This document shows positions 1 to 64,000 of a DNA stretch of 64,000 nt, piece after piece. This stretch comes from Yoonia ponticola (GTDB taxonomy: Bacteria > Pseudomonadota > Alphaproteobacteria > Rhodobacterales > Rhodobacteraceae): contig NZ_JACIJM010000003.1 in assembly GCF_014199395.1 (NCBI RefSeq), positions 62,001-126,000 on the forward strand, in the 5' to 3' direction. Position numbers and translations under genes: made by a program. Each line of letters starts with the position of its first letter. Positions within the stretch are counted from its first letter, which is position 1. Below the pieces are notes generated by a model. That model saw only the letters and a list, made by a program, of their open reading frames with translations. It searched no databases and was not told the origin of the DNA.

Positions 1-401
1 GTATCCTGCCCGATCACCGCATCCGCGCCAATCACGCAGAACGGTCCAATCGTCACGTTCGCGCCGATCTTGGCGGCAGGATCAATCACCGCCGAGGGGT
101 GAATCCCCTGCCCGACCAATGGCTTATCCATCATTTGCGTGAGAACGGACATCGCCAACCGCGGGCGCGGCACAACAATCGCCGCCTGCAACCCCAAGGC
201 TTGCCAATCCGCATCGGCCCAGACAACTGCCGCTTGTGCGGCACTGGCCGTCAATGCATCGGCGTAGCGTTTCGACATTGCCAGCGCCAGATCATCCGGT
301 CCCGCCATGCTAGGCTCGGCCAACCCAGACACGACAACACCACCATCCCCAAGAACGTCAGCGCCCAATGCGCGCGCAATATCAGCTACGGTTTGTGTCA
401 T
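1..401 (-). CDS. lpxD: UDP-3-O-(3-hydroxymyristoyl)glucosamine N-acyltransferase, 3' end cut by window
   Basis: This is the N-terminal part of LpxD, which adds the second 3-hydroxyacyl chain to UDP-acylglucosamine in lipid A synthesis (cytoplasm). The start ATG is at 401, after a GGGGCAGGAC stretch. The first ~100 residues match the LpxD N-terminal domain. The left-handed beta-helix hexapeptides ([20 protein letters not shown]) begin near the cut edge. The gene runs off the left end, so the catalytic His and the C-terminus are not visible. It lies downstream of the L,D-transpeptidase gene on the same strand, 47 bases away. The function is known for the family and the assignment rests on the visible hexapeptide repeats. 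Confidence 0.9.
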
Positions 402-448
402 CTTGTCCTGCCCCTTGGCCCACCATGTAGCGGGCCGTTCAGACAGAC

Positions 449-2065
449 TTAGCCTTGAACGCCGGGAACAGCCACCCCTTCGCGGGTCAGCGCGTTCCAG
501 ATTTTACGGTCGCGGTCATAGATATCGCGGCGGAATTCAAGCTGGCCGGAATTACTTGTGAACGCAGTCCGGTAGACCAGATGCACTGGCACAGGTTGCT
601 CTAGGTTCAAGCGCGACTCGTTGCCGGACCGCAGAAGCCGTTGGAACAGACCTTCGGGATCATCCGTTTGCGGCGTCAAAAGCGCATATGCAAAATCAAA
701 CGGGTCATTCAAGCGGATACAACCGTGGCTAAAGGCGCGAACTTCGCGGCCAAACAGGCTTTTGGCGGGCGTGTCGTGCAGGTAAATATTGTATTGGTTC
801 GGAAACATGAATTTCACGAGGCCAAGCGCATTCGAATTCGACGGAGGTTGCCGCATCGAGAACGGGAACGTCCGCGCCGTGTAGCGGTTGAAGTCGATGT
901 TGGACCGGTTCACAGTGCGGCCATTGCGATCTGTAATCAGCAATTGACCCGCAGCGCCCGGATTGCGCTGCATCTGCGGCAAGTACTCTTTGGTGACGAT
1001 TGAACGCGGAACGTACCAACTTGGATTGATGACCATATGGCTCATGACGTCGGAAAACTCTGGCGTCGCGCGGTCAGCCGGTGTGGCCCCAATTACGGAA
1101 CGGGTCGTGAAAGTCACCTCGCCGAAATCCACAATCTGCGCGGAATAATCCGCTAGGTTCACCCAGATATGGCGGTCGCCTTTGTCTTGGTTGAACCAAC
1201 GCTCACGCTCCATCGCGACAACGATAGACTGAAGCCGTTCACTGATCGGGCGGTTCAATTCTGCAATGGTGCTTGGGCCAGCGGTGCCGTCGACTTCTAG
1301 GCCGTGACCACGTTGAAACGCCTCTACGGCTGCTACGATCTGCGCATCATAAGACGCGGTGACAGAGCGATCCAGGTATCCCATCGCGACCAAACGGTTG
1401 CGCAATGCGATCACATCAGGTCCAGTTGATCCGACCTCAAGTTTCTCGGCATTGACGACTGGACCCCAACCGCCATTGGCTTGCAACGTCTCTAACCGCA
1501 GTTTCGCGGCGATCAAACGGGTGTATTCGGGTGAGCTGGGCGGCAATGACCGCAGGAATGTCGTCGGGTTGCTGTTGCGGAATTCGGCCAACAAATCGAG
1601 ACGCGGGGTATAGACAACTTCACGCACGATCAGCGGGTCTACGGATTTGGGGCGTAGGACGCCGGATTGCACATCGCGGGCGTATTGCAGGAATGTCTTA
1701 GTCAACAAAACTTCGATAGCGCCGAGTTCAGCTGGCGTGCGAGCAGACTGCATTTGAGCAATCAACGCGTCCACATCATAGCGATTGGTTGGCAGCCCGT
1801 GGTGGCCCGCGTTTTCCAAGGCAGACAGCAACGCATTGCGGTGGCCAACAGCAGAATCGCCGCTCCAGATGCCTTCAAAACTGCGCGCACGGTAGAATGC
1901 GGCAACATCTTCATCACGCGCAGCGGTTTCCGCGACAGCCTGACGAAATGCAGTGACCTGTGCGTGCGCCATCGGGGCAGCAACTGTTCCCGCCATTAAA
2001 GCCAGACCAGCAACTAAACTAAAACTGCGCAATTTTGCGCCAGCCACATTGACCAAATGACCCAT
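449..2065 (-). CDS. L,D-transpeptidase, YcbB (LdtD) type
   Basis: A periplasmic enzyme that forms 3-3 (meso-DAP to meso-DAP) crosslinks in peptidoglycan, judging by family. The order is an N-terminal signal/anchor segment ending near MAHAQ, a helical scaffold domain, a peptidoglycan-binding motif ([17 protein letters not shown]) and a YkuD catalytic domain with SHGCIRL (Cys near residue 449). The length of 538 aa is typical of the YcbB class. An in-frame TTG start lies at 2089, but the ATG at 2065 follows GGGGAATTCG and is preferred. It is divergent from the DUF882 gene at 2371, a pairing that resembles ycbB-ycbK in enterobacteria. Confidence 0.9.
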
Positions 2066-2370
2066 CGAATTCCCCAAAACGTTTATCAAAAGCAGTACCT
2101 TGCACGAGTAAACACAATATATAGTGGGTGTCTAATCACGCTTAGAACAGCACGGCACGCCCACCAATAGCCTGTGCCTCAACCGCAACAGTTCCATATT
2201 ACCGTGTATAATTGGCCGATTTTCGCCGATTTTGGGTTTGTTAACCCTGTCTTGCTACAAAGCACTTGGTTGGGTGCCGGGATTGTGACATGTATTGCGA
2301 GCAACTGGGGGAACAGTGCATCGTTGGCGAAAAGCCAACACAGATCGAGCGACGGGACAGGCGCATAGAT
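2066..2370. other. Divergent intergenic region, ldt / DUF882
   Basis: These 305 bases separate two divergently transcribed cell-wall genes and must hold both promoters. The stretch is AT-rich around 2110-2145 and 2190-2240 (for example ACACAATATATAG and CCGTGTATAATTGG, the latter with a good TATAAT-like -10). No coding sequence or RNA gene is convincing here. In-frame codons upstream of 2371 exist but lack a ribosome-binding site. Confidence 0.4.
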
Positions 2371-2940
2371 ATGACTAAATTAACAACCTCGGGGATGACC
2401 CGGCGTGGCGTGTTAGGCGCATTTGCAGCAACAGCTGTAGCAGCGGCACCCACCTATTCCAATGCAGCAGGCTTTTTACGCGGTGGTGGCGATGTCCGCC
2501 GACTACGTATGTATTCAGGCCGTACCGGTGAACGTATGGATACGATTTACTGGATCGAAGGCCAGTACATCGGCGAAGCCCTTGCTGAAATTAACACGTT
2601 CATGCGTGATTGGCGGAATAACAAAACCATCAACATCGACGTGCGGAACGTAGACATCATGGCCGCGTCATTGCGTCTGTTGGATGTAAACGAACCCTAC
2701 ATGTTGTTGTCGGGCTACCGTTCACCAGAAACCAACGCGATGCTGCGCAGCCGTTCATCCGGCGTTGCGCGCAACTCACTTCACATTCAAGGCCAAGCGG
2801 CTGACCTGCGGTTGGAAAGCCGTTCAACCGCGCAAGTCTCTAACGCGGCACGGTCTTGTGCGGCTGGTGGCGTTGGCCGTTATTCCGGTTCAAACTTCGT
2901 CCACATGGATTGTGGTCCAGTCCGGTCTTGGGGCGGTTAA
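2371..2940 (+). CDS. DUF882 / peptidase M15 family murein endopeptidase (YcbK/MepK-like), Tat-exported
   Basis: A 189-aa periplasmic protein that probably cuts peptidoglycan crosslinks. The N-terminus carries a twin-arginine signal (MTRRGVLGAF, then an Ala-rich segment). The M15-like zinc site is visible as H138-x6-D145 (HIQGQAAD) with a later His in FVHMDCG (H178). The family includes E. coli MepK (YcbK), which cleaves 3-3 links of the kind made by the divergent neighbour, so the two may act as maker and cutter. I chose ATG 2371 because the signal peptide starts there; the frame stays open upstream to 2266 but that part looks non-coding. Confidence 0.88.
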   Translation: MTKLTTSGMTRRGVLGAFAATAVAAAPTYSNAAGFLRGGGDVRRLRMYSGRTGERMDTIYWIEGQYIGEALAEINTFMRDWRNNKTINIDVRNVDIMAASLRLLDVNEPYMLLSGYRSPETNAMLRSRSSGVARNSLHIQGQAADLRLESRSTAQVSNAARSCAAGGVGRYSGSNFVHMDCGPVRSWGG

Positions 2941-2968
2941 CCTTTCTTAAGAAACAGACCGATTAAAA

Positions 2969-3012
2969 TGGCCTGATTGTCCGCAAGATGCGCGATAATC
3001 GGGCCTTTTTTA
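2969..3012 (+). terminator. Rho-independent terminator after DUF882 gene
   Basis: The stem GGCCTGATTGTC / GATAATCGGGCC (two wobble or mismatch positions) is followed by TTTTTT at 3006-3011. It lies 29 bases after the stop of the DUF882 gene and before the peroxidase gene. Confidence 0.75.
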
Positions 3013-3073
3013 TGTTTTATCTACCTTTGAGCATTCACAGAATCGTGAGACTAAGGACAAGTGTTAACAAGTT

Positions 3074-5710
3074 GTGACCTGTCCCATGCCCTTTGTTGTG
3101 AATAAAGACCCGCTTATCCGCCTGACCGACCCGAACTACGCTGATGGTGTAGGCTCCGTGGTCCAAGGCACCGATCCCGTCGATATTTCGGCCACGCTGT
3201 TCGATCAGGACGGCGACATGCCGAACACTGCGGGGCTGAGCAATATGTTCGTCGCATGGGGTCAGTTTCTGGACCACGACATTACGCTCTCGCTGGAAAA
3301 CCACGCCGAACTTCTGACGGCCGACGGGCTCGTCGCACCTTTGGAGAGGTCCGAATACGTCATCGGCGAGGATGGCGCACGGGTGCCGACAAATGCGTTG
3401 ACGTGGCAGATTGATGGCAGCCAAATTTACGGGTCATCATCCGAGCGGACCAATGATCTACGTAGTTTCGAGGGCGGCAAATTGCGGATGTCGGACGACC
3501 CCACCTCTGACAAAGGGTTAATGCCGACAGCCGACCCTGACAGCTTTATGGCGGGCGACATCACCTCTGACGATCCGGTATTTTTGTCTGGCGACATTCG
3601 CGCCAACGAAAACCCAGCGCTTGCATCCGTGCACACCGTCATGGCCCGCGAACACAATTATTGGGCTGAACGGCTGGCCGAAGCGCATCCCGATTGGACC
3701 GACGACCAATTGTTCGACAGCGCCCGACAGATCGTTTCTTATGAAGTGCAATCAATCACTTATAACGAATGGCTGCCGCATCTGCTAGGCGACGCTGTGG
3801 GCGACGACACAGGCTACGATCCCGATGTGAACGGTCAAATATCGGTCGAATTTTCCACTGCCGCATTCCGGTTCGGCCACACGATGGTGTCCAGCACCCT
3901 GCCCCGTATCAACGACGATGGCAGCGATACCGACGAAGGCGATCTAGCGATCATGGATGCGTTCTTTAACGCTGAGCCACTAAAATCAGGTGATCTGGAC
4001 GCGATTTTGCGCGGGCAATTAACTAGTTCTGCGCAAGAATTCGATACCAAGGTCGTGGATGATCTGAACTTTTTCCTCTCATCGCCCGCTGGCGTATCCG
4101 GCTTTAGCCTTGTCGCGTTGAACCTGTTGCGCGGCCAAGATCACGGTTTGCAAAGCTACGTGGACACGCGCGCCGCGCTGTTGGGCGATATTGATCCGGA
4201 CACCCTAGACCCGCTTGATTTCTCGATCATCACCAGCGATCCCGCGCAGCAGGCAGCGCTCGCCGAAGTTTACGACACCGTGCATGACGTCGATCTTTGG
4301 GTTGGCGGTTTGGCCGAAGACCCGATTGGCGACACGCAATTCGGCCCGATGTTCACCTACATCGTGAGCGATCAATTCACGCGGATCAGGGCTGCCGACC
4401 CCGAATTCGGCCAGCTCGATCCGGCCATTGGCGCTGATATCATCGCCGAGGTGAAAAGCAGCGGATTGAACGACATCATCATGCGGACCACAGGTGTCGA
4501 TGCGGTGCAGGACGACCCGTTTATAGCAACGCCGATGAACTTGGACGATGCCGACGCGCCCGAAAAGACGGTGTTCGACGACGACTTTGATCTGGTATCG
4601 CAACACATCGTTAGCGACGTGGAAACAGGTGCTGGGAATGACAGCATCACAATCCGCGGTGGCACGATTGTTGATGGTGACGTGCATCTTGGCAGCGGCG
4701 ACGATGATTTCACGCAAACCAGCGGCACCGTCACAGGTGATGTGCGCTTGGGCAGCGGCGACGACACGGCTTATCTCGGTAGCGATGGCGAGATTCTGGG
4801 CGATCTGTTTGGCGGCAGCGGGAATGACACGATCACCGTTGACGACTTTGCCACTATCGCACGTATTCGCGCTGGCGCGGGGGACGATACGGTCGAGATT
4901 GGTGAAAATACCAGCACGCCGCATGTGCAATTGGGCAGTGGCGATGACGTTGTTACGGTGAACGCAGGCGCGGATATCGACATTATCAAAGGCGGCAGCG
5001 GCACCGATACGCTGGACGTCAAAGGCAGCCGTTTCCGTGTGGATTACAAAGACGGCAATCCTGACACGCATGACGGCGAGATCGTGTATCTAGATGCTAA
5101 CGGCGTTGAGACTGGTGACAGCTTCGCCTTTCAAAGTGTTGAAAACGTGACATGTTTCACCGGTGGATCTTTGATCCTGACGCCCGATGGTGACAAACCT
5201 ATCGAGACGTTACAGGTCGGTGATGCGGTCATCACACGCGATCATGGCGCACAAGCGATCCGCTGGATTGGCACCACGACTGTCGCGGCCCACGGCGATC
5301 TTGCCCCGATTTCATTCGCTGAAAATGCGCTTGGCACACATGCTGCTTTTGACGTGTCGCCGCAGCACCGGATGTTGCTGTCAGGCTGGCGTTGCGAATT
5401 GGCAAGCGGCACAAAAGAGGCGCTCGCGCCTGCGAAACACTTGATCAATGACACCACAATTCGCCAAATAGACCGCGACCGCGTGACCTATATCCATCTC
5501 GCGTTTGACCAGCACGAGGTTATTTGCGGCAACGGCGCATGGTCGGAAAGTTTCCACCCCGGATCAATGGCGCTCGACACGTTATCCGCCGCCACCCGCG
5601 CCGAATTGTTCCGATTGTTCCCGCAGGTCGCCGTGAACCCGATCAACTATGGCCCGTCTGCCCGCCCGCAAATGAAATTCCACGAAGCGCGGATGATCCT
5701 GCCGTCTTAA
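3074..5710 (+). CDS. Secreted animal-type heme peroxidase with RTX-like repeats and C-terminal Hint domain
   Basis: An 878-aa mosaic protein. Residues ~15-490 are an animal-type (peroxidasin-like) heme peroxidase with distal His in GQFLDHD (H68), MAREHN, and proximal His in FRFGHTM (H269). Residues ~515-650 hold glycine/aspartate repeats of the GSGDD type, expected to bind calcium. From residue 694 a Hint domain begins (CFTGGSLILTPDGD, GDAVITRDHG, SPQHRMLL), a fold that can self-cleave at its first Cys. There is no N-terminal signal peptide, so type I secretion is likely but no exporter is in the window. The start is uncertain: GTG 3074 or ATG 3086, as an in-frame stop lies at 3065. The N-terminus is shorter than in typical family members. 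Domains are seen; the secretion route is inferred. Confidence 0.88.
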   Translation: MTCPMPFVVNKDPLIRLTDPNYADGVGSVVQGTDPVDISATLFDQDGDMPNTAGLSNMFVAWGQFLDHDITLSLENHAELLTADGLVAPLERSEYVIGEDGARVPTNALTWQIDGSQIYGSSSERTNDLRSFEGGKLRMSDDPTSDKGLMPTADPDSFMAGDITSDDPVFLSGDIRANENPALASVHTVMAREHNYWAERLAEAHPDWTDDQLFDSARQIVSYEVQSITYNEWLPHLLGDAVGDDTGYDPDVNGQISVEFSTAAFRFGHTMVSSTLPRINDDGSDTDEGDLAIMDAFFNAEPLKSGDLDAILRGQLTSSAQEFDTKVVDDLNFFLSSPAGVSGFSLVALNLLRGQDHGLQSYVDTRAALLGDIDPDTLDPLDFSIITSDPAQQAALAEVYDTVHDVDLWVGGLAEDPIGDTQFGPMFTYIVSDQFTRIRAADPEFGQLDPAIGADIIAEVKSSGLNDIIMRTTGVDAVQDDPFIATPMNLDDADAPEKTVFDDDFDLVSQHIVSDVETGAGNDSITIRGGTIVDGDVHLGSGDDDFTQTSGTVTGDVRLGSGDDTAYLGSDGEILGDLFGGSGNDTITVDDFATIARIRAGAGDDTVEIGENTSTPHVQLGSGDDVVTVNAGADIDIIKGGSGTDTLDVKGSRFRVDYKDGNPDTHDGEIVYLDANGVETGDSFAFQSVENVTCFTGGSLILTPDGDKPIETLQVGDAVITRDHGAQAIRWIGTTTVAAHGDLAPISFAENALGTHAAFDVSPQHRMLLSGWRCELASGTKEALAPAKHLINDTTIRQIDRDRVTYIHLAFDQHEVICGNGAWSESFHPGSMALDTLSAATRAELFRLFPQVAVNPINYGPSARPQMKFHEARMILPS
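4640..5010 (+). repeat. RTX-like glycine/aspartate repeats inside the peroxidase gene
   Basis: Repeated units of the form (L/G/A)-G-(S/A)-G-(D/N)-D, including GSGDDDF, GSGDDTA, GSGNDT, GAGDDTV, GSGDDVV and GSGTDT, spaced by about 17-22 residues. The spacing is looser than the classical nonapeptide RTX block and resembles a beta-solenoid or beta-roll linker between the enzyme and the Hint domain. Confidence 0.75.
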
Positions 5711-5748
5711 ACTGTTGCCAAACAGGTCGCAGCTTTGCACGATGAGGC

Positions 5749-6399
5749 ATGAAAATCCTTGGCCCTATCGCCGCATTTATGATCGCCGCAGCGCCTGCGT
5801 TTGCCTGTGATACGGCGTTGGTGCTGTCGATTGACGTATCAAATTCCGTCGATCCGGCAGAGTACCGATTGCAAGTGGACGGCATGGCGGACGCACTGCT
5901 GGACCCCGAAATCGTCGATGCAATGGTCGCAGGCTACGTGGCAATCGCGGTGATGCAATGGTCAGGCCAAGATCGCCAAGAGACCAGCATCGCGTGGCGA
6001 CAAATTCGCTCGGCTCTGGACGCCGAACGCCTGTCAGTCGATGCCCGCCTTATTCCGCGCGCCTTTGTGTTGTCCGACACCGCCCCCGCCGAAGCGATGT
6101 ATTACGCCGTTGACCTGTTCCACAGCGCCCCCGATTGCAAACGCCGCGTGATCGATATTTCGGGCGACGGTACGGCAAATGCTGGTGCTGACCCTGCCCG
6201 CGCCCGTCAATTCGCACAGCGCAACGGCATCACTATCAACGGCATCGCGATTGAATCGATGGGCGTCGCGATCACGTCCTTTTTCCAGCGTCAAATCATC
6301 ACCCGCGACGGATTCGTGATCACGGCTCGCACGCACCGCGAATATCCTGATGCGATCCGGCGCAAGATCATCCGCGAATTGAGCCAAGCCCTAGGTTGA
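5749..6399 (+). CDS. DUF1194 family secreted protein with von Willebrand factor A-like fold
   Basis: A 216-aa protein with a clear signal peptide (MKILGPIAAFMIAAAPAFAC). The mature part shows a MIDAS-like DVSNSVD motif near residues 28-34 and DISGDGTANAG near 140-150, both typical of DUF1194, a VWA-related family common in Rhodobacterales. The role is unknown; VWA folds usually bind metal and a partner protein. It starts 38 bases after the peroxidase gene with only a weak AGG near the ATG, so co-transcription with the peroxidase is possible but not shown. Confidence 0.85.
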   Translation: MKILGPIAAFMIAAAPAFACDTALVLSIDVSNSVDPAEYRLQVDGMADALLDPEIVDAMVAGYVAIAVMQWSGQDRQETSIAWRQIRSALDAERLSVDARLIPRAFVLSDTAPAEAMYYAVDLFHSAPDCKRRVIDISGDGTANAGADPARARQFAQRNGITINGIAIESMGVAITSFFQRQIITRDGFVITARTHREYPDAIRRKIIRELSQALG

Positions 6400-6464
6400 C
6401 GCGATCAGCAGGACACGGCACTTATCCACCTAAATCTTTTGTTCACTGACATTTCAGGCCCGTG

Positions 6465-7703
6465 ATGACCCCAACCTACACCGAGTTGACCCGCGTGTTT
6501 GGCCGCATCGGCCTGTTATCTTTTGGCGGTCCCGCCGCCCAGATCGCACTGATGCATAAATCATTGGTCGAAGAACGCGATTGGCTGACCGAAGACCAAT
6601 TCCTACGCGCCTTGTCGTTCTGCATGCTACTACCCGGCCCCGAAGCGATGCAATTGGCGACCTACGCAGGTTGGCGTAAACGCGGCATCATCGGCGGGCT
6701 GCTCGGCGGCGGATTATTCGTGCTTCCCGGTGCGATTGTGATCATGGCGCTGGCCCTGCTTTACGGGGCATACGGGTCGCTGCCATTGGTCCAAGCCGTT
6801 TTCCTTGGCGTGAAAGCAACCGTCGTGATCATTGTGATTGAGGCCCTGATCAAGGTTTCAAAACGGGCGCTGAAAACGAAACTGTCAGGATGGCTCGCTG
6901 CGTTCGCCTTTGTCGCATTGTTCTTTTTCGCGCTGCCGTTTCCTCTGGTCATCGCTATCGCAGCGATCATCGGCGGGCTATCCACATCGGCCCAAACGAC
7001 CCCGACCACCACAAAATTTCCATGGCGCAAAAGCACCAGCATCGTCGTGATCGGTTGCCTGCTTTGGGCGGCCCCCTTTGCATTTATCACCCATCCGATT
7101 CTTGCGGACATCGGCGCGTTTTTCGCGTGGCTTGCAGTGGTGACGTTCGGCGGTGCTTACGCGGTGCTGGCCTATATGACCCAAGCCGTCGTGGGTGATT
7201 TTGGCTGGCTGACCACGGCGCAAATGATGGACGCGCTTGGCCTCGCAGAAACCACCCCTGGCCCGCTGATCCTTGTCACGCAATTCGTCGGCATGATCGC
7301 GGCGGTGCAGGAAGGCGGCACCGCACTTGCGCTGATCGCGGGCGCGTTAACCTTGTGGGTCACGTTTGTCCCCTGCTTCATCTGGATTTTCGCGGGCGCG
7401 CCGTTGATCGACTGGCTAGAGCAACAACCAAGGCTGAACGCAGCACTCGCCGCGATCACCGCCGCTGTTGTTGGCGTCATTGCAAACCTATCGGTCTGGT
7501 TTGCCCTGCATGTATTTTTTCAAACCGTTACGCCATTTTCTGCCGGCCCGATAACCAGCCTTTTACCGGACCTGAGCACGGTGCAACCCGTGGCTGTGGC
7601 CCTTGCTATATTGGCTGGATATCTGCTTTTGATCCGTCACCTAAACCTACTTTGGGTGCTATTCATCTGTGCGACAATCAGTGCCGTGGTCGCAATGATC
7701 TGA
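6465..7703 (+). CDS. chrA: Chromate efflux transporter, CHR family
   Basis: A long-chain CHR protein of 412 aa with about ten to twelve membrane segments in two homologous halves. The first half has the family signature GLLSFGGPAAQIALMH, and the second half has the matching VVTFGGAYAVLAYMTQ and GLAETTPGPLIL. By family it expels chromate from the cytoplasm by proton-linked antiport; sulfate or related anions are possible. GTG at 6462 directly precedes ATG 6465; I use the ATG. It appears to stand alone between the DUF1194 gene and sspB. Confidence 0.9.
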   Translation: MTPTYTELTRVFGRIGLLSFGGPAAQIALMHKSLVEERDWLTEDQFLRALSFCMLLPGPEAMQLATYAGWRKRGIIGGLLGGGLFVLPGAIVIMALALLYGAYGSLPLVQAVFLGVKATVVIIVIEALIKVSKRALKTKLSGWLAAFAFVALFFFALPFPLVIAIAAIIGGLSTSAQTTPTTTKFPWRKSTSIVVIGCLLWAAPFAFITHPILADIGAFFAWLAVVTFGGAYAVLAYMTQAVVGDFGWLTTAQMMDALGLAETTPGPLILVTQFVGMIAAVQEGGTALALIAGALTLWVTFVPCFIWIFAGAPLIDWLEQQPRLNAALAAITAAVVGVIANLSVWFALHVFFQTVTPFSAGPITSLLPDLSTVQPVAVALAILAGYLLLIRHLNLLWVLFICATISAVVAMI

Positions 7704-7785
7704 CTGGATCGCAGGCCACCCCTTTCATCCCACTTCGAATCCCGTATGCTGGATGCAACATTATGACACAAAGGACGCGACACCC

Positions 7786-8310
7786 GTGACCCGTACTCCT
7801 GCTTCACGCACCATTGACTATGGAAACCTGATGCACCGGGCCATGCGTGGCCTGATCCAACAAGTTCTGACTGACATTGCCGAAAACGGCCTGCCGGGGG
7901 ACCACCACTTTTTCATCACCTTCGACACGATGCACCCCGATGTAGAAATCGCGGATTGGCTATCGGATCGTTATCCGGGTGAAATGACCGTCGTGATTCA
8001 GCATTGGTTCGACAACCTCGACGTCACCGACGAAGGCTTTAGCATCACCCTTAACTTTGGCGAAAATCCAGAGCCGCTGTATATTCCGTATGACAGCATC
8101 CAGACCTTTGTTGATCCATCCGTCGAATTTGGGCTGCGGTTTGAAACCCAGTCCGAAGAGGAAGATGATGACGACGATGCCGATGACACGGATAACATCG
8201 ACACCATTCCAGAGGCCCCGATGCAAGAAATGGTCGAGCCCGAAAAAGATGATCCGGCCACCGAACGCAAAGACGCTGATGTCGTCAGCCTAGATCAATT
8301 CCGTAAATAA
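7786..8310 (+). CDS. sspB: ClpXP adaptor SspB, alphaproteobacterial type
   Basis: SspB delivers ssrA-tagged and other substrates to the ClpXP protease in the cytoplasm. The N-terminal substrate-binding fold (DYGNLMHRAMRGLIQQ to about residue 125) is followed by an acidic linker of Glu/Asp residues. The C-terminal tail VVSLDQFRK is the ClpX-binding XB motif. GTG 7786 follows AAGGA at a good distance and puts the conserved fold close to the N-terminus; ATG 7753 is an in-frame alternative adding 11 residues. The next gene is fumC. Confidence 0.85.
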   Translation: MTRTPASRTIDYGNLMHRAMRGLIQQVLTDIAENGLPGDHHFFITFDTMHPDVEIADWLSDRYPGEMTVVIQHWFDNLDVTDEGFSITLNFGENPEPLYIPYDSIQTFVDPSVEFGLRFETQSEEEDDDDDADDTDNIDTIPEAPMQEMVEPEKDDPATERKDADVVSLDQFRK

Positions 8311-8388
8311 TAGCTTTCAGGCTTGCCGAGGGTCGCTTTGCGGCCTAATCGGTATACAACCGCATACTTTACATTATTGGAGCGTCCC

Positions 8389-9780
8389 ATGACTGCCACC
8401 CGTACTGAATCCGACAGCTTTGGCCCATTGGAGGTCCAAGCGGACCGGTATTGGGGCGCGCAAACACAGCGTTCGATCATGAACTTTCCGATTGGCTGGG
8501 AAAAACAGCCCGTCGCCATCGTCCGCGCATTGGGCGTGATCAAACAAGCCTGCGCCACTGCAAACAAAGCACGCGGCAAGCTCGATGCGAAAATCGCCGA
8601 CGCGATTGTAGACGCCGCATCCGAAGTGGTCGCAGGCAAACTCGACGATCACTTCCCGCTGGTCGTCTGGCAAACAGGCTCTGGCACACAATCAAACATG
8701 AACGCCAACGAAGTCATCTCAAACCGCGCAATTGAAATGCTTGGCGGCACAATCGGCTCCAAAGATCCGGTGCACCCCAACGATCACTGCAACATGGGCC
8801 AGTCGTCAAACGACACATTCCCCACAGCAATGCACATCGCCGTCGCGACCACAGCGCACGACGTTTTGCTGCCAGGTTTGGCCAAATTGCACGCCGCACT
8901 TGAGCAAAAACAAAAAGAATTCGACCACATCATCAAGATCGGTCGGACCCACACAATGGACGCCACGCCGCTGACATTGGGCCAAGAATTCTCGGGCTAC
9001 GTACATCAGGTCGCCATGGGCATCCGCCGGATTAAACAAGCGTTGCCAGCGATTTACGAACTCGCGCAAGGCGGTACAGCTGTCGGCACCGGCCTGAACA
9101 CACCTGTTGGCTGGGGCGAAACTGTCGCGGCCGAAATGGCTGAAATCACCGGCCTGCCCTTTATCACAGCACCCAATAAGTTCGAGGCGCTTGCAGGTCA
9201 CGATGCGCTTGTTGAAATGTCCGGCGCTTTGAAAACTGTCGCTGCCAGCCTCTACAAAATTGCCGCCGACATTCGCATGCTGGGGTCAGGCCCGCGCTGC
9301 GGCTTGGGCGAGTTGATGTTGCCAGAAAATGAGCCCGGTTCATCCATCATGCCCGGCAAAGTGAACCCGACACAGGTCGAAGCTATCACCCAAGTCTGCG
9401 CCCATGTCATGGGCAACGACGCGGCTGTCGGTTTCGCCGGATCGCAAGGTCACTTTGAATTGAACGTGATGAAGCCGATGATGGCCTATAACGTGTTGCA
9501 ATCAATGCAGCTTATCGGTGACGCATCCAGCGCCTTTACCGATAACTGCGTGTTGGGTATCACTGCAAATGAAGAGCGGATCGAAAAACTGATGCGGGAA
9601 TCGCTGATGTTGGTCACGGCATTGGCCCCGACTATCGGCTACGACAACGCAACAACGGTTGCGAAAACGGCGCACAAAAACGGGACCACGTTGAAGGAAG
9701 AAGCCATCGCGCTTGGTTTCGTCGATGAAGAAACCTTTGAAAAAGTCGTGCGCCCAGAAGATATGATCGGGCCGAAATAA
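8389..9780 (+). CDS. fumC: Fumarate hydratase class II
   Basis: A TCA-cycle enzyme interconverting fumarate and L-malate; an oxygen-stable homotetramer in the family. The length of 463 aa is normal. Visible signatures include [13 protein letters not shown], the catalytic loop [13 protein letters not shown] and [16 protein letters not shown] 8389 follows TTGGAGCG and gives the usual N-terminus; an upstream in-frame start at 8323 adds 22 unsupported residues. It is followed by a hairpin at 9816 and by the small DUF4169 and RHH genes. Confidence 0.96.
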
Positions 9781-9815
9781 ACGGCTTGCGGCAATACGAC
9801 CGCACTGTCATCTCT

Positions 9816-9853
9816 GAACGCGCGTCCCTGATTTTAGGGGCGCGCGTTCTTAC
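9816..9853. terminator. Hairpin after fumC
   Basis: GAACGCGCGTCCCT / AGGGGCGCGCGTTC form a 14-bp stem (one G-U pair) with a 6-base loop at 9830-9835. It is followed only by TTACTTT, so it may be an attenuator or mRNA-stabilising hairpin between fumC and the small downstream genes rather than a full terminator. Confidence 0.55.
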
Positions 9854-9867
9854 TTTGGGGCACCATC

Positions 9868-10047
9868 ATGACGATACCGATTAACCTGAACAAAGCTCGC
9901 AAGGCTAAAGCGCGTACCGGCGACAAAGCACAATCAGATGCCAATTCCACCAAATTTGGCCGGACGAAGGCGCAGCGTCTGTTGGAAGTTACCCAATCAA
10001 AACAGGCCTCTGCGCGGCTCGACGCGTTGAAATTCGATGACGACTGA
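9868..10047 (+). CDS. Small DUF4169 family protein
   Basis: A 59-residue, highly basic and Ala/Lys-rich protein (MTIPINLNKARKAKAR... ending LKFDDD) matching the DUF4169 pattern seen next to fumC in Rhodobacterales. It has no signal peptide or membrane segment; function unknown. Its last 11 bases overlap the start of the ribbon-helix-helix gene in another frame, implying translational coupling. Confidence 0.75.
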   Translation: MTIPINLNKARKAKARTGDKAQSDANSTKFGRTKAQRLLEVTQSKQASARLDALKFDDD

Positions 10048-10276
10048 ATTGTTCAGCGGCAGACCCGTGAAACGGTCGCTCACGCTTGCGGGGCACCGTA
10101 CCAGCGTGTCGCTAGAAGATATTTTCTGGAATGCCTTTCGCGACATTGCCACGCGGCGCAGTCAACCAATCAACGACCTCGCGCGCGAAATCGACGCGCA
10201 ACGCGGCGATATCGGCTTGGCCTCAGCGATACGGGTATTCGTGGTGCGCGACCTTCAGGACCGCCTGCCAGAATGA
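10037..10276 (+). CDS. Ribbon-helix-helix domain protein (RHH_4 type)
   Basis: A 79-aa protein. The segment KRSLTLAGHRTSVSLEDIFW is the beta-strand and first helix of a ribbon-helix-helix fold of the PF13467 kind, which may bind DNA. It starts inside the 3' end of the DUF4169 gene (overlap 10037-10047), so the two are probably made together. Its targets are unknown; it could regulate fumC or act elsewhere. Confidence 0.8.
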   Translation: MTTELFSGRPVKRSLTLAGHRTSVSLEDIFWNAFRDIATRRSQPINDLAREIDAQRGDIGLASAIRVFVVRDLQDRLPE

Positions 10277-10494
10277 TGCCCCTGCAGGATCAAAGACGCG
10301 CTGTCCTGCTCTAAGCGCACGTGTGACAATTGGTAATCTCGCGCACTATTTGGCGTCGACATCACGGGGTCCGGTAAACGTTTCACATATGTCCGCGCAT
10401 AAAGCGCCTGTTCCGACGTCGCCCCGATCAACCGAATACGCTGACTAATTCCAGTTAACTTGCCCAAAATACCCTCTGAACTACCTACTAACAT
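10255..10494 (-). CDS. Possible small unknown protein, antisense to the end of the RHH gene
   Basis: A 79-codon reading frame starting at ATG 10494 with AGGA eight bases upstream. Its 3' end overlaps the convergent RHH gene by 22 bases. I recognise no motif; the predicted protein (MLVGSSEGILGKLTGISQRI...) is not a membrane protein. It is the only plausible content of the 10277-10635 gap, and the rest of that gap (10495-10635, AT-rich) could be its promoter. It could equally be spurious. Confidence 0.3.
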   Translation of the reverse strand: MLVGSSEGILGKLTGISQRIRLIGATSEQALYARTYVKRLPDPVMSTPNSARDYQLSHVRLEQDSASLILQGHHSGRRS

Positions 10495-10635
10495 ACATAT
10501 TCCTAAACGTCCGTGCGGCACCGAAGTGTCGCGGCTTTCACTAAACGCAGCTTTTTAGTTGCAGCTTAGTTTTAGCGCCCCGACTCTCAAAAATCGGTTA
10601 ACGCAGCACCGAATTACAAAAATAAATAAACGACG

Positions 10636-12000
10636 CTAAAGCTCCTCAGACCGTGGCGTGATGCGTAGCCAAATCCCGTCTTTTGATCGCACCGTCAGAT
10701 GCGCGACTGGCACTGGCACGCGTTCTTCAACGATTTCAAAGCGATACGCCCGCACCAATTGCGCCAGCAGCACCACACCTTCGATCATGGCAAAGCCCGC
10801 GCCCGTGCAAACCCGCGGCCCTGATGAGAATGGTAAATACGCCTCGCGTTGGCATTTCTTGCCGTTTTCCGTGGCCCATCGCGTCGGATCAAAGCCATCA
10901 GGGTTGTCCCAAAGCCGTGACTGTCGATGTAAATGCCAAGGCGAAACAACGACTTGCGCACCAACCTTAATGTTACGTCCTCTGAATTCTTCGGGCTTCG
11001 TAGACTCGCGTACCATCATTGGCACGGGCGGATACAAACGCAGCCCTTCGCGAAACACATCCCGCGTTTGCTTCAGCGTCGAGAGTTTTGAGAAATCTTG
11101 TGTTATTTCAGCGGCTTCTGCGGCGATCTTATTCTGCCATTCGGGATACATTGCTAGTAAATATAGCGTCCAAGCCAGTGCAGATGCGCTGGTTTCGTGT
11201 CCCGCCAAAAAGAAAATCGCGACCTGATCGACCATTTCCGGAACATCGAACTTCTCACCCGTTTCGGGATCAGCTGTTGTCATAATTTTCGTAGCAAGAT
11301 CATCGGGTACTGGCCCGTTCTTAATCTGATTTAGGCGATCTTGGGTGAGCGTCGTGATCAGCGCACGGATAGATTTCGCGGCCTGTTTTGTGTCCTTACG
11401 GAAAAAGCGCGGCATCCATGATGGCCCCCTCACGAATGCAGCCAAATTCAAGATCGGTTGAGTCCGCTGATACGCTTTGAACTCGTGAAAAACCTTTGTT
11501 GCAGTCTCGTTTTCAATCGGAATGGAAAACAACGTCCGAAAGATAACATCGGCTGCAGCGTGGCTTGTTTCGGATTCAATTTCAAAAGGTTGCCCATCGG
11601 CGTGTGGAGCAAGACGCGCAACAGCCGCCTCGCCTGATGCCCAAATTGCAGGGAACGTGTCACGCAGGCGCCCGCCTTCGAATGCAGGATCAATGATGCG
11701 GCGTTGCCGTTTCCAAACGTCACCGTTGGTCAAAAACACCGAGTTGCCAAGCAAAGGACGCAGCCCCGCGCCGATGCGGTCTGATTTTGGGAAATCATCG
11801 GGGCGTTCGTGTAAAACCCGTTTGATCAACGTATGGTCATTGATCAAATAACTCTGGAAAAACGGGGTCTTAAACTCTGCCATCCATGCGCGGTACAGCT
11901 TTGCGGGTTGCGCTGAAAGGATGTCTGCGCGGAACAATTTTAGGTAGCGCCACAGTGACACGCGATCGGGCCGCGACGGGGGTTTTGGCGGGAGCGTCAT
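10636..12000 (-). CDS. Cytochrome P450
   Basis: A 454-aa heme monooxygenase. It shows the I-helix AGHETSAS (near 268), the K-helix ExxR in REGLRLYPP, and the heme-binding loop FSSGPRVCTGAG with Cys 398. There is no membrane anchor, so it is probably a soluble class I system needing ferredoxin and a reductase, neither of which is nearby. Substrate unknown; the sequence style resembles bacterial P450s related to the CYP4/CYP102 side that oxidise fatty or terpenoid chains (inference). Its ATG overlaps the stop of the upstream hydrolase gene by 4 bases (ATGA). Confidence 0.92.
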   Translation of the reverse strand: MTLPPKPPSRPDRVSLWRYLKLFRADILSAQPAKLYRAWMAEFKTPFFQSYLINDHTLIKRVLHERPDDFPKSDRIGAGLRPLLGNSVFLTNGDVWKRQRRIIDPAFEGGRLRDTFPAIWASGEAAVARLAPHADGQPFEIESETSHAAADVIFRTLFSIPIENETATKVFHEFKAYQRTQPILNLAAFVRGPSWMPRFFRKDTKQAAKSIRALITTLTQDRLNQIKNGPVPDDLATKIMTTADPETGEKFDVPEMVDQVAIFFLAGHETSASALAWTLYLLAMYPEWQNKIAAEAAEITQDFSKLSTLKQTRDVFREGLRLYPPVPMMVRESTKPEEFRGRNIKVGAQVVVSPWHLHRQSRLWDNPDGFDPTRWATENGKKCQREAYLPFSSGPRVCTGAGFAMIEGVVLLAQLVRAYRFEIVEERVPVPVAHLTVRSKDGIWLRITPRSEEL

Positions 12001-13235
12001 TGAACTGACGTGAATTTTGACAAGGGTTGCGTGATCCGGCTTTGCGATGGCGCACGGTCGCGGTAGCGGTCTGCCAAGGTGATTGGGCCGCAGGTGATCT
12101 GGAAATAATCGAAGTCACCTGGATTATCAAAGGCGCATAAGTACTGGAAATGTAGGCGAAAATACCGCCAGCGTAATGCCTTCCATGTCTCGGGCTTGAG
12201 GGTCTGCGTAAAGGCCGCAGACACGACCAGTGGCCAGCGTTTGTCTGCAGGCGCGACGCCAGACACCGCCACGGGATCGCAAAGCGCAAACGCGCAGCCG
12301 TCGCCGGGGGCTGTTACGTCGACCCATGTCAGCGCGTCTTGCGTACTGAGGAACGCGAGGTCGCCGCGCAACCGCTTGGCTTCGGGTAGGAACGACACCA
12401 TCGGGACGACTTGACCCAGCGATAGGAACCCGAGCGATGGACCGTTTGCAGGCACGCGGCCCGCGCGGATTAGATCGGCGAGGATCGACACGCTGAGGTG
12501 CGCGCCGGATGAATGGCCGACCACCAGTACTTCGTCCACATCCGTCTTGAATGCCGCTGCGATTTGATCGGCAAATACGCTCATCCGCTCTTCTAACAGA
12601 GGAGGATTCGCACCCTTCCAACGTGCAGAATAAGAATAGTCGTGCATCAGGTAATAGGCGAAAAACTTTCCGTCTTTGGCTTTGAACCAGCGCATGAGCC
12701 AGATGAATGCAACTAGTCCAAGCCCTAGCGCCGCCCACGAGACGACCTGCGTGGCAATCACTAATGATCCCAACCAGACAAACGCCTTGAAAACTAAAAG
12801 AGCGAATGCGATCGAAACGAGCAGTTGCAATAGCAACATACCAACCGGATAAAGTGCTGCAATCACAGGGCCTTTGCGCATTTTCATCAGCCGCCCCAAG
12901 GCACCTGTCGTGACATAGGTCCACGCGGTGCGGGTCAGTTGCCAGTAGGTCGCGGGGATCGAATTGGACATGCTGTCGCGCACGATATCGGACCAGAGCA
13001 GCACGTCGATATTAGCCTCGACAGACTGGTCATCAATCGTGGCCGCCGCGTTCCAGCCAAAGTTTTTCGCCTTCAACTTCGGCGTGATGCCTATTTCGTA
13101 GCCGCTGATTTGCGCTTGGGCTGCACCTTCTTTGCGGTATAGCTCGCGGTAGCGGCGCGGATGGATAGGGTCGTAGCCAGGAATATAGAAAACCTTGCGC
13201 CGTTTGACCTGTTGTGAACCTACATTACTCGTCAT
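11997..13235 (-). CDS. Membrane-anchored alpha/beta hydrolase-like protein
   Basis: A 412-aa protein of unknown substrate. The N-terminal VFYIPGYDP resembles the first strand of an alpha/beta hydrolase. Two hydrophobic spans (about 125-150 and 155-182) interrupt the fold. The nucleophile elbow VVGHSSGAHLS follows (Ser 242). The Asp and His of the triad cannot be assigned by eye. The 4-base overlap with the P450 gene implies coupled translation and a joint role, for instance release or processing of a lipid-like P450 substrate (inference). Confidence 0.7.
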   Translation of the reverse strand: MTSNVGSQQVKRRKVFYIPGYDPIHPRRYRELYRKEGAAQAQISGYEIGITPKLKAKNFGWNAAATIDDQSVEANIDVLLWSDIVRDSMSNSIPATYWQLTRTAWTYVTTGALGRLMKMRKGPVIAALYPVGMLLLQLLVSIAFALLVFKAFVWLGSLVIATQVVSWAALGLGLVAFIWLMRWFKAKDGKFFAYYLMHDYSYSARWKGANPPLLEERMSVFADQIAAAFKTDVDEVLVVGHSSGAHLSVSILADLIRAGRVPANGPSLGFLSLGQVVPMVSFLPEAKRLRGDLAFLSTQDALTWVDVTAPGDGCAFALCDPVAVSGVAPADKRWPLVVSAAFTQTLKPETWKALRWRYFRLHFQYLCAFDNPGDFDYFQITCGPITLADRYRDRAPSQSRITQPLSKFTSVQ

Positions 13236-13301
13236 ATTTTGCCTGTTATGCTGTCGGCGTTTTGCAAAGCATAGCGGGTAACTTCGGCAAAAATAAGCCT
13301 T

Positions 13302-14057
13302 TTAGCCGAAACTGGCGAGTGCGGGAAATGCTTCTAGCATCCAGTAGCTCATTGCTGCGAATTGTCCGGTGATCATCATCAAGCCGACGGTCCACAAGAG
13401 AAGGCCAGAGGTGCGTTCGATCCGTTCCATATGGCGTTTCATCCACGCCATCACGCCTTTGAGACGCGGGAAGAATGCGGCGACCAGCAGGAATGGAATG
13501 CCGAGCCCAAGCGCGTAGAACGCAAGCAGCACGGTGCCGCGTGTGACGTCTGCTTCTGATGCTGCAAGGCCAAGGATCGTGCCCAGGATTGGTCCCAAAC
13601 ATGGCGTCCAGCCAAAGGCAAACGCGAGGCCCAAGATATAGGCCCCCATCGCCGAGCCGCCTTTGTCACCGATGTCGACGCGGGCTTCGCGGTCGAGAAA
13701 ACCGATGCGGAACACGCCGACAAAATGCGCCCCGAAGATCATCACGATCACGCCAGCGATCATCAAAAACCAGTCTTGGAATTGTAGAAACGTGCGGCCT
13801 AGTGCAGAGAATGCGAAGCCCAACAGCAGGAACACCGTGGACAGGCCAAGCACAAAGAACACCGCCGCCAGCAAAACGCGCCTACGCGCCGCGCTGTTGT
13901 GATCCATTTCGCCCATCGACACGCCGCCCATATACGCCAGATACGGTGGCACAATCGGTAACACGCAGGGCGACAGAAACGACAACAGACCTGCGGAAAT
14001 TGCGATCAGGATCGCGGGTAACAGGGTCGCATCGAGGATAAGGGTGGCTTCTAACAT
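13302..14057 (-). CDS. ccdA: Cytochrome c biogenesis protein CcdA
   Basis: A six-helix inner-membrane thiol reductant carrier that passes electrons from cytoplasmic thioredoxin to periplasmic cytochrome c maturation or other thiol proteins. Length 251 aa. The two redox Cys are in SPCVLPIVPP and GWTPCLGPI. ATG 14057 follows AAGGAG at 11 bases; an ATG at 14081 would include the ribosome-binding site in the coding region and is rejected. It is divergent from tusA. Confidence 0.93.
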   Translation of the reverse strand: MLEATLILDATLLPAILIAISAGLLSFLSPCVLPIVPPYLAYMGGVSMGEMDHNSAARRRVLLAAVFFVLGLSTVFLLLGFAFSALGRTFLQFQDWFLMIAGVIVMIFGAHFVGVFRIGFLDREARVDIGDKGGSAMGAYILGLAFAFGWTPCLGPILGTILGLAASEADVTRGTVLLAFYALGLGIPFLLVAAFFPRLKGVMAWMKRHMERIERTSGLLLWTVGLMMITGQFAAMSYWMLEAFPALASFG

Positions 14058-14160
14058 GTGGCGTGGATCTCCTTGGCACATGCCTACGCGGCAAAAGCGG
14101 CGGCGTCACGATGTTGCTCGTCACAAGTCTGTGGACTTTTTGAAACATCAGACCTAATCC

Positions 14161-14397
14161 ATGCGCATGACAACACCAGATCACACGCTCGACGCCCTTG
14201 GATTGCTCTGCCCCCTGCCCGTACTGAAGGCGCGCAAACGCCTGTCTGGCCTGACGTCTGGGCAGATTTTAGAGATGATCGCGGATGATCCGGCGGCCAT
14301 AATTGACGTGCCGCATTTCTGTGCTGAGTCTGGGCATACGTTGTTGGAGCAATCCGAAAACAACGGTGTTTTAACCTTCACAATCCGCTGCAAGTAA
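14161..14397 (+). CDS. tusA: TusA family sulfur carrier
   Basis: A 78-aa protein with the TusA/SirA signature LDALGLLCPLPVLKARKRL. Cys 17 in CPxP carries the persulfide. Family members relay sulfur for tRNA thiolation, molybdenum cofactor or sulfur oxidation. A second ATG at 14167 is possible; no clear ribosome-binding site separates them. It stands alone, convergent with rne. Confidence 0.85.
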   Translation: MRMTTPDHTLDALGLLCPLPVLKARKRLSGLTSGQILEMIADDPAAIIDVPHFCAESGHTLLEQSENNGVLTFTIRCK

Positions 14398-14417
14398 CGA
14401 TTTTTCGCGAAAAATCG
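14398..14417. repeat. 20-bp perfect palindrome CGATTTTTCGCGAAAAATCG, copy 1
   Basis: A perfect palindrome immediately after the tusA stop codon. An identical copy lies at 14482-14501, and a variant with CTAG in the centre at 24832-24851. All are in gaps between convergent genes. On each strand a run of T follows an A/T-rich arm, so they may act as weak bidirectional terminators or as protein-binding sites. Confidence 0.8.
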
Positions 14418-14481
14418 CGGGCTTGGCTAGGTATGTGATTCGTCGCCGAACTTAAGGAATGGGCGGTTGTTTCGGGCGTTG

Positions 14482-14501
14482 CGATTTTTCGCGAAAAATC
14501 G
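14482..14501. repeat. 20-bp perfect palindrome CGATTTTTCGCGAAAAATCG, copy 2
   Basis: Identical to the copy at 14398-14417, with 64 bases between. Together with the rne terminator it fills the gap between the convergent tusA and rne genes. Confidence 0.8.
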
Positions 14502-14530
14502 ATGGGCTCACAATCGTCACCGTCCAAAGA

Positions 14531-14563
14531 AAAATGGCCAGCGCGTGATGCACTGGCCATTTT
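14531..14563 (-). terminator. Rho-independent terminator of rne
   Basis: The arms AAAATGGCCAG / CTGGCCATTTT (perfect 11 bp, loop at 14542-14552) lie 7 bases beyond the rne stop. On the minus strand the stem runs into TTTTTCTTT. Confidence 0.85.
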
Positions 14564-14569
14564 GATGTC

Positions 14570-17506
14570 TTAGCGGCCTAACGACCACCAACCTTTGCGT
14601 TTCGGCTTATCGGGATCGTCCGCTTCGGCCTCTGGCGCTGGTGTTGGCTCAGGTTGTGGAGCCGGCTCTGGCGCCTTTTCTGCGACCACTTCTGGTTCCG
14701 GTGCAGGAGTCTCAACCACTGGCGCAGCATCTACGGCTGGCGCTGGCGCTTCAACCGCGGGTGTTTCGGCAACAGGTGCTTCAGCCACTGGTGTCTCGAC
14801 CGCTGGTGCCTCTTCGACAGGCGCTACCTTTTTCGCACGGCTGCGGCGTTTCGGCTTTGGCTTTTCCTCAGCTTCTGCCGCTTCGACTGGTGCAGATTCT
14901 TCCGCAGGTACAGCCTCTGTGCCTGCCTCAGCAGTCTCTTCTACAACCACAGGCTTTTTCGCCCGACTACGCCGCTTCGGCTTTGGTTTTTCCTCTGCTA
15001 CGGGTTCGTCCGTCGCTGGGGCGTCTTGCGCAGGCGCATCAGCTGTCGTCGCATCCGTTTCAGCAGTCGCCGCATCAGTTTCAGCCGCGTCCACCTTTTT
15101 GCGCGAACGCCGTGTGCGTGTCCGCTTTGGCTTGTCTTCGGTCGCAGGCGCATCGGTCGCCGCGTCAGTCACAACTGCATCACCATCTAAGGACGCATCA
15201 GCTACGGCCGGAGCCTCGCTATTATCGCCATCAGTGTTTTGCGTATCAGCATTCTGACCTTCTGCGTTCTGGCTATCCTCGGACTGGTTTTCACCATTCT
15301 GAGCGTCGCCGTTACCGCCGCCACCCCGCCGCCGCCGACGCCGACGCCGCTTGCGCCGTGGTTGGTCTTCGGCAGAATCTTCGGAGGTCGCATCACCAAC
15401 CGCTTCGGATTTGGTCGCTGTCGTTGCTTCTGTTTCTGCGTCATCCTCGTCGTCGGTCATACCCAACAATTCGACATCATCGTCGTCGTCCATCATCACA
15501 GACGACACCACTACTGGTGCGGCCTCTGGGACAACGCGCGTCGCCGTCTTGAACTTTTCAATCGCGAAGTCAGGTGACGTCAGCGACATGTCACATTCGA
15601 TCCGCACGGACATGCCGTGGCGGGCTTCGATATCACCGATATGTTCGCGTTTGCCGTTCATCAAGAAGTTGGCGATGGCGATAGGTGCGCGCACCAGTAC
15701 TTCTTTGGTGCGGCCGCGCGTGCCTTCTTCTTCGAGGGCGCGCAGGATCGACAATGCGACGTTATCGTCAGACCGCAGCAGACCCGTGCCGTGGCAATGC
15801 GAACACATCTGTGTTGTCGCCTCAAGCATACCCGGACGCAGACGTTGGCGCGACATTTCCATCAGGCCAAAGCCGGAAATCCGACCGACCTGAATACGGG
15901 CGCGATCCGTCTTGAGTTTGTCTTTCATCCGCTTTTCAACAGAGATGTTGTTGCGGCGTTCGTCCATGTCGATAAAGTCGATGACGATCAAGCCAGCCAA
16001 GTCACGCAAGCGCAACTGACGCGCGACTTCATCAGCGGCCTCAAGGTTGGTTTTCAACGCGGTTTGCTCGATCGAGCCTTCCTTCGTTGCACGACCAGAG
16101 TTCACGTCAATCGCGACAAGCGCCTCTGTGATCCCGATCACGATGTAGCCACCGGACGGCAATTGCACCGTCGGGTTGAACATCCCACCGAGGTAGGTTT
16201 CGACCTGATAGCGCGCATAAAGCGGCAGTTGCTCGCCGTAGTGTTTCACGTTTTTGGCGTGCGACGGCATGATCATTTTCATGAAGGTCTTGGCTGTTTT
16301 ATAGCCCTCTTCACCAGCAACGATCACTTCGTCGATGTCTTTGTTATAGAGATCGCGGATCGAGCGTTTAATCAGATCGCCTTCCTCGTAAATCTTTGCA
16401 GGTGCAATAGATTTTAGGGTCAGTTCGCGGATTTGTTCCCACATCCGTTGCAGGTATTCGTAGTCGCGTTTGATCTCGGCTTTGGTCCGTTGGGAACCCG
16501 CAGTCCGGATGATCAGACCTGCGCCTTCTGGCACGGTCATGGAATTTGCGATTTCTTTCAGTTTCTTACGGTCAGCAGCGTTGGTGATCTTGCGGGAAAT
16601 TCCGCCGCCACGTGCTGTGTTTGGCATCAGCACACAGTAGCGACCAGCCAGCGACAGATAAGTCGTCAGGGCAGCGCCTTTGTTACCGCGTTCTTCTTTC
16701 ACAACCTGGATCAAAAGGATCTGGCGTACCTTGACCACTTCTTGGATTTTGTACCGCTTTGGACGTGGTTTACGCACAGGGCGGACTTCGTCGGTGTCGT
16801 CTTCTTCAGCAACGCTTTCGATGCTGTCGTCTTTGGAAGTGGCGTCTTTGCCCGTTTCCGCGTCGTCATCATCGTGGTCGTCGTCAGAATCGTCATCCTC
16901 GGATGCGTCTTCGTCTGATGAAGTGTCGTTAGAAGGCGCGTCTGCCACAACTGCATCATCCACAACCACCGCATCTTCTGCGTCATCATCATCAGCGGAT
17001 GGTGTCTCTACTGGCGTTTCTGCGACCAATTCCATCGGAGAAGAGCCTTCTTCGCTCTCGTCGTTCTCGTCCAGATCAATCGTTTCCATCCCGCTGACTT
17101 CGGCAGTTGCTACCGCATCATCGGACACAGCATCAGCAGCCTTCGCACGACTCCGGCGGCGGCGTTTTGGTTTTGGCTTTTCGTCGTCCTGTTCTTCGGA
17201 TTCAGCCTTGAGGCTTTCCGCATAGGCTTTTTCTTCAGCGAGCAATGCTTCGCGGTCAGCCACAGGGATTTGGTAATAGTCAGGGTGGATTTCGGAGAAC
17301 GCGAGGAACCCGTGGCGATTGCCACCATAGTCCACAAACGCGGCCTGCAACGACGGTTCAACCCGTGTTACTTTGGCGAGATAGATGTTCCCAGCAAGCT
17401 GACGCTTGAACTGGCTCTCGAAATCAAACTCCTCTACTTTGTTTCCGTCTACGACAACGACGCGGGTTTCTTCCGCGTGCGTTGCATCGATTAGCATTTT
17501 CTTCAT
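14570..17506 (-). CDS. rne: Ribonuclease E
   Basis: The endoribonuclease that starts mRNA decay and processes rRNA and tRNA; the scaffold of the degradosome. Length 978 aa. The S1 domain begins near residue 35 and is split by a ~170-residue acidic insert rich in D/E, as in other alphaproteobacterial RNase E. The DNase I-like catalytic domain has VAIDVNSGRATK and IVIDFIDMDERRN (the metal-binding Asp residues), and the Zn-link CSHCHGTG follows. The C-terminal ~300 residues are low-complexity Ala/Glu/Pro/Val with repeated basic blocks (KPKPKRRSRAKK), likely RNA- and partner-binding. ATG 17506 (MKKMLIDATH) is the usual start. A GC-rich leader is upstream. Confidence 0.95.
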   Translation of the reverse strand: MKKMLIDATHAEETRVVVVDGNKVEEFDFESQFKRQLAGNIYLAKVTRVEPSLQAAFVDYGGNRHGFLAFSEIHPDYYQIPVADREALLAEEKAYAESLKAESEEQDDEKPKPKRRRRSRAKAADAVSDDAVATAEVSGMETIDLDENDESEEGSSPMELVAETPVETPSADDDDAEDAVVVDDAVVADAPSNDTSSDEDASEDDDSDDDHDDDDAETGKDATSKDDSIESVAEEDDTDEVRPVRKPRPKRYKIQEVVKVRQILLIQVVKEERGNKGAALTTYLSLAGRYCVLMPNTARGGGISRKITNAADRKKLKEIANSMTVPEGAGLIIRTAGSQRTKAEIKRDYEYLQRMWEQIRELTLKSIAPAKIYEEGDLIKRSIRDLYNKDIDEVIVAGEEGYKTAKTFMKMIMPSHAKNVKHYGEQLPLYARYQVETYLGGMFNPTVQLPSGGYIVIGITEALVAIDVNSGRATKEGSIEQTALKTNLEAADEVARQLRLRDLAGLIVIDFIDMDERRNNISVEKRMKDKLKTDRARIQVGRISGFGLMEMSRQRLRPGMLEATTQMCSHCHGTGLLRSDDNVALSILRALEEEGTRGRTKEVLVRAPIAIANFLMNGKREHIGDIEARHGMSVRIECDMSLTSPDFAIEKFKTATRVVPEAAPVVVSSVMMDDDDDVELLGMTDDEDDAETEATTATKSEAVGDATSEDSAEDQPRRKRRRRRRRRGGGGNGDAQNGENQSEDSQNAEGQNADTQNTDGDNSEAPAVADASLDGDAVVTDAATDAPATEDKPKRTRTRRSRKKVDAAETDAATAETDATTADAPAQDAPATDEPVAEEKPKPKRRSRAKKPVVVEETAEAGTEAVPAEESAPVEAAEAEEKPKPKRRSRAKKVAPVEEAPAVETPVAEAPVAETPAVEAPAPAVDAAPVVETPAPEPEVVAEKAPEPAPQPEPTPAPEAEADDPDKPKRKGWWSLGR
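14840..15140 (-). repeat. Repeated basic block KPKPKRRSRAK in the RNase E tail
   Basis: Two near-identical copies (EEKPKPKRRSRAKK) and a third divergent form (DKPKRTRTRRSRKK) are spaced through the acidic, Ala-rich tail. A related KPKPKRRRRSRAK also occurs in the N-terminal acidic insert near 17150-17190. The same motif on both sides of the catalytic core suggests duplicated RNA-binding arginine-rich patches. Confidence 0.7.
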
Positions 17507-17949
17507 GATATCCATTCGCACATTGCAAAAGAGCGTCCCCCGGGGGGGCAAGCGTCCTTATGATGTGTCTGATGTTGGCGATGTGCGCGTAAGCGTCGAC
17601 ACGGCCCCTCGGGGCACACAGGTCGTTGCTTGTATATGGCGCGCTTTGCATCGCGTTGGTCTCCGGCATCGCGATTGTGCGACACCCGTTCAAGGCCCGT
17701 GCGGTTGATGTGATCTCTTGCCCAGGGCGTTATGTTGGCGTTTCCGCCAAATCAGCTGATCAGATATGGGGCGCATTGGCCCCGATCTACCTGTCAGAGA
17801 ATCTCACCGGGGTCACAACGATCCATCTCGTGGCACTCCCGTATGCCATATATAGTGTGGCATCGTTACAAATTACAATCACAAAGTATACGAAGTCGTT
17901 ACATCTGAACCGAACACGCACTTTTATCCACAGGACAGAGAGCTATAAA
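17507..17949. other. Long divergent gap, rne leader and promoter of small secreted protein
   Basis: These 443 bases hold the 5' leader of rne and the promoter of the gene at 17950. A G/C tract (CCCCC at 17537-17541, GGGGGGG at 17542-17548) sits about 30 bases upstream of the rne start and could fold into a hairpin in the rne mRNA. Long rne leaders are used for autoregulation in other bacteria; here that is inference. The frame of the 17950 gene is open up to 17626 but that stretch has no ribosome-binding site and reads as non-coding. Confidence 0.4.
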
Positions 17950-18261
17950 ATGAAACGTATCTTAACGATTTTCGGTATTTGGCTGTTACCGAACGCGGCA
18001 CAAGCGGGCTGTGCGAGCTTTCTTGAGAATCCCGATGACGCACCTGCGTATCAGATTTGCTATGGGGATGCCTGTGACCTGACGACGCTGGACTACGCCT
18101 GCCCTAATGTCACCGATTACCGCGCCCAATATGCGATTGGCTGGTCGGTGCGGTGCACCATCACCGCCGGTCAGGACGTCGGGGTGCGTCGGTATTTCTG
18201 GCAGGACCGGCCTATTGATCCTGCCAAATATGATTTCATCACGATAACCGAAGTCGACTAA
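17950..18261 (+). CDS. Small Cys-rich secreted protein, unknown
   Basis: A 103-aa protein with a short signal peptide (MKRILTIFGIWLLPNAAQA). The mature domain has five Cys (21, 37, 42, 51, 69) and aromatic-rich segments, consistent with a disulfide-bonded periplasmic or surface protein. ATG 17950 follows AGAGAG. It ends exactly where the convergent dctD ends (no gap). I do not recognise the family. Confidence 0.6.
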   Translation: MKRILTIFGIWLLPNAAQAGCASFLENPDDAPAYQICYGDACDLTTLDYACPNVTDYRAQYAIGWSVRCTITAGQDVGVRRYFWQDRPIDPAKYDFITITEVD

Positions 18262-19599
18262 TCAAGCCGCCAGATAATCCGAACGCTGCAAGCCGTACTT
18301 GGCCATTTTCTCGTTCAAAGTCCGGCGTGGCAGGCACAATTCGTCCATCACAGCAACGATTGACCCTTTGTGGCGGCGCATTGTGTTGTCGATCAGCATC
18401 CGTTCAAACGCTTCGACAAATTCCTTGAGCGGTTTGCCTTCGGTTGTCATCGCGGGTTTCACCTCTTCGGTGTCCGACATCAACAGCGACGCGATTGACC
18501 CTGTGCCACGACGGTTCTGAAGCACCGCGCGTTCGGCCACGTTAATCAGTTGACGCACATTGCCCGGCCAAGGGGCCTGCAACAATTGTGCCGCTTCTTG
18601 TGCTGTGACTTCTGGCGCGTCACAGCCGTATTCATCCGCGAACTGCTCGCCCAGACGGGTAAACAAGGTCAGGATATCTTCGCCGCGCTGGCGCAATGGT
18701 GGGACCGTGATCCGCAAGGCTGCAAGGCGATAGAACAGGTCAGGACGCAGCACGCTTTCGCAGGTTTTGTCCTGCTCTTGCAGGTTACAAATCGCGACAA
18801 TACGCGTTTCGGCTGGTGTGCCTTGCTCGTTGATCGCAGTCAGCAAACGGGCTTGAAGCTTGTCTGACAGAACCTCGACATCTTCCAACACAAGCGTGCC
18901 GCCACGTGCAGCTTCAATTGCGGGGATCGGCTCGCCTTCGTCAGCAGGGCCGAACAGACGGCGGCCAAGACTGTCCTCATCAAAGGCAGAACAGGACACG
19001 AGGTTGAACATCTTCGACGCCCGCGCCCCAACAGCATGCAGCGCGTGTGCCACAAGCGTTTTGCCCGTACCCGTTTCGCCCTCAATCAGCACATGACCAT
19101 CAGCCTGACCCAGATCGAGAATGTCTTCTTTCAGACGTTCCATCACCGGCGACTGACCAATCAGTTTCTTGATGATCGCAGAGCCATCGGACAATTCACG
19201 ACGCAGCACGCGGTTATCCAGCGTCAAACGCCGTGCGTTTGTGGCGCGTTTCGCTAGTTCCGTCATCCGGTCAGGGTTGAACGGCTTTTCAAGGAAATCA
19301 AACGCACCAACGCGCATCGCCTCAACAGCCATTGGCACATCGCCATGACCCGTGATCATGATGACAGGCAAAGAGCTGTCGACGCCTTTGAGTTTTTTCA
19401 GGAATTGCATCCCGTCCATACCCGGCATTTTGATGTCACTGACAACAATGCCCGGAAAATCGGGCGTCAGCGCCTTCAGCGCATCTTCGGCGCTGGCGTA
19501 AGTTTCCGTGTCGAACCCAGACAGTGCCAACCACTGGGAAATCGACTGCCGCATATCTTTTTCATCATCAACAATGGCGATCTTCATGGCCTTGCTCAT
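18262..19599 (-). CDS. dctD: DctD-like response regulator lacking the sigma-54 GAFTGA loop
   Basis: Response regulator paired with the adjacent DctB. Receiver domain with phospho-acceptor D55 in VVSDIKMPG; AAA+ domain with Walker A GETGTGKT (174-181); C-terminal Fis-type helix-turn-helix (RRTLNEKMAKYGL). The loop expected to read GAFTGA between residues ~213 and 233 is replaced by LFGPADEGEPIPAIEAARGG, and the usual FLDEI becomes VLEDVE. Without GAFTGA it probably does not open sigma-54 promoters and may act on sigma-70, as reported for NtrC of Rhodobacter capsulatus. ATG 19599 follows AAGGA. It lies 11 bases after dctB. Confidence 0.88.
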   Translation of the reverse strand: MSKAMKIAIVDDEKDMRQSISQWLALSGFDTETYASAEDALKALTPDFPGIVVSDIKMPGMDGMQFLKKLKGVDSSLPVIMITGHGDVPMAVEAMRVGAFDFLEKPFNPDRMTELAKRATNARRLTLDNRVLRRELSDGSAIIKKLIGQSPVMERLKEDILDLGQADGHVLIEGETGTGKTLVAHALHAVGARASKMFNLVSCSAFDEDSLGRRLFGPADEGEPIPAIEAARGGTLVLEDVEVLSDKLQARLLTAINEQGTPAETRIVAICNLQEQDKTCESVLRPDLFYRLAALRITVPPLRQRGEDILTLFTRLGEQFADEYGCDAPEVTAQEAAQLLQAPWPGNVRQLINVAERAVLQNRRGTGSIASLLMSDTEEVKPAMTTEGKPLKEFVEAFERMLIDNTMRRHKGSIVAVMDELCLPRRTLNEKMAKYGLQRSDYLAA

Positions 19600-19610
19600 C
19601 GGATTATTCC

Positions 19611-21389
19611 TTATTCTGCCGCAGCTATCTGTTCTTCATAGATAGGGAGCTGCACCTCAAAAACAGCCCCCCCCGCCACTGCATTTCGCGCAGTCAGGCG
19701 TCCGCCAAGGTCGTTTACGATCCCGGATGAAATCGCAAGCCCTAGGCCAACGCCATCGCCGGGCTCTTTGGTGGTGTAAAATGGTTCGAATAACTCGTCG
19801 AGATTATCAATCCCCTGCCCGTTATCGCGGACCGTCAGACTGACTGTGTCGCCGGCCGCGAGGATGATCTCAATCGCAGGGTCATCGGACAATTTTGTGG
19901 CGTCCAATGCATTGCGCAACAGGTTGATAATCACCTGCTCTAGCCGTAGCCGGTCCCCCATGATCATCACAGGTCCGGACGGCAATGTGCGGGTGATATC
20001 GACGTCGCGGGTTTTCAACTGAGGCTCCATCATCATCAAGGCAGACGACACCGCAGCCCTTGTATCCACAGGTTCAAACGCATCACCGCCTTTGCGGGCG
20101 TATGATTTCAACTGACGGGTAATCGCCCCCATGCGGTCGATCAGATCATCGATGCGTTGGAAGGATGACAGGGCCTCATCGGGGCGTTTGCGTTGCAGCA
20201 ACAACCGCGCCCCCGCGAGATAGGTTTTCATCGCAGCGAGCGGCTGGTTCAGCTCGTGACTAACCGCCGCTGACATCTCGCCCAAGGCCGCCAATTTTGA
20301 CGATTGCGCCAGCGTTAATTCCGCGACCTCAAGCGTCTTTTCAACCTTCTCGCGTTCGGCAATTTCCCGCTGCAGTCGTGCGTTTAATGCGCGCAACTCT
20401 GCCGACTCGCGTTGAAAAAAGATCAGGCGCGACGTGGTTTTGCGGTTGGACAGCCAGAACATCAGCGCCAGCAAGATCGCGAATCCCATCACCTCGATGG
20501 CGAGAACGCCGTTCACCTTTTCGCGGACCGAACTGTAGGTCGTGAAACTGACCATACGCCAGCCTTGGAAAGGCACACGGATTTCGCGGCGCAGCACGGC
20601 CTCGCCGCCCAAGTAGATATCAATCGGCGGATCAGCCCATTCTTGGGTCGCCTGCAGCGCTCGTTCAATTGCGGATGGCGCAGATTGACGCGACAAGGCA
20701 TCAGCCTCTTGCAAGCCACGCCAGCGCGGCTCTGTTGCCAGAATGATGTCGCCCTGACTGGTGGTCACGAAGACAGCGTCCGACACCCCTGCCCAGCCGC
20801 GTTCCAACTTGGCCATGTCGACCTCGACGGTGATGACACCCAGTACCACGCCGCTGGCTTCGATCTTGCGGGAATAGACAAAGACGTAGCCGCCCGCCTC
20901 GCGTGCGGCCACCGTGAACGTCGTGGCATTACTGCGCAAAGCATTCACAAAATAAGGTTCTGATTTGTGGATTTCAGCAATCTTGTTGCGATCAGTCGCC
21001 GCGACCGTACGCCCATCGCGATCCAGCAACATCAAAGACGCCGCCCCGATTTCGTCCACAAACGACAACAACCGCTGCGTGGACAACGAATAGTTGCGAT
21101 CCTGCAAAGCGGTGATCAGTTCAGGGTCACGCGCCAACAACTGCGGGACAATGGAATTGCGCTGCAACTCGCTCATCAAGCTGGCCACATAAAGCGTCAA
21201 CCGCACCTCAGCCCGCGTGTTTGTGCTGGCCGTAAAGCGCTGCGTCAGCAGATTATTCGTGACGGAAATCACGACAATCGCCATCACACACACCGCCACA
21301 ACAGCGATGCGAAACAGCCAACGGTCCGGACGTTTGGGTTTAGAAGAGGCAGCAGCTTGCGTCATAAGCGCAAGTCTAGGACGGGTCAT
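19611..21389 (-). CDS. dctB: DctB-like sensor histidine kinase
   Basis: A 592-aa membrane kinase. Two membrane spans (about 27-47 and 300-320) bracket a periplasmic double-PAS (Cache-like) sensor, as in DctB, which senses C4-dicarboxylates. The H-box is SAAVSHELNQPLAAMKTYL, and the ATPase boxes include NLLRNALDA, DNGQGI and GVGLGLAIS. A cytoplasmic coiled coil (320-360) precedes the H-box. ATG 21389 follows AGGA. No dctPQM transporter is adjacent; a TRAP system lies 37 kb away in this window. Confidence 0.9.
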   Translation of the reverse strand: MTRPRLALMTQAAASSKPKRPDRWLFRIAVVAVCVMAIVVISVTNNLLTQRFTASTNTRAEVRLTLYVASLMSELQRNSIVPQLLARDPELITALQDRNYSLSTQRLLSFVDEIGAASLMLLDRDGRTVAATDRNKIAEIHKSEPYFVNALRSNATTFTVAAREAGGYVFVYSRKIEASGVVLGVITVEVDMAKLERGWAGVSDAVFVTTSQGDIILATEPRWRGLQEADALSRQSAPSAIERALQATQEWADPPIDIYLGGEAVLRREIRVPFQGWRMVSFTTYSSVREKVNGVLAIEVMGFAILLALMFWLSNRKTTSRLIFFQRESAELRALNARLQREIAEREKVEKTLEVAELTLAQSSKLAALGEMSAAVSHELNQPLAAMKTYLAGARLLLQRKRPDEALSSFQRIDDLIDRMGAITRQLKSYARKGGDAFEPVDTRAAVSSALMMMEPQLKTRDVDITRTLPSGPVMIMGDRLRLEQVIINLLRNALDATKLSDDPAIEIILAAGDTVSLTVRDNGQGIDNLDELFEPFYTTKEPGDGVGLGLAISSGIVNDLGGRLTARNAVAGGAVFEVQLPIYEEQIAAAE

Positions 21390-21413
21390 GATTTCCTACA
21401 AGCGACCACGCGA

Positions 21414-22082
21414 TCACGCGGCGGTCAATTGCCCAAGCAGGCCCGCGAACAGCGCTTTACCGTCAGTCCCACCGTGACCTGCGTCGACGGCACGTTCCGG
21501 ATGCGGCATCATACCCAGCACGCGACGGTTCTCGGACAACACACCTGCGATATCCGCAACAGAGCCATTCGGGTTCTGCGCATAGGTAAACGCAATCCGG
21601 TCCTCGCCTTGCAGCACAGCCAGCGTTTCGGGATCAGCAGTGTAATTGCCGTCGTGATGGGCAACAGGATAGTTCACCACATCCCCTTTGGCGTAGCCTT
21701 CGGTAAAGGCGGACGCTGTTGTCGCAACCTTCAAGCCAACGGTTTTGCACAGAAATTTCAGACCTGCATTGCGCATCAACGCACCCGGCAGCAGGCCCGT
21801 TTCGGTCAACACCTGAAACCCGTTACATACACCAAGCGCATAGCCGCCGCGCTCAACATGCGCGACAATTGCCTGTGAGACAGGGCTTTGCGCCGCAATC
21901 GCACCACAGCGCAGGTAATCGCCAAACGAAAACCCACCGGGCACCGCAACCAGATCCACACCTTCCGGCAACGTGGCATCTTTATGCCAAACCATGCTCA
22001 CATCCGCACCCGCAGCCTTCAGGGCCACGGCCATATCCCGATCACAGTTGGAACCAGGAAAGACGATAATGGCGGCGCGCAT
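21414..22082 (-). CDS. purQ: Phosphoribosylformylglycinamidine synthase, glutaminase subunit
   Basis: PurQ supplies ammonia from glutamine to PurL in step 4 of purine synthesis. A class I glutamine amidotransferase with nucleophile Cys in GVCNGFQVL and the His of [10 protein letters not shown]. Length 222 aa. ATG 22082 overlaps the purS stop by one base (TGATG), so the complex subunits are translated together. purL is not in this window. Confidence 0.96.
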
Positions 22083-22312
22083 CACAGCACCTCGACGCGG
22101 TAGCTTTCGATCACCGTGTTCGCGAGCAGCTTTTCGCACATCTCGCCAATCGTGGCCTCAGTTGTGCCTTCGGCCAATTCCAGCTCGATCACTTTACCCT
22201 GACGCACATCTTCAACACCAGCAAACCCCAACGTGCCTAGCGCGTGCTTTACAGCAGCCCCCTGCGGGTCCAACACACCGTTTTTCAACATCACATGCAC
22301 ACGGGCTTTCAT
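22082..22312 (-). CDS. purS: Phosphoribosylformylglycinamidine synthase, PurS subunit
   Basis: A 76-aa PurS ([18 protein letters not shown]), the small subunit that bridges PurL and PurQ in the three-part FGAM synthase. It sits between purC and purQ in the order purC-purS-purQ. Confidence 0.95.
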
Positions 22313-22362
22313 CGGCAGGTCCTCATCTTCATTTCGCTATAACAACTCAAACGGCGCACCGC

Positions 22363-23127
22363 TTAATTGATCAAAGTAGGCTTCGTTGGCGCGTGGGTCA
22401 CGTTGGTCGGCAGAACGCCGAGACGCTTTGCGACTTCGGTATAGGCATCAGCCAAATCGCCCAAATCCTGACGGAATACGTCTTTATCCAGCTTTTTGCC
22501 CGTCTCGATGTCCCACAAACGGCAGCTATCCGGGCTGATCTCGTCGGCCACAACCAAACGTGGGAACTCGTTATCCCAGACACGGCCGATCTCGATTTTA
22601 AAGTCGATCAGTTTGATACCAACACCGTACATCACACCGGACATGAAATCATTCACCCGCAGCGCCATGCTGACGATATCGTCCATTTCCTGCTGGGTCG
22701 CCCAACCGAAAGCTGCGATATATTCTTCTGGCACCAGCGGATCACCCAGCGCGTCGTCTTTGTATGAAAACTCAACGATCGGACGCGGCAATGCCATGCC
22801 TTCGGCAAGACCCAGACGTTTCGCCATCGATCCTGCTGCAAAGTTGCGCACGATGACTTCCAGCGGAATAATCTCGACCTGACGGATCAACTGCTCGCGC
22901 ATGTTCAACCGTTTGATAAAATGTGTGGGGACGCCGATTTGGGTCAACCCGTTCATGAAATACTCGGACAGACGGTTGTTCAACACGCCTTTGCCTTCGA
23001 TCACCGCCTTCTTTTCGGCATTGAATGCGGTCGCATCATCCTTAAAATACTGGACATAGGTGCCTGGTTCAGGACCTTCGTACAGAATTTTCGCTTTGCC
23101 TTCGTAGACCAGTTTGCGACGTGCCAT
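22363..23127 (-). CDS. purC: Phosphoribosylaminoimidazole-succinocarboxamide synthase
   Basis: SAICAR synthetase, the ATP-dependent ligation of aspartate to CAIR in purine synthesis. The N-terminus [15 protein letters not shown] and DFKIEIGR are characteristic. Length 254 aa. ATG 23127 is chosen because the conserved fold starts at once; longer in-frame starts up to 23205 add unconserved residues. First gene of purC-purS-purQ and divergent from the ATPase zeta gene. Confidence 0.96.
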
Positions 23128-23261
23128 GCCAACATTCCCCGTGTCACACCGCGCAGCGCGATGCGTCATAGCGCGCCTCATAATCCAAGCACCCCTTGCG
23201 AGCAAGCCCGCGTGACGTCATATCAATGACAACGACAGTATAACCGATCAGAGGAATTGCC

Positions 23262-23576
23262 ATGTCTACCTTTAAAGACCGTGAAAATGCATTTGAAAAC
23301 AAATTCGCCCATGACGCAGAAATGCAGTTCAAAGCCGAAGCCCGCGCCAACAAGCTGTTGGGCCTTTGGGCGGCTGACCTGATGGGCAAATCCGGTGACG
23401 ATGCGGCGGAATATGCAAAAGAAGTCATCAAATCCGATTTCGAAGAAGCAGGCCACGAAGACGTCTACCGCAAAGTCTCCGGCGATCTGGGTTCAAAGGC
23501 AGACGAGGCCACAATCCGCGCGAAAATGGCGGAATGCCTGATCGAAGCCAAAGCGCAGTTGATCGACGAACTTTAA
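23262..23576 (+). CDS. F1-ATPase inhibitor zeta subunit (DUF1476)
   Basis: A 104-aa all-helical protein matching the alphaproteobacterial zeta subunit (formerly DUF1476), which in Paracoccus denitrificans blocks ATP hydrolysis by the F1FO ATP synthase. The N-terminal FKDRENAFENKFAHDAEMQF carries the inhibitory region, and a four-helix bundle follows. AGAGGAATTGCC precedes ATG 23262. It is monocistronic and ends at a strong terminator. Confidence 0.9.
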   Translation: MSTFKDRENAFENKFAHDAEMQFKAEARANKLLGLWAADLMGKSGDDAAEYAKEVIKSDFEEAGHEDVYRKVSGDLGSKADEATIRAKMAECLIEAKAQLIDEL

Positions 23577-23602
23577 GCCTCGCTTTCAGTCTCAAACATC
23601 TT

Positions 23603-23643
23603 AAATGGCGCAGCCCGACATGGATGCGCCATTTTTTTTTTTT
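23603..23643 (+). terminator. Strong Rho-independent terminator after the zeta subunit gene
   Basis: The arms AAATGGCGCA / TGCGCCATTT form a perfect 10-bp stem with a 12-base loop, followed by an unbroken run of T to 23643. Confidence 0.92.
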
Positions 23644-23792
23644 GTGGCCTGTACGCGGCGGCCCCTTCATGCGCATTGATACAGCACCTCATAATGTTCA
23701 GTACAAAATTTCAGTTGATCCAATCTGTCGCCCGTGACATGCCCCGCTGACATTTCGCGCAGCCGCGCCACAAACCCAAGGCGGAGACCATC

Positions 23793-24806
23793 ATGAACAA
23801 CGCATTCGCAACATTGCTCGCTGAACGTGATTGGCTGCTCGCCGACGGCGCCACCGGCACTAACCTTTTCAACATGGGTTTGGAAGCAGGCGAGCCTCCA
23901 GAAATGTGGAACGTCGACCACCCCGACCGGATCAAAGCCCTGTATGAAGGTGCGGCACACGCCGGATCCGACATTTTCCTGACCAACACCTTTGGCGGCA
24001 ACGCGTCACGCCTGAAGCTGCACAATTATCAGGACCGCGTGTTCGAATTGAACAAAGTCGGCGCTGAGATTGGCCGCGAGGTCGCAGATGCAATGGACCG
24101 CAAAGTGATCGTTGCGGGCTCTGTTGGCCCGACAGGCGACATCATGGACCACATGGGCGGCACGCTGGCCCACGCATTGGCCGTTGAGATGTTCCACGCC
24201 CAAGCCGAAGGCCTGAAAGCAGGCGGCGCGGATGTGCTGTGGGTTGAAACGATTTCAGCTGCCGAAGAATACAAAGCGGCCGCCGAAGCTTTTGCGCTGG
24301 CCGATATGCCGTGGTGTGGCACGATGAGTTTTGACACCGCTGGCCGCACCATGATGGGTGTGACGTCTAAAGAAATGACCAAAATGGTCGGCAAGATCGA
24401 CCACGCACCGCTCGCTTTTGGCGCAAACTGTGGCGTTGGCGCGTCCGATCTGCTGCGCACCGTGCTTGGCCTCGCCTCTGGTGCGCCCTTCCCGTTGATT
24501 GCCAAAGGCAACGCAGGCATTCCGAAATTCCACGACGGTCATATCCACTATGATGGCACGCCGGAATTGATGGCCGATTACGCGATCCTTGCCCGTGATT
24601 GCGGCGCGAAAATCATTGGCGGTTGCTGCGGGACAACACCAGACCACCTACGCAGCATGCGTGCGGCACTGGAAACTCAACCGCGCAAAGAGACGCCAAC
24701 CTTGGAGACGATCACCCAAGCGATGGGTGCGTTTTCGTCCGAATCAGACGGCACAGACGGCGCAGGTCCGGTGCGGGCAGCACGGCGCGGTCGTCGCAAA
24801 GGGTAA
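23793..24806 (+). CDS. bmt: Betaine/homocysteine S-methyltransferase-type protein
   Basis: A 337-aa zinc-dependent homocysteine methyltransferase. It shows the barrel start DGATGTNLFNMGLE and the zinc Cys residues in GANCGVGA and GGCCGTTP. In the family the methyl donor is betaine or, in Rhodobacterales lacking full-length MetH, a methyl-corrinoid protein. The corrinoid protein and DUF1638 genes 1.3 kb away favour the second reading (inference). There is a Glu/Arg-rich tail. No SAM-type riboswitch was recognised in the 150-base leader. Confidence 0.88.
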   Translation: MNNAFATLLAERDWLLADGATGTNLFNMGLEAGEPPEMWNVDHPDRIKALYEGAAHAGSDIFLTNTFGGNASRLKLHNYQDRVFELNKVGAEIGREVADAMDRKVIVAGSVGPTGDIMDHMGGTLAHALAVEMFHAQAEGLKAGGADVLWVETISAAEEYKAAAEAFALADMPWCGTMSFDTAGRTMMGVTSKEMTKMVGKIDHAPLAFGANCGVGASDLLRTVLGLASGAPFPLIAKGNAGIPKFHDGHIHYDGTPELMADYAILARDCGAKIIGGCCGTTPDHLRSMRAALETQPRKETPTLETITQAMGAFSSESDGTDGAGPVRAARRGRRKG

Positions 24807-24809
24807 TCC

Positions 24810-24829
24810 CAAAATTTCGCGAAATTTTG
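24810..24829. repeat. 20-bp perfect palindrome CAAAATTTCGCGAAATTTTG
   Basis: A perfect palindrome four bases after the bmt stop codon. Only 2 bases separate it from a second 20-bp palindrome at 24832. The CGCG-centred design resembles the copies at 14398 and 14482. Confidence 0.8.
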
Positions 24830-24831
24830 TA

Positions 24832-24851
24832 CGATTTTTCTAGAAAAATCG
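24832..24851. repeat. 20-bp perfect palindrome CGATTTTTCTAGAAAAATCG
   Basis: Same arms as the repeats at 14398 and 14482, with CTAG replacing CGCG at the centre. It lies between the convergent bmt and radical-SAM genes, a few bases from both stops, and could terminate both. Confidence 0.8.
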
Positions 24852-24855
24852 GCCC

Positions 24856-25938
24856 CTAGAACAATTGCAGTTGATCGCCCGCTTTGGGCGGCACTGCGAA
24901 TAAATCCGTCCGAAGCTGCGGCAAACTGCGGTCCAGCCCCAGTTTCCGCGTGATCAGTTGAAACCGTTGTTTCATCAAAGCGGCCCATTCACCCTGCCCC
25001 GTCATGCGCGTGCCAAAAGCCGGATCGTAATCCTTACCGCCATGTAATTCACGCACCCGCGCCATAATCCGCGCAGCGCGGTCTGGATATGTCTCAGCCA
25101 CCCAATCACGAAATAGCCCTGCGACCTCTTGCGGCAAGCGCAACATGATCGACGACGCAGCCACAGCACCCGCTTTGGCGCAGGCGGTCACAATCGCTTC
25201 TAGTTCGTGGTCGGTCAGCGCGGGGATCACAGGCGACACCATCGCGCGGACGGGTATCCCTGCCTCTGACAGCCGTTGGATCGTGCGCAATCGTGTGGCG
25301 GGCAGTGGCACACGCGGTTCCATCGCGCGCGACGTCGCATTGTCCAAAGTCGTCACCGAAATCCCCACTCGCAACAGGCCGTTAGCGGCCATTGGTGCGA
25401 GAATATCAATGTCGCGTTCGATCAACGTGCCTTTTGTGATGATCGCAACCGGATGGTTGAACGCCGACAACACCTTGAGAATCTCGCGCATGATTTTGCG
25501 GTCCCGTTCGATTGGCTGATACGGATCGGTGTTCGAGCCGATCGCGATGGTGTCGGGCACGTAAGACTTCTTGGACAATTCCGCCCGCAGCACCTCTGGC
25601 GCGTCAGGGCGGGCAATGAGTTGCGTCTCAAAATCTAGCCCCGGTGACAGGCCTAGATACGCATGGCTCGGGCGGGCAAAGCAGTAGATACAGCCATGTT
25701 CGCAGCCGCGATAAGGGTTAATCGTGCGGTCAAACGACAGATCGGGCGACGTGTTTCGGGTGATCACCTTGCGCGGGCGTTCATCCGTGACTGTGGTGCG
25801 CAGAACCGGCAATTCCTCGTCACGCGGCCAGCCGTCATCCACCGCCTCACCGCTGTAACGGTCATAGCGATTGTCAGGATTCGTCAGTGCCGCCCTGCCA
25901 AGGGCGCGGTGTTTGGGTTGGACCGGATGCTCTGCCAT
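24856..25938 (-). CDS. Radical SAM protein, PA0069 / spore-photolyase-like family
   Basis: A 360-aa radical SAM protein with a 4Fe-4S motif CEHGCIYCFAR (CxxxCxxC) and an SPL-like barrel (IAIGSNTDPYQPIERD). Members of the PA0069 family are widespread; their reaction is unknown, though relation to spore photoproduct lyase suggests a DNA- or RNA-repair role. ATG 25938 is used; GTG 25947 is possible. It is convergent with bmt. Confidence 0.85.
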   Translation of the reverse strand: MAEHPVQPKHRALGRAALTNPDNRYDRYSGEAVDDGWPRDEELPVLRTTVTDERPRKVITRNTSPDLSFDRTINPYRGCEHGCIYCFARPSHAYLGLSPGLDFETQLIARPDAPEVLRAELSKKSYVPDTIAIGSNTDPYQPIERDRKIMREILKVLSAFNHPVAIITKGTLIERDIDILAPMAANGLLRVGISVTTLDNATSRAMEPRVPLPATRLRTIQRLSEAGIPVRAMVSPVIPALTDHELEAIVTACAKAGAVAASSIMLRLPQEVAGLFRDWVAETYPDRAARIMARVRELHGGKDYDPAFGTRMTGQGEWAALMKQRFQLITRKLGLDRSLPQLRTDLFAVPPKAGDQLQLF

Positions 25939-26085
25939 GCCTGTCACTAGAACATTAAGGGAACGTTAGCAAGAAAAGGTCGGGATTGTTCATAATCATG
26001 TCGCGAAATGTTCAATGGAATTTAGTATCTTAGCGCATTAGTAAGACGTATAGGGCATTGTGCCAGATATTACCGGAGACCTCCC

Positions 26086-26790
26086 ATGTCCGACGAAGAC
26101 GAAATCATCCTGTCAGAACTCAACGACGAAGACCTTGTCGCGCAGATGTTTGACGATCTGTATGACGGCATGAAGGAAGAGATCGAGGAATCGGTTAACA
26201 TCCTGCTGTCGCGCGATTGGGCGCCCTACCGCATCCTGACCGAAGCGCTGGTTGGTGGTATGACTATCGTGGGCCACGATTTTCGCGACGGTATTTTGTT
26301 TGTGCCAGAGGTGCTTTTGGCCGCGAACGCGATGAAAGGTGGGATGTTCATCCTGAAACCTTTGCTCGCGGAAACAGGCGCACCACAGGTCGGCAAGATG
26401 GTTATCGGCACGGTCAAAGGCGACATTCACGACATCGGCAAGAACCTTGTTGGTATGATGATGGAAGGCGCTGGTTTCGAAGTCATCGACCTTGGTATTA
26501 ACAACGCCGTGGAAAGCTACCTTGAGGCGTTAGAAGCAGAATCGGCTGACATTTTGGGCATGTCCGCCCTGCTCACCACCACCATGCCTTACATGAAAGT
26601 CGTGATCGACACGCTGATCGAAAAAGGCATTCGTGACGATTACATCGTGCTGGTCGGCGGCGCACCGCTGAACGAGGAATTTGGTAAAGCCATCGGCGCA
26701 GACGCCTATTGCCGAGATGCGGCTGTGGCTGTTGAGACGGCTAAAACCTTCGTCGCGCGCAAACATAATCAAAGCGGGGCAACGGCTTGA
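26086..26790 (+). CDS. Corrinoid (B12)-binding methyl-carrier protein
   Basis: A 234-aa protein. Residues ~10-95 form the helical cap (VPEVLLAANAMKGG). Residues ~100-225 are the Rossmann-type B12 domain with the axial-ligand motif DIHDIGKNL, matching MtaC/MtbC/MetH modules. It carries a methyl group on cobalt between a donor and an acceptor methyltransferase. Together with bmt it could provide the core of a split, cobalamin-dependent methionine synthase. A 52-aa membrane protein and DUF1638 follow, as often seen near corrinoid proteins. GGAG precedes ATG 26086. Confidence 0.9.
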   Translation: MSDEDEIILSELNDEDLVAQMFDDLYDGMKEEIEESVNILLSRDWAPYRILTEALVGGMTIVGHDFRDGILFVPEVLLAANAMKGGMFILKPLLAETGAPQVGKMVIGTVKGDIHDIGKNLVGMMMEGAGFEVIDLGINNAVESYLEALEAESADILGMSALLTTTMPYMKVVIDTLIEKGIRDDYIVLVGGAPLNEEFGKAIGADAYCRDAAVAVETAKTFVARKHNQSGATA

Positions 26791-26844
26791 TTGAATCCCC
26801 CTCAATCTGACTTCATAGTTAAAGAGTCCTGGGGGGGACATATC

Positions 26845-27003
26845 ATGCCAACAACACTCTTTGCTATTATCCTCATTTCAGTACTGATCGCGGGGGGCAT
26901 CACAGCCTTTGCGATTAGTCTCGCACCAGCATCCACGGTGATTCCGATTGCGCTGGTCGCGGCTTTTGGCGTCAGAATGATTCTACGCCACAGACTACGA
27001 TGA
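26845..27003 (+). CDS. Small two-helix membrane protein
   Basis: A 52-aa protein made almost entirely of two hydrophobic segments (LFAIILISVLIAGGITAFAI and VIPIALVAAFGVRMIL) ending in a basic tail. A strong GGGGGGGA lies 8 bases before ATG 26845. Its stop overlaps the DUF1638 start (ATGA, 27000-27003). Unknown function; it may anchor the corrinoid system to the membrane. Confidence 0.65.
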   Translation: MPTTLFAIILISVLIAGGITAFAISLAPASTVIPIALVAAFGVRMILRHRLR

Positions 27004-27614
27004 TACCGGCGGCGGATCCTAAAGCGGGGCGCATTCTGCTGCTCGCTTGTGGGGCGCTTGCGCGTGAAATACTCGCGGTAAACCAAGCCAACGGTCTCGA
27101 CCATCTCGACCTGCAATGTCTGCCCGCGATCTATCACAATCACCCCGAAAAGATCGTCCCAGCGGTGCGTGACGCTGTTGCAAAATATCGCGGGTCTTAC
27201 GCTAAAATATTTGTGGTTTACGCAGACTGCGGCACTGGCGGACAGCTGGAAACAGCCTGCCGCGATCTCGGCGTCGAGATGCTGGCAGGACCACATTGCT
27301 ATTCGTTTTTTGAAGGCAACGCCGCATTCGCAGCAAACGACGAGATCACGGCGTTTTACCTCACGGATTTTCTGGTCCGGCAATTCGATTCGTTTGTCTG
27401 GGAACCACTGGGTTTTGCCAAATATCCGGCGAAGTTCGACGTGCTACGGGACATGTATTTTGGGCATTACACCAAGCTTGTGTATCAAGCCCAAACCGAT
27501 GACCCGTCCCTGACGCAGCTTGCGGAAACGTATGCTGGGCGCCTACAGCTACCGTTTGAACGACGCTTCACAGGCTATGGCGATCTGGAAACAGAGTTAA
27601 CGGGCCTGACCTAA
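27000..27614 (+). CDS. DUF1638 family protein
   Basis: A 204-aa protein of the DUF1638 family (LLACGALAREI, VYADCGTGGQLE, GPHCYSFFEG). The family is repeatedly found beside corrinoid methyltransferase genes in bacteria and archaea; the conserved Cys and His suggest metal or corrinoid handling, but its activity is unknown. It is translationally coupled to the small membrane protein. It converges on sufE, only 7 bases apart. Confidence 0.88.
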   Translation: MIPAADPKAGRILLLACGALAREILAVNQANGLDHLDLQCLPAIYHNHPEKIVPAVRDAVAKYRGSYAKIFVVYADCGTGGQLETACRDLGVEMLAGPHCYSFFEGNAAFAANDEITAFYLTDFLVRQFDSFVWEPLGFAKYPAKFDVLRDMYFGHYTKLVYQAQTDDPSLTQLAETYAGRLQLPFERRFTGYGDLETELTGLT

Positions 27615-27621
27615 AGGGTCT

Positions 27622-28026
27622 CTAACCAGCCGCAACCAGTTGAATACGCTCAACCATTGCCCGCACGCCATTCGAGCGTTGCGCTGACAAGTGGTCATTC
27701 AATCCCAAGCGGCCCAATTCGGCATTCGCATCAATCTTGGCCACATCGCCAACCGGAACACCGGTATACAGCGCCTGCAAAACCGCTATTAGACCTTTCA
27801 CGATCATCGCGTCGCTATCACCGTCAAAGTAGAATTTGCCGTCAGCGATCCGTGGCTGCAACCACACTTGGCTGGCACATCCATCGACCTTGGTTGCGGG
27901 CACTTTCAACGCGTCGTCCATCGCGGGCATCGCTTTGCCCATGTCGATCACATGGCGATACCGGTCTTCCCAATCGTCGAGAAATTCGAAGGTTTCTGCA
28001 ATGTCTTCAAAGGCTTCCGTCGCCAT
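27622..28026 (-). CDS. sufE: SufE family cysteine desulfurase activator
   Basis: A 134-aa protein that accepts persulfide sulfur from SufS for Fe-S cluster assembly. The active Cys is in KVDGCASQVWL. The second ATG at 28026 has AAGGA eight bases upstream, better placed than the ATG at 28032. It stands apart from any suf operon. Confidence 0.92.
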   Translation of the reverse strand: MATEAFEDIAETFEFLDDWEDRYRHVIDMGKAMPAMDDALKVPATKVDGCASQVWLQPRIADGKFYFDGDSDAMIVKGLIAVLQALYTGVPVGDVAKIDANAELGRLGLNDHLSAQRSNGVRAMVERIQLVAAG

Positions 28027-28088
28027 GTTCATGTTCCTTCTGCAGCCTTTGGTCTAGGCCGCATCTGCCTGTTCGTCCAGCCTTTGCG

Positions 28089-29246
28089 TTATAACTCAAC
28101 CGGAACAACCTTTTGCCCGTCAACTTTGAGCCCGATTTTGCCTTCGCATAGCATGATCGCGTCGCGGCCAAACACCTCTTTGCGCCATCCGCTTAATGCG
28201 CTCACGTCGCGTTGACCTGCAGCCAGAGCATCCAGATCAGCCGCTGTTGCTATTAATTTTGGCGCGACACCTTCGCCTTCGGACTTGGATTTCAGCAGAA
28301 CGCGCAGCATGTCTGCGATTGCCGGGTTCACTTGCAGCTTTGTCCGGCTCGCATCCGGCTTTGGCAATGCGTCGTTTGGCAATTCCAAACCGACCTTCAC
28401 AGCCGTCAAAATGCCCTTTGCGATCTCGCCTTTACGGGCATCACGCAACAACAGACGTGAACGCCCAAGGTCTTGTTCTGATTGCGGTTTTGTTGATGCA
28501 AGCTCGACCAGCGCGTCGTCTTTGTAGACACGACTACGCGGAATATTCCGTTCTTGTGCAAAAGTCTCGCGGAACCGCGCCAATTCGCGCACGATACCAA
28601 GAAAACGACCCGCGTTGTTGCGTGTTTTCACACGCTGCCACGCATCATCAGGGTTCGCTTCGTAGGTCGCCGGATCTTGCAAAATGCCCAATTCTTCTTG
28701 GACCCACTTTGCACGGCCCGATTTGGCCAATTGAGCGGACAGAAATTCGTAAATATCACGTAAATGCGTCACATCAGCGACAGCATATTGCGCCTGCGCA
28801 TCCGTCAAAGGACGGCGTGACCAGTCGGTAAAGCGTGATGATTTATCCAAATCCGCCTTCGCGATTTTACGCACAAGCGTCTCGTAACCAACCTGTTCAC
28901 CAAAGCCGCACACCATCGCAGCGACTTGCGTGTCAAACAGCGGTTCTGGAATAACGCCTTGATCCACATAGAAGATTTCGAGATCCTGCCGCGCTGCATG
29001 GAATACTTTAACTACGCCGTGGTCGCGGAACAAATCATAAAGCGGCTCTAGCGATAATTCGCCAGCCAACGGATCGACCAGAACGGCGTCGTTGCCCGCC
29101 TCGTCTTGATAGGCCAATTGCACCAAACACAGCTTGGAATAATAGGTCCGTTCGCGCAAAAACTCTGTATCAACAGTCACATAAGCCCGCTTGGCGGCCT
29201 CTTTACAAAACGCAGCAAGATCGTCGGTTGTCGTGATTGTCTTCAT
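28089..29246 (-). CDS. rnd: Ribonuclease D
   Basis: A 3'-5' exoribonuclease for tRNA maturation; DEDD family. Visible are exo I DTEFLRE, exo II (FHAARQDLEIF) and exo III (YAVADVTHL), followed by an HRDC domain (SRVYKDDALVELA). Length 385 aa. Located between sufE and purN on the same strand. Confidence 0.95.
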   Translation of the reverse strand: MKTITTTDDLAAFCKEAAKRAYVTVDTEFLRERTYYSKLCLVQLAYQDEAGNDAVLVDPLAGELSLEPLYDLFRDHGVVKVFHAARQDLEIFYVDQGVIPEPLFDTQVAAMVCGFGEQVGYETLVRKIAKADLDKSSRFTDWSRRPLTDAQAQYAVADVTHLRDIYEFLSAQLAKSGRAKWVQEELGILQDPATYEANPDDAWQRVKTRNNAGRFLGIVRELARFRETFAQERNIPRSRVYKDDALVELASTKPQSEQDLGRSRLLLRDARKGEIAKGILTAVKVGLELPNDALPKPDASRTKLQVNPAIADMLRVLLKSKSEGEGVAPKLIATAADLDALAAGQRDVSALSGWRKEVFGRDAIMLCEGKIGLKVDGQKVVPVEL

Positions 29247-29331
29247 GTGAGCTGATCTCTTCTTTGTCAGTCTTTGGGTGCCGCCCAGGATGGGTGCCTT
29301 GTACTACGCGATCATGGAACGGTTGAAAAGG

Positions 29332-29931
29332 TCAACCCCCACCGAGCATCACAGGCGTCGCGTCACCCGATGCAAACCGTTTTAAAACAGCGGGATAGAG
29401 CTGGTGTTCAAAGGGTAGAACCCGTGCGGCCAGATCGTCTGGCGTGTCGCCTGCCAGTACAGGCACGCGGGCTTGACCCAGAACGCGGCCACCGTCCAAT
29501 TCACCTGTGACCTCGTGTACTGAACAGCCGTGCTGCGCATCGCCAGCCTCTAGGGCGCGGGCGTGGGTGTGCAAACCTTTGTACTTTGGCAGCAACGACG
29601 GATGAATGTTCAGCATCTTTCCGGCCCAGCCAGCGGTGAATTCCGGTGTCAAAATCCGCATGAAACCAGCGAGACAGATGATGTCCGGCTTTGCGGCCTC
29701 AAGCGCCTTTTGTACTTCTAATTCAAAGCCATGCCGGTCGTTCTTAAAGTTACGGTGATCGACCACAGCCGTCGCAATGCCCATATCGCGGGCCGTGTCC
29801 AAGCCACCCGCATCGGGCCTGTTCGACAACACCAGACAAGGCCGCGCCGGATAGTCGTCCGTCATAGCACGCGCCAGCGCCACCATGTTCGAGCCGCCCC
29901 CCGAAATCAGGATCGCGACCCGTTTTGTCAC
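29332..29931 (-). CDS. purN: Phosphoribosylglycinamide formyltransferase
   Basis: The folate-dependent GAR transformylase, step 3 of purine synthesis. ISGGGSNM is the phosphate loop; the catalytic Asn-His-Asp are in [14 protein letters not shown] and TGELDGG. Length 199 aa. It overlaps purM by 4 bases. Confidence 0.96.
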
Positions 29932-30971
29932 AGCAGCGACCCAGTGTAGCGCACGCCCTCGCCTGCGGTCACGGCGCCGATCACGGACACTGTTTCACCA
30001 GCCGCCGTCAGCGTGGCCTTGGCGGTCTCGACTTGATCCGCCGGACAGATCACAACCATGCCCAGACCAGAGTTAAATGTCTTGAGCAACTCGGCCTCGG
30101 CCATGCCGCCTTCCGCTGCCAACCAATTGAAAACAGGCGGCAATTCCCATGCGCCCAGATCAATATCGGCGCCCAATCCTTCGGGCAGAACACGTGGTAG
30201 GTTTTCCGTCAAACCACCGCCTGTGATATGGGCCAGACCGTGAATAGAGCCCTCTTTCACAGCCGCCAGCGTCGATTTCACGTATAGACGCGTCGGCGCA
30301 AGCAGCGCCTCGCCCAGTGTCCCATCACCCCATGGGCAATCGTCGGACCATGCCAACCCGCTTTTTTCCACGATCCGGCGCACCAGTGAATAGCCGTTCG
30401 AATGCACACCGTCAGAGGCCAACCCCAACAGCACATCGCCCGCGCCCACACCGCGCGGCAGATCGCGGCCTCGTTCCATCGCACCGACTGCAAAGCCCGC
30501 GAGATCAAAGTCGCCATCGTGATACATGCCCGGCATTTCCGCCGTCTCACCGCCGATCAACGCGCAACCGGATGCTTCGCAGCCTGCCGCAATACCGTTA
30601 ATAATCCGTGTCGCCGCGTCGAGCTCCAACTTGCCCGTCGCGAAATAATCAAGGAAAAACAGCGGCTCTGCCCCCTGACAAACCAGATCGTTCACACACA
30701 TCGCGACCAGATCAATCCCGATCGTGTCCACATTGCCCGTATCAATCGCGATCCGCAGCTTGGTGCCAACGCCGTCTGTGGCCGCTACCAGAACCGGATC
30801 AACATAGCCCGCGTCCTTTAGGTCGAACAACGCGCCAAAGCCACCAAGGCCGGCCATCACGCCGCTGCGTTTGGTCCGTTTGGCTGCTGGTTTAATCCGC
30901 TCAACCAATGTGTTGCCCGCGTCGATGTCAACGCCCGCGTCCGCATATGTCAGGCCGTTTTTGCTGGTCAT
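29928..30971 (-). CDS. purM: Phosphoribosylformylglycinamidine cyclo-ligase
   Basis: AIR synthetase, step 5 of purine synthesis; the ATP-binding region includes VDGVGTKL and [11 protein letters not shown]. Length 347 aa. ATG 30971 ([16 protein letters not shown]) follows GGGGGACGAC and matches the family start; the longer frame to 31058 is not supported. purM-purN are translationally coupled. Confidence 0.96.
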
Positions 30972-31097
30972 GTGTCGTCCCCCAAGGATTTGCGCCTGCG
31001 ATAGCCCAACATCGGACAAGGCGCAAACATTTCTAGGATCGGGTGTGCCGTTTTCCATCTTGACCCTTGCGGCCTGTCTGATACCTCAAGCGTCGGG

Positions 31098-31174
31098 GGG
31101 CCTGTAGCTCAACTGGTTAGAGCAGAGCGCTCATAACGCTTTGGTTGCGGGTTCAAGTCCTGCCGGGCCTACCA
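31098..31174 (+). tRNA. tRNA with CAU anticodon (elongator Met or Ile2)
   Basis: A 77-base cloverleaf with encoded CCA: D-stem GCTC/GAGC, anticodon stem GAGCG/CGCTT with loop CTCATAA, and T-arm GTTGCGGGTTCAAGTCCTGC. The anticodon CAT reads Met, or AUA-Ile after lysidine modification. C4-G69 and C5-G68 pairs in the acceptor stem and the variable region resemble E. coli tRNA-Ile2, so identity is open. The 1-72 pair is G-U, an unusual feature for an elongator tRNA. It is solitary, in the 320-base gap between purM and the EamA gene. Confidence 0.9.
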
Positions 31175-31292
31175 TTTCCCTATTGCTGACGGCGCGTTAG
31201 ACGTTCGTTGACAGACCGCGTCGCGTATCGAATAACTTGGCGTAGCGATGCTGTCGGATGTCGCCCACGTTGGCGCATACATAGGAAATCGC

Positions 31293-32177
31293 ATGACCAC
31301 ACAAATTGCTACTGATCGCGGCGCGAACCTGCTTGGCAGCATGTGGATGATCTGCGCGATGGCGCTTTTTGCCGTTGAGGACTCGTTTCTTAAGATTGCG
31401 TCAACGGTCCTGCCTGTCGGTCAGATCTTGGTTATCTTTGGTCTTGGTGGTACTATCGTGTTTGCTGGTTTGGCGCGCCTGAACCACGAGCCGTTGTTTG
31501 TCCGCGATGTTGTGTCCCGCCCGATGCGTATCCGCGTCGTGTTCGAGATCGCAGGTCGGTTGTTTTACGTCCTCGCTATCGCGTTAACCCCGTTGTCAGC
31601 CGCAACTGTGATCTTACAGGCTACGCCGCTGGTCGTGGTCGCGGGTGCTGCGTTGGTGTTTGGCGAAAAGGTTGGATGGCGCAGGTGGACTGCGATCTTT
31701 ATCGGGTTAATTGGCGTTGTCGTCATTATCCAGCCGGGCACCGATAGTTTTTCCGCGTTGTCGATTTTGGCGATTATCGGGATGATCGGCTTTGCCGGCC
31801 GCGATCTTGCCAGCCGCGCAGCCCCTGCGACGCTGAGCACATCCATCCTCGGGCTATACGGATTTCTGGCGGTTATGGTCGCGGGCGGCCTGTTTTCGAT
31901 CTGGCAAGGTGCCGCGTATATCTACCCCAACGTGTCGACGATGCTGCATATGTTGGGGTCAGTCATCGCGGGCGTCGCCGCTTATTCTTGCCTGATGAAA
32001 GCGATGCGTACTGGCGAAGTGTCCGCCGTGACGCCGTTTCGATATACAAGATTGCTGTTCGGAATCACATTGGGCGTGGTGCTATTTGGCGAAAAACTCA
32101 GCCCTGCGATGATCTTTGGCTCTGGCTTGATCGTGTTTTCCGGCCTGTTCATTCTCTGGCGCGGCAAGCGGCGGTAA
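31293..32177 (+). CDS. EamA / drug-metabolite family transporter
   Basis: A 294-aa inner-membrane protein with ten predicted spans in two EamA repeats, the standard DMT superfamily layout. It carries no clear substrate signature; members export amino acids or other metabolites, or act as permeases. ATG 31293 follows AGGA at 6 bases. Last gene before the aromatic-CoA island, so it could export a pathway compound, but no co-transcription is visible. Confidence 0.85.
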   Translation: MTTQIATDRGANLLGSMWMICAMALFAVEDSFLKIASTVLPVGQILVIFGLGGTIVFAGLARLNHEPLFVRDVVSRPMRIRVVFEIAGRLFYVLAIALTPLSAATVILQATPLVVVAGAALVFGEKVGWRRWTAIFIGLIGVVVIIQPGTDSFSALSILAIIGMIGFAGRDLASRAAPATLSTSILGLYGFLAVMVAGGLFSIWQGAAYIYPNVSTMLHMLGSVIAGVAAYSCLMKAMRTGEVSAVTPFRYTRLLFGITLGVVLFGEKLSPAMIFGSGLIVFSGLFILWRGKRR

Positions 32178-32217
32178 CGAGAGGCCACCTCCCGAAACCG
32201 ACCGCTACATCTGTTTG

Positions 32218-32640
32218 TTATTCAGGCGCCATTTCAGGGTGGAGATACCGTTCCAGCCCTGCACGGCAATCATCTGGCCACGGGTGGGATTTATGGTCGG
32301 TTGTCGAGGTCATCACAATCAACTGCTCAATCGTCCAAATCACGTCTTCACCGACTTTGACCACGGTATAAAGGTCCAGCGATGCCCGTCCGATTTTGCG
32401 CACATGAACGTTAAAGTCCAAAATATCGCCGTAAACCGCAGGTTTTTTAAACTCGATGTTCATTTTTACACTAGGCAAACCCAGCTTGCGGTCGAACATC
32501 AGTTCTTTCCACGTCACACCAAACGACGCGAACATGGCTTCGTTTACGTCAACGAGATATGACAGATAGGCAGGATGGTACGCGATCCCGGTCAGATCGC
32601 AGTCCCCAAATCGCATTGGCTTAGAAATTGTAAAAGGCAT
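32218..32640 (-). CDS. Acyl-CoA thioesterase, 4-hydroxybenzoyl-CoA type (hotdog)
   Basis: A 140-aa single hotdog domain. The motif RFGDCDLTGIAYHPAYL matches the active-site segment of 4HBT thioesterases (Asp in DxD/DCDxxG). It should cleave aryl- or acyl-CoA, perhaps rescuing CoA from stalled intermediates of the divergent pathway. GAGGAACGCC precedes ATG 32640. It is divergent from the monooxygenase/reductase gene, with a candidate operator between them. Confidence 0.8.
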   Translation of the reverse strand: MPFTISKPMRFGDCDLTGIAYHPAYLSYLVDVNEAMFASFGVTWKELMFDRKLGLPSVKMNIEFKKPAVYGDILDFNVHVRKIGRASLDLYTVVKVGEDVIWTIEQLIVMTSTTDHKSHPWPDDCRAGLERYLHPEMAPE

Positions 32641-32835
32641 TGGCGTTCCTCTTTGTGCAACCGAAATCAGCTGAGTTGGTGTAAAGTTAAAATTGTTTAT
32701 GCTTAAAGCGAAACACCATGTCAAACTCTAACCGGTCCGACCACCCTGCCCTTATGCATCAGGAATATGTGACAAAAGGGCTTAGATCACATTTCGGCAC
32801 TGTTGAGCATTGACAGATCACAGGCTCCAATTTAA

Positions 32836-32854
32836 CTTCATATTTAAAGTAAAT
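32836..32854. promoter_or_regulatory. Candidate operator, copy A of the AT-rich island motif
   Basis: CTTCATATTTAAAGTAAAT, an imperfect palindrome between the divergent thioesterase and monooxygenase genes. Related sites lie at 37358-37376 (16 of 19 identical), 40115-40133 (minus strand, 14 of 19) and 40274-40292 (minus strand, 14 of 19). All precede genes of the same catabolic island, which also encodes two MarR regulators. Confidence 0.5.
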
Positions 32855-32898
32855 GGCAGCCCCAAGGGTGGAGGCCATCCAGCAAAAAGGTGACGGCA

Positions 32899-35181
32899 AT
32901 GAAAATAGCAATTCTTGGTGGCGGCCCCGCGGGTCTGTACTTCGCGATTTCAATGAAGCTGCGCAACAAAGACCACGACATCACCGTCTTTGAACGCAAC
33001 CGCTTTGACGACACCTTTGGGTGGGGAGTGGTTCTGTCGGACGAAACAATGTCCAACTTTGAAGTGAACGATCCGATCAGCGAAAAGATGATCCGCGATA
33101 ACTTTGCCTATTGGGATGACGTCAAGACAGTGCGTGGCGACGAGGAAATCACCTCTGGCGGGCATGGTTTCTGCGGCATTGGCCGTAAGAAATTGTTGTT
33201 AGTGCTGCAAGAGCGGGCGCGTGAACTGGACATTACGCTGTCTTTTGAAACCAACATGACCGAAGAGTCGATCGCAGAGCTGAAGGTATCGCATGACTTG
33301 GTTGTTGCGGCCGATGGCCTGAATTCCAAGGTACGGTCGGTCTATGCCGATCAATTCAAACCTGAAATCGACATGCGTGAAAATCACTTTGTCTGGCTTG
33401 GCACACATCAAAAATTCGACGACGCTTTCACCTTTATCTTTGAAGAAACCGAGCACGGTTGGGTTTGGGCGCACGCCTATCAATTCGACGACGACACAGC
33501 GACGTTCATCGTGGAATGCGGCCCAGAGACCTACAAAGCGTTTGGGTTCGACACCTTAGATCAACACGACAGCATCGCTCTGTGCGAAAAGATTTTCGCG
33601 AAACACCTCGGCGGCCACCCGTTGATGACCAACGCGAACCACATTCGCGGCTCTGCTTGGATCCAATTTCCACGAGTGACCTGCGAAAACTGGTATTTTG
33701 AAAATGTCGTGCTATTGGGCGATGCGTCTGCGACGGCGCACTTCTCAATCGGGTCTGGCTCAAAGCTGGGCATGGAAAGTGCTATTGCGCTGGCCGACGA
33801 GTTGGATTCCGACAAGCCCGTTCAAGAGGCCCTGCAGACATACCAAGACGAACGCAAATTGCAGGTGTTGCGCGTGACCTCCGCCGCACGGAACTCCACC
33901 ACGTGGTTTGAAGAAGTTGAACGCTACCTGACGCTCGACATGATGCAATTCAGCTATTCTTTGCTGACCCGCTCTCAGCGGATTAGCCACGAAAACCTGC
34001 GCCTGCGCGATCCCGAATGGATGGCCGAAGCCGAAAGCTGGTTCCAGAAAAAAGCAGGCAGCACCTCTGGTCGTAGCCCGATGTTTGCGCCGTTCACGCT
34101 GCGCGATATGACGTTAGAGAACCGCGTCGTCGTATCCCCGATGGCCCAGTACAAAGCCGAGGACGGCAACCCAACCGATTGGCATTTTGTGCATTACGCC
34201 GAACGCGCCAAAGGTGGTGCGGGTCTGGTCTTCACAGAAATGCTATGCGTCTCAAAACAAGGCCGGATCACGCCCGGTTGCCCATGTATCAGCGAAAACC
34301 AAGTACCAGCATGGTCACGCTTGACCGACTTTGTTCACGCGGAAACCCCTGCGAAAATCTGTGCCCAGATCGGCCACGCAGGCCGCAAAGGGTCCACACG
34401 TTTGGCATGGGACGGGATCGATCAGCCGTTGGAAAGCGGCAACTGGGACTTGTTATCCGCCTCTGCGCTGCCATTGATGGATGGCAACCCTGTTCCCAAA
34501 GCAATGGATCGCGCGGATATGGATTTGGTCAAAGACCAATTCATCGCATCCGTCAAAGCCGCAGACGCCGCAGGTTTCGACATGATCGAAATGCACGCGG
34601 CACACGGGTATCTTTTGGCGTCGTTCATCTCGCCCGTCACGAACAAACGCAGCGATGAATACGGCGGCACGTTAGAAAACCGGATGCGGTTCCCGTTGGA
34701 AATCTTTGCCGCGATGCGCGCCCATTGGCCAGAATCCAAGCCGATGACAGTGCGTATTTCGGCGCACGATTGGATGGGCGACGACGGTATCCACCCCGAA
34801 GAAGCCGTTGATATCGCACAGATGTTCAGTGATGCGGGCGCGGATGCGATCAACGTGTCGTCTGGTCAGACCGACAAAGCGGAACAGCCTGTCTACGGAC
34901 GCATGTTCCAAGTGCCGTTCTCGGACCGTGTGCGTAACGATGTTGGCGCCCCTACTCTGGTTGCGGGTAACATCTACGAGCCAGATCACGTCAACTCGAT
35001 CTTGATGGCTGGTCGTGCGGATCTTGTGTTGCTGGCGCGACCGCATTTAGCGGACCCTTACTGGACGCTGCATGCGGCTGTTGAACTTGGTGACACGGAT
35101 CAGACGTGGCCTGCCCCATATGAAGGCGGTCGTCGTCAGGCGAACTCTTTGGCCGAACGCGCCAAGGCGATGTCATCATGA
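32899..35181 (+). CDS. Bifunctional monooxygenase/reductase, 2-aminobenzoyl-CoA (or salicylyl-CoA) type
   Basis: A 760-aa two-enzyme fusion. Residues 1-385 form an FAD monooxygenase (GGGPAGLYFAI at 7-17, VVAADGLNS, LLGDASATAHFSIGSG). Residues ~395-755 form an Old-Yellow-Enzyme NADH:flavin oxidoreductase (VVVSPMAQYKAEDGNPTDWH, GHAGRKGS, HAAHGYLLASFISP). This layout is that of 2-aminobenzoyl-CoA monooxygenase/reductase of Azoarcus evansii, which hydroxylates and reduces the ring to a non-aromatic 2-amino-5-oxocyclohexene carbonyl-CoA. Automated annotation often calls it salicylyl-CoA 5-hydroxylase. AAGG lies 8 bases before ATG 32899. First gene of a tightly overlapping five-gene operon. Confidence 0.85.
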   Translation: MKIAILGGGPAGLYFAISMKLRNKDHDITVFERNRFDDTFGWGVVLSDETMSNFEVNDPISEKMIRDNFAYWDDVKTVRGDEEITSGGHGFCGIGRKKLLLVLQERARELDITLSFETNMTEESIAELKVSHDLVVAADGLNSKVRSVYADQFKPEIDMRENHFVWLGTHQKFDDAFTFIFEETEHGWVWAHAYQFDDDTATFIVECGPETYKAFGFDTLDQHDSIALCEKIFAKHLGGHPLMTNANHIRGSAWIQFPRVTCENWYFENVVLLGDASATAHFSIGSGSKLGMESAIALADELDSDKPVQEALQTYQDERKLQVLRVTSAARNSTTWFEEVERYLTLDMMQFSYSLLTRSQRISHENLRLRDPEWMAEAESWFQKKAGSTSGRSPMFAPFTLRDMTLENRVVVSPMAQYKAEDGNPTDWHFVHYAERAKGGAGLVFTEMLCVSKQGRITPGCPCISENQVPAWSRLTDFVHAETPAKICAQIGHAGRKGSTRLAWDGIDQPLESGNWDLLSASALPLMDGNPVPKAMDRADMDLVKDQFIASVKAADAAGFDMIEMHAAHGYLLASFISPVTNKRSDEYGGTLENRMRFPLEIFAAMRAHWPESKPMTVRISAHDWMGDDGIHPEEAVDIAQMFSDAGADAINVSSGQTDKAEQPVYGRMFQVPFSDRVRNDVGAPTLVAGNIYEPDHVNSILMAGRADLVLLARPHLADPYWTLHAAVELGDTDQTWPAPYEGGRRQANSLAERAKAMSS

Positions 35182-35921
35182 GCCTGAAAGGAAAAACAGC
35201 CTTTGTCACAGGCGGTGGATCGGGCGTCGGCGCGGTCATCGCACTAGAGCTTGCCAATGCTGGTGCTAAGGTCACGATCTGTGGTCGCCGCATCGCACCG
35301 CTAGAGGCCGTTGCAGCAAAGCATTCAAATATCTCAGCAGTCGTCGCGGACATCACGGATGAAGTGGCGATTTCAACCGCCATCGCAACCGTGTCCCCAG
35401 ATATCGTGATCGCCAATGCGGGCGCATCGGAAAGCGCGCCGTTTGTGAAAACCGAGTTGGACGCCTTTGAACGGATGATGAAAGTCAACGTAACAGGCAC
35501 CTTTTTGACTCTGCGCGAAGGGGCAAAAGCGATGAAGGGCAAGCCGTGGGGCCGTCTGATCGCGATTGCCTCAACCGCTGGCCTGAAAGGCTATCCATAC
35601 GTGGCCCCCTATGCGGCGGCGAAACATGGCGTCGTGGGCATGGTGAAATCTGTGGCCCTTGAGTTGGCACGCAAGAACATCACCGTGAACGCGATCTGCC
35701 CCGGCTTTCTGGACACGGAAATGACCGAACGGTCCATCGCCAACATCGTGGAGAAAACCGGACGTAGCGTGGAAGCGGCCCGCGCATCGCTGGAAGAAAC
35801 TAACCCGATGCACCGCCTTGTACCGCCCGAAGACGTCGCCAAAACGGTGCTTTGGCTCTGCTCTGACGGCTCTGATATGGTCACAGGCCAAAGTATTTCA
35901 GTGTCTGGAGGTGAAACATGA
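35178..35921 (+). CDS. SDR family oxidoreductase
   Basis: A 247-aa short-chain dehydrogenase with TGGGSGVG (NAD(P) site), NAG, the catalytic Ser in IASTAG and YAAAK (Tyr-Lys). It resembles 3-oxoacyl reductase/3-hydroxyacyl-CoA dehydrogenase-like members. It overlaps the upstream gene by 4 bases (ATGA). Probable role: reducing or oxidising the ring ketone or alcohol of the dearomatised CoA ester. Confidence 0.87.
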   Translation: MSLKGKTAFVTGGGSGVGAVIALELANAGAKVTICGRRIAPLEAVAAKHSNISAVVADITDEVAISTAIATVSPDIVIANAGASESAPFVKTELDAFERMMKVNVTGTFLTLREGAKAMKGKPWGRLIAIASTAGLKGYPYVAPYAAAKHGVVGMVKSVALELARKNITVNAICPGFLDTEMTERSIANIVEKTGRSVEAARASLEETNPMHRLVPPEDVAKTVLWLCSDGSDMVTGQSISVSGGET

Positions 35922-36361
35922 ACGACGTCTTCACGATCCGCCGTCAGGTCGAATTCAACCATTGCGACCCCGCAGGTATCGTCTTTTATCCGCGCTATTT
36001 CGAAATGATTTCGTCCGCGACCGAACGCTTTTTCTCGGATGCGTTGGACTTTAGCTGGGCCACTATGGGTCTCGTTGATGGTTTTGGCACGCCGATGGGC
36101 AATATCGAGACGCGGTTTTATGCACCGTCCCGCCTTGAAGACTGGCTCACGATTTCGATCACGGCCAAACGTGTTGGAACGTCGTCGCTGACGCTTCAGA
36201 TCGAGTGCCATTGCGAAGACGAACGCAGGTTCGCCTGCAAAGCAACGCTGGTCCACGCAAACATCCAAACCGGAACATCGCACCCGTGGCCTGACGCGCC
36301 ACGCGCCGCGATGACCCGCTATCTTCTATCCGTTAATTCTAATCAGGAAGACCTCTCATGA
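35918..36361 (+). CDS. 4HBT-type acyl-CoA thioesterase, second copy
   Basis: A 147-aa hotdog protein with EFNHCDPAGIVFYPRYFEM, the classical 4-hydroxybenzoyl-CoA thioesterase active-site segment (Asp in CDPAG). It overlaps the SDR gene and RidA gene by 4 bases each, so it is translated with them. It may release a free acid from the aromatic or alicyclic CoA ester. Confidence 0.85.
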   Translation: MNDVFTIRRQVEFNHCDPAGIVFYPRYFEMISSATERFFSDALDFSWATMGLVDGFGTPMGNIETRFYAPSRLEDWLTISITAKRVGTSSLTLQIECHCEDERRFACKATLVHANIQTGTSHPWPDAPRAAMTRYLLSVNSNQEDLS

Positions 36362-36771
36362 CCGCTTTAACACCACATATGTTTCTACAGCCAGACGGCT
36401 GGGCCCCTGCAAAAGGCTATTCAAATGGCGTGATGGCAGAGGGAAAGCTGATTTTCACTGGCGGACTTGTCGGTTGGAGCGCGCAGCAAACGTGGGAACA
36501 CCTCGATATGGTGGGCCAGTTCCGCCAGACCTTAGAGAATATCGTGGCTGTTCTGGAAAGCGCTGGCGCTGGCCCTGAACATCTGGTGCGTCTGACGTGG
36601 TACATCACGGACAAGCAGGAATATAACGAAAACCTGCGTGCTTTTGGTGCTGCATATCGCGATGTGATTGGTCGCCACTTTCCCGCGATGGCCGTTGTGC
36701 AGGTCATCGCCTTGATGGAAGACGAAGCCAAAATCGAAATCGAAGCCACTGCGGTCATTCCGCATGACTGA
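36358..36771 (+). CDS. RidA family protein (enamine/imine deaminase)
   Basis: A 137-aa RidA/YjgF family protein (YSNGVMAEGKLIFTGGLVGW ... VRLTWYITDKQEYNENL). The typical Arg of RidA seems present in HLVRLTWYIT, compatible with hydrolysis of 2-aminoacrylate-like imines. In this operon it follows an enzyme expected to make a cyclic enamine (2-amino-5-oxocyclohexenecarbonyl-CoA), so it may hydrolyse that amino group to a ketone and ammonia (inference). It overlaps both neighbours. Confidence 0.85.
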   Translation: MTALTPHMFLQPDGWAPAKGYSNGVMAEGKLIFTGGLVGWSAQQTWEHLDMVGQFRQTLENIVAVLESAGAGPEHLVRLTWYITDKQEYNENLRAFGAAYRDVIGRHFPAMAVVQVIALMEDEAKIEIEATAVIPHD

Positions 36772-37141
36772 CCCAGTTCAGCGGCCAGACAGCGCGCCGG
36801 TTCTCATCACGATGAGTTCATTTGAATCCGTGACGCCGCGTGGCGCTGTCACGGGCGCGTGGATTATGGGCCAGCTTGATCGTGCGGCGGGCCTTGCTGG
36901 CATGAAAATATCGGGCGGCGATGCGTTGATCTTGTCGATCAAAGAGCTGACGTTTCTTGCAGTTCTGCCAGCGGGCGTAGAGTTCGCAATCCATAGCGAG
37001 TTGACGCGCAAAGGGAATTCGTCGTTTACGGTTGCCCTGTCGGGATGGGCTGACGTTAAAGGCGAGTCCATCGGCATTTTCCGCGCCGATGTTGTACTCG
37101 TTGCTGTCGATGACAATGGTCGTCCGCGCAAGCTGGCTTAG
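36764..37141 (+). CDS. YciA/PaaI-like hotdog thioesterase, third copy
   Basis: A 125-aa hotdog protein. TPRGAVTGAWIMGQLDRAAGLAG resembles the YciA-type acyl-CoA thioesterase motif (usually GGWLMSQMD). It has only one hotdog domain and overlaps ridA by 8 bases. The last gene of the operon, it ends in front of a hairpin at 37246. Confidence 0.7.
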   Translation: MTDPVQRPDSAPVLITMSSFESVTPRGAVTGAWIMGQLDRAAGLAGMKISGGDALILSIKELTFLAVLPAGVEFAIHSELTRKGNSSFTVALSGWADVKGESIGIFRADVVLVAVDDNGRPRKLA

Positions 37142-37245
37142 GTCACGGGCGCTCTCGCCACAGGCGCACAACCGCTTGAAGGTTCAACCTCGTCACCGGC
37201 GGATAACCTGTGCAGTTCGCAGCGTTGAGACTACAGCGATATTGA

Positions 37246-37281
37246 AATACCGTCATTAGGTCAGTCCTGATGGCGGTATTT
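37246..37281 (+). terminator. Hairpin after the monooxygenase operon
   Basis: The arms AATACCGTCAT / ATGGCGGTATT form an 11-bp stem (one G-U pair) with a 13-base loop, followed by TTGCATTT. The T-run is weak, so termination may be partial. It lies 104 bases after the stop of the last gene. Confidence 0.6.
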
Positions 37282-37357
37282 GCATTTGGCGAGTCAACAC
37301 GCACAAAAAGCGACCTCTATCTAAATCCACCTTTGGTCTTTATCTTCAGTATGAAAA

Positions 37358-37376
37358 ATTGATATATAAAGTAAAT
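37358..37376. promoter_or_regulatory. Candidate operator, copy D of the AT-rich island motif
   Basis: ATTGATATATAAAGTAAAT, 28 bases before the MarR gene start. It matches copy A at 16 of 19 positions. This position fits autoregulation of the MarR gene. Confidence 0.5.
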
Positions 37377-37404
37377 TTTATTGCGCATACCCAGAGGCAT
37401 TTCG

Positions 37405-37869
37405 ATGAACACTGACTCAAAAACCGAAATCACCGATGATAATCTTGCACGCCAACGGCTACGCCTCTGGTTGCAAATGCTCAAAGCGACGCGCCACGTC
37501 GAAGGTGTGCTGCGCGATGAATTGCGGTCTGGCTATGATACAACATTGCCGCGTTTTGATGTTCTTGCCACACTACACGCAACGCCTGAAGGCATGAAGA
37601 TGAGCGAACTTTCCACGCATCTTGTTGTCTCGAACGGTAACGTCACTGGCGTCGTGGATCGTTTGGTGAGCGAAGGTTTGGCCGAACGCACAAATATGGA
37701 AAGCGACCGCAGAGCGTTCTTGGTACGGATCACTGAAAAGGGCCGTGTTTTGATGGACGAAATGACAGCTAACCATCTGGAATGGATCGATAAACTGTTT
37801 GCGGATGTGACCGAAACCGACGCGGCGCGTGGTATTTCGATTATGCTAGATATCCGCCGGAAATCTTAA
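37405..37869 (+). CDS. MarR family transcriptional regulator, island copy 1
   Basis: A 154-aa winged-helix regulator (MKMSELSTHLVVSNGNVTGVVDRLVSEGL; D-R-R wing in MESDRRAFLV). MarR proteins usually repress aromatic-catabolism genes and release on binding an aromatic or aryl-CoA ligand. It lies between two oppositely oriented parts of the island. ATG 37405 is used; the frame is open upstream to 37381. Confidence 0.87.
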   Translation: MNTDSKTEITDDNLARQRLRLWLQMLKATRHVEGVLRDELRSGYDTTLPRFDVLATLHATPEGMKMSELSTHLVVSNGNVTGVVDRLVSEGLAERTNMESDRRAFLVRITEKGRVLMDEMTANHLEWIDKLFADVTETDAARGISIMLDIRRKS

Positions 37870-37879
37870 GCGCATAAAA

Positions 37880-37913
37880 AAGCCCCCCGTTCATCAAAAC
37901 GGAGGGCTTTGGT
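37880..37913. terminator. Bidirectional terminator between marR and SDR
   Basis: The arms AAGCCCCCCGTT / AACGGAGGGCTT (one mismatch) with loop CATCAA. The minus strand has a run of T beyond the stem and the plus strand ends TTGGTTTT. It separates the convergent MarR and SDR genes. Confidence 0.82.
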
Positions 37914-37927
37914 TTTAGGTTAGCGCA

Positions 37928-38737
37928 TTAAAGCAGCCCTGTTTCCTTCGCGACGCGACGGTATCCTGCCCCCGCCGTAAAGCCGCCGTCGATCACAAAA
38001 TCTTCGCCTGTGATAAACTTGGACCCGTCGGCTGCGAGGAACAGCACGAGTTGCGCCACTTCGTCTGCTTCGCCCGCGCGTTGCGCCGGCGTCATGCTGA
38101 TCATCGGACCCAGATGCGGGGACGCGCGGTTCAGATCGGTCACGATCAAGCCTGGGCAGATCGCGTTCACGCGAATACCATCGTCCGCAAATTCCATCGC
38201 CGCTGTGCGGGTCAAGCCACGGATCGCCCATTTCGACGAGGTATAAGCAGGATCGTAATGGCCGGAAAACGCGCTGTTTGAGGAAATGTTAACGATACTT
38301 CCCCCACCGGTTTCCGCCATCAATGGTGCCGATAATTTGGTCCCGATAAACGTTCCGGTTGCGTTCACATCCATCACCATGCGCCATTCCGCGACGGTCA
38401 TATCGCGAATGATTTTACGGTTAATAATGCCCGCGTTGTTCACCAACACGTCCAAACGGCCAGTCCATGCGCGGACGGTGGCAAGTGCTGCGACCCATTC
38501 GTCTTCGGATGTGACGTCCAACTTGAAGAACTGCACGGATTTTCCGTCGCTCTGCAGGCGTTCGGCTAGTGCTTTGCCTTCGTCTTCCAGCACATCGCAG
38601 ATCAGAACTGATGCGCCAGCCGTCGCCAAAAGCTCGACCTCAACCGCACCTTGTCCACGCGCACCGCCCGTAACAATCGCGGTTTTACCTGCCAGATCGG
38701 TCAATGCTGCTTTGGTTTTTTCAAAATCGACGCTCAT
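37928..38737 (-). CDS. SDR family oxidoreductase, second copy
   Basis: A 269-aa short-chain dehydrogenase (TGGARGQG, NNAGIINRK, catalytic Ser in VNISSNS, YTSSK). It overlaps the FAH gene by 4 bases, forming a two-gene unit after the cupin. Substrate is likely a cyclic hydroxy/keto acid of the island pathway. Confidence 0.88.
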   Translation of the reverse strand: MSVDFEKTKAALTDLAGKTAIVTGGARGQGAVEVELLATAGASVLICDVLEDEGKALAERLQSDGKSVQFFKLDVTSEDEWVAALATVRAWTGRLDVLVNNAGIINRKIIRDMTVAEWRMVMDVNATGTFIGTKLSAPLMAETGGGSIVNISSNSAFSGHYDPAYTSSKWAIRGLTRTAAMEFADDGIRVNAICPGLIVTDLNRASPHLGPMISMTPAQRAGEADEVAQLVLFLAADGSKFITGEDFVIDGGFTAGAGYRRVAKETGLL

Positions 38738-39576
38738 GCTTGCACCATCAATTGACGCTGTTCGCCCAAACCACTGGCCCCAAGCGTGACAACTTGGCCT
38801 TCTTTCAAGAAGGTCGGCGGTTTCATCCCAAGACCAACACCCGGAGGTGTGCCCGTCGCGATGATGTCACCTGCTTCAAGTGTCATGAATTGCGAGATGT
38901 AGTGGACCAGATGTGCAACGCCAAAGATCATCGTTTTGGTGTTGCCCGTCTGGCGACGCTCGCCGTCTACATCAAGCCACAGGTCGATGTTTTGCACGTC
39001 CGCGATTTCGTCTTTCGACACCATCCACGGACCAACCGGACCAAACGTGTCGTGGCTTTTGCCTTTGACCCACTGGCCACCACGTTCGGATTGGAAGCGA
39101 CGTTCAGAGACGTCGTTAATCAGCGTGTAGCCCGCCACATAGTCAAGCGCGTCGTCTTCGCTGACGTATTTCGCACGTGAACCAATCACGATTCCCAGCT
39201 CGATCTCCCAATCGGTCCGGTCTGATCCGCGCGGGATTTCCACGTCGTCATTTGGGCCGCAAAGCGCTGTTGTTGCTTTGGAAAACAACACAGGTTCGGC
39301 GGGTGGTTCTTTACCAGTTTCGCGGGCGTGGTCGGCGTAATTCAAGCCCACGCACAGGAATTTGCCGGGCCGCGCCACAGCGGACCCGATGCGCGGTGTG
39401 CCGTCTACTTTTGGCAGGCTCTCGACATCAAGTGCCGCAAGTTTAGCCATCATATCAGGCGCAAGCGTCGTCCTATCAATGTCCGCGACGACCCCGGACA
39501 GGTCACGCATCTGGCCGGACCCATCAAGAATGGCAGGACGTTCAGAGCCCGCAGGCCCGTAGCGAAGAAGCTTCAT
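38734..39576 (-). CDS. Fumarylacetoacetate hydrolase-fold protein
   Basis: A 280-aa FAH-family protein with KFLCVGLNYADHARETG and the metal site region EIELGIVIG. Family members hydrolyse C-C bonds of beta-diketones or hydrate/decarboxylate oxo-acids. In this cluster a C-C cleavage of a ring ketone is possible (inference). ATG 39576 is used (TTG at 39579). It is followed 4 bases overlapped by the SDR gene. Confidence 0.88.
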   Translation of the reverse strand: MKLLRYGPAGSERPAILDGSGQMRDLSGVVADIDRTTLAPDMMAKLAALDVESLPKVDGTPRIGSAVARPGKFLCVGLNYADHARETGKEPPAEPVLFSKATTALCGPNDDVEIPRGSDRTDWEIELGIVIGSRAKYVSEDDALDYVAGYTLINDVSERRFQSERGGQWVKGKSHDTFGPVGPWMVSKDEIADVQNIDLWLDVDGERRQTGNTKTMIFGVAHLVHYISQFMTLEAGDIIATGTPPGVGLGMKPPTFLKEGQVVTLGASGLGEQRQLMVQA

Positions 39577-39629
39577 CAAATCTACTTTCGTATGGCTTCC
39601 GACGCTGGTGCATCGGAAGCGCGTTAAAA

Positions 39630-40055
39630 TCAGGGGCGACGGTAACCTTCGAGGGCTTCGTCCGGCACATCAGGCAAGTTGGTGACAAAGTTGTCAGGCG
39701 TGCGGCAGGTCAGCCAAACCAATTCGTCCGTGATGCTCATGTTCACTTCGACATGCGGCATGAAGGGCGGCACAAAAACAAAATCGCCTTCGAACAGGTC
39801 GATAAATTCTTTGTAGTCATCGCCAAAGTAGATGCGACCATGGCCTTTGAGAACGTAGCCACCGGTTTCGGCTTCGTCATGGTGGTGTGGCGGCGAACGG
39901 TGGCCCGGCTCATTGCTCACACGACCGAACCACAGTTTTGTCGCTGGGGTGTGTTGCGGGCTAACACCCGATTTACGCACGCATTCGCCTGACTGCAAAG
40001 TGCTGTCATCAAGCTCTTGAGAGCGCGTTACTACCGGTACAACTTTATCGGACAT
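39630..40055 (-). CDS. Cupin domain protein
   Basis: A 141-aa single cupin. The metal ligands appear in HHHDEAETGGYVLKGHGRIYF and PPFMPHVEVN. Function open: possibly a small dioxygenase, an isomerase or a sensor. AGGGAG lies 8 bases before ATG 40055. First gene of the minus-strand unit cupin-FAH-SDR, whose leader carries operator copies B and C. Confidence 0.8.
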   Translation of the reverse strand: MSDKVVPVVTRSQELDDSTLQSGECVRKSGVSPQHTPATKLWFGRVSNEPGHRSPPHHHDEAETGGYVLKGHGRIYFGDDYKEFIDLFEGDFVFVPPFMPHVEVNMSITDELVWLTCRTPDNFVTNLPDVPDEALEGYRRP

Positions 40056-40114
40056 CATATATCTCCCTGAATTTCGACGCAGCACCTCTGCCGCTATACG
40101 GCAACATAGCCAGA

Positions 40115-40133
40115 ATATACTTTAAACCTCAAC
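40115..40133. promoter_or_regulatory. Candidate operator, copy B
   Basis: Minus-strand GTTGAGGTTTAAAGTATAT; 14 of 19 positions match copy A. About 60 bases upstream of the cupin gene start. Confidence 0.45.
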
Positions 40134-40273
40134 TTATTTATTTTCACCTCAGCCGACGCGGGCAAGCGGACTTCCCAAGAGTCTTTAAAATATCAACAAA
40201 CTTGCCTGTTATTTGTGCTGATATGCAAAAATTATATGCATTTGCAGTCAGTTTGAGGCTTGGCGTACTACAA

Positions 40274-40292
40274 ATTAACTTTGTACTTGAAG
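40274..40292. promoter_or_regulatory. Candidate operator, copy C
   Basis: Minus-strand CTTCAAGTACAAAGTTAAT; 14 of 19 positions match copy A. It is 70 bases upstream of the isatin-hydrolase-like gene. Confidence 0.45.
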
Positions 40293-40361
40293 AATATTTA
40301 TATATGTATTTGCATATAACTAAGACTCAGTCACTAAAAAATGAGATCAGGGAGCCTCAAT

Positions 40362-41156
40362 ATGACCAGCCAAACAACACTCGCAAACCTTGCCACCAGC
40401 CTCTTGGATGGCTCGATCAAAGTGGTCGATTGCAGCGGCCCGCTTGGCCCTGACACACCATTGCTAAAGCTGCCGCCAGAGATCGCAGACGACACGCCAA
40501 AAATCGAAATTCACGAGATTTCCAGATACGGTGATCGTGGTCCATTCTGGGCGTGGAACTGGCTCAAGTTGGGCGAACACTCTGGCACGCACTACGATGC
40601 ACCACACCATTGGGTCACAGGTAAAGACTACCCAGACGGCTCTGTGGACACCATCGCACCACAGAACTTTGTAGCGCCTGCCAACGTCATTGATTGCTCG
40701 AAAGAAGCAGCCGCTGATCCCGATTTCCTACTGACAGTAGACCACGTCAAAGCATGGGAAGCAGAACACGGCGAGATCAAAGAAGGTGAATGGGTCCTGA
40801 TGCGGACGGACTGGGATCAATACAACGACGACGAAGTCAAATACCTGAACGCAGATGAAACAGGTCCACACACACCTGGCCCGAACGCCGAAGTCATCAC
40901 CTATTTGATGGAAGAGAAAAAAGCGCTGGGTTGGGGTACACAATGTATCGGTACAGACGCGGGTGCGGCTGGTGGATTTGAAATCCCGTTCCCTGCCCAC
41001 AACCTTTTGCACAAGCACAACCGCTACGGCCTCGCGTCCCTGACGAACCTGAGCGAACTGCCTGCTAAAGGCGCGATCCTGATCACTGCACCGCTTAAGA
41101 TCGTCAAAGGCACCGGATCACCGATCCGCGCTCTTGCACTGATCCCCGCGTCCTAA
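40362..41156 (+). CDS. Isatin hydrolase-like metal-dependent cyclase family enzyme
   Basis: A 264-aa member of the cyclase family (PF04199) with the metal motif HSGTHYDAPHHW (H73, H77, D79). Kynurenine formamidase (KynB) shares the fold but is about 50 residues shorter. The length, the W-rich AWNWLKLGEHSGTH and the IGTDAG segment look like isatin hydrolase, which opens isatin to isatinate using Mn2+. GGGAG precedes ATG 40362. It is followed 18 bases later by a flavoprotein gene and starts the plus-strand arm of the island. Whether the substrate is isatin or a related lactam is unproven. Confidence 0.72.
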   Translation: MTSQTTLANLATSLLDGSIKVVDCSGPLGPDTPLLKLPPEIADDTPKIEIHEISRYGDRGPFWAWNWLKLGEHSGTHYDAPHHWVTGKDYPDGSVDTIAPQNFVAPANVIDCSKEAAADPDFLLTVDHVKAWEAEHGEIKEGEWVLMRTDWDQYNDDEVKYLNADETGPHTPGPNAEVITYLMEEKKALGWGTQCIGTDAGAAGGFEIPFPAHNLLHKHNRYGLASLTNLSELPAKGAILITAPLKIVKGTGSPIRALALIPAS

Positions 41157-41174
41157 AGTTCGGAGACACAGATC

Positions 41175-42740
41175 ATGACCGCACCCATCGATATCGCCAT
41201 TATCGGCAGTGGCATTAACGCGCTGACGGCTGGGGCTATGCTTGCTAAATCCGGCAAGAAAGTCGCGCTGTTCGAACGCGAAGCTGTCGCGGGTGGTTGT
41301 ATGCGGTCAGAAACACTGGCCGAGGGGGTCACTTACGATCCCCTCGCCACCACCTTTGTTCTATGGGTGACGGGTGCAGCGCATGGCGCATTGGCAGACG
41401 ACCTTGCACGGCACGGCGTCGAATTCTGTGCGACTGACACGCCCACGGGTGTGCTGCTGCCGGACGGGCGTGCGCTGACATACACAACGGATCGCGCAGC
41501 TAATGTTGCGGCGTTTGATGCGGTTGAAGCCGGAGACGGCGCGCAGCTTGCCCGTGATCTTGATAATTTCGGAGCCGATGCAGAGTTACTTTTCGGCCTG
41601 ATGGGCGGCGATCCTTGGTCGAAATCAACCACAAAACTGCTGGCGAAAGAAACGTGGAAACGCAAACCACGCGGTCTGGCCACAACGATGGGCGGCGCAT
41701 TGCAATCGATGCGCGGCTGGCTTGAGACGTCGTTTGAAAATGACCTGACCCGTGCGCTTTGGGCGCCGTGGTGTCTACATGCGGGCCTCGGACCAGAGGC
41801 CGCGTTTTCGGGTCAAATGGGTCAAGTCATTGGATTTGCTCTAGAAGCCGCAAGCGCCCCGATCGTCAAAGGGGGCGCTGCCAATATGGTCCGCGCTTTG
41901 TCCGCGATTATCACGGAAAACGGTGGTGAAATTCACACGTCGTCCGAAGTGGCAGAAATCACGATCATCAACGGCGTGGCCAAAGGTCTGAAACTGTCCA
42001 ACGGCAAAGAAATCGCAGCGGGCGAAGTGCTGGCCTCTGTCACGCCAAACCAACTGTACGAGACGCTCGCGCCCACACCAGCCAAGCAAGAGGACTTGCG
42101 CAAATACCGCTACGGCAAAGGTAATTTCCAACTGCACTACCATCTTGATGGTCCCGTAAACTGGAAGACCGCTGGCCTAGACGCGGTGCAACTGCTGCAC
42201 ATCACACCGGGTTTGGATGGCGTATCAAAGGCTGGCAACGAGGCCGAACGCGGGTTCTTGCCGGATGTGCCAACGATCTGCGTCGGCCAACCAAGTGCTG
42301 CCGATCCAAGCCGCGCACCCGAGGGCCAAAGCGTACTTTGGTTGCAGATGCCCGAAGCCCCGCGTCACGTCAAAGGCGACGCACGTGGCACATTGGACAT
42401 CCCCGAAGACGGCCAATGGACTGAAGCCCTGCGCGAAGCATATGCAGACCGCGTCGAGGCCATCTTGGCCGATCATATCGACGGCTTTGCAGATCAAATC
42501 CTGACGCGCCGGGCCATATCGCCTGCCGACCTGCAGGGCTACAATATGAACCTTGTCGGCGGCGATCCTTATGGTGGCGCATGCACGATTGAGCAATTTT
42601 TCCTCTGGCGCCCGTTTGCAGACACGGTCCGCCACGCAACTGGCATCAAAAACCTCTACCACATCGGCGCATCCACACATCCGGGTCCGGGATTGTCTGG
42701 TGGCTCGGGCTATCTGACCGCAAAGGAATTGGGCGCATGA
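41175..42740 (+). CDS. Phytoene-desaturase-like FAD oxidoreductase, copy 1
   Basis: A 521-aa protein with N-terminal FAD site IGSGINALTAGAMLAKSGKK. It belongs to the carotenoid desaturase / PYROXD2-like branch and is paralogous to the protein at 47190-48734. No carotenoid genes are nearby, so it probably oxidises another hydrophobic or cyclic substrate of the island. Its last 4 bases overlap the MarR gene. Confidence 0.82.
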   Translation: MTAPIDIAIIGSGINALTAGAMLAKSGKKVALFEREAVAGGCMRSETLAEGVTYDPLATTFVLWVTGAAHGALADDLARHGVEFCATDTPTGVLLPDGRALTYTTDRAANVAAFDAVEAGDGAQLARDLDNFGADAELLFGLMGGDPWSKSTTKLLAKETWKRKPRGLATTMGGALQSMRGWLETSFENDLTRALWAPWCLHAGLGPEAAFSGQMGQVIGFALEAASAPIVKGGAANMVRALSAIITENGGEIHTSSEVAEITIINGVAKGLKLSNGKEIAAGEVLASVTPNQLYETLAPTPAKQEDLRKYRYGKGNFQLHYHLDGPVNWKTAGLDAVQLLHITPGLDGVSKAGNEAERGFLPDVPTICVGQPSAADPSRAPEGQSVLWLQMPEAPRHVKGDARGTLDIPEDGQWTEALREAYADRVEAILADHIDGFADQILTRRAISPADLQGYNMNLVGGDPYGGACTIEQFFLWRPFADTVRHATGIKNLYHIGASTHPGPGLSGGSGYLTAKELGA

Positions 42741-43183
42741 GCGTTGGTCCCGAAGAGTTAGAAGCCTTTACCCCCTACCTCATGAACCGGATCATGGCGC
42801 GGTATAACAAAGGCGTTGAATCCGAACTCAAAACCGCTGGCGTATCGGTCGCACAGATGCGTGCGCTTGTGGTCTTGGCGGATAATAGCCCCTGCTCGAT
42901 TTCCGAACTTTCGGTGCTGACAGTGATCAAACAATCCACCCTGTCGCGCACATTGGACACGATGGAAAACGCAGGGCTGATCAAACGCGAAGCCCAAGAC
43001 GACGACAGCCGCATCCGCATGATCAGTCTCAGCGACGCTGGCCGCGCGGCCTACGCCACAGCATGGCCCGCAATGGTGGGCATGCGCGAAACCATGCTCG
43101 CCAGCCTGTCGGATAAGGAACGCGAAACGCTTAACCAACTGTTGTTACGTATCTTTTACGACATTCGGCACCACGACTTCTAA
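42737..43183 (+). CDS. MarR family transcriptional regulator, island copy 2
   Basis: A 148-aa winged-helix regulator (CSISELSVLTVIKQSTLSRTL; wing DDDSRIRMISL). Cotranscribed with the upstream flavoprotein by a 4-base overlap, unlike copy 1, which has its own promoter. Together they likely sense island metabolites. Confidence 0.87.
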   Translation: MSVGPEELEAFTPYLMNRIMARYNKGVESELKTAGVSVAQMRALVVLADNSPCSISELSVLTVIKQSTLSRTLDTMENAGLIKREAQDDDSRIRMISLSDAGRAAYATAWPAMVGMRETMLASLSDKERETLNQLLLRIFYDIRHHDF

Positions 43184-43223
43184 TTCCGAAAATTCAAAAA
43201 TCACCCTCAGCAAGGACACTGCA

Positions 43224-43457
43224 ATGACACAGATTTCATTCCTAGCAGCACTCTCCCTTTCCGCACTTCTACCCGTCCTTGCACAGGCAGAGCCACTGCG
43301 CGGCGTCGATGATATCGACCTGACAGCTGGGCAATCCATCACCTATTTCTCGACGCCTTGGGGCCTTCAAATGGAAGCGATCAGCTATCCCGAAGGCATG
43401 GCCTACCAGGCCACAGCACAGACCACGCTGTGGACCAATCGCGCCACGTCGCAATAA
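43224..43457 (+). CDS. Small secreted protein within the ior operon, unknown
   Basis: A 77-aa protein with a signal peptide (MTQISFLAALSLSALLPVLAQA) and a short mature part of ~55 residues (LTAGQSITYFSTPWGLQM...). AAGGACACTGCA precedes ATG 43224. It sits between marR and iorA with gaps of only 40 and 21 bases, so it is part of the operon. No motif recognised; it could be a periplasmic binding or sensing accessory. Confidence 0.6.
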   Translation: MTQISFLAALSLSALLPVLAQAEPLRGVDDIDLTAGQSITYFSTPWGLQMEAISYPEGMAYQATAQTTLWTNRATSQ

Positions 43458-43478
43458 CCCGCTTTAAGGAGACCACAG

Positions 43479-45623
43479 ATGGCCGAAAGATCATTTGCGA
43501 AAGAAGTTCAGAAACTCAAACAGGGTCAAGGTGATACCTTTTCCGGCGAGGGCATCCTTGCGATCACCAAGGCGCTGTTGGAAAATGGCGTCGGGTATGT
43601 TGGCGGCTACCAAGGCTCGCCGATTTCACACCTGATGGACGTATTGGCCGACGCCGAAGAAATCTTAAGCGAGCTTGGCGTCCACTTTGAAGCGTCCGCA
43701 AGCGAAGCAACCGCGACAGCGATGCTGGCCGCCTCCGTCCACTACCCAATTCGCGGCGCTGTCACGTATAAATCCGTGGTCGGCACAAACGTGGCCTCTG
43801 ACGCTTTGTCGAACCTTGCGTCTGGCGGTGTCACTGGCGGTGCATTGATCATCGTCGGCGAAGACTACGGCGAAGGCTCGTCGATCATGCAAGAGCGCAC
43901 CTACGCCTTTGCGATGAAGTCTCAGGTCTGGATGCTAGACCCGCGCCCAAACCTGCCCGCGATTGTCAAAGCGGTTGGTGATGGGTTCGAGCTGTCCGAA
44001 ATATCGAACACACCAGTGATGCTGCAAGTCGGCATCCGGTCTTGCCACGTCCACGGTAACTTTGAGGCCGCTGACAACAAACGCCCACCGATGACCGTGT
44101 CGGATGCGTTGGAAAAGCCAGCCCGCCAACTTGACCGCATCGTGTTGCCGCCAGCCACATACCTGCACGAAGAAGAAAAGCTGACCAAACGCCTGCCTGC
44201 TGCCAAGAAATTCATCATTGAGAAAGAGATCAACGAACGCTTTGGCAAGCCCGACGCCAAAGTTGGCCTGATCCTACAAGGCGGCACCTATAACACCGTC
44301 ATTCGTGCGCTGAACCGTCTGGGACTTGCTGATCTTTACGGCGACACCGACATGGACATGCTGGTGCTGAACTGCATTTATCCGCTCGTCGACAGTCAAA
44401 TCATGGACTTCTGCGAAGGCAAAGACGCGATCCTTGTCATTGAGGAAGGTCACCCGAACTACGTCGAACAGCAGATTGCCCACATGCTATACAAAGGCGG
44501 AAAATCCGTCACGCTGGAAGGCAAAGGCAAGTTGCCGATGGGCGGCGAATATACCGGACAAGTGATGGTCGACGGGATCGGCGCATTCCTGACTGAACAC
44601 GCCCCGTCCCTGTTACCTGTCGCAAAAGTCGTCACCAACGAAGAACCAGTGGCGATCCCTGATCTGTCGAAAACATTGCCTGCACGGCCACCTGGTTTCT
44701 GCACAGGCTGCCCTGAACGCCCGATCTTTGCGGCCACAAAGTTGGTTGAAGAAGAATTGGGCGAACACCACATCTCGTCCGACATCGGCTGCCACTTGTT
44801 TTCGATCATGCCTCCATTTGATCTTGGGGCGACCACGATGGGCTACGGGCTTGGGCCTGCGTCTGCTGCGGCGTTCCATAACGAGAACCCCAACGGACGA
44901 CGCTCGATTTCCTTCGTGGGCGATGGTGGTTTTTGGCACAACGGTCTGACAAGTTCTGTCGGCAACGCTGTGTTCAACAAATCCGACAACGTTATTGTTA
45001 TCGTTGATAACTTTTATTCGGCAGCAACGGGCGGCCAAGACATTCTGTCGTCCCGCGCCACCAACAAAACCAAACAAACCCAAAGCTCTATCGTGGATGC
45101 CTGTAAAGGTATGGGCGTCAAATGGATCCGCCAGATTGATCACACCTATGACGTGACCAAGGTCCGCGATACGCTGAAAGAAGCCCTGACAACCGAAGAA
45201 CGCGGTCCCAAAGTCATCGTGGCCTCGTCCGAGTGCATGTTGAATAAACAACGCCGCGTGAAACCGGAATTGGCCAAAGCCGCCAAAGACGGCAAACGGG
45301 TTGTGCGCCCACGGTTCGGCGTCGACGAAGACATCTGCACGGGCGACCACGCCTGCATGCGCCTGTCCGGTTGCCCATCATTGTCGGTGAAAGACACCGG
45401 CGACCCGTTGCGCGATGATCCGGTCGCGGCAATCGACCAGACATGTGTTGGCTGCGGAAACTGCGGCGAAGTGGCCGATGCGGCCGTTCTTTGTCCGTCA
45501 TTCTTCCAAGCCGAAATCGTGTCGAACCCAAGCACGGGTGAGCGTCGTCGCGCCAAGCGTAATCAAAAAATCATCTCTTGGCTGCAAGGCCGACGAGACG
45601 CCAAGCGCGTCGCCTTTGCATAA
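43479..45623 (+). CDS. iorA: Indolepyruvate ferredoxin oxidoreductase-type alpha subunit (TPP enzyme)
   Basis: A 714-aa IorA-type subunit of 2-oxoacid:ferredoxin oxidoreductase. The N-terminal pyrimidine-binding domain (GEGILAITKALLENGVGYVGG) is followed by the TPP domain (GDGGFWHNGLTSSVGNAVFN) and C-terminal 4Fe-4S ferredoxin motifs (CTGDHACMRLSGCP and CVGCGNCGEVADAAVLCP). The enzyme oxidatively decarboxylates aryl 2-oxoacids to acyl-CoA with reduced ferredoxin. In this island isatinate, an arylglyoxylate, is a plausible substrate giving anthraniloyl-CoA. GGAG precedes ATG 43479. The beta subunit follows. Confidence 0.9.
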   Translation: MAERSFAKEVQKLKQGQGDTFSGEGILAITKALLENGVGYVGGYQGSPISHLMDVLADAEEILSELGVHFEASASEATATAMLAASVHYPIRGAVTYKSVVGTNVASDALSNLASGGVTGGALIIVGEDYGEGSSIMQERTYAFAMKSQVWMLDPRPNLPAIVKAVGDGFELSEISNTPVMLQVGIRSCHVHGNFEAADNKRPPMTVSDALEKPARQLDRIVLPPATYLHEEEKLTKRLPAAKKFIIEKEINERFGKPDAKVGLILQGGTYNTVIRALNRLGLADLYGDTDMDMLVLNCIYPLVDSQIMDFCEGKDAILVIEEGHPNYVEQQIAHMLYKGGKSVTLEGKGKLPMGGEYTGQVMVDGIGAFLTEHAPSLLPVAKVVTNEEPVAIPDLSKTLPARPPGFCTGCPERPIFAATKLVEEELGEHHISSDIGCHLFSIMPPFDLGATTMGYGLGPASAAAFHNENPNGRRSISFVGDGGFWHNGLTSSVGNAVFNKSDNVIVIVDNFYSAATGGQDILSSRATNKTKQTQSSIVDACKGMGVKWIRQIDHTYDVTKVRDTLKEALTTEERGPKVIVASSECMLNKQRRVKPELAKAAKDGKRVVRPRFGVDEDICTGDHACMRLSGCPSLSVKDTGDPLRDDPVAAIDQTCVGCGNCGEVADAAVLCPSFFQAEIVSNPSTGERRRAKRNQKIISWLQGRRDAKRVAFA

Positions 45624-45634
45624 GGAATAGCCAC

Positions 45635-47185
45635 ATGAACGTTCAGAACAAACCTATCATCGCACGTCGATCAGCTGGACCAGACGGCGAGAAAATCATC
45701 ACGCTCGCAGCTCTGGCTGTGGGCGGCCAAGGCGGCGGTGTGCTGACCAATTGGATCGTGGCCGTGGCCGAAGCCAACGGTTTCCGTGCGCAATCGACGT
45801 CGGTTGCGGGCGTGGCCCAACGGACTGGTGCGACGATCTACTACGTTGAGATGTGCCGCGATACGGGCCGCGCACCGATCTTCTCGTTGTCGCCCTCCAT
45901 CGGTGACGTCGATATTCTGATGGCATCGGAATTGATGGAAGGCGGACGCGCGATCATGCGCGGGTTCGTGACACCGGGCCGAACGACCTTGATCGCATCG
46001 ACGCACCGCATCGCGGCCATTTCAGAAAAAACCACACCCGGTGACGGGCGCATCGACGGGGCCGAAGTGATCGCCGCTATGGGAATCGCCGCTGATAAAG
46101 TGGTGGCGTTTGACATGGAAACCGTCGCCAAAGAAGCGGGTTCGGTGATTTCATCATCCTTGCTTGGGGCGCTTGCGGGATCAGGTTCCCTGCCCTTTTC
46201 GCGCGAAAGTTTTGAAGACATTATCCGCAAGTCAGGTCGCGGCGTAGAGGCCAGCTTGCGGGCCTTTGGCGATGCCTATGAGATCGCAAAAGGCACCAAA
46301 GCAGCGCCGCTTCCCAAGGAAACGACCACGGTGGAATTGCCGACGCTGCACATTCCCGAAAAATTGAAATCCAAATGGTCCGCACTCGAAAGCCGTGTTC
46401 AGGCGTTGCCCGAGGCGGTGCAAGAGATGACCGCTTTGGGTGTCCGCAAAGTCGTGGACTACCAAGACGTTGACTACGGGGCCGACTACCTGACGATGGT
46501 CGAAAAGGTCGCAGCATTGGACACAGCCCCTTATGATCTAAGCATCGCCGCTGCCAAATATTGCTCGCGTGCGTTGTGCTATGACGACATCCTGCGCGTG
46601 GCCGATATCAAGACACGGGCGTCACGGCTTGAGCGGGTCAAAAACGAAGTCGTCGTCAAAGACGATCAGGTTTTGATGGTCACTGAATACTTCCACCCAC
46701 GCTTTGAAGAGTTCGCAACGACCTTGCCGCGTCCGTTGGGCAAATGGCTGCAAAACCGCAAAAGCCTTGAGACGCTTTATTCCAAGTATTTTGACAAGGG
46801 TCGCCGTGTACGGACGGATAGTCTTGGCGGGTTCCTGACGCTTTGGGCTGTGTCGTCGCTGCGTCCTTATCGTCGCGGGCTTTTGCGGCACGCGAGCGAA
46901 ATGGCCCATGTCGATGCGTGGTTTAAAACCGTGCTCGACGTGGCACAAAATGATCCCGAACTGGCTGCGGAAGTTCTGACAAATTACCGCCTGATCAAAG
47001 GGTATTCCGACACGCACGTCCGCGGCATGTCGAAATTCGCACGGGTCATGGGCGCATTGGACTTGCTGCAAGGCCGCAAAGATGCCGCCGATTGGATGCG
47101 CCGTTTGCGGGTCGCCGCACTTGATGACGTGAAAGGTGACGCTCTTGATGGCGCACTGGCCACCGTCAAAAGCTTTGCAGGGTAA
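45635..47185 (+). CDS. iorB: Indolepyruvate ferredoxin oxidoreductase-type beta subunit with DUF6537-like extension
   Basis: A 516-aa IorB. Residues ~25-210 are the gamma-type domain (LAVGGQGGGVLTNWIVAVAE). The C-terminal ~300 residues form an added domain seen in proteobacterial IorB. AAGGAATAG lies before ATG 45635. Works with IorA next door. The long split form differs from the single-chain 1,150-aa enzyme that other roseobacters use on phenylpyruvate. Confidence 0.88.
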   Translation: MNVQNKPIIARRSAGPDGEKIITLAALAVGGQGGGVLTNWIVAVAEANGFRAQSTSVAGVAQRTGATIYYVEMCRDTGRAPIFSLSPSIGDVDILMASELMEGGRAIMRGFVTPGRTTLIASTHRIAAISEKTTPGDGRIDGAEVIAAMGIAADKVVAFDMETVAKEAGSVISSSLLGALAGSGSLPFSRESFEDIIRKSGRGVEASLRAFGDAYEIAKGTKAAPLPKETTTVELPTLHIPEKLKSKWSALESRVQALPEAVQEMTALGVRKVVDYQDVDYGADYLTMVEKVAALDTAPYDLSIAAAKYCSRALCYDDILRVADIKTRASRLERVKNEVVVKDDQVLMVTEYFHPRFEEFATTLPRPLGKWLQNRKSLETLYSKYFDKGRRVRTDSLGGFLTLWAVSSLRPYRRGLLRHASEMAHVDAWFKTVLDVAQNDPELAAEVLTNYRLIKGYSDTHVRGMSKFARVMGALDLLQGRKDAADWMRRLRVAALDDVKGDALDGALATVKSFAG

Positions 47186-47189
47186 CACC

Positions 47190-48734
47190 ATGACCACACC
47201 TATCATTATCATCGGATCAGGCATTAACGGACTTGTCGCGGCGGCCGATCTTGCGGCACGCGGCAAATCCGTGCGCGTGTTGGAGCAAGGACCAACACCC
47301 GGCGGAGCCGTCCGCACCGAAGACTTAACCTTGGACGGTTTCCGCCACGACGTCGCGGCGATGAACCTGTCGATGTTTGCTGGATCAGGGTTCATGGCCC
47401 GCCATGGCGCAGAGATGGCCAAACACGGGTTAGAGTTTGTTCCCATTGACCGCCCCTTCGCCCAAGCGCTAGAGCCGGGCGATCATGTCGGTGTGACGAT
47501 GGACGTCGATGAAACGCTTAGCAGCTTTCACAGCGACGCGGACAAAGCGACTTGGCGTACCTTGATGGCGGCCTTTCCCGAACGCGCAGGCGTCGTTGGC
47601 GGATTGCTATCCACACCAATGCGCCGCTTGCCGCTGGCTAAATTTTTGTGGAAAACATGGCGGGAGCAAGGGACTGCCAAATGCCTTGAGATCGGGCAGT
47701 TCCTATTGAGCTCACCGCGCAATTGGCTTGATGAAACTTTTGAAGACCCGCGCCTGCGCACGGCCCTCTCAACATGGGGTATGCACCTCGATTTTGCACC
47801 AGACATCGCGGGCGGCGCGATCTTCCCCTACCTCGAAGCAATGGCCGGTCAGGCGATGGGCATGGTTATCGGCAAAGGTGGCGCTGATACTGTGACCCGC
47901 GCGCTGGTCGCTATGATTGAAGCACATGGCGGAACGGTCGAATGCAACGCCGATGTCACGCGCATCATTCACAAAGACGGCAACGTCACTGGTGTCGAAG
48001 TCAACGAGAAAATCATCGACGCGTCCTTGGTTTTGGCAGGACTTGCACCGAAACACCTAACCCGTTTGACAGGCCCCACAGCGCAGCCGCGTTTTGACAA
48101 GGGCATGGAAAACTTCAAACACGCACCGGGCACGATGATGATCCATCTTGCTCTCGACAAACAGGTGCCTTGGATCGCAACCGCGCTCGAAAAATTCGCC
48201 TACGTGCATATCAGCTCAACCATCGACACGGCAGCAAAGACGTATGCGCAGGCTGTTGCAGGGCTTTTGCCCGAAACGCCGTTGTTGGTTGTCGGCCAGC
48301 CAACCGTGTTTGACCCTTCTCGTGCGCCAGATGGTCAGCACACGCTTTGGGTGCAGGTCCGCGTGGTTCCTGCCGACATCAAAGGCGATGCAAAAGGCGA
48401 AATCAGAGCCCTTGATTGGGGCGATGCCAAAGTGGCCATGGCGGAACGCGCCCTCAATATCATTGAGCAGCAAGCCCCCGGTTTCAAGGACACCATTCTC
48501 GCCAAACACGTCGTGTCGCCGCTGGACCTAGAGGCGGGAAATCCGAATCTTGTGGGTGGCGACCAGATTTGTGGCTCGCATCATCTAACCCAGAACTTCT
48601 TGTTCCGGCCATTGCGCGGGTTCGCGGATGGGCACACGCCGATAAAAGGGCTGCACATGATTGGTGCCGCTTGTTGGCCAGGTGCTGGAACGGGTGCAGC
48701 ATCCGGATTCTTTGCTGCACAAAACATCAAATGA
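47190..48734 (+). CDS. Phytoene-desaturase-like FAD oxidoreductase, copy 2
   Basis: A 514-aa paralogue of the protein at 41175 (FAD site IGSGINGLVAAADLAARGK; conserved C-terminal PGAGTGAASGFFAA). The start ATG 47190 lies 4 bases after the iorB stop, so it belongs to the same operon. Two such proteins flanking iorAB suggest they handle consecutive or alternative oxidations of one substrate class. Confidence 0.82.
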   Translation: MTTPIIIIGSGINGLVAAADLAARGKSVRVLEQGPTPGGAVRTEDLTLDGFRHDVAAMNLSMFAGSGFMARHGAEMAKHGLEFVPIDRPFAQALEPGDHVGVTMDVDETLSSFHSDADKATWRTLMAAFPERAGVVGGLLSTPMRRLPLAKFLWKTWREQGTAKCLEIGQFLLSSPRNWLDETFEDPRLRTALSTWGMHLDFAPDIAGGAIFPYLEAMAGQAMGMVIGKGGADTVTRALVAMIEAHGGTVECNADVTRIIHKDGNVTGVEVNEKIIDASLVLAGLAPKHLTRLTGPTAQPRFDKGMENFKHAPGTMMIHLALDKQVPWIATALEKFAYVHISSTIDTAAKTYAQAVAGLLPETPLLVVGQPTVFDPSRAPDGQHTLWVQVRVVPADIKGDAKGEIRALDWGDAKVAMAERALNIIEQQAPGFKDTILAKHVVSPLDLEAGNPNLVGGDQICGSHHLTQNFLFRPLRGFADGHTPIKGLHMIGAACWPGAGTGAASGFFAAQNIK

Positions 48735-48775
48735 CAAAAATGCCCAACTAAATGCGTTCTCATAGCTATTTTTGC

Positions 48776-48805
48776 TTTAGTTATGAAATTTTATACTTAA
48801 ACTAA
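48776..48805. promoter_or_regulatory. AT-rich inverted repeat before the dipeptide ABC operon
   Basis: TTTAGTT / AACTAAA, perfect 7-bp arms 16 bases apart, 57 bases before the SBP gene. The minus strand contains AGTTTAAGTATAAA, reminiscent of the island motif but one base shorter. Confidence 0.4.
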
Positions 48806-48861
48806 AAATCACAAACAGAGCCCACAATCGGGCCATTAGATCACCAACGGGAGTATCACGT

Positions 48862-50400
48862 ATGACCAAGACCACTGACTTCACACGACGCGGGTTTCTG
48901 GGAACCTCTGCCGCCGTCACCGCATTTTTTGCGAGCGGTGTGCCGCTATCGGCACAAAGTGCGGGCGACCTGACCATCGCCTACAACGTCCCCGTGCAAA
49001 GCTGGGACCCGACAACCGGACCAGCGGCCGTAAACCCTGCCCTGCAGTCCGTTTACCTCGCCGTTTTTGACCGCTACGTCGGTCAAGCACCTGACTTGTC
49101 ATTCACACCTAGCCTGCTGACCGAATGGGGCTTTAACGACGACAAAACCAAGATTTCGCTGACCGTCCGCGAAGGCGTCAAATGGCACAATGGCGACGAT
49201 TTCACACCAGAAGACGTGGTTTGGTCGTTAGAGCGTGCAAGCAACCCTGACACCGGCAATCCGATGCAGTTCGTCTGGTCCAAAATCGGCAACTTTACGA
49301 TTGATGGCAACGTCATCACGGGCGACGTTCTGGAATTTGAACCCGCTTTGTTCAAATGGATGGCGTTCCTGACGGGTCACATTTTGCCTAAGAAATACTA
49401 CGAAGAAGTCGGTTCCGAAGGGTTCGAAAAAGCCCCAATCGGCACAGGCCCGTATATGGTCGATGCGTTCGAGCAAGGTGCGTATGTCCGCCTGAAAGCC
49501 TTCCCCGACTACTGGGGTGACGCGCCAGCCTTTGAAACCGTCACAATCAAATTCGTATCGGATTCCGCATCACGGGTCGCCGAAATCGAGTCTGGCAACT
49601 CTGACGTCACATCCAACATTCCTTATGAAGAATATGACCGCTTGATCGCCAAAGACGGCCTATCAGGTCAGGCTGTGCCCGTCACAGACATCGGTATGAT
49701 TTTCCTTAACGATATCGACGTCATGTTGGACAAAAACGTCCGCCTTGCAGCACATCACGCCATCGACAAAAAGCTGATCATTGATCGGTTGTTGCGCGGA
49801 TACGGCGTGCCATTGGCCACGCTCGAAGCACCGGGATACGCGGCTTACGACGACAGCATCACGTTCGAATATGATCCTGAAAAAGCGGTCGAGCTGTTGG
49901 CAGCGTCCGGCTTCTCTGTCGAGAACCCAGTGACGTTCAAAATCCAGACAACACGCGGTTTCAAGCCTAAAGACTATGAGATGATCCAAGCGATTGTTGG
50001 TCTGTGGCGCAAAGTCGGAATCGAAGCCGAAATCGAAGTCTACGAGATCGCAAAGCACTACGAATTGCGCGCGGCAGATACGCTTGCACCCGCCGCATTC
50101 TACAACTGGGGCAACTCGATTGGTGATCCATCCACATCAACCGGATTTGCAATGTTTGGACCATCGCCGCATGCGGTTTGGGACAGTGCTGATTTGATGG
50201 ACAAAATCGGACCCCTCTTTGTGGAAGCGGATGAAAACGCACGCATCCAAGGCTACAAAGACGTGTCGCGCTACATCGCAGAAGAAGGCTACGTCATCCC
50301 GCTTTTGCAATACGTAATGCCGATTGTTTACAATTCCTCACTTGATCTCACGCCATACACATCTGGCGACTTGCTGCCCCAGGCGATCTCGAAAGCCTGA
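48862..50400 (+). CDS. Dipeptide/oligopeptide-type ABC transporter substrate-binding protein
   Basis: A 512-aa family 5 extracytoplasmic binding protein (DppA/OppA type) with a twin-arginine signal (TTDFTRRGFLGTSAAVTAFF). Motifs include FTPEDVVWSLERA and GTGPYMV. It captures peptides, opines or aromatic conjugates in the periplasm. GGGAG precedes ATG 48862. First gene of a five-gene importer. Confidence 0.9.
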   Translation: MTKTTDFTRRGFLGTSAAVTAFFASGVPLSAQSAGDLTIAYNVPVQSWDPTTGPAAVNPALQSVYLAVFDRYVGQAPDLSFTPSLLTEWGFNDDKTKISLTVREGVKWHNGDDFTPEDVVWSLERASNPDTGNPMQFVWSKIGNFTIDGNVITGDVLEFEPALFKWMAFLTGHILPKKYYEEVGSEGFEKAPIGTGPYMVDAFEQGAYVRLKAFPDYWGDAPAFETVTIKFVSDSASRVAEIESGNSDVTSNIPYEEYDRLIAKDGLSGQAVPVTDIGMIFLNDIDVMLDKNVRLAAHHAIDKKLIIDRLLRGYGVPLATLEAPGYAAYDDSITFEYDPEKAVELLAASGFSVENPVTFKIQTTRGFKPKDYEMIQAIVGLWRKVGIEAEIEVYEIAKHYELRAADTLAPAAFYNWGNSIGDPSTSTGFAMFGPSPHAVWDSADLMDKIGPLFVEADENARIQGYKDVSRYIAEEGYVIPLLQYVMPIVYNSSLDLTPYTSGDLLPQAISKA

Positions 50401-50416
50401 TCTGCACGCAGTTAAC

Positions 50417-50444
50417 CTTCGGACCGCTTGGGTGCGGTCCGAAG
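50417..50444 (+). other. Intra-operon stem-loop after the SBP gene
   Basis: The arms CTTCGGACCGC / GCGGTCCGAAG (perfect 11 bp, loop TTGGGT). There is no T-run. Stem-loops at this position in ABC operons commonly stabilise the binding-protein mRNA and lower permease expression. Confidence 0.75.
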
Positions 50445-50465
50445 CCCTATTTGAATGAGAAATCA

Positions 50466-51473
50466 ATGCTCCTCAAAAACGTCTTAGTGCGTCTTATCAC
50501 GACTGCGATCACGCTTTTCGGTGTGGCTGTTGTTGTGTTCGTCCTTGTGCGTGTGGCCCCCGGCAATCCGATTGCGATGATGCTGCCCCCCGGTGCCACC
50601 CCCGAAGATATCGCCAATCTGTCAGCACTCTATGGCTTTGACAAAAGTATCTTTGAGCAATTCGTGATCTGGCTCGGCGGTGTGCTGCGCGGCGATTTTG
50701 GGACGTCAATCACGCTGCGCCAACCCGTCGCTGAATTGGTCCTTGGCCGCCTACCCGCCACGCTAGAGCTGTCCACGATGGCGCTGTTCATCGCCTTGGG
50801 CCTTGGCGGGACCGTGGCTGTCATCGGCGCACGTAAACGCGATACGGCCACCGAAGTCGGCTTGGACTTAACCAGCGGCGCTGTGCTGTCGATACCCGAT
50901 TTTCTATGGGGTTTGATATTCGTGCTGCTATTCGGCGTCCTCTGGCCAATCCTGTCGATTTCGGGCCGCATAGATCCACGCATCGAATTTGATTTCACCA
51001 CCAACTTTTACATTTTCGAAGGGCTGATCCGTGGTCGCTTTGACGTCGTGATGTCCACCCTTTCACATATGTTAATGCCTGCCATGTCACTGGCCCTGCC
51101 GCTAGCAGCAATGATCGCGCAACTGCTGAAACAGAACCTGAAAGAAGTGTTGAACCAAGACTACACCACCCTTGCCCGTGTGCGTGGTTTCTCGGAAACC
51201 AGCGTGATCTTACGCGAGGCCTTGCGCAATGCAGCCTTGCCCACATTGGCTCTGGTCGGCGTGCAGTTCACGTTCCTGATCGGTGGCACCGTGATCGTCG
51301 AGCGCCTTTTTGCCTTCGAAGGCTTGGGCAATATGGCCATCGACGCGGTGATCAATCGCGACCTGCCGCTGATCCAAGGGATCGTGCTGCTGTTCGCCGC
51401 ACTGTTCACCGTGATCAACTTGCTTGTTGATCTGTCCTACACACTTTTGAACCCGAGGTTGCGCCATGGTTGA
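50466..51473 (+). CDS. Dipeptide-type ABC transporter permease (DppB-like)
   Basis: A 335-aa inner-membrane protein with six spans and the coupling loop ARVRGFSETSVILREALRNAALP. ATG 50466 follows a weak GAGAAA; TTG 50451 is possible. Its stop overlaps the next permease start by 8 bases. Confidence 0.9.
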   Translation: MLLKNVLVRLITTAITLFGVAVVVFVLVRVAPGNPIAMMLPPGATPEDIANLSALYGFDKSIFEQFVIWLGGVLRGDFGTSITLRQPVAELVLGRLPATLELSTMALFIALGLGGTVAVIGARKRDTATEVGLDLTSGAVLSIPDFLWGLIFVLLFGVLWPILSISGRIDPRIEFDFTTNFYIFEGLIRGRFDVVMSTLSHMLMPAMSLALPLAAMIAQLLKQNLKEVLNQDYTTLARVRGFSETSVILREALRNAALPTLALVGVQFTFLIGGTVIVERLFAFEGLGNMAIDAVINRDLPLIQGIVLLFAALFTVINLLVDLSYTLLNPRLRHG

Positions 51474-52332
51474 TGCGACAATGCCCCTTCGCCGCCGACG
51501 GTTTCGCGTACGAAACCTGCGGTTCTGGATACCGTTAACGTGGATTATGATGCTGGTGCTTGCGGCACTTTGTGCGCCTCTGATCGCACCGCATGATCCA
51601 CTGGCCCAAGATCTGTTTCTCGAACGCCTGCCCCCGTTTTTCATGGATGGCGCAGAGCCGGGCTATTGGCTTGGCACCGACAGCTTGGGTCGCGATGTGC
51701 TGTCTCGGATGATTTACGGCGCACGTATCGCCCTGTTCGTCAGCGTGATTGCTGCCGTGAGCACGGGCATCTTCGGCTCGACCCTCGGCTTGCTGGCTGG
51801 CTACTATGGTGGCTGGTGGGATCGCGTGATTTCACGGCTTGTCGATATCTGGATGGCTTTTCCGCCCGTTCTATTCGCCGTGCTTTTGGTCGCCGTGATG
51901 GGCACAGGATTGACGTCGGTGATTGCGGCGATTGCCCTGATCGACTGGACCCGCTTCGCCCGCGTGATCCGCGCCGAAACGATGGTTCAGGCGCATATGG
52001 ACTACGTCGACAGCGCCCGCATCGGCGGTGCACGGCGTTTCACGACGCTTGTTAGCGAAATCCTGCCCAACGTCATGCCGTCGATCATCGCGCTATTGAT
52101 GCTGGAAATGGGGATCGCCGTGATCGTCGAGGCAATCCTGAGCTTTGTGAACCTGTCGATCTCGTCCGACGATCCGACATGGGGATCCATGATCGCCGAA
52201 GGACGCGGCGCCATTCATTTCGCATGGTGGGTGCTTTTGTTCCCGCTGATCACATTGTTCCTCACCGTCCTTAGCTTTTCGACGCTTGGCGAGGGCATTA
52301 AGAAGAAATTTGATCCGGTGCTCAGCTCATGA
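51466..52332 (+). CDS. Dipeptide-type ABC transporter permease (DppC-like)
   Basis: A 288-aa inner-membrane permease. A cytoplasmic N-terminal tail is followed by six spans, with WLGTDSLGRDVLSRMIYGAR near residue 65, the family hallmark. The EAA-like loop is SARIGGARRFTTLVSEILPN. It overlaps neighbours on both sides, giving coupled translation. Confidence 0.9.
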   Translation: MVDATMPLRRRRFRVRNLRFWIPLTWIMMLVLAALCAPLIAPHDPLAQDLFLERLPPFFMDGAEPGYWLGTDSLGRDVLSRMIYGARIALFVSVIAAVSTGIFGSTLGLLAGYYGGWWDRVISRLVDIWMAFPPVLFAVLLVAVMGTGLTSVIAAIALIDWTRFARVIRAETMVQAHMDYVDSARIGGARRFTTLVSEILPNVMPSIIALLMLEMGIAVIVEAILSFVNLSISSDDPTWGSMIAEGRGAIHFAWWVLLFPLITLFLTVLSFSTLGEGIKKKFDPVLSS

Positions 52333-53225
52333 CAACACAACCCCATGAAAACACGCTGGAAATCCGGCAACTGAACGCGACGCTGCCTAACGGGATGCGA
52401 CTGCTGCGCGATGTGTCGTTAACCTTGGAGCCGGGTGAAGTCCGCGCCCTTGTCGGCGAAAGTGGTGCGGGAAAATCGATGATTGGTAGGGCCGTTTTGG
52501 GCATTCTGCCAAGTGCGGTTGTCCATAGCAGCGGTGACATCCTACTCGAAGGTCAGTCGTTGAACGCGATGCGCCCCAAGACGCGCCGCAGCATCGTCGC
52601 CAAGATGTCGGCGCTAATCCCGCAAGACCCGCTGACGGCGCTGAATCCCGTCCGTAAAATCGGGCCACAAATCACCGATCCATTGGTTCGCATCCATCGT
52701 TGGAGCCGCGACCGTGCGTTAAAACGGGCGCTGGAATTGCTGGAACGGGTTCATATCCGCAATCCTGAACGGGTGATGAACAGCTACCCGCACGAATTAT
52801 CCGGTGGGATGCGGCAACGTATTTTGATCGCGGCGGCATTTGCGCCCTCGCCCCGCTTGATCGTCGCGGACGAGCCGACAACTGCACTTGATGTGACGGT
52901 GCAAAAACAAATCCTAAAGCTCATCCGCGAGCTGCAACGCGAAACCGGCACGGCCGTTTTGTTCGTCACACACGACATGGGTGTGGTGGCCAAGATTAGC
53001 CAGAAGGTCACCGTTCTGTTTGCGGGACGCGTTCTAGAAGATGCGCCCACAGAGGCGATTTTCAACGACGCGGCGCATCTTTATACGCGCGGATTGATCG
53101 CAGCAACGCCAACGCCAAATGCCACAGCAGAGCCGTTTCGTCCCGTGCCACAAGACCTGATCGCGCAGCTTCAGCGTGACACACAGGCAGAGGACGTGCG
53201 ATTTTACCAAGGGGGCCGCAAATGA
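52329..53225 (+). CDS. Dipeptide-type ABC transporter ATPase (DppD-like)
   Basis: A 298-aa ATPase with Walker A GESGAGKS, signature LSGGMRQR, Walker B LIVADEPTTALD, and the C-terminal oligopeptide-transporter extension. It energises import together with the second ATPase. Overlaps both neighbours by 4 bases. Confidence 0.92.
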   Translation: MTTQPHENTLEIRQLNATLPNGMRLLRDVSLTLEPGEVRALVGESGAGKSMIGRAVLGILPSAVVHSSGDILLEGQSLNAMRPKTRRSIVAKMSALIPQDPLTALNPVRKIGPQITDPLVRIHRWSRDRALKRALELLERVHIRNPERVMNSYPHELSGGMRQRILIAAAFAPSPRLIVADEPTTALDVTVQKQILKLIRELQRETGTAVLFVTHDMGVVAKISQKVTVLFAGRVLEDAPTEAIFNDAAHLYTRGLIAATPTPNATAEPFRPVPQDLIAQLQRDTQAEDVRFYQGGRK

Positions 53226-54049
53226 CCTATTCACCGAAGCCTCCCAAACCGCCCCTGTTTTCGGTGCGCAATCTGCGTCTGTCGTTTCCCGATCACGCGC
53301 ATAAACCGCTATTCGGTGCGGCACCGCGTATCGAAGTGTTGAAGGGTCTTGATCTCGACATTCCCGAAGGGCGCATCACCGGTATTGTTGGCGAAAGCGG
53401 CTCGGGTAAATCCACCTTTGGCCGCGTATTGGTGCGGCTGCTTGAACCTGACGCTGGTGAAGTGCTTTTTGACGGTCAAGACATCAGCACCATGGACGAA
53501 AATGCGCTGCGCCCTTTGCGTCGCAATCTGCAAATGATCTTTCAAGACCCGATGTCGTCGCTCAACCCACGTCACAAAGTCTGGCGCATCATCGCCCAGC
53601 CGATGAAACGCTACAAATGCGGCGGCACCCGTAAAGATGCGGAGAACGCATTGGAAAAGGTTGGCTTGCCTGCTGATTTTGCCGACCGTTATCCGCACGA
53701 ATTGTCAGGTGGCCAGCGCCAGCGCGTCGGCATCGCCCGCGCGATTGCGCTGCAACCACGATTTATTCTGGCGGATGAAATCGTGTCTGGCCTTGATGTG
53801 TCCAGCCAAGCGCAGGTGCTGTCACTGCTGCAAAACCTCGCGCGGGAAATGGGTCTGACGATTGCCTTTATCAGCCACGATCTGTCGGTGATCCGGCATT
53901 TGTGCGACGAAGTTATCGTCCTCAATCACGGTGAAATCGTCGATTGCGGCCCCGTCGAAGAGGTGTTCAGCAACCCTCAATCCGACATTACGAAATCATT
54001 GCTCTCGGCCATTCCGCGCCCTGAGATTGATGAAAGCTGGTTTGACTAG
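53222..54049 (+). CDS. Dipeptide-type ABC transporter ATPase (DppF-like)
   Basis: A 275-aa ATPase (Walker A GESGSGKS, LSGGQRQR, Walker B ILADEIVSGLD). The usual DEP is replaced by DEI, but the catalytic Glu is kept. Last gene of the importer, which ends at a strong terminator. Confidence 0.92.
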   Translation: MTYSPKPPKPPLFSVRNLRLSFPDHAHKPLFGAAPRIEVLKGLDLDIPEGRITGIVGESGSGKSTFGRVLVRLLEPDAGEVLFDGQDISTMDENALRPLRRNLQMIFQDPMSSLNPRHKVWRIIAQPMKRYKCGGTRKDAENALEKVGLPADFADRYPHELSGGQRQRVGIARAIALQPRFILADEIVSGLDVSSQAQVLSLLQNLAREMGLTIAFISHDLSVIRHLCDEVIVLNHGEIVDCGPVEEVFSNPQSDITKSLLSAIPRPEIDESWFD

Positions 54050-54081
54050 CTTTACGACACGACCACTCACCACTCACGAAA

Positions 54082-54120
54082 AAAGCGAGCCTTGCAGTTA
54101 GCAAGGCTCGCTTTACTTTT
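54082..54120. terminator. Strong bidirectional terminator
   Basis: The arms AAAGCGAGCCTTGC / GCAAGGCTCGCTTT form a perfect 14-bp stem with loop AGTTA. T-rich on both strands. It separates the convergent ATPase and kynureninase-like genes. Confidence 0.92.
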
Positions 54121-54135
54121 TGCGATCCGCGAGGA

Positions 54136-55272
54136 TTAACGCAGTATGTCTGCCAGCGCCGCCAAGGTGCGTTTCACACCATCAACGGTCGTAATCGGAC
54201 CCGGTGACATGCGCAGCGTTTGGCCACGGCAATCCATGTAAATCTGCTGCTCGCGCAATTTCTGCACAACCTCTGCAGCCACGATATGGTCCGGCAGCGA
54301 CAGCATCAGGCTACCACCACGGCGATCAACCTCGCGTGGTGTGGCAAGCGTCAGACCAAGGGCTTCGAGCCCTTCAAGCAACATCGCACAAAGGTTTTGG
54401 TTATGCGCAATAAAGGCGTTCGTGTCCTGCTTCATCCGCCATTCAAGAGCCGGAAGGCTGGCAATTGCGGACAGCGTGGACGGTGTGCCGTTGTCAAAGC
54501 GCCGCGCATCAGGTGCAAACGCAAACTTGTCCAGATCCCACGAGAACGGGTTGTCTTGTGAAAACCACCCGCGCAGGTCCGGCTCGCAAATCGGCATCAG
54601 TTTTTCGGCCACGTAAAGGATACCCGCGCCCGGTGTGCCGCAGAGCCATTTCAGGCTTGTCGAGATCACAAAATCGACCTCTGGCGCGCTGACGTCATAC
54701 GGCAAAAGCCCCGCGCCTTGCGTGATATCAACACCGATCAAGCTGCCCATTTTGCGGCCATGTTCCACAAGACGTGGCAGGTCGCTGCGGTGCGAGGTGG
54801 TCGAGCTGATCCATGTCAAAAGCGCCAGTGCAACATCTTCGTCCCATTCCGCGATCATGTCGTCTTCTTCGATCCAATGCGCACCTTGGCGCAACGGCAC
54901 GGTTTGCAAGGTAAAGCCGTAGCGGTCCGCCAAACCTGTCAGCAGGAAATGGATCGATGGGAAACCATCCTCGGCGACAAGGACTTTTTTACCGACAAGC
55001 ATCTCGCGTGGCAGCGATCCAATCAGTGTCATCATCGCGGATGTGACGTTCTCGGCGGTGGTAAGCGTGCCTTTGGGTGCGCAAATCAACTCGGCCCAAA
55101 GGTCGATGAATTTTTGTCGTTTCGTTAAGATATCGTTCCACTGCCCGTCGTTATTCGCAGACCAGCTTGTTGCGAAGGACGTGAGCTCTTTCGCCAAATC
55201 CGCTTCTTTATCAGGATAATGGCCGATGGAATGGTATAGTAGATAGGCGTCGCCACCGTTAAGTGCGGACAT
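54136..55272 (-). CDS. Kynureninase-like PLP enzyme (class V aminotransferase fold)
   Basis: A 378-aa class V PLP protein. The PLP lysine lies in VISTSLKWLCGTPGAG (K208), and GVDITQGAGLLPYDV and RGWFSQDNPFSWD resemble kynureninase segments. Kynureninase yields anthranilate and alanine from kynurenine; the protein is shorter than most (about 415 aa). Neither tryptophan 2,3-dioxygenase nor formamidase is adjacent, so a related desulfurase or epimerase role remains possible. It heads the minus-strand end of an amino-acid ABC unit. Confidence 0.7.
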   Translation of the reverse strand: MSALNGGDAYLLYHSIGHYPDKEADLAKELTSFATSWSANNDGQWNDILTKRQKFIDLWAELICAPKGTLTTAENVTSAMMTLIGSLPREMLVGKKVLVAEDGFPSIHFLLTGLADRYGFTLQTVPLRQGAHWIEEDDMIAEWDEDVALALLTWISSTTSHRSDLPRLVEHGRKMGSLIGVDITQGAGLLPYDVSAPEVDFVISTSLKWLCGTPGAGILYVAEKLMPICEPDLRGWFSQDNPFSWDLDKFAFAPDARRFDNGTPSTLSAIASLPALEWRMKQDTNAFIAHNQNLCAMLLEGLEALGLTLATPREVDRRGGSLMLSLPDHIVAAEVVQKLREQQIYMDCRGQTLRMSPGPITTVDGVKRTLAALADILR

Positions 55273-55314
55273 ATTCTTTCTCCGTAAAACTAGATGTAGA
55301 GGGGGCGCTGGACC

Positions 55315-55995
55315 TTAGCGGTAGCCGCGCCTGTAATGCTGTTCGAGCCAACTGGTGAACCGCACCATCGGCCAAAGGATCGCGATATAGATCAACGCGG
55401 CCAGCAGCAGCGGTGTCGGGTTCGCGAACAACGCTTGCGCGTCGGTTGCTTGCTTTAACAAATCACCCATGGTCACTACGGACGCGAGCGACGTGTCCTT
55501 CATGATCGCCACGCAATAAGACGCGAGCGGCGGGATCATCATCCGCAAGGCTTGCGGCAAAATCACTTTGCGCATCATCGTAAAGAACGACAGCCCAAGA
55601 GCTTCAGAGGCTTCGAATTGGCCTTTTGGCACGGCTTCGATCCCTGCCCGCACAACTTCGGCGGTATAAGCCGCGAGCACCAGCGAGAGTGCAATTGTTG
55701 CGGCGAGGAATGGTGGGAACACGATCCCAGCAAACGGCAGCGCGTAATAAACGAGGATCAGCACGACCAATACCGGAATGGCCCGCATGATATCAACGAA
55801 AAGGATCGCGAGCAGCTGAAAAGGTCTTGGCGCATAAAGCCGAACAAGACACACCAGCACCCCTAGAATACCGCCACACACAGAGGCCGCACCGCCCAGA
55901 AGCAAGGTGTTTACAAGACCGCGCATCAAGATCGGAAAAGCCCGCTTCATGACATCGAGGTTGAAGAAAATTTCAAAGATTTCCATTGACTGCAC
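55315..55995 (-). CDS. Polar amino-acid ABC transporter permease
   Basis: A 226-aa permease with five spans and the EAA loop EAVPKGQFEASEALGLSFFT. Starts at GTG 55995, which has GGAAAGG upstream; ATG 55986 is possible. It is the only permease of the unit, so a homodimer is likely. Confidence 0.88.
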   Translation of the reverse strand: MQSMEIFEIFFNLDVMKRAFPILMRGLVNTLLLGGAASVCGGILGVLVCLVRLYAPRPFQLLAILFVDIMRAIPVLVVLILVYYALPFAGIVFPPFLAATIALSLVLAAYTAEVVRAGIEAVPKGQFEASEALGLSFFTMMRKVILPQALRMMIPPLASYCVAIMKDTSLASVVTMGDLLKQATDAQALFANPTPLLLAALIYIAILWPMVRFTSWLEQHYRRGYR

Positions 55996-56085
55996 GAATG
56001 CCTTTCCTGCTATCTTCGGTGGTTTTGAGGTGGTGTGGGGCCGATTGACACGTGACTAAACGCATCGCCCCCACACCGTTTTGGA

Positions 56086-56895
56086 TCAGTTAGCCGATGT
56101 CGGGATCGGAAGTGGTGTCACGGTCAGGCTGTCAGCCGCAGGTGCAACGCCGAACCATTTTTCGTAGATCGTAGCCATCGTGCCGTCCGTTTTCATCTCG
56201 GTCAGCGCATCGTTGAACGCTTCGAGTTTTTCGGAATCTTTCGGCATCATGATCGCAAAACGGTCGCCGGTTGCGACTTCGAGAGCGACTTCAAGGTTGC
56301 TCAGCTGTGGCTGTGTGAAGGCGTAGCGCAGGCTGACGATGTCGTTTACAGCGACGTCAATGCGGCCATTGCGCAGGTCTGTCAGCATGTTGGCGGTGCT
56401 GTCATAGCTGCCGTAGGACGCGTAACCGATTTCGTCTTCGCGCTCTTTCAGCCAACCTTCTGGGAAGGATGTCGCGATTGAGCCAACTTTGAGGCCGGCC
56501 AGATCGACAAGGCTGTCGATCTCGGATCCTTCTTTGGTGCCAAAGCCTAGCGCGCCTGAGAAGTAAGGCTGTGTGAACGATTGTGCTTCAAGACGTTCAT
56601 CGGTGATGGTCAGCGACGAGACAACAGCGTCCACACGGCGCGATGCGGTTGCAACGAAAAGTGCGCGGAAATCGAGACCGCTGATTTCGAGGTCTGCATC
56701 AAGGCGGGACGCGATTTCGGTGATGATGTCGATTTCAAAACCTTCAAACTCGCCCGCTTCGTTTTTGAATTCCCAAGGCGGGTTTGCGGGGTAAGAGCCG
56801 ATTTTCAATGTCTCTTGCGCGCTCGCGCTCAAGCCAGAGAAAACAGTCATGATTGCAGCGGTAAAGCCGATGAGGTGGCGTGTTTTAAATGTCAT
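56086..56895 (-). CDS. Polar amino-acid ABC transporter substrate-binding protein
   Basis: A 269-aa family 3 binding protein. Signal peptide to about residue 25 (ASA). Motifs include LKIGSYPANPPWEFKNEAGE and GFEIDIITEIASRLD. ATG 56895 (MTFKTRHL) follows GGGAACGACCC; the frame is open further upstream but that is the promoter. Probable ligand: an amino acid, perhaps aromatic. Transcribed with the permease and PLP enzyme. Confidence 0.88.
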   Translation of the reverse strand: MTFKTRHLIGFTAAIMTVFSGLSASAQETLKIGSYPANPPWEFKNEAGEFEGFEIDIITEIASRLDADLEISGLDFRALFVATASRRVDAVVSSLTITDERLEAQSFTQPYFSGALGFGTKEGSEIDSLVDLAGLKVGSIATSFPEGWLKEREDEIGYASYGSYDSTANMLTDLRNGRIDVAVNDIVSLRYAFTQPQLSNLEVALEVATGDRFAIMMPKDSEKLEAFNDALTEMKTDGTMATIYEKWFGVAPAADSLTVTPLPIPTSAN

Positions 56896-56954
56896 GGGTC
56901 GTTCCCTGTTGATGGGTTGGCGGCGCGATTTGAGGTTTTGCGCTCTCCATGATG

Positions 56955-56974
56955 ATACGCACGTTGCGTATACG
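56955..56974. promoter_or_regulatory. Candidate GntR operator 1
   Basis: ATACGC-ACGTT-GCGTAT perfect 6-bp inverted repeat at 56955-56971, followed by GTATACG (56968-56974). A second GTATACG is at 57052-57058. It lies between the SBP gene and the divergent GntR gene. Confidence 0.5.
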
Positions 56975-57051
56975 ATTTCAAACATTTTATTTAAGGTTAA
57001 AGCTTTTTACTGGATATTTTTGCAGAAACGATTAATCTAACAGCATAAACA

Positions 57052-57065
57052 GTATACGAATTTAA
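57052..57065. promoter_or_regulatory. Candidate GntR operator 2
   Basis: GTATACGAATTTAA, repeating GTATACGATTT of site 1; 16 bases before the gntR start, fitting autoregulation. Confidence 0.45.
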
Positions 57066-57073
57066 GGTCATTC

Positions 57074-57739
57074 ATGTCCAATCAGCCGAAACGCCACATC
57101 AAAGACGTCATATATGATGAATACTTGGGCCGCATTCAGCGCGGAGAGTTGACGCATGAAGACCGACTCGTCGACACAACTGTCGCTTCCGAATTCAACG
57201 TCTCTAGGATGCCCGTGCGCGACGCTTTTATGCGGCTCGCCCATGAAGGGTATCTTGCCAGTTCTACGCGCGGCTTCACCCTGCCCGAACTGACGCACCG
57301 CCAGATCCTAGAGATTTTCGAATTGCGCAGATTGCTGGAACCTCGCGCGGCGGCGCTTGCGGCTTATGCATTGACGGATGAAAACCTTGCAAGCTTGGAA
57401 CACGCCGTTGATCTGTCGGAAAGCACCATCGCGTCCGGTGACATTGCACTATTGTTTAATGCCTCGGAAATGATCCGCCGCACGTGGCTGTCTGCCGTTC
57501 CCAACATCGAACTTCGCGACACCATCTTGCGATATATGGCGCAAATTCAAGCAGTTCGCATGGCGACCCTGCATGACACCGCCTCGCAACGCACGCTTGT
57601 CAGCCTTCACCGTCAAATGCTGACCGTGTTCAGCAGCCGCAAAGGCGTTGACGTCGAATTGCTAATCCTGCGCTTCGTGCTTGCTGGCGAAGAAAGCTAC
57701 CTACGCGCCCACAGCACACGCGCCGAAACCGCCCCTTAA
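57074..57739 (+). CDS. GntR family transcriptional regulator (FCD type)
   Basis: A 221-aa FadR/FCD regulator. N-terminal winged helix ([26 protein letters not shown]), C-terminal ligand-binding FCD domain ([17 protein letters not shown]). It probably controls the surrounding amino-acid transporter genes. ATG 57074 follows AAGG. Confidence 0.88.
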
Positions 57740-57761
57740 CCTCTCCTTAAAGGCCCCGCCC

Positions 57762-58529
57762 ATGACCAAACAAACGACAAATATCATCAGCGACGACGCG
57801 GCGATCCGCATCACGAACCTTAACAAATGGTACGGCGACTTTCACGTCCTGAAAGACGTCAACCTGACCGTTAAACAAGGTGAACGGATCGTGATCGCAG
57901 GCCCATCAGGGTCAGGCAAATCAACGCTGATCCGCTGCATTAACCGTCTTGAGGTTCACCAAAAGGGCGAGATTTTCGTGGACGGGATCGAGCTTACGTC
58001 GGATGTGAAGAATATCAGCAAAATCAGGTCAGAAGTTGGCATGTGCTTTCAAAGCTTCAACCTTTTTCCGCATCTGACCATTCTTGAGAACTGCACGCTC
58101 GCGCCAATGTCAGTTCGCGGCCTATCACAAACTGAAGCCGAAGAGATCGCCATGCACTTCCTTGAAAAGGTGCGGATCAGCGATCAGGCGATGAAACATC
58201 CCGGACAGCTATCGGGCGGCCAACAACAGCGCGTCGCGATTGCGCGGGCTTTGTGTATGAAACCCCGCGCGATGCTGTTTGATGAACCGACATCCGCGCT
58301 TGATCCAGAAACGATCAAGGAAGTCCTCGACACGATGATCACGCTCGCCGAAGACGGCATGACGATGGTTTGCGTCACACACGAAATGGGCTTTGCCCGC
58401 CAAGTGGCTGACCGCGTGATCTTTATGGACAAGGGCACGATTGTTGAAGAAAACACGCCAGACGAGTTCTTTGACAACCCGCAACACGAGCGGACACAAC
58501 TATTCCTGAGCCAGATTTTCGGACACTAG
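57762..58529 (+). CDS. Polar amino-acid ABC transporter ATPase
   Basis: A 255-aa GlnQ/HisP-type ATPase (Walker [18 protein letters not shown], Walker [13 protein letters not shown]-loop [10 protein letters not shown]). It is the missing ATPase for the permease at 55315 and SBP at 56086, although on the other strand beyond gntR. ATG 57762, 22 bases after gntR. Confidence 0.92.
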
Positions 58530-58539
58530 GATTTAAAGC

Positions 58540-58571
58540 AAATGCGGCGGGCATTCTAGCTAGCCGCATTT
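58540..58571. terminator. Hairpin after the ABC ATPase gene
   Basis: The arms AAATGCGGC / GCCGCATTT, loop of 14 bases. Weak T-run; may be a processing site. In the 229-base gap before the TRAP genes. Confidence 0.5.
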
Positions 58572-58758
58572 AGCCCCCACCTCGCATACCGCCCCCTATC
58601 GTAAAGTTCGGAATGTCAGGCCAGCCACCGCATCGCGGCCACACATTATATTCTCCGCCAAAACGCCTGCGCCATCTGCTAAGTGTTTCCGATATGAATA
58701 TTGTTAATCTCAAAAATATGTGAAAATAAAAACCGATTGAGGTCTGGGGGAGGTATCG

Positions 58759-59361
58759 ATGCAGGCTATAGCGACGATAGTGCTTATTATCAGCACTTTG
58801 AATACGGTGATCGGGCGCGTTATGTCCTGGATTGCCCTTGGCATCGTGATTGCCTGCTTTACCGTTGTGGTGCAGCGCTATCTTTTCGGTGTCAGTTATT
58901 TGTGGCTGCGCGATCTGTATATCTGGTTGAACGGCGCGATGTTTACCGGTGTTGCAGGCTACGCACTCGCACGCGGCGATCATGTCCGCGTTGATATTTT
59001 CTACCGCCCCGCGAGCATTCGCCGCAAAGCGATGATTGATCTGTTCGGCGTGGTGGTGTTCCTCGTCCCGTTTATGGTGATCGTCGCGCTTTACTCTTGG
59101 CCATTCGTCACGCGGTCGTGGTCCTACTGGGAAGGATCATCAAACGTCGGCGGCATGCCGGGCCTCTATGTCTTGAAATCCTTTATCATCGTGTTTGCCG
59201 TGCTGGTCCTGTTGCAAGGGGTCGCAATGGCCCTGCGCGCCGTATTGGTATTGGCCGATCGCGAACATCTGCTGCCCGAACACCTGCGCTATCCGGCGAA
59301 TGTTGATGTCGCTGTACACACCGCTTCCCCTAACAAAACCGATCACGAAGGAACGCTGTGA
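58759..59361 (+). CDS. TRAP transporter small permease (DctQ type)
   Basis: A 200-aa protein with four membrane spans (WIALGIVIACFTVVVQRYLF; LWLRDLYIWLNGAMF). GGGGGAGG lies 5 bases before ATG 58759. Its stop overlaps the large permease start by one base (TGATG). Helper of DctM in sodium-driven uptake of acids. Confidence 0.9.
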   Translation: MQAIATIVLIISTLNTVIGRVMSWIALGIVIACFTVVVQRYLFGVSYLWLRDLYIWLNGAMFTGVAGYALARGDHVRVDIFYRPASIRRKAMIDLFGVVVFLVPFMVIVALYSWPFVTRSWSYWEGSSNVGGMPGLYVLKSFIIVFAVLVLLQGVAMALRAVLVLADREHLLPEHLRYPANVDVAVHTASPNKTDHEGTL

Positions 59362-60743
59362 TGGATCCTGTTCTGCTTGGTGAGCTGCTCGCCAGTCTCA
59401 TGTTCTTTGGCATCATCGGATTCCTGATGCTGGGCTTTCCGGTGGCATTCTCGCTTGCCGGTGTATCGCTATTGTTTGGTCTCTTGGGTTGGTCGCTTGG
59501 TGTTTTTGATCCGTCGAACTTTGGGAGTTTGCCCAACCGTTACATCGGATTTATGTCGAACGAAGTGCTGGTGGCCGTGCCGCTGTTCATCTTTATGGGC
59601 GTGATGCTGGAAAAATCCGGCATCGCTGAACAACTGCTGCTGACGATGTCCAAACTGTTCGGCAATCTGCGCGGCGGACTTGGCCTGTCGGTGGTTCTGG
59701 TGGGCGCGATGCTTGCCGCGTCAACGGGCGTGGTTGGTGCTACGGTTGTGACGATGGGTCTGATTTCACTGCCTGCGATGCTACGCGCAGGCTATGATCC
59801 CAAACTTGCCACAGGCGTGATCTGCGCATCCGGCACATTGGGCCAGATCATTCCGCCATCGACTGTTCTGATCTTCATGGGCGACATGTTGTCCGGCATT
59901 AACGCGCAAGTGCAGATGGAAAAGGGTAACTTTGCCCCCGTTCCGGTGTCTGTCGGCGATCTGTTTGCGGGCGCATTGCTGCCCGGCGTGCTGCTTGTCA
60001 GCCTTTATGCTGGTTACGTTATCTTCAAAGCGATCACCGATCCGGCAAGCTGTCCTGCGACGCCAGTGCCACCCGAAGAACGCAGCGGCCTGCTGCGCGA
60101 AGTCATCGTAGCCTTGATCCCGCCGCTGTTGCTGATCCTTGCCGTTCTCGGGTCTATCCTCGGCGGTATCGCCACCCCGACAGAGGCCGCATCCGTGGGC
60201 GCTGTTGGTGCGATGCTTCTCGCGTTTTTGCGGTGGCGCATGTCTTTTGCGATCCTGACCCAAACGGTGGTGGCGACGGCGACGATCACGTCGATGGTGT
60301 TCATCATCTTGTTCGGCGCGAGCGTGTTCTCGATCGTGTTCCGTCTGATGGGCGGCGACAATTTGGTGCATTCCGTACTGACTGGCCTGCCCGGTGGTGC
60401 GATGACGGCGATGATCGTGGTTATGATTATCATGTTCGTGCTCGGGTTCATCCTCGACACGTTTGAGATCATCTTCATCGTGATCCCGATCACAGCACCT
60501 GTTCTGCTGGCGCTGGATATCGACCCGATCTGGCTTGGTGTGATGGTTGGTGTGAACCTGCAGACGTCGTTCCTGACGCCACCTTTCGGGTTCGCGCTGT
60601 TCTATCTGCGCGGCGTCGCCCCAGACAGCCTGCCGACAAGTGCCATCTATCGCGGCATCATTCCGTTTGTGATCTTGCAGCTGATCGCGATCTCGTTGCT
60701 GTTCGCGTTCCCGCAGATTGTTCTGTGGTTGCCACGGGGATAA
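59361..60743 (+). CDS. TRAP transporter large permease (DctM type)
   Basis: A 460-aa protein of about twelve spans (LGFPVAFSLAGVSLLFGLLG; ASTGVVGATVVTMGLISLPA; GTLGQIIPPSTVLIFMG). By family it carries organic acids on sodium. GTG 59358 directly precedes ATG 59361. Confidence 0.93.
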   Translation: MDPVLLGELLASLMFFGIIGFLMLGFPVAFSLAGVSLLFGLLGWSLGVFDPSNFGSLPNRYIGFMSNEVLVAVPLFIFMGVMLEKSGIAEQLLLTMSKLFGNLRGGLGLSVVLVGAMLAASTGVVGATVVTMGLISLPAMLRAGYDPKLATGVICASGTLGQIIPPSTVLIFMGDMLSGINAQVQMEKGNFAPVPVSVGDLFAGALLPGVLLVSLYAGYVIFKAITDPASCPATPVPPEERSGLLREVIVALIPPLLLILAVLGSILGGIATPTEAASVGAVGAMLLAFLRWRMSFAILTQTVVATATITSMVFIILFGASVFSIVFRLMGGDNLVHSVLTGLPGGAMTAMIVVMIIMFVLGFILDTFEIIFIVIPITAPVLLALDIDPIWLGVMVGVNLQTSFLTPPFGFALFYLRGVAPDSLPTSAIYRGIIPFVILQLIAISLLFAFPQIVLWLPRG

Positions 60744-60769
60744 ACGTTGCATCCTAAGCGACAAACAAA

Positions 60770-60801
60770 AAAGGGGCGGCCAATTCATTGGCCGCCCCTT
60801 T
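60770..60801. terminator. Strong bidirectional terminator between TRAP genes
   Basis: The arms AAAGGGGCGGCCAA / TTGGCCGCCCCTTT form a perfect 14-bp stem with loop TTCA. It separates dctM from the convergent receptor gene. Confidence 0.92.
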
Positions 60802-60819
60802 CGACATCCAGAGACTGGA

Positions 60820-61908
60820 TTAGATGGTAAAGTACTTGCGACGTGCTTCAACAAACGCACCATCAGTGCCTTCAGTACGTACACGCATGATGTTGAGCGC
60901 TTCGATAAAGCTCTCGGCGGTACGCTGTGTCAGTGTATCGCTCGACTCGCGCAGGCCAGTCAGAACTTCTTTCGCAGCTTCAGCACCTGCCTGAATGATT
61001 TCTTCAGGGAACTGACGCACGTTTACGCCGTGATCTTCGACCAGCGTTTTCAAAGCGCGTGGATCGTTGGCCGCAAAGTCGGACGCAACCTGATCGTATT
61101 CCGCCTGAGAAATATCGCGGATCAATGCCTGAAGGTCTTCTGGCAGCGCCTGATACTTGGCTTTGTCCACAACCAGCTCCGTTGCCAGACCCGGCTCAAC
61201 GAAAGATGGGAAGTAGTAGTTTTTAGCAACCTGATGGAAACCAAGTGCGAGGTCGTTGTATGGCCCCACAAATTCCGCAGCATCAAGCGTACCTGATTGC
61301 AGCGCTTGGAAAATCTCGCCAGCCGCCATGTTCGTTACACTTGCGCCAAGCTTCTCCCAAACTTGACCACCCAGACCAGGTGTACGGAAGCGCAAGCCCT
61401 GCACGTCATCCACACCCGTCAGCTCGTTGCGGAACCAACCGCCAGCTTGTGTGCCCGTATCACCGGACAAGAAACCCTGCACGCCGAACTGGTCATAGAT
61501 TTCGTCCCACAGCTGTTGGCCGCCCATGTGGCGCACCCAACCTGTCAATTCACGTGATGTCATGCCGAATGGCACACCCGTGAAGAACGACAGCGCTGTG
61601 GATTTGTTCTGCCAATAATATGCAGCACCGTGGCTCATTTCAGCAGAGCCGTCGATCACAGCGTCAAGCGACTGCAATGGCGGAACGAGTTCACCAGCAG
61701 AGTAGACTTGAATAGTCAGGCGACCGCCTGATGCTGCCGTGATCCGGTCGGCCAGACGTTGTGCGCCAACACCCAGACCCGGGAAATTCTTTGGCCATGT
61801 GGTCACCATGCGCCATGTAATGTTGCCCTGTGCCACGGCTGGCGCGGCAAGTGCGGCAATCCCTGTGCCTGCCAATGCTGATCGAGTAATAAATTTACGT
61901 CTGTCCAT
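60820..61908 (-). CDS. TRAP transporter substrate-binding protein, DctP_2 (TakP-like) type
   Basis: A 362-aa periplasmic receptor with a twin-arginine-like start (MDRRKFITRSALAGTG). Family motifs are NITWRMVTTWPKNFPGLG and GLRFRTPGLGGQVWEKLGAS. The group includes TakP of Rhodobacter sphaeroides, which binds 2-oxoacids. GGAGG precedes ATG 61908. It is convergent with its permeases and upstream of the uxu genes on the same strand, so uronate-like ligands are also possible. Confidence 0.85.
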   Translation of the reverse strand: MDRRKFITRSALAGTGIAALAAPAVAQGNITWRMVTTWPKNFPGLGVGAQRLADRITAASGGRLTIQVYSAGELVPPLQSLDAVIDGSAEMSHGAAYYWQNKSTALSFFTGVPFGMTSRELTGWVRHMGGQQLWDEIYDQFGVQGFLSGDTGTQAGGWFRNELTGVDDVQGLRFRTPGLGGQVWEKLGASVTNMAAGEIFQALQSGTLDAAEFVGPYNDLALGFHQVAKNYYFPSFVEPGLATELVVDKAKYQALPEDLQALIRDISQAEYDQVASDFAANDPRALKTLVEDHGVNVRQFPEEIIQAGAEAAKEVLTGLRESSDTLTQRTAESFIEALNIMRVRTEGTDGAFVEARRKYFTI

Positions 61909-62181
61909 GTGTCGCCTCCTCGCGATTTATCTGTCTGTAGGTATAATTTACCTCCCAGAATAGAGCCCACAACAAACCCGCAAAGCATTCAAAAGTCCAG
62001 ACAGTTTGGCGGTGTTTAGCGGCCTAAATGGGCGATTTTGATACAGGCCAAAACACGCACTTGCGAACTGGTTTCAGACGCGCGCAATCGACATACGTTT
62101 TGGGCGCGAGCACGCCTTTTTCGCGCCGTTCAATCGGCAGGTACGAACGTAAATCGCGAGCCTATTCTTAGCTAAACCCGT

Positions 62182-63651
62182 TCAAATGTCGCTTTCAGCC
62201 AGAATGACCGCACCAATACCCTTATCCAGAATGTCGCCCAAAATGGCAGCGACGGTCTCGCGCCACTCTGCATGCTCAACCAAGGATCTTGGTACAAATT
62301 GAAGGTGTTCATGCAAAGCCGCCGAGATACGTTCACCATCGCGTGGCACATCAGCCAGCACGGTCTTGATTTCAGCCTCACGCGGATCACGTAAATCGTA
62401 AGATTTGCCCGCCTCATCCACACCAAGTGCATACCGCATCCAAGCGGCAGTGGCCAAAGCAAACGGACGCAAGCTTTGTCCCGCAGCTATCGCATCCATC
62501 GCTGGGGCGAAAATCCGTTGCGGCAGTTTTTGCGTACCGTCCATTGCGATCTGATAGGTCTCATGGGCAATCGCAGGGTTCCGGAACCGCGCTTCTAGAT
62601 CATGCGCATAGGTTTCAAAATCAATCATCGGTAACGGCTCTAGCGTCTGTGCCGCCGCTTGCAAATGACGCTGCACCACCTTGGCAAGCGCCGCGTTCGC
62701 CATGACGTCCCGCACATAGCGATGCCCCGACAGGAACCCCGCATAGGCCAACATCGAATGCGCACCGTTGAGCATCCGCAGTTTCATCCGCTCGAACTTA
62801 TCGACATCATCCACAAAGATAGCGCCGCCATGTTCCCACGCAGGACGCCCTTGCGGGAAATTGTCTTCGATCACCCATTGGGTGAACGGCTCGGTTTCAA
62901 TGGCGCACAGGTCGCTGCATCCCGTCAACTTTTGCGCGTCCAACAGCGTCGCATCGCTTGCCGCGGGTGTAATGCGGTCCACCATGCTTGACGGAAATGC
63001 GACGTTTCCGTCGATCCAGTCAGCGAGGCCAGCATCATAAAGACGCGCGAAGCCGACGATGCCACCTTTCAGAAATTTCCCGTTGTCGGGCAAATTATCG
63101 CAGCACAAAACGGTGAACGGATCGCAGCCCCGCGCCCGCCGTTCAGACAGCGCCACAGTCAGCAGCCCAAGCACGCCGCTGGGCGCGTCAAGATTGGCCA
63201 AATCTGCGGCAATCACTGGATTATCAGTATCCGGACCGCCCGTCGCACGATCAATCCCGTAGCCTTTTTCAGTGACGGTCAACGTGACAATCCGCGTCTC
63301 TGGCGCACAAAGGACTGCGAGCGTCGCCGCCGGATCAGCCGCAATCGCCTTTGCGATAGACCCGATCACGCGGCCTGTCACACCTGCCTCGTCGCGTTCT
63401 AGCAGCGTGTAAAGACAGTTCTGTTCCTCTAGCGCATCAACCACCGTGCGGCTGCGCAGACCGACACCCGTGATGCGCCAATCGCCACCGTCGGCTGCCA
63501 ACGCGGCGTCGGTCATTGCCGCCTGATGGGCGCGGTGAAATGCGCCTAACCCCAAGTGGACAATCCCGCATCCATGCGCGGCAGGATCATACGCAGGTGG
63601 TACAGCAGCACCAGAAATGTCGTCCAAATGCGCAAGTCGTTTCATACTCAT
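62182..63651 (-). CDS. uxuB: Mannitol dehydrogenase family / fructuronate reductase
   Basis: A 489-aa NAD-linked polyol dehydrogenase (VHLGLGAFHRAHQ; SSMVDRITP). Beside a mannonate dehydratase it is best read as D-fructuronate to D-mannonate reductase. Its ATG at 63651 overlaps the uxuA stop (ATGA). Confidence 0.9.
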   Translation of the reverse strand: MSMKRLAHLDDISGAAVPPAYDPAAHGCGIVHLGLGAFHRAHQAAMTDAALAADGGDWRITGVGLRSRTVVDALEEQNCLYTLLERDEAGVTGRVIGSIAKAIAADPAATLAVLCAPETRIVTLTVTEKGYGIDRATGGPDTDNPVIAADLANLDAPSGVLGLLTVALSERRARGCDPFTVLCCDNLPDNGKFLKGGIVGFARLYDAGLADWIDGNVAFPSSMVDRITPAASDATLLDAQKLTGCSDLCAIETEPFTQWVIEDNFPQGRPAWEHGGAIFVDDVDKFERMKLRMLNGAHSMLAYAGFLSGHRYVRDVMANAALAKVVQRHLQAAAQTLEPLPMIDFETYAHDLEARFRNPAIAHETYQIAMDGTQKLPQRIFAPAMDAIAAGQSLRPFALATAAWMRYALGVDEAGKSYDLRDPREAEIKTVLADVPRDGERISAALHEHLQFVPRSLVEHAEWRETVAAILGDILDKGIGAVILAESDI

Positions 63652-64000
63652 AGCCCGCCCCTTACATCAGTATGCGTTAACGCCGTAATGATCCCGCGCA
63701 ATTCCGCCAAGCCCTTGAGCCGCCCAATCGCGGGATAGCCCGGTTGTGCTTTGCGGCCCAGATCATCAAGAATATCTTGCCCGTGATCTGGCCGGAACGG
63801 AATAGACGCATCACCCCGCCCGTCAGCGCGACGCTTGGCTTCTTGTTTCAGCACGGCAGCGATCAACGTCACCATATCGGTATCACCTTCCAAATGTCCG
63901 GCCTCATAAAAACTGGTCTGCACGGCATCGCTTTCGCGCTTCACGTTACGCAAATGCAGGAAATGCACGCGGTCGCCCAAGCGCTCCATCATTCCCGTCA
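63648..64000 (-). CDS. uxuA: Mannonate dehydratase, N-terminal part outside window
   Basis: The C-terminal ~117 residues of UxuA (RVHFLHLRNVKRE; FRPDHGQDILDDLG, with metal-binding His and Asp). It dehydrates D-mannonate to 2-keto-3-deoxygluconate. The gene continues past the right end. Operon uxuA-uxuB. Confidence 0.92.
   Translation of the reverse strand, partial: TGMMERLGDRVHFLHLRNVKRESDAVQTSFYEAGHLEGDTDMVTLIAAVLKQEAKRRADGRGDASIPFRPDHGQDILDDLGRKAQPGYPAIGRLKGLAELRGIITALTHTDVRGGL

Follow-up and report, generated by a model that had tools for sequence, protein, structure and literature searches.

The window analysed here, a 64,000-nucleotide stretch of the Yoonia ponticola genome, contains a gene island (32218–48734) which we consider reasonably probable to be an isatin-catabolic module, converting isatin (related to indole and tryptophan, but oxidised) via isatinate to anthraniloyl-CoA without free anthranilate and without a ligase. 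The reading is built, at the sequence level, on the orthology of isatin hydrolase and of a 2-aminobenzoyl-CoA monooxygenase/reductase (ABM/R), on the linkage and co-occurrence of the genes, and on the lack of a recognisable ligase.

Gene content of the island

All gene classes catalogued in a preliminary description (isatin-hydrolase-like enzyme, IorAB, ABM/R, RidA, two SDRs, FAH-fold hydrolase, three thioesterases and two MarR regulators) were found as open frames in the ORF list and by profile searches (Table 1). That inventory left out the cupin and both CrtI/amine-oxidase-like flavoproteins. The frames of SDR1 and ABM/R share four bases. The predicted structure of FAD1 (pLDDT 87.7) returned only the carotenoid-desaturase/amine-oxidase fold, with carotenoid desaturase 4rep as the top PDB match (E 4.7e-27) and no hint of a substrate; FAD2 is 32% identical to FAD1. 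The catabolic system probably extends beyond 48734, through an Opp-type transporter, a kynureninase-like (KYNU-like) gene and amino-acid-type ABC genes, to 58529.

Table 1. Features of the island and of the adjoining genes, in window coordinates.
Feature	Position	Strand	Evidence and remarks
TE1, YbgC-like hotdog thioesterase	32218..32640	-	ORF; TIGR02799 45 bits, under cut-off; start is an internal ATG picked by eye
ABM/R, 2-aminobenzoyl-CoA monooxygenase/reductase type flavoenzyme	32890..35181	+	NF006101 1211 bits
SDR1, short-chain dehydrogenase	35178..35921	+	profile match
TE2, hotdog thioesterase	35918..36361	+	4HBT_2
RidA-family enamine/imine deaminase	36358..36771	+	TIGR00004 53 bits, under cut-off
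TE3, YciA-like/4HBT hotdog protein	36764..37141	+	profile match
MarR1 regulator	37405..37869	+	profile match; start ATG 37405, ORF opens at TTG 37381
SDR2	37928..38737	-	profile match
FAH-fold hydrolase	38734..39576	-	PF01557 240 bits; NF053535 414 bits (cut-off 500)
Small single-domain cupin	39630..40058 (or to 40085)	-	PF07883
Isatin hydrolase, IHB type	40341..41156	+	PDB 4j0n/4m8d 429 bits; motifs
FAD1, CrtI/amine-oxidase-fold flavoprotein	41175..42740	+	profiles, structure model
MarR2 regulator	42737..43183	+	profile match
IorA-like 2-oxoacid oxidoreductase alpha subunit (proposed isatinate oxidoreductase)	43479..45623	+	TIGR03336 293 bits; co-occurrence
IorB-like beta subunit with DUF6537	45632..47185	+	NF006179 656 bits; POR + DUF6537; start placed at an ATG
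FAD2, second CrtI-like flavoprotein	about 47136..48734	+	profiles; start set at ATG 47190
OppA-type solute-binding protein	48862..50400	+	all models under cut-off
OppB-type permease	50451..51473	+	profile match
OppC-type permease	51466..52332	+	profile match
ABC ATPase (OppD position)	52329..53225	+	profile match
ABC ATPase (OppF position)	53222..54049	+	profile match
Kynureninase-like PLP enzyme (KYNU-like)	54136..55272	-	Aminotran_5 + KYNU_C; PDB 1qz9
Amino-acid-type ABC permease	55315..55995	-	profile match
SBP_bac_3 amino-acid-type binding protein	56086..56985	-	profile match
Amino-acid-type ABC ATPase	57681..58529	+	GlnQ-like, under cut-off

Isatin hydrolase and its neighbourhood

The isatin hydrolase gene is the sole PF04199 match of the genome. 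Its best solved relative is isatin hydrolase B (429 bits over residues 8–270), and the protein matches the Labrenzia aggregata enzyme (4j0n) over the full length, with active-site motifs common to both. The motifs given as defining for isatin hydrolases in the relevant section of PMC6117287 are HxxxHxD, WxW/FxW and GLAS/GLQC; the island protein has HSGTHYD, WAWNW and GLAS. The Mn-ligand, aromatic and GLAS/GLQC motifs are kept in all 82 aligned rows (80 from related loci, plus the window's gene twice, once as L001) and in six of six fusion proteins described below. By its sequence motifs the protein is a member of this family, and the identity first proposed for it is upheld, as an orthology, by these motifs and the match to isatin hydrolase B.

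In 56 of the 59 full-length related loci (those spanning at least 20.7 kb), no more than 5 kb separates IorA from isatin hydrolase, and the island grouping is therefore not due to chance; no IorA was seen in loci L032, L056 and L069. Linkage looks looser in a sample of 341 genomes of the order Rhodobacterales, where 36, 41 and 46 of 50 carriers have IorA within 5, 10 and 25 kb, respectively, contig breaks included. It was not found within 25 kb in G067, G128, G168 and G388, the last of which has no IorA match at cut-off.

The cupin and FAH genes were found together, each in 17 of the 80 related loci. A sugar-acid route was considered for the FAH/SDR2 pair (rhamnonate hydrolase model, 414 of 500 bits) and set aside because the pair and the cupin share the isatin hydrolase neighbourhood in 17 relatives. 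A Caballeronia plasmid carries IorAB, a thioesterase, ABM/R, a gentisate-type cupin, FAH, MarR and isatin hydrolase in a segment of 12.4 kb, and its gene listing includes no ligase. ABM/R, cupin and FAH also occur on part of a Cupriavidus plasmid for which neither ligase, IorAB nor isatin hydrolase is listed; ABM/R relatives can thus occur apart from isatin genes.

ABM/R co-occurrence and the absence of a ligase

ABM/R, comprising a monooxygenase and an old-yellow-enzyme reductase domain, matches NF006101 over residues 4–761 above the cut-off of 1078 bits and is the genome's single match at E 1e-150. This model is named salicylyl-CoA 5-hydroxylase/oxidoreductase; from the linkage with RidA and isatin hydrolase we infer that the substrate is anthraniloyl-CoA, not salicylyl-CoA. 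Among the 341 genomes ABM/R is present in all 50 with isatin hydrolase versus 88 of 291 others (Fisher p 4e-23), and IorA in 49 of 50 versus 7 of 291 (p 2e-50), these seven having IorA without isatin hydrolase. At the genus level, 70 of 124 genera have ABM/R, and all 30 with isatin hydrolase are among them (p 1e-9). ABM/R was also found in 50 of 50 carriers reached via the loci.

An anthranilate-CoA ligase accompanies ABM/R in 134 of 138 genomes and is missing from all 203 genomes without ABM/R. Four ABM/R genomes, among them that of Y. ponticola, lack it, and each of these carries both isatin hydrolase and IorA (P 0.016 for four of four with isatin hydrolase, or 0.046 if counted as three genera). 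This statistic is weak by itself. The ligase is retained in 40 of 50 relatives, and the ligase-free state is that of a minority.

Absence of an aryl-CoA ligase had been claimed from the island alone, and an essential anthranilate-CoA ligase elsewhere supplying the monooxygenase had been named beforehand as grounds for rejecting the whole reading. No ligase was found among the island genes, and the genome search (genome rated 99.99% complete) gave no recognisable anthranilate-CoA ligase, with no match at E 1e-150; ten AMP-binding matches are present, none inside the window. These ten leave room for a rival route in which isatinate gives free anthranilate and a ligase or CoA transferase that escaped recognition activates it for ABM/R, IorAB serving another 2-oxoacid. 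Further points in favour are L088, whose score for the benzoate-CoA ligase family is 251 bits (under the cut-off of 375), and anthranilic acid, the product detected in the accounts available of the iad indoleacetate pathway. We nevertheless regard this route as unlikely: the best AMP-binding protein of Y. ponticola is at most 34% identical to anthranilate-cluster ligases, which share 71–79% among themselves, L088 scores higher with an acetate-CoA ligase model (364 bits, again under cut-off), and IorA accompanies isatin hydrolase in nearly every carrier.

IorAB and the proposed route

IorB passes its family model (cut-off 348), whereas IorA falls short of the TIGR03336 cut-off for indolepyruvate:ferredoxin oxidoreductase (650.9 bits). 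The family names indicate indolepyruvate and, together with the IorB score, would suit IorAB acting upstream, on indolepyruvate or another arylpyruvate to give arylacetyl-CoA, and being merely co-regulated with isatin hydrolase. This appears very improbable given how far IorA lies under the cut-off, and its pairing with isatin hydrolase and ABM/R, like the Caballeronia cluster, puts IorAB between those two. The co-occurrence is instead consistent with IorAB being an isatinate oxidoreductase that yields anthraniloyl-CoA. Phenylglyoxylate:acceptor oxidoreductase converts an arylglyoxylate to an aroyl-CoA; the reaction proposed for IorAB is of the same kind, a likeness of reaction type alone.

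In the proposed route, isatin hydrolase would open isatin to isatinate (2-aminophenylglyoxylate), and IorAB would decarboxylate isatinate oxidatively with CoA to anthraniloyl-CoA, CO2 and reduced acceptor. ABM/R would hydroxylate and reduce this product to 2-amino-5-oxocyclohex-1-ene-1-carbonyl-CoA, RidA would deaminate it, and the SDRs, FAH-fold hydrolase, cupin and thioesterases may complete ring opening. Free anthranilate and a ligase would both be dispensable. The steps from isatin to anthraniloyl-CoA, as first read from the island, gain from the hydrolase orthology and the missing ligase; the lower pathway after ABM/R is a guess.

Probable supply of isatin

Isatin is probably supplied by exchangeable front ends, one consisting of FAD1/FAD2 and the Opp-type transporter, the other of the KYNU-like enzyme and the amino-acid transporter. 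One genome (G207) has the core, with neither flavoproteins nor Opp genes visible around it, and gave no KYNU-like match; ten extra neighbours scanned across six loci gave nothing informative on other front ends.

The KYNU-like protein, whose best PDB match is a kynureninase, belongs by fold-type I, Aminotran_5 domain and PLP lysine to the kynureninase fold group. It has no match to the kynureninase model TIGR01814 at E 1e-10, and a relative in L112 reaches 51.7 bits versus a cut-off of 246.4. Isatin hydrolase is present in 26 of 28 KYNU-like genomes, and in six other genomes, from three genera, the two are encoded as one fused protein; at three of the six fusion loci (L101–L103), genes for an Opp-type transporter and for an M20 dipeptidase-family protein lie alongside. 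Divergent relatives of tryptophan dioxygenase are encoded close to two unfused copies.

Kynurenine formamidase and kynureninase catalyse successive steps, an order that the fusion would mirror if the cyclase and the KYNU-like protein were such a pair acting on N-formylkynurenine. A tryptophan-dioxygenase match in 45 of the 46 isatin-hydrolase genomes bearing the ligase would suit this, as would the superposition of bacterial KynB and isatin hydrolase, with a common metal-binding motif, described in part of PMC6117287. We hold such a pair to be quite unlikely: fused and unfused cyclases carry the isatin-hydrolase motifs (GLAS, WxW or FxW) and not the I(L/I)E motif of KynB, the KYNU-like proteins fall short of the kynureninase model, and in G157 and G174 a cut-off-passing kynureninase coexists with a separate KYNU-like protein. 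Y. ponticola itself has no tryptophan dioxygenase match in its genome. Of the four ligase-less genomes, three have no such match and the remaining one has a divergent match only, which counts in favour of the isatin module.

More plausible, if still tentative, is that the wider system salvages oxidised tryptophan. The KYNU-like enzyme may split 3-hydroxy-oxindolylalanine (dioxindolylalanine) by a retro-aldol reaction into isatin and alanine, isatin then passing to the fused or neighbouring isatin hydrolase, IorAB and ABM/R dearomatisation. Such a release of isatin could be a better lead than the indole or indoleacetate entry of the preliminary description, which found no backing in this organism: the genome has no match to Ring_hydroxyl_A (PF00848) at E 0.001 and none to tryptophan dioxygenase, and no indole oxygenase was seen within the island.

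Comparison with known gene clusters

The island had been called undescribed, which overstates its novelty, since IorAB and IadI already occur in iad loci, which are known from Variovorax, Bradyrhizobium and Achromobacter (PMC9613470, PMC12633357, as far as their accessible text goes). In the available part of PMC9613470, IorAB are exclusive markers of iad loci; in that of PMC12633357, IadI is annotated as kynurenine formamidase and the Variovorax iadC-K2 segment leads to anthranilic acid, IadA and IadB being unnamed in the main text. Formation of anthranilate thus seems possible in the absence of IorAB. As presented in the available sections of both papers, the pathway is followed to anthranilic acid and IadAB are assigned no step. 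Common to these loci, so far as described there, and the island are IorAB-type IadA/IadB, a formamidase-annotated hydrolase and MarR control, with isatin and isatinic acid as intermediates, as proposed for the island. Unlike the island, iad loci have a ligase, a thiolase and the Rieske-type oxygenase IadDE; interpretation of the island as an indoleacetate locus was dropped for Y. ponticola because no Ring_hydroxyl_A (IadD-type) match exists. The 'iadA/iadB' mutants of Pseudomonas LY1 were set aside as genetic proof for IorAB, the accessible text not identifying these genes as IorAB; iadA/iadB are not mentioned in the accessible part of PMC10374108.

With abm-type 2-aminobenzoate clusters (Azoarcus evansii, in the part available of PMC4539516; Ruegeria pomeroyi, L093; Paracoccus denitrificans, L097) the island has ABM/R, SDR, MarR and RidA in common, along with the cupin of the R. 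pomeroyi and the thioesterase of the P. denitrificans cluster. It lacks their ligase, enoyl-CoA hydratase and acyl-CoA dehydrogenase genes, and goes beyond them in extra thioesterases, FAH, a second SDR and the link to isatin hydrolase and IorAB.

Significance

The co-occurrence offers IorAB, a marker of iad auxin-degradation loci to which the available text of PMC9613470 assigns no step, a precise proposed reaction. The proposed route would connect the degradation of isatin with aerobic dearomatisation of a CoA-bound ring, saving the ATP of the ligase. Should the KYNU-like front end prove real, it would reveal a way in which oxidised tryptophan is recycled by bacteria, and tryptophan would have another path into central metabolism, alongside those through kynurenine and indole, that avoids free anthranilate.

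Island content and identity of the isatin hydrolase

All gene classes that the preliminary description named for the island were recovered by open reading frame listing and profile searches. It had missed a small cupin inside the island and two CrtI/amine-oxidase-like flavoproteins (FAD1 and FAD2), which lie on either side of the block formed by MarR2, the second island regulator, and IorAB. Downstream of the island are an Opp-type ABC transporter, a kynureninase-like (KYNU-like) PLP enzyme and amino-acid-type ABC genes; TRAP transporter genes (DctQ, DctM) and a GntR/FCD regulator surround the amino-acid ABC ATPase. Coordinates are collected in the table.

The isatin hydrolase is the only PF04199 match in the genome and its residues 8–270 align with the structurally solved isatin hydrolase B at 429 bits. 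The available part of PMC6117287 gives WxW/FxW, the Mn ligands and GLAS as signatures of isatin hydrolases; kynurenine formamidases carry another motif in place of GLAS. All three were found in the window and throughout the alignment (82/82 rows, made up of the window, 80 related loci and L001, which repeats the gene of the window). H89, outside the signature residue set, is variable (H in 76 of 82 rows).

Positions of features in the window and in related loci
Locus	Positions	Feature	Remark
Window	32218–48734	Island	
Window	39630–40085	Small cupin	
Window	57074–60743	TRAP transporter genes, GntR/FCD regulator	
L025	15577–16956	Class I/II aminotransferase	
L092	6101–7823	Styrene/indole monooxygenase relative with flavin reductase	Alloyangia plasmid, upstream of same island
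L098	6991–8964	KYNU-like/isatin hydrolase fusion	
L099	7932–10001	KYNU-like/isatin hydrolase fusion	
L100	7792–9822	KYNU-like/isatin hydrolase fusion	
L101	7543–9534	KYNU-like/isatin hydrolase fusion	
L102	7712–9721	KYNU-like/isatin hydrolase fusion	
L103	7761–9803	KYNU-like/isatin hydrolase fusion	
L105	3455–4201	Divergent tryptophan-2,3-dioxygenase relative	TIGR03036, about 124 of 390.7 bits
L108	2406–14792	Compact Caballeronia isatin cluster	Plasmid gene listing
L112	8211–9647	Divergent tryptophan-2,3-dioxygenase relative	TIGR03036, about 124 of 390.7 bits

Linkage among related loci

The related loci are the best 80 of 193 relatives from a scan of genome contigs, and gene presence was scored within view at ≥35% identity, contig ends cutting many loci. 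Scored in this way, IorA was present in 72, MarR2 in 71, IorB in 65, FAD1 in 62, FAD2 in 59, OppA in 56, ABM/R in 24 and the KYNU-like gene in 16 of the 80. An uncultured Rhodobacteraceae genome (L002) has the same gene order as the window and a 99% identical isatin hydrolase, and the Celeribacter, Pacificibacter and Alloyangia loci retain a large part of that order. Isatin hydrolase and IorA are at most 5 kb apart in 56 of the 59 loci of at least 20.7 kb; IorA was not found in view in L032, L056 and L069 of this set.

The FAD1/FAD2 pair occurs in 46 of the 59 loci, eight of which also have the KYNU-like gene; the 13 without the pair comprise six with the KYNU-like gene and seven with neither. 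Because the two vary in this manner, the isatin front ends look exchangeable. In G207 (the L011 contig, as matched by its length) the core stands by itself in view. Five loci without the flavoprotein pair (L024, L025, L029, L049, L051) have one gene family in common, the L025 member, the only one scanned, being an aminotransferase.

KYNU-like and isatin-hydrolase domains form a single fused protein in six genomes. Near the KYNU-like gene, L112 and L105 contain divergent tryptophan-2,3-dioxygenase relatives, which could be oxindole-forming haem enzymes, a type for which there is precedent. No published description of a KYNU-like route to isatin was found in the available parts of the open-licence literature.

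Co-occurrence across the order

Among 341 evenly drawn genomes of the order, matches were obtained for ABM/R in 138 and the anthranilate-cluster ligase in 134 (both E 1e-150), IorA in 56 (E 1e-180), isatin hydrolase in 50 (E 1e-60; down to 45% identity) and the KYNU-like protein in 28 (E 1e-80). ABM/R was present in 50/50 isatin-hydrolase genomes but in 88/291 others, and IorA in 49/50 against 7/291. Isatin hydrolase and IorA lie within 5 kb in 36 of the 50 carriers, within 10 kb in 41 and within 25 kb in 46, contig breaks included. At genus level, which addresses kinship among genomes, the 70 genera (of 124) with ABM/R include all 30 genera with isatin hydrolase (p 1e-9). A second, overlapping carrier set (50 of the 80 loci's genomes) contained ABM/R in 50/50 (49–99% identity) and the ligase in 40/50 (≥59% identity).

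The anthranilate-CoA ligase

In the 341-genome sample the ligase occurs solely in genomes with ABM/R. Four genomes have ABM/R without it (the window's, G000, and G134, G207 and G353), and all four carry isatin hydrolase and IorA (P 0.016; 0.046 as three genera). The window's genome (completeness rating 99.99%) encodes ten AMP-binding proteins, each ≤34% identical to the cluster ligases of R. pomeroyi, P. denitrificans and Alloyangia, which are 71–79% identical to one another. Of the three proteins that were typed, one passed a malonyl-CoA synthase model and another an acyl-CoA synthetase model; the third, L088, passed none and may be a candidate activating enzyme.

Tryptophan dioxygenase was looked for in the 28 KYNU-like and 24 other isatin-hydrolase genomes; 48 of these 52 gave a match, in a number of cases alongside the ligase (e.g. 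G236, G086, G324). No match was obtained in G000, G134, G207 and G189, and G353, the fourth ligase-less genome, has a divergent relative only. The ligase thus seems to act in the kynurenine-to-anthranilate branch and to accompany it, whereas isatin hydrolase, IorAB and ABM/R remain together.

Other arrangements on plasmids

On a Caballeronia plasmid the genes for IorA, IorB, a thioesterase, ABM/R, a cupin, FAH, a carbon-nitrogen hydrolase, an Asp/Glu racemase, MarR and isatin hydrolase follow one another; the plasmid gene tables, which are incomplete, list no ligase within this run. Its cupin is gentisate-dioxygenase-like (330 of 442 bits) and, together with the carbon-nitrogen hydrolase and racemase-family gene, suggests a lower pathway of the 5-hydroxyanthranilate type. 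Two Sulfitobacter plasmids carry isatin hydrolase, MarR and IorAB, one of them also the flavoprotein pair and Opp-type genes. Alloyangia combines the window's island and an anthranilate-type ligase with the styrene/indole monooxygenase relative, which may be an alternative front end. Sagittula and Shinella plasmids have a ligase, thiolase and SDR set ahead of the cyclase gene (isatin-hydrolase family), as in the known indoleacetate-degradation (iad) loci, with IorAB 9–10 kb off. There are counter-examples: an Azospirillum plasmid has the cyclase and no IorAB within the stretch shown, and on a Cupriavidus plasmid ABM/R, cupin and FAH are listed but ligase, IorAB and isatin hydrolase are not.

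Proposed pathway

Isatinate belongs to the 2-oxoacids, on which enzymes of the IorAB superfamily act; IorAB would convert it directly to anthraniloyl-CoA. No published description of this conversion was found in the available parts of the open-licence literature; subscription papers may have one. ABM/R converts 2-aminobenzoyl-CoA, normally supplied by a ligase, to 2-amino-5-oxocyclohex-1-ene-1-carbonyl-CoA (the available part of a review, PMC4539516). Deamination by RidA, reduction by an SDR and FAH-type C–C hydrolysis would follow. Genes for enoyl-CoA hydratase and acyl-CoA dehydrogenase, present in the clusters of R. pomeroyi and P. denitrificans, are missing from the island. In the available part of PMC9613470, iorB/iadB and iotA/iadA are exclusive iad markers and the iad pathway is taken as far as anthranilic acid.

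The core idea of the preliminary description, a ligase-free route from isatin to anthraniloyl-CoA, is well supported as a hypothesis; its claim that the island was undescribed is not supported, nor is its entry through indole or indoleacetate. We propose that the likeliest entry in this organism is the uptake of an oxidised tryptophan compound.
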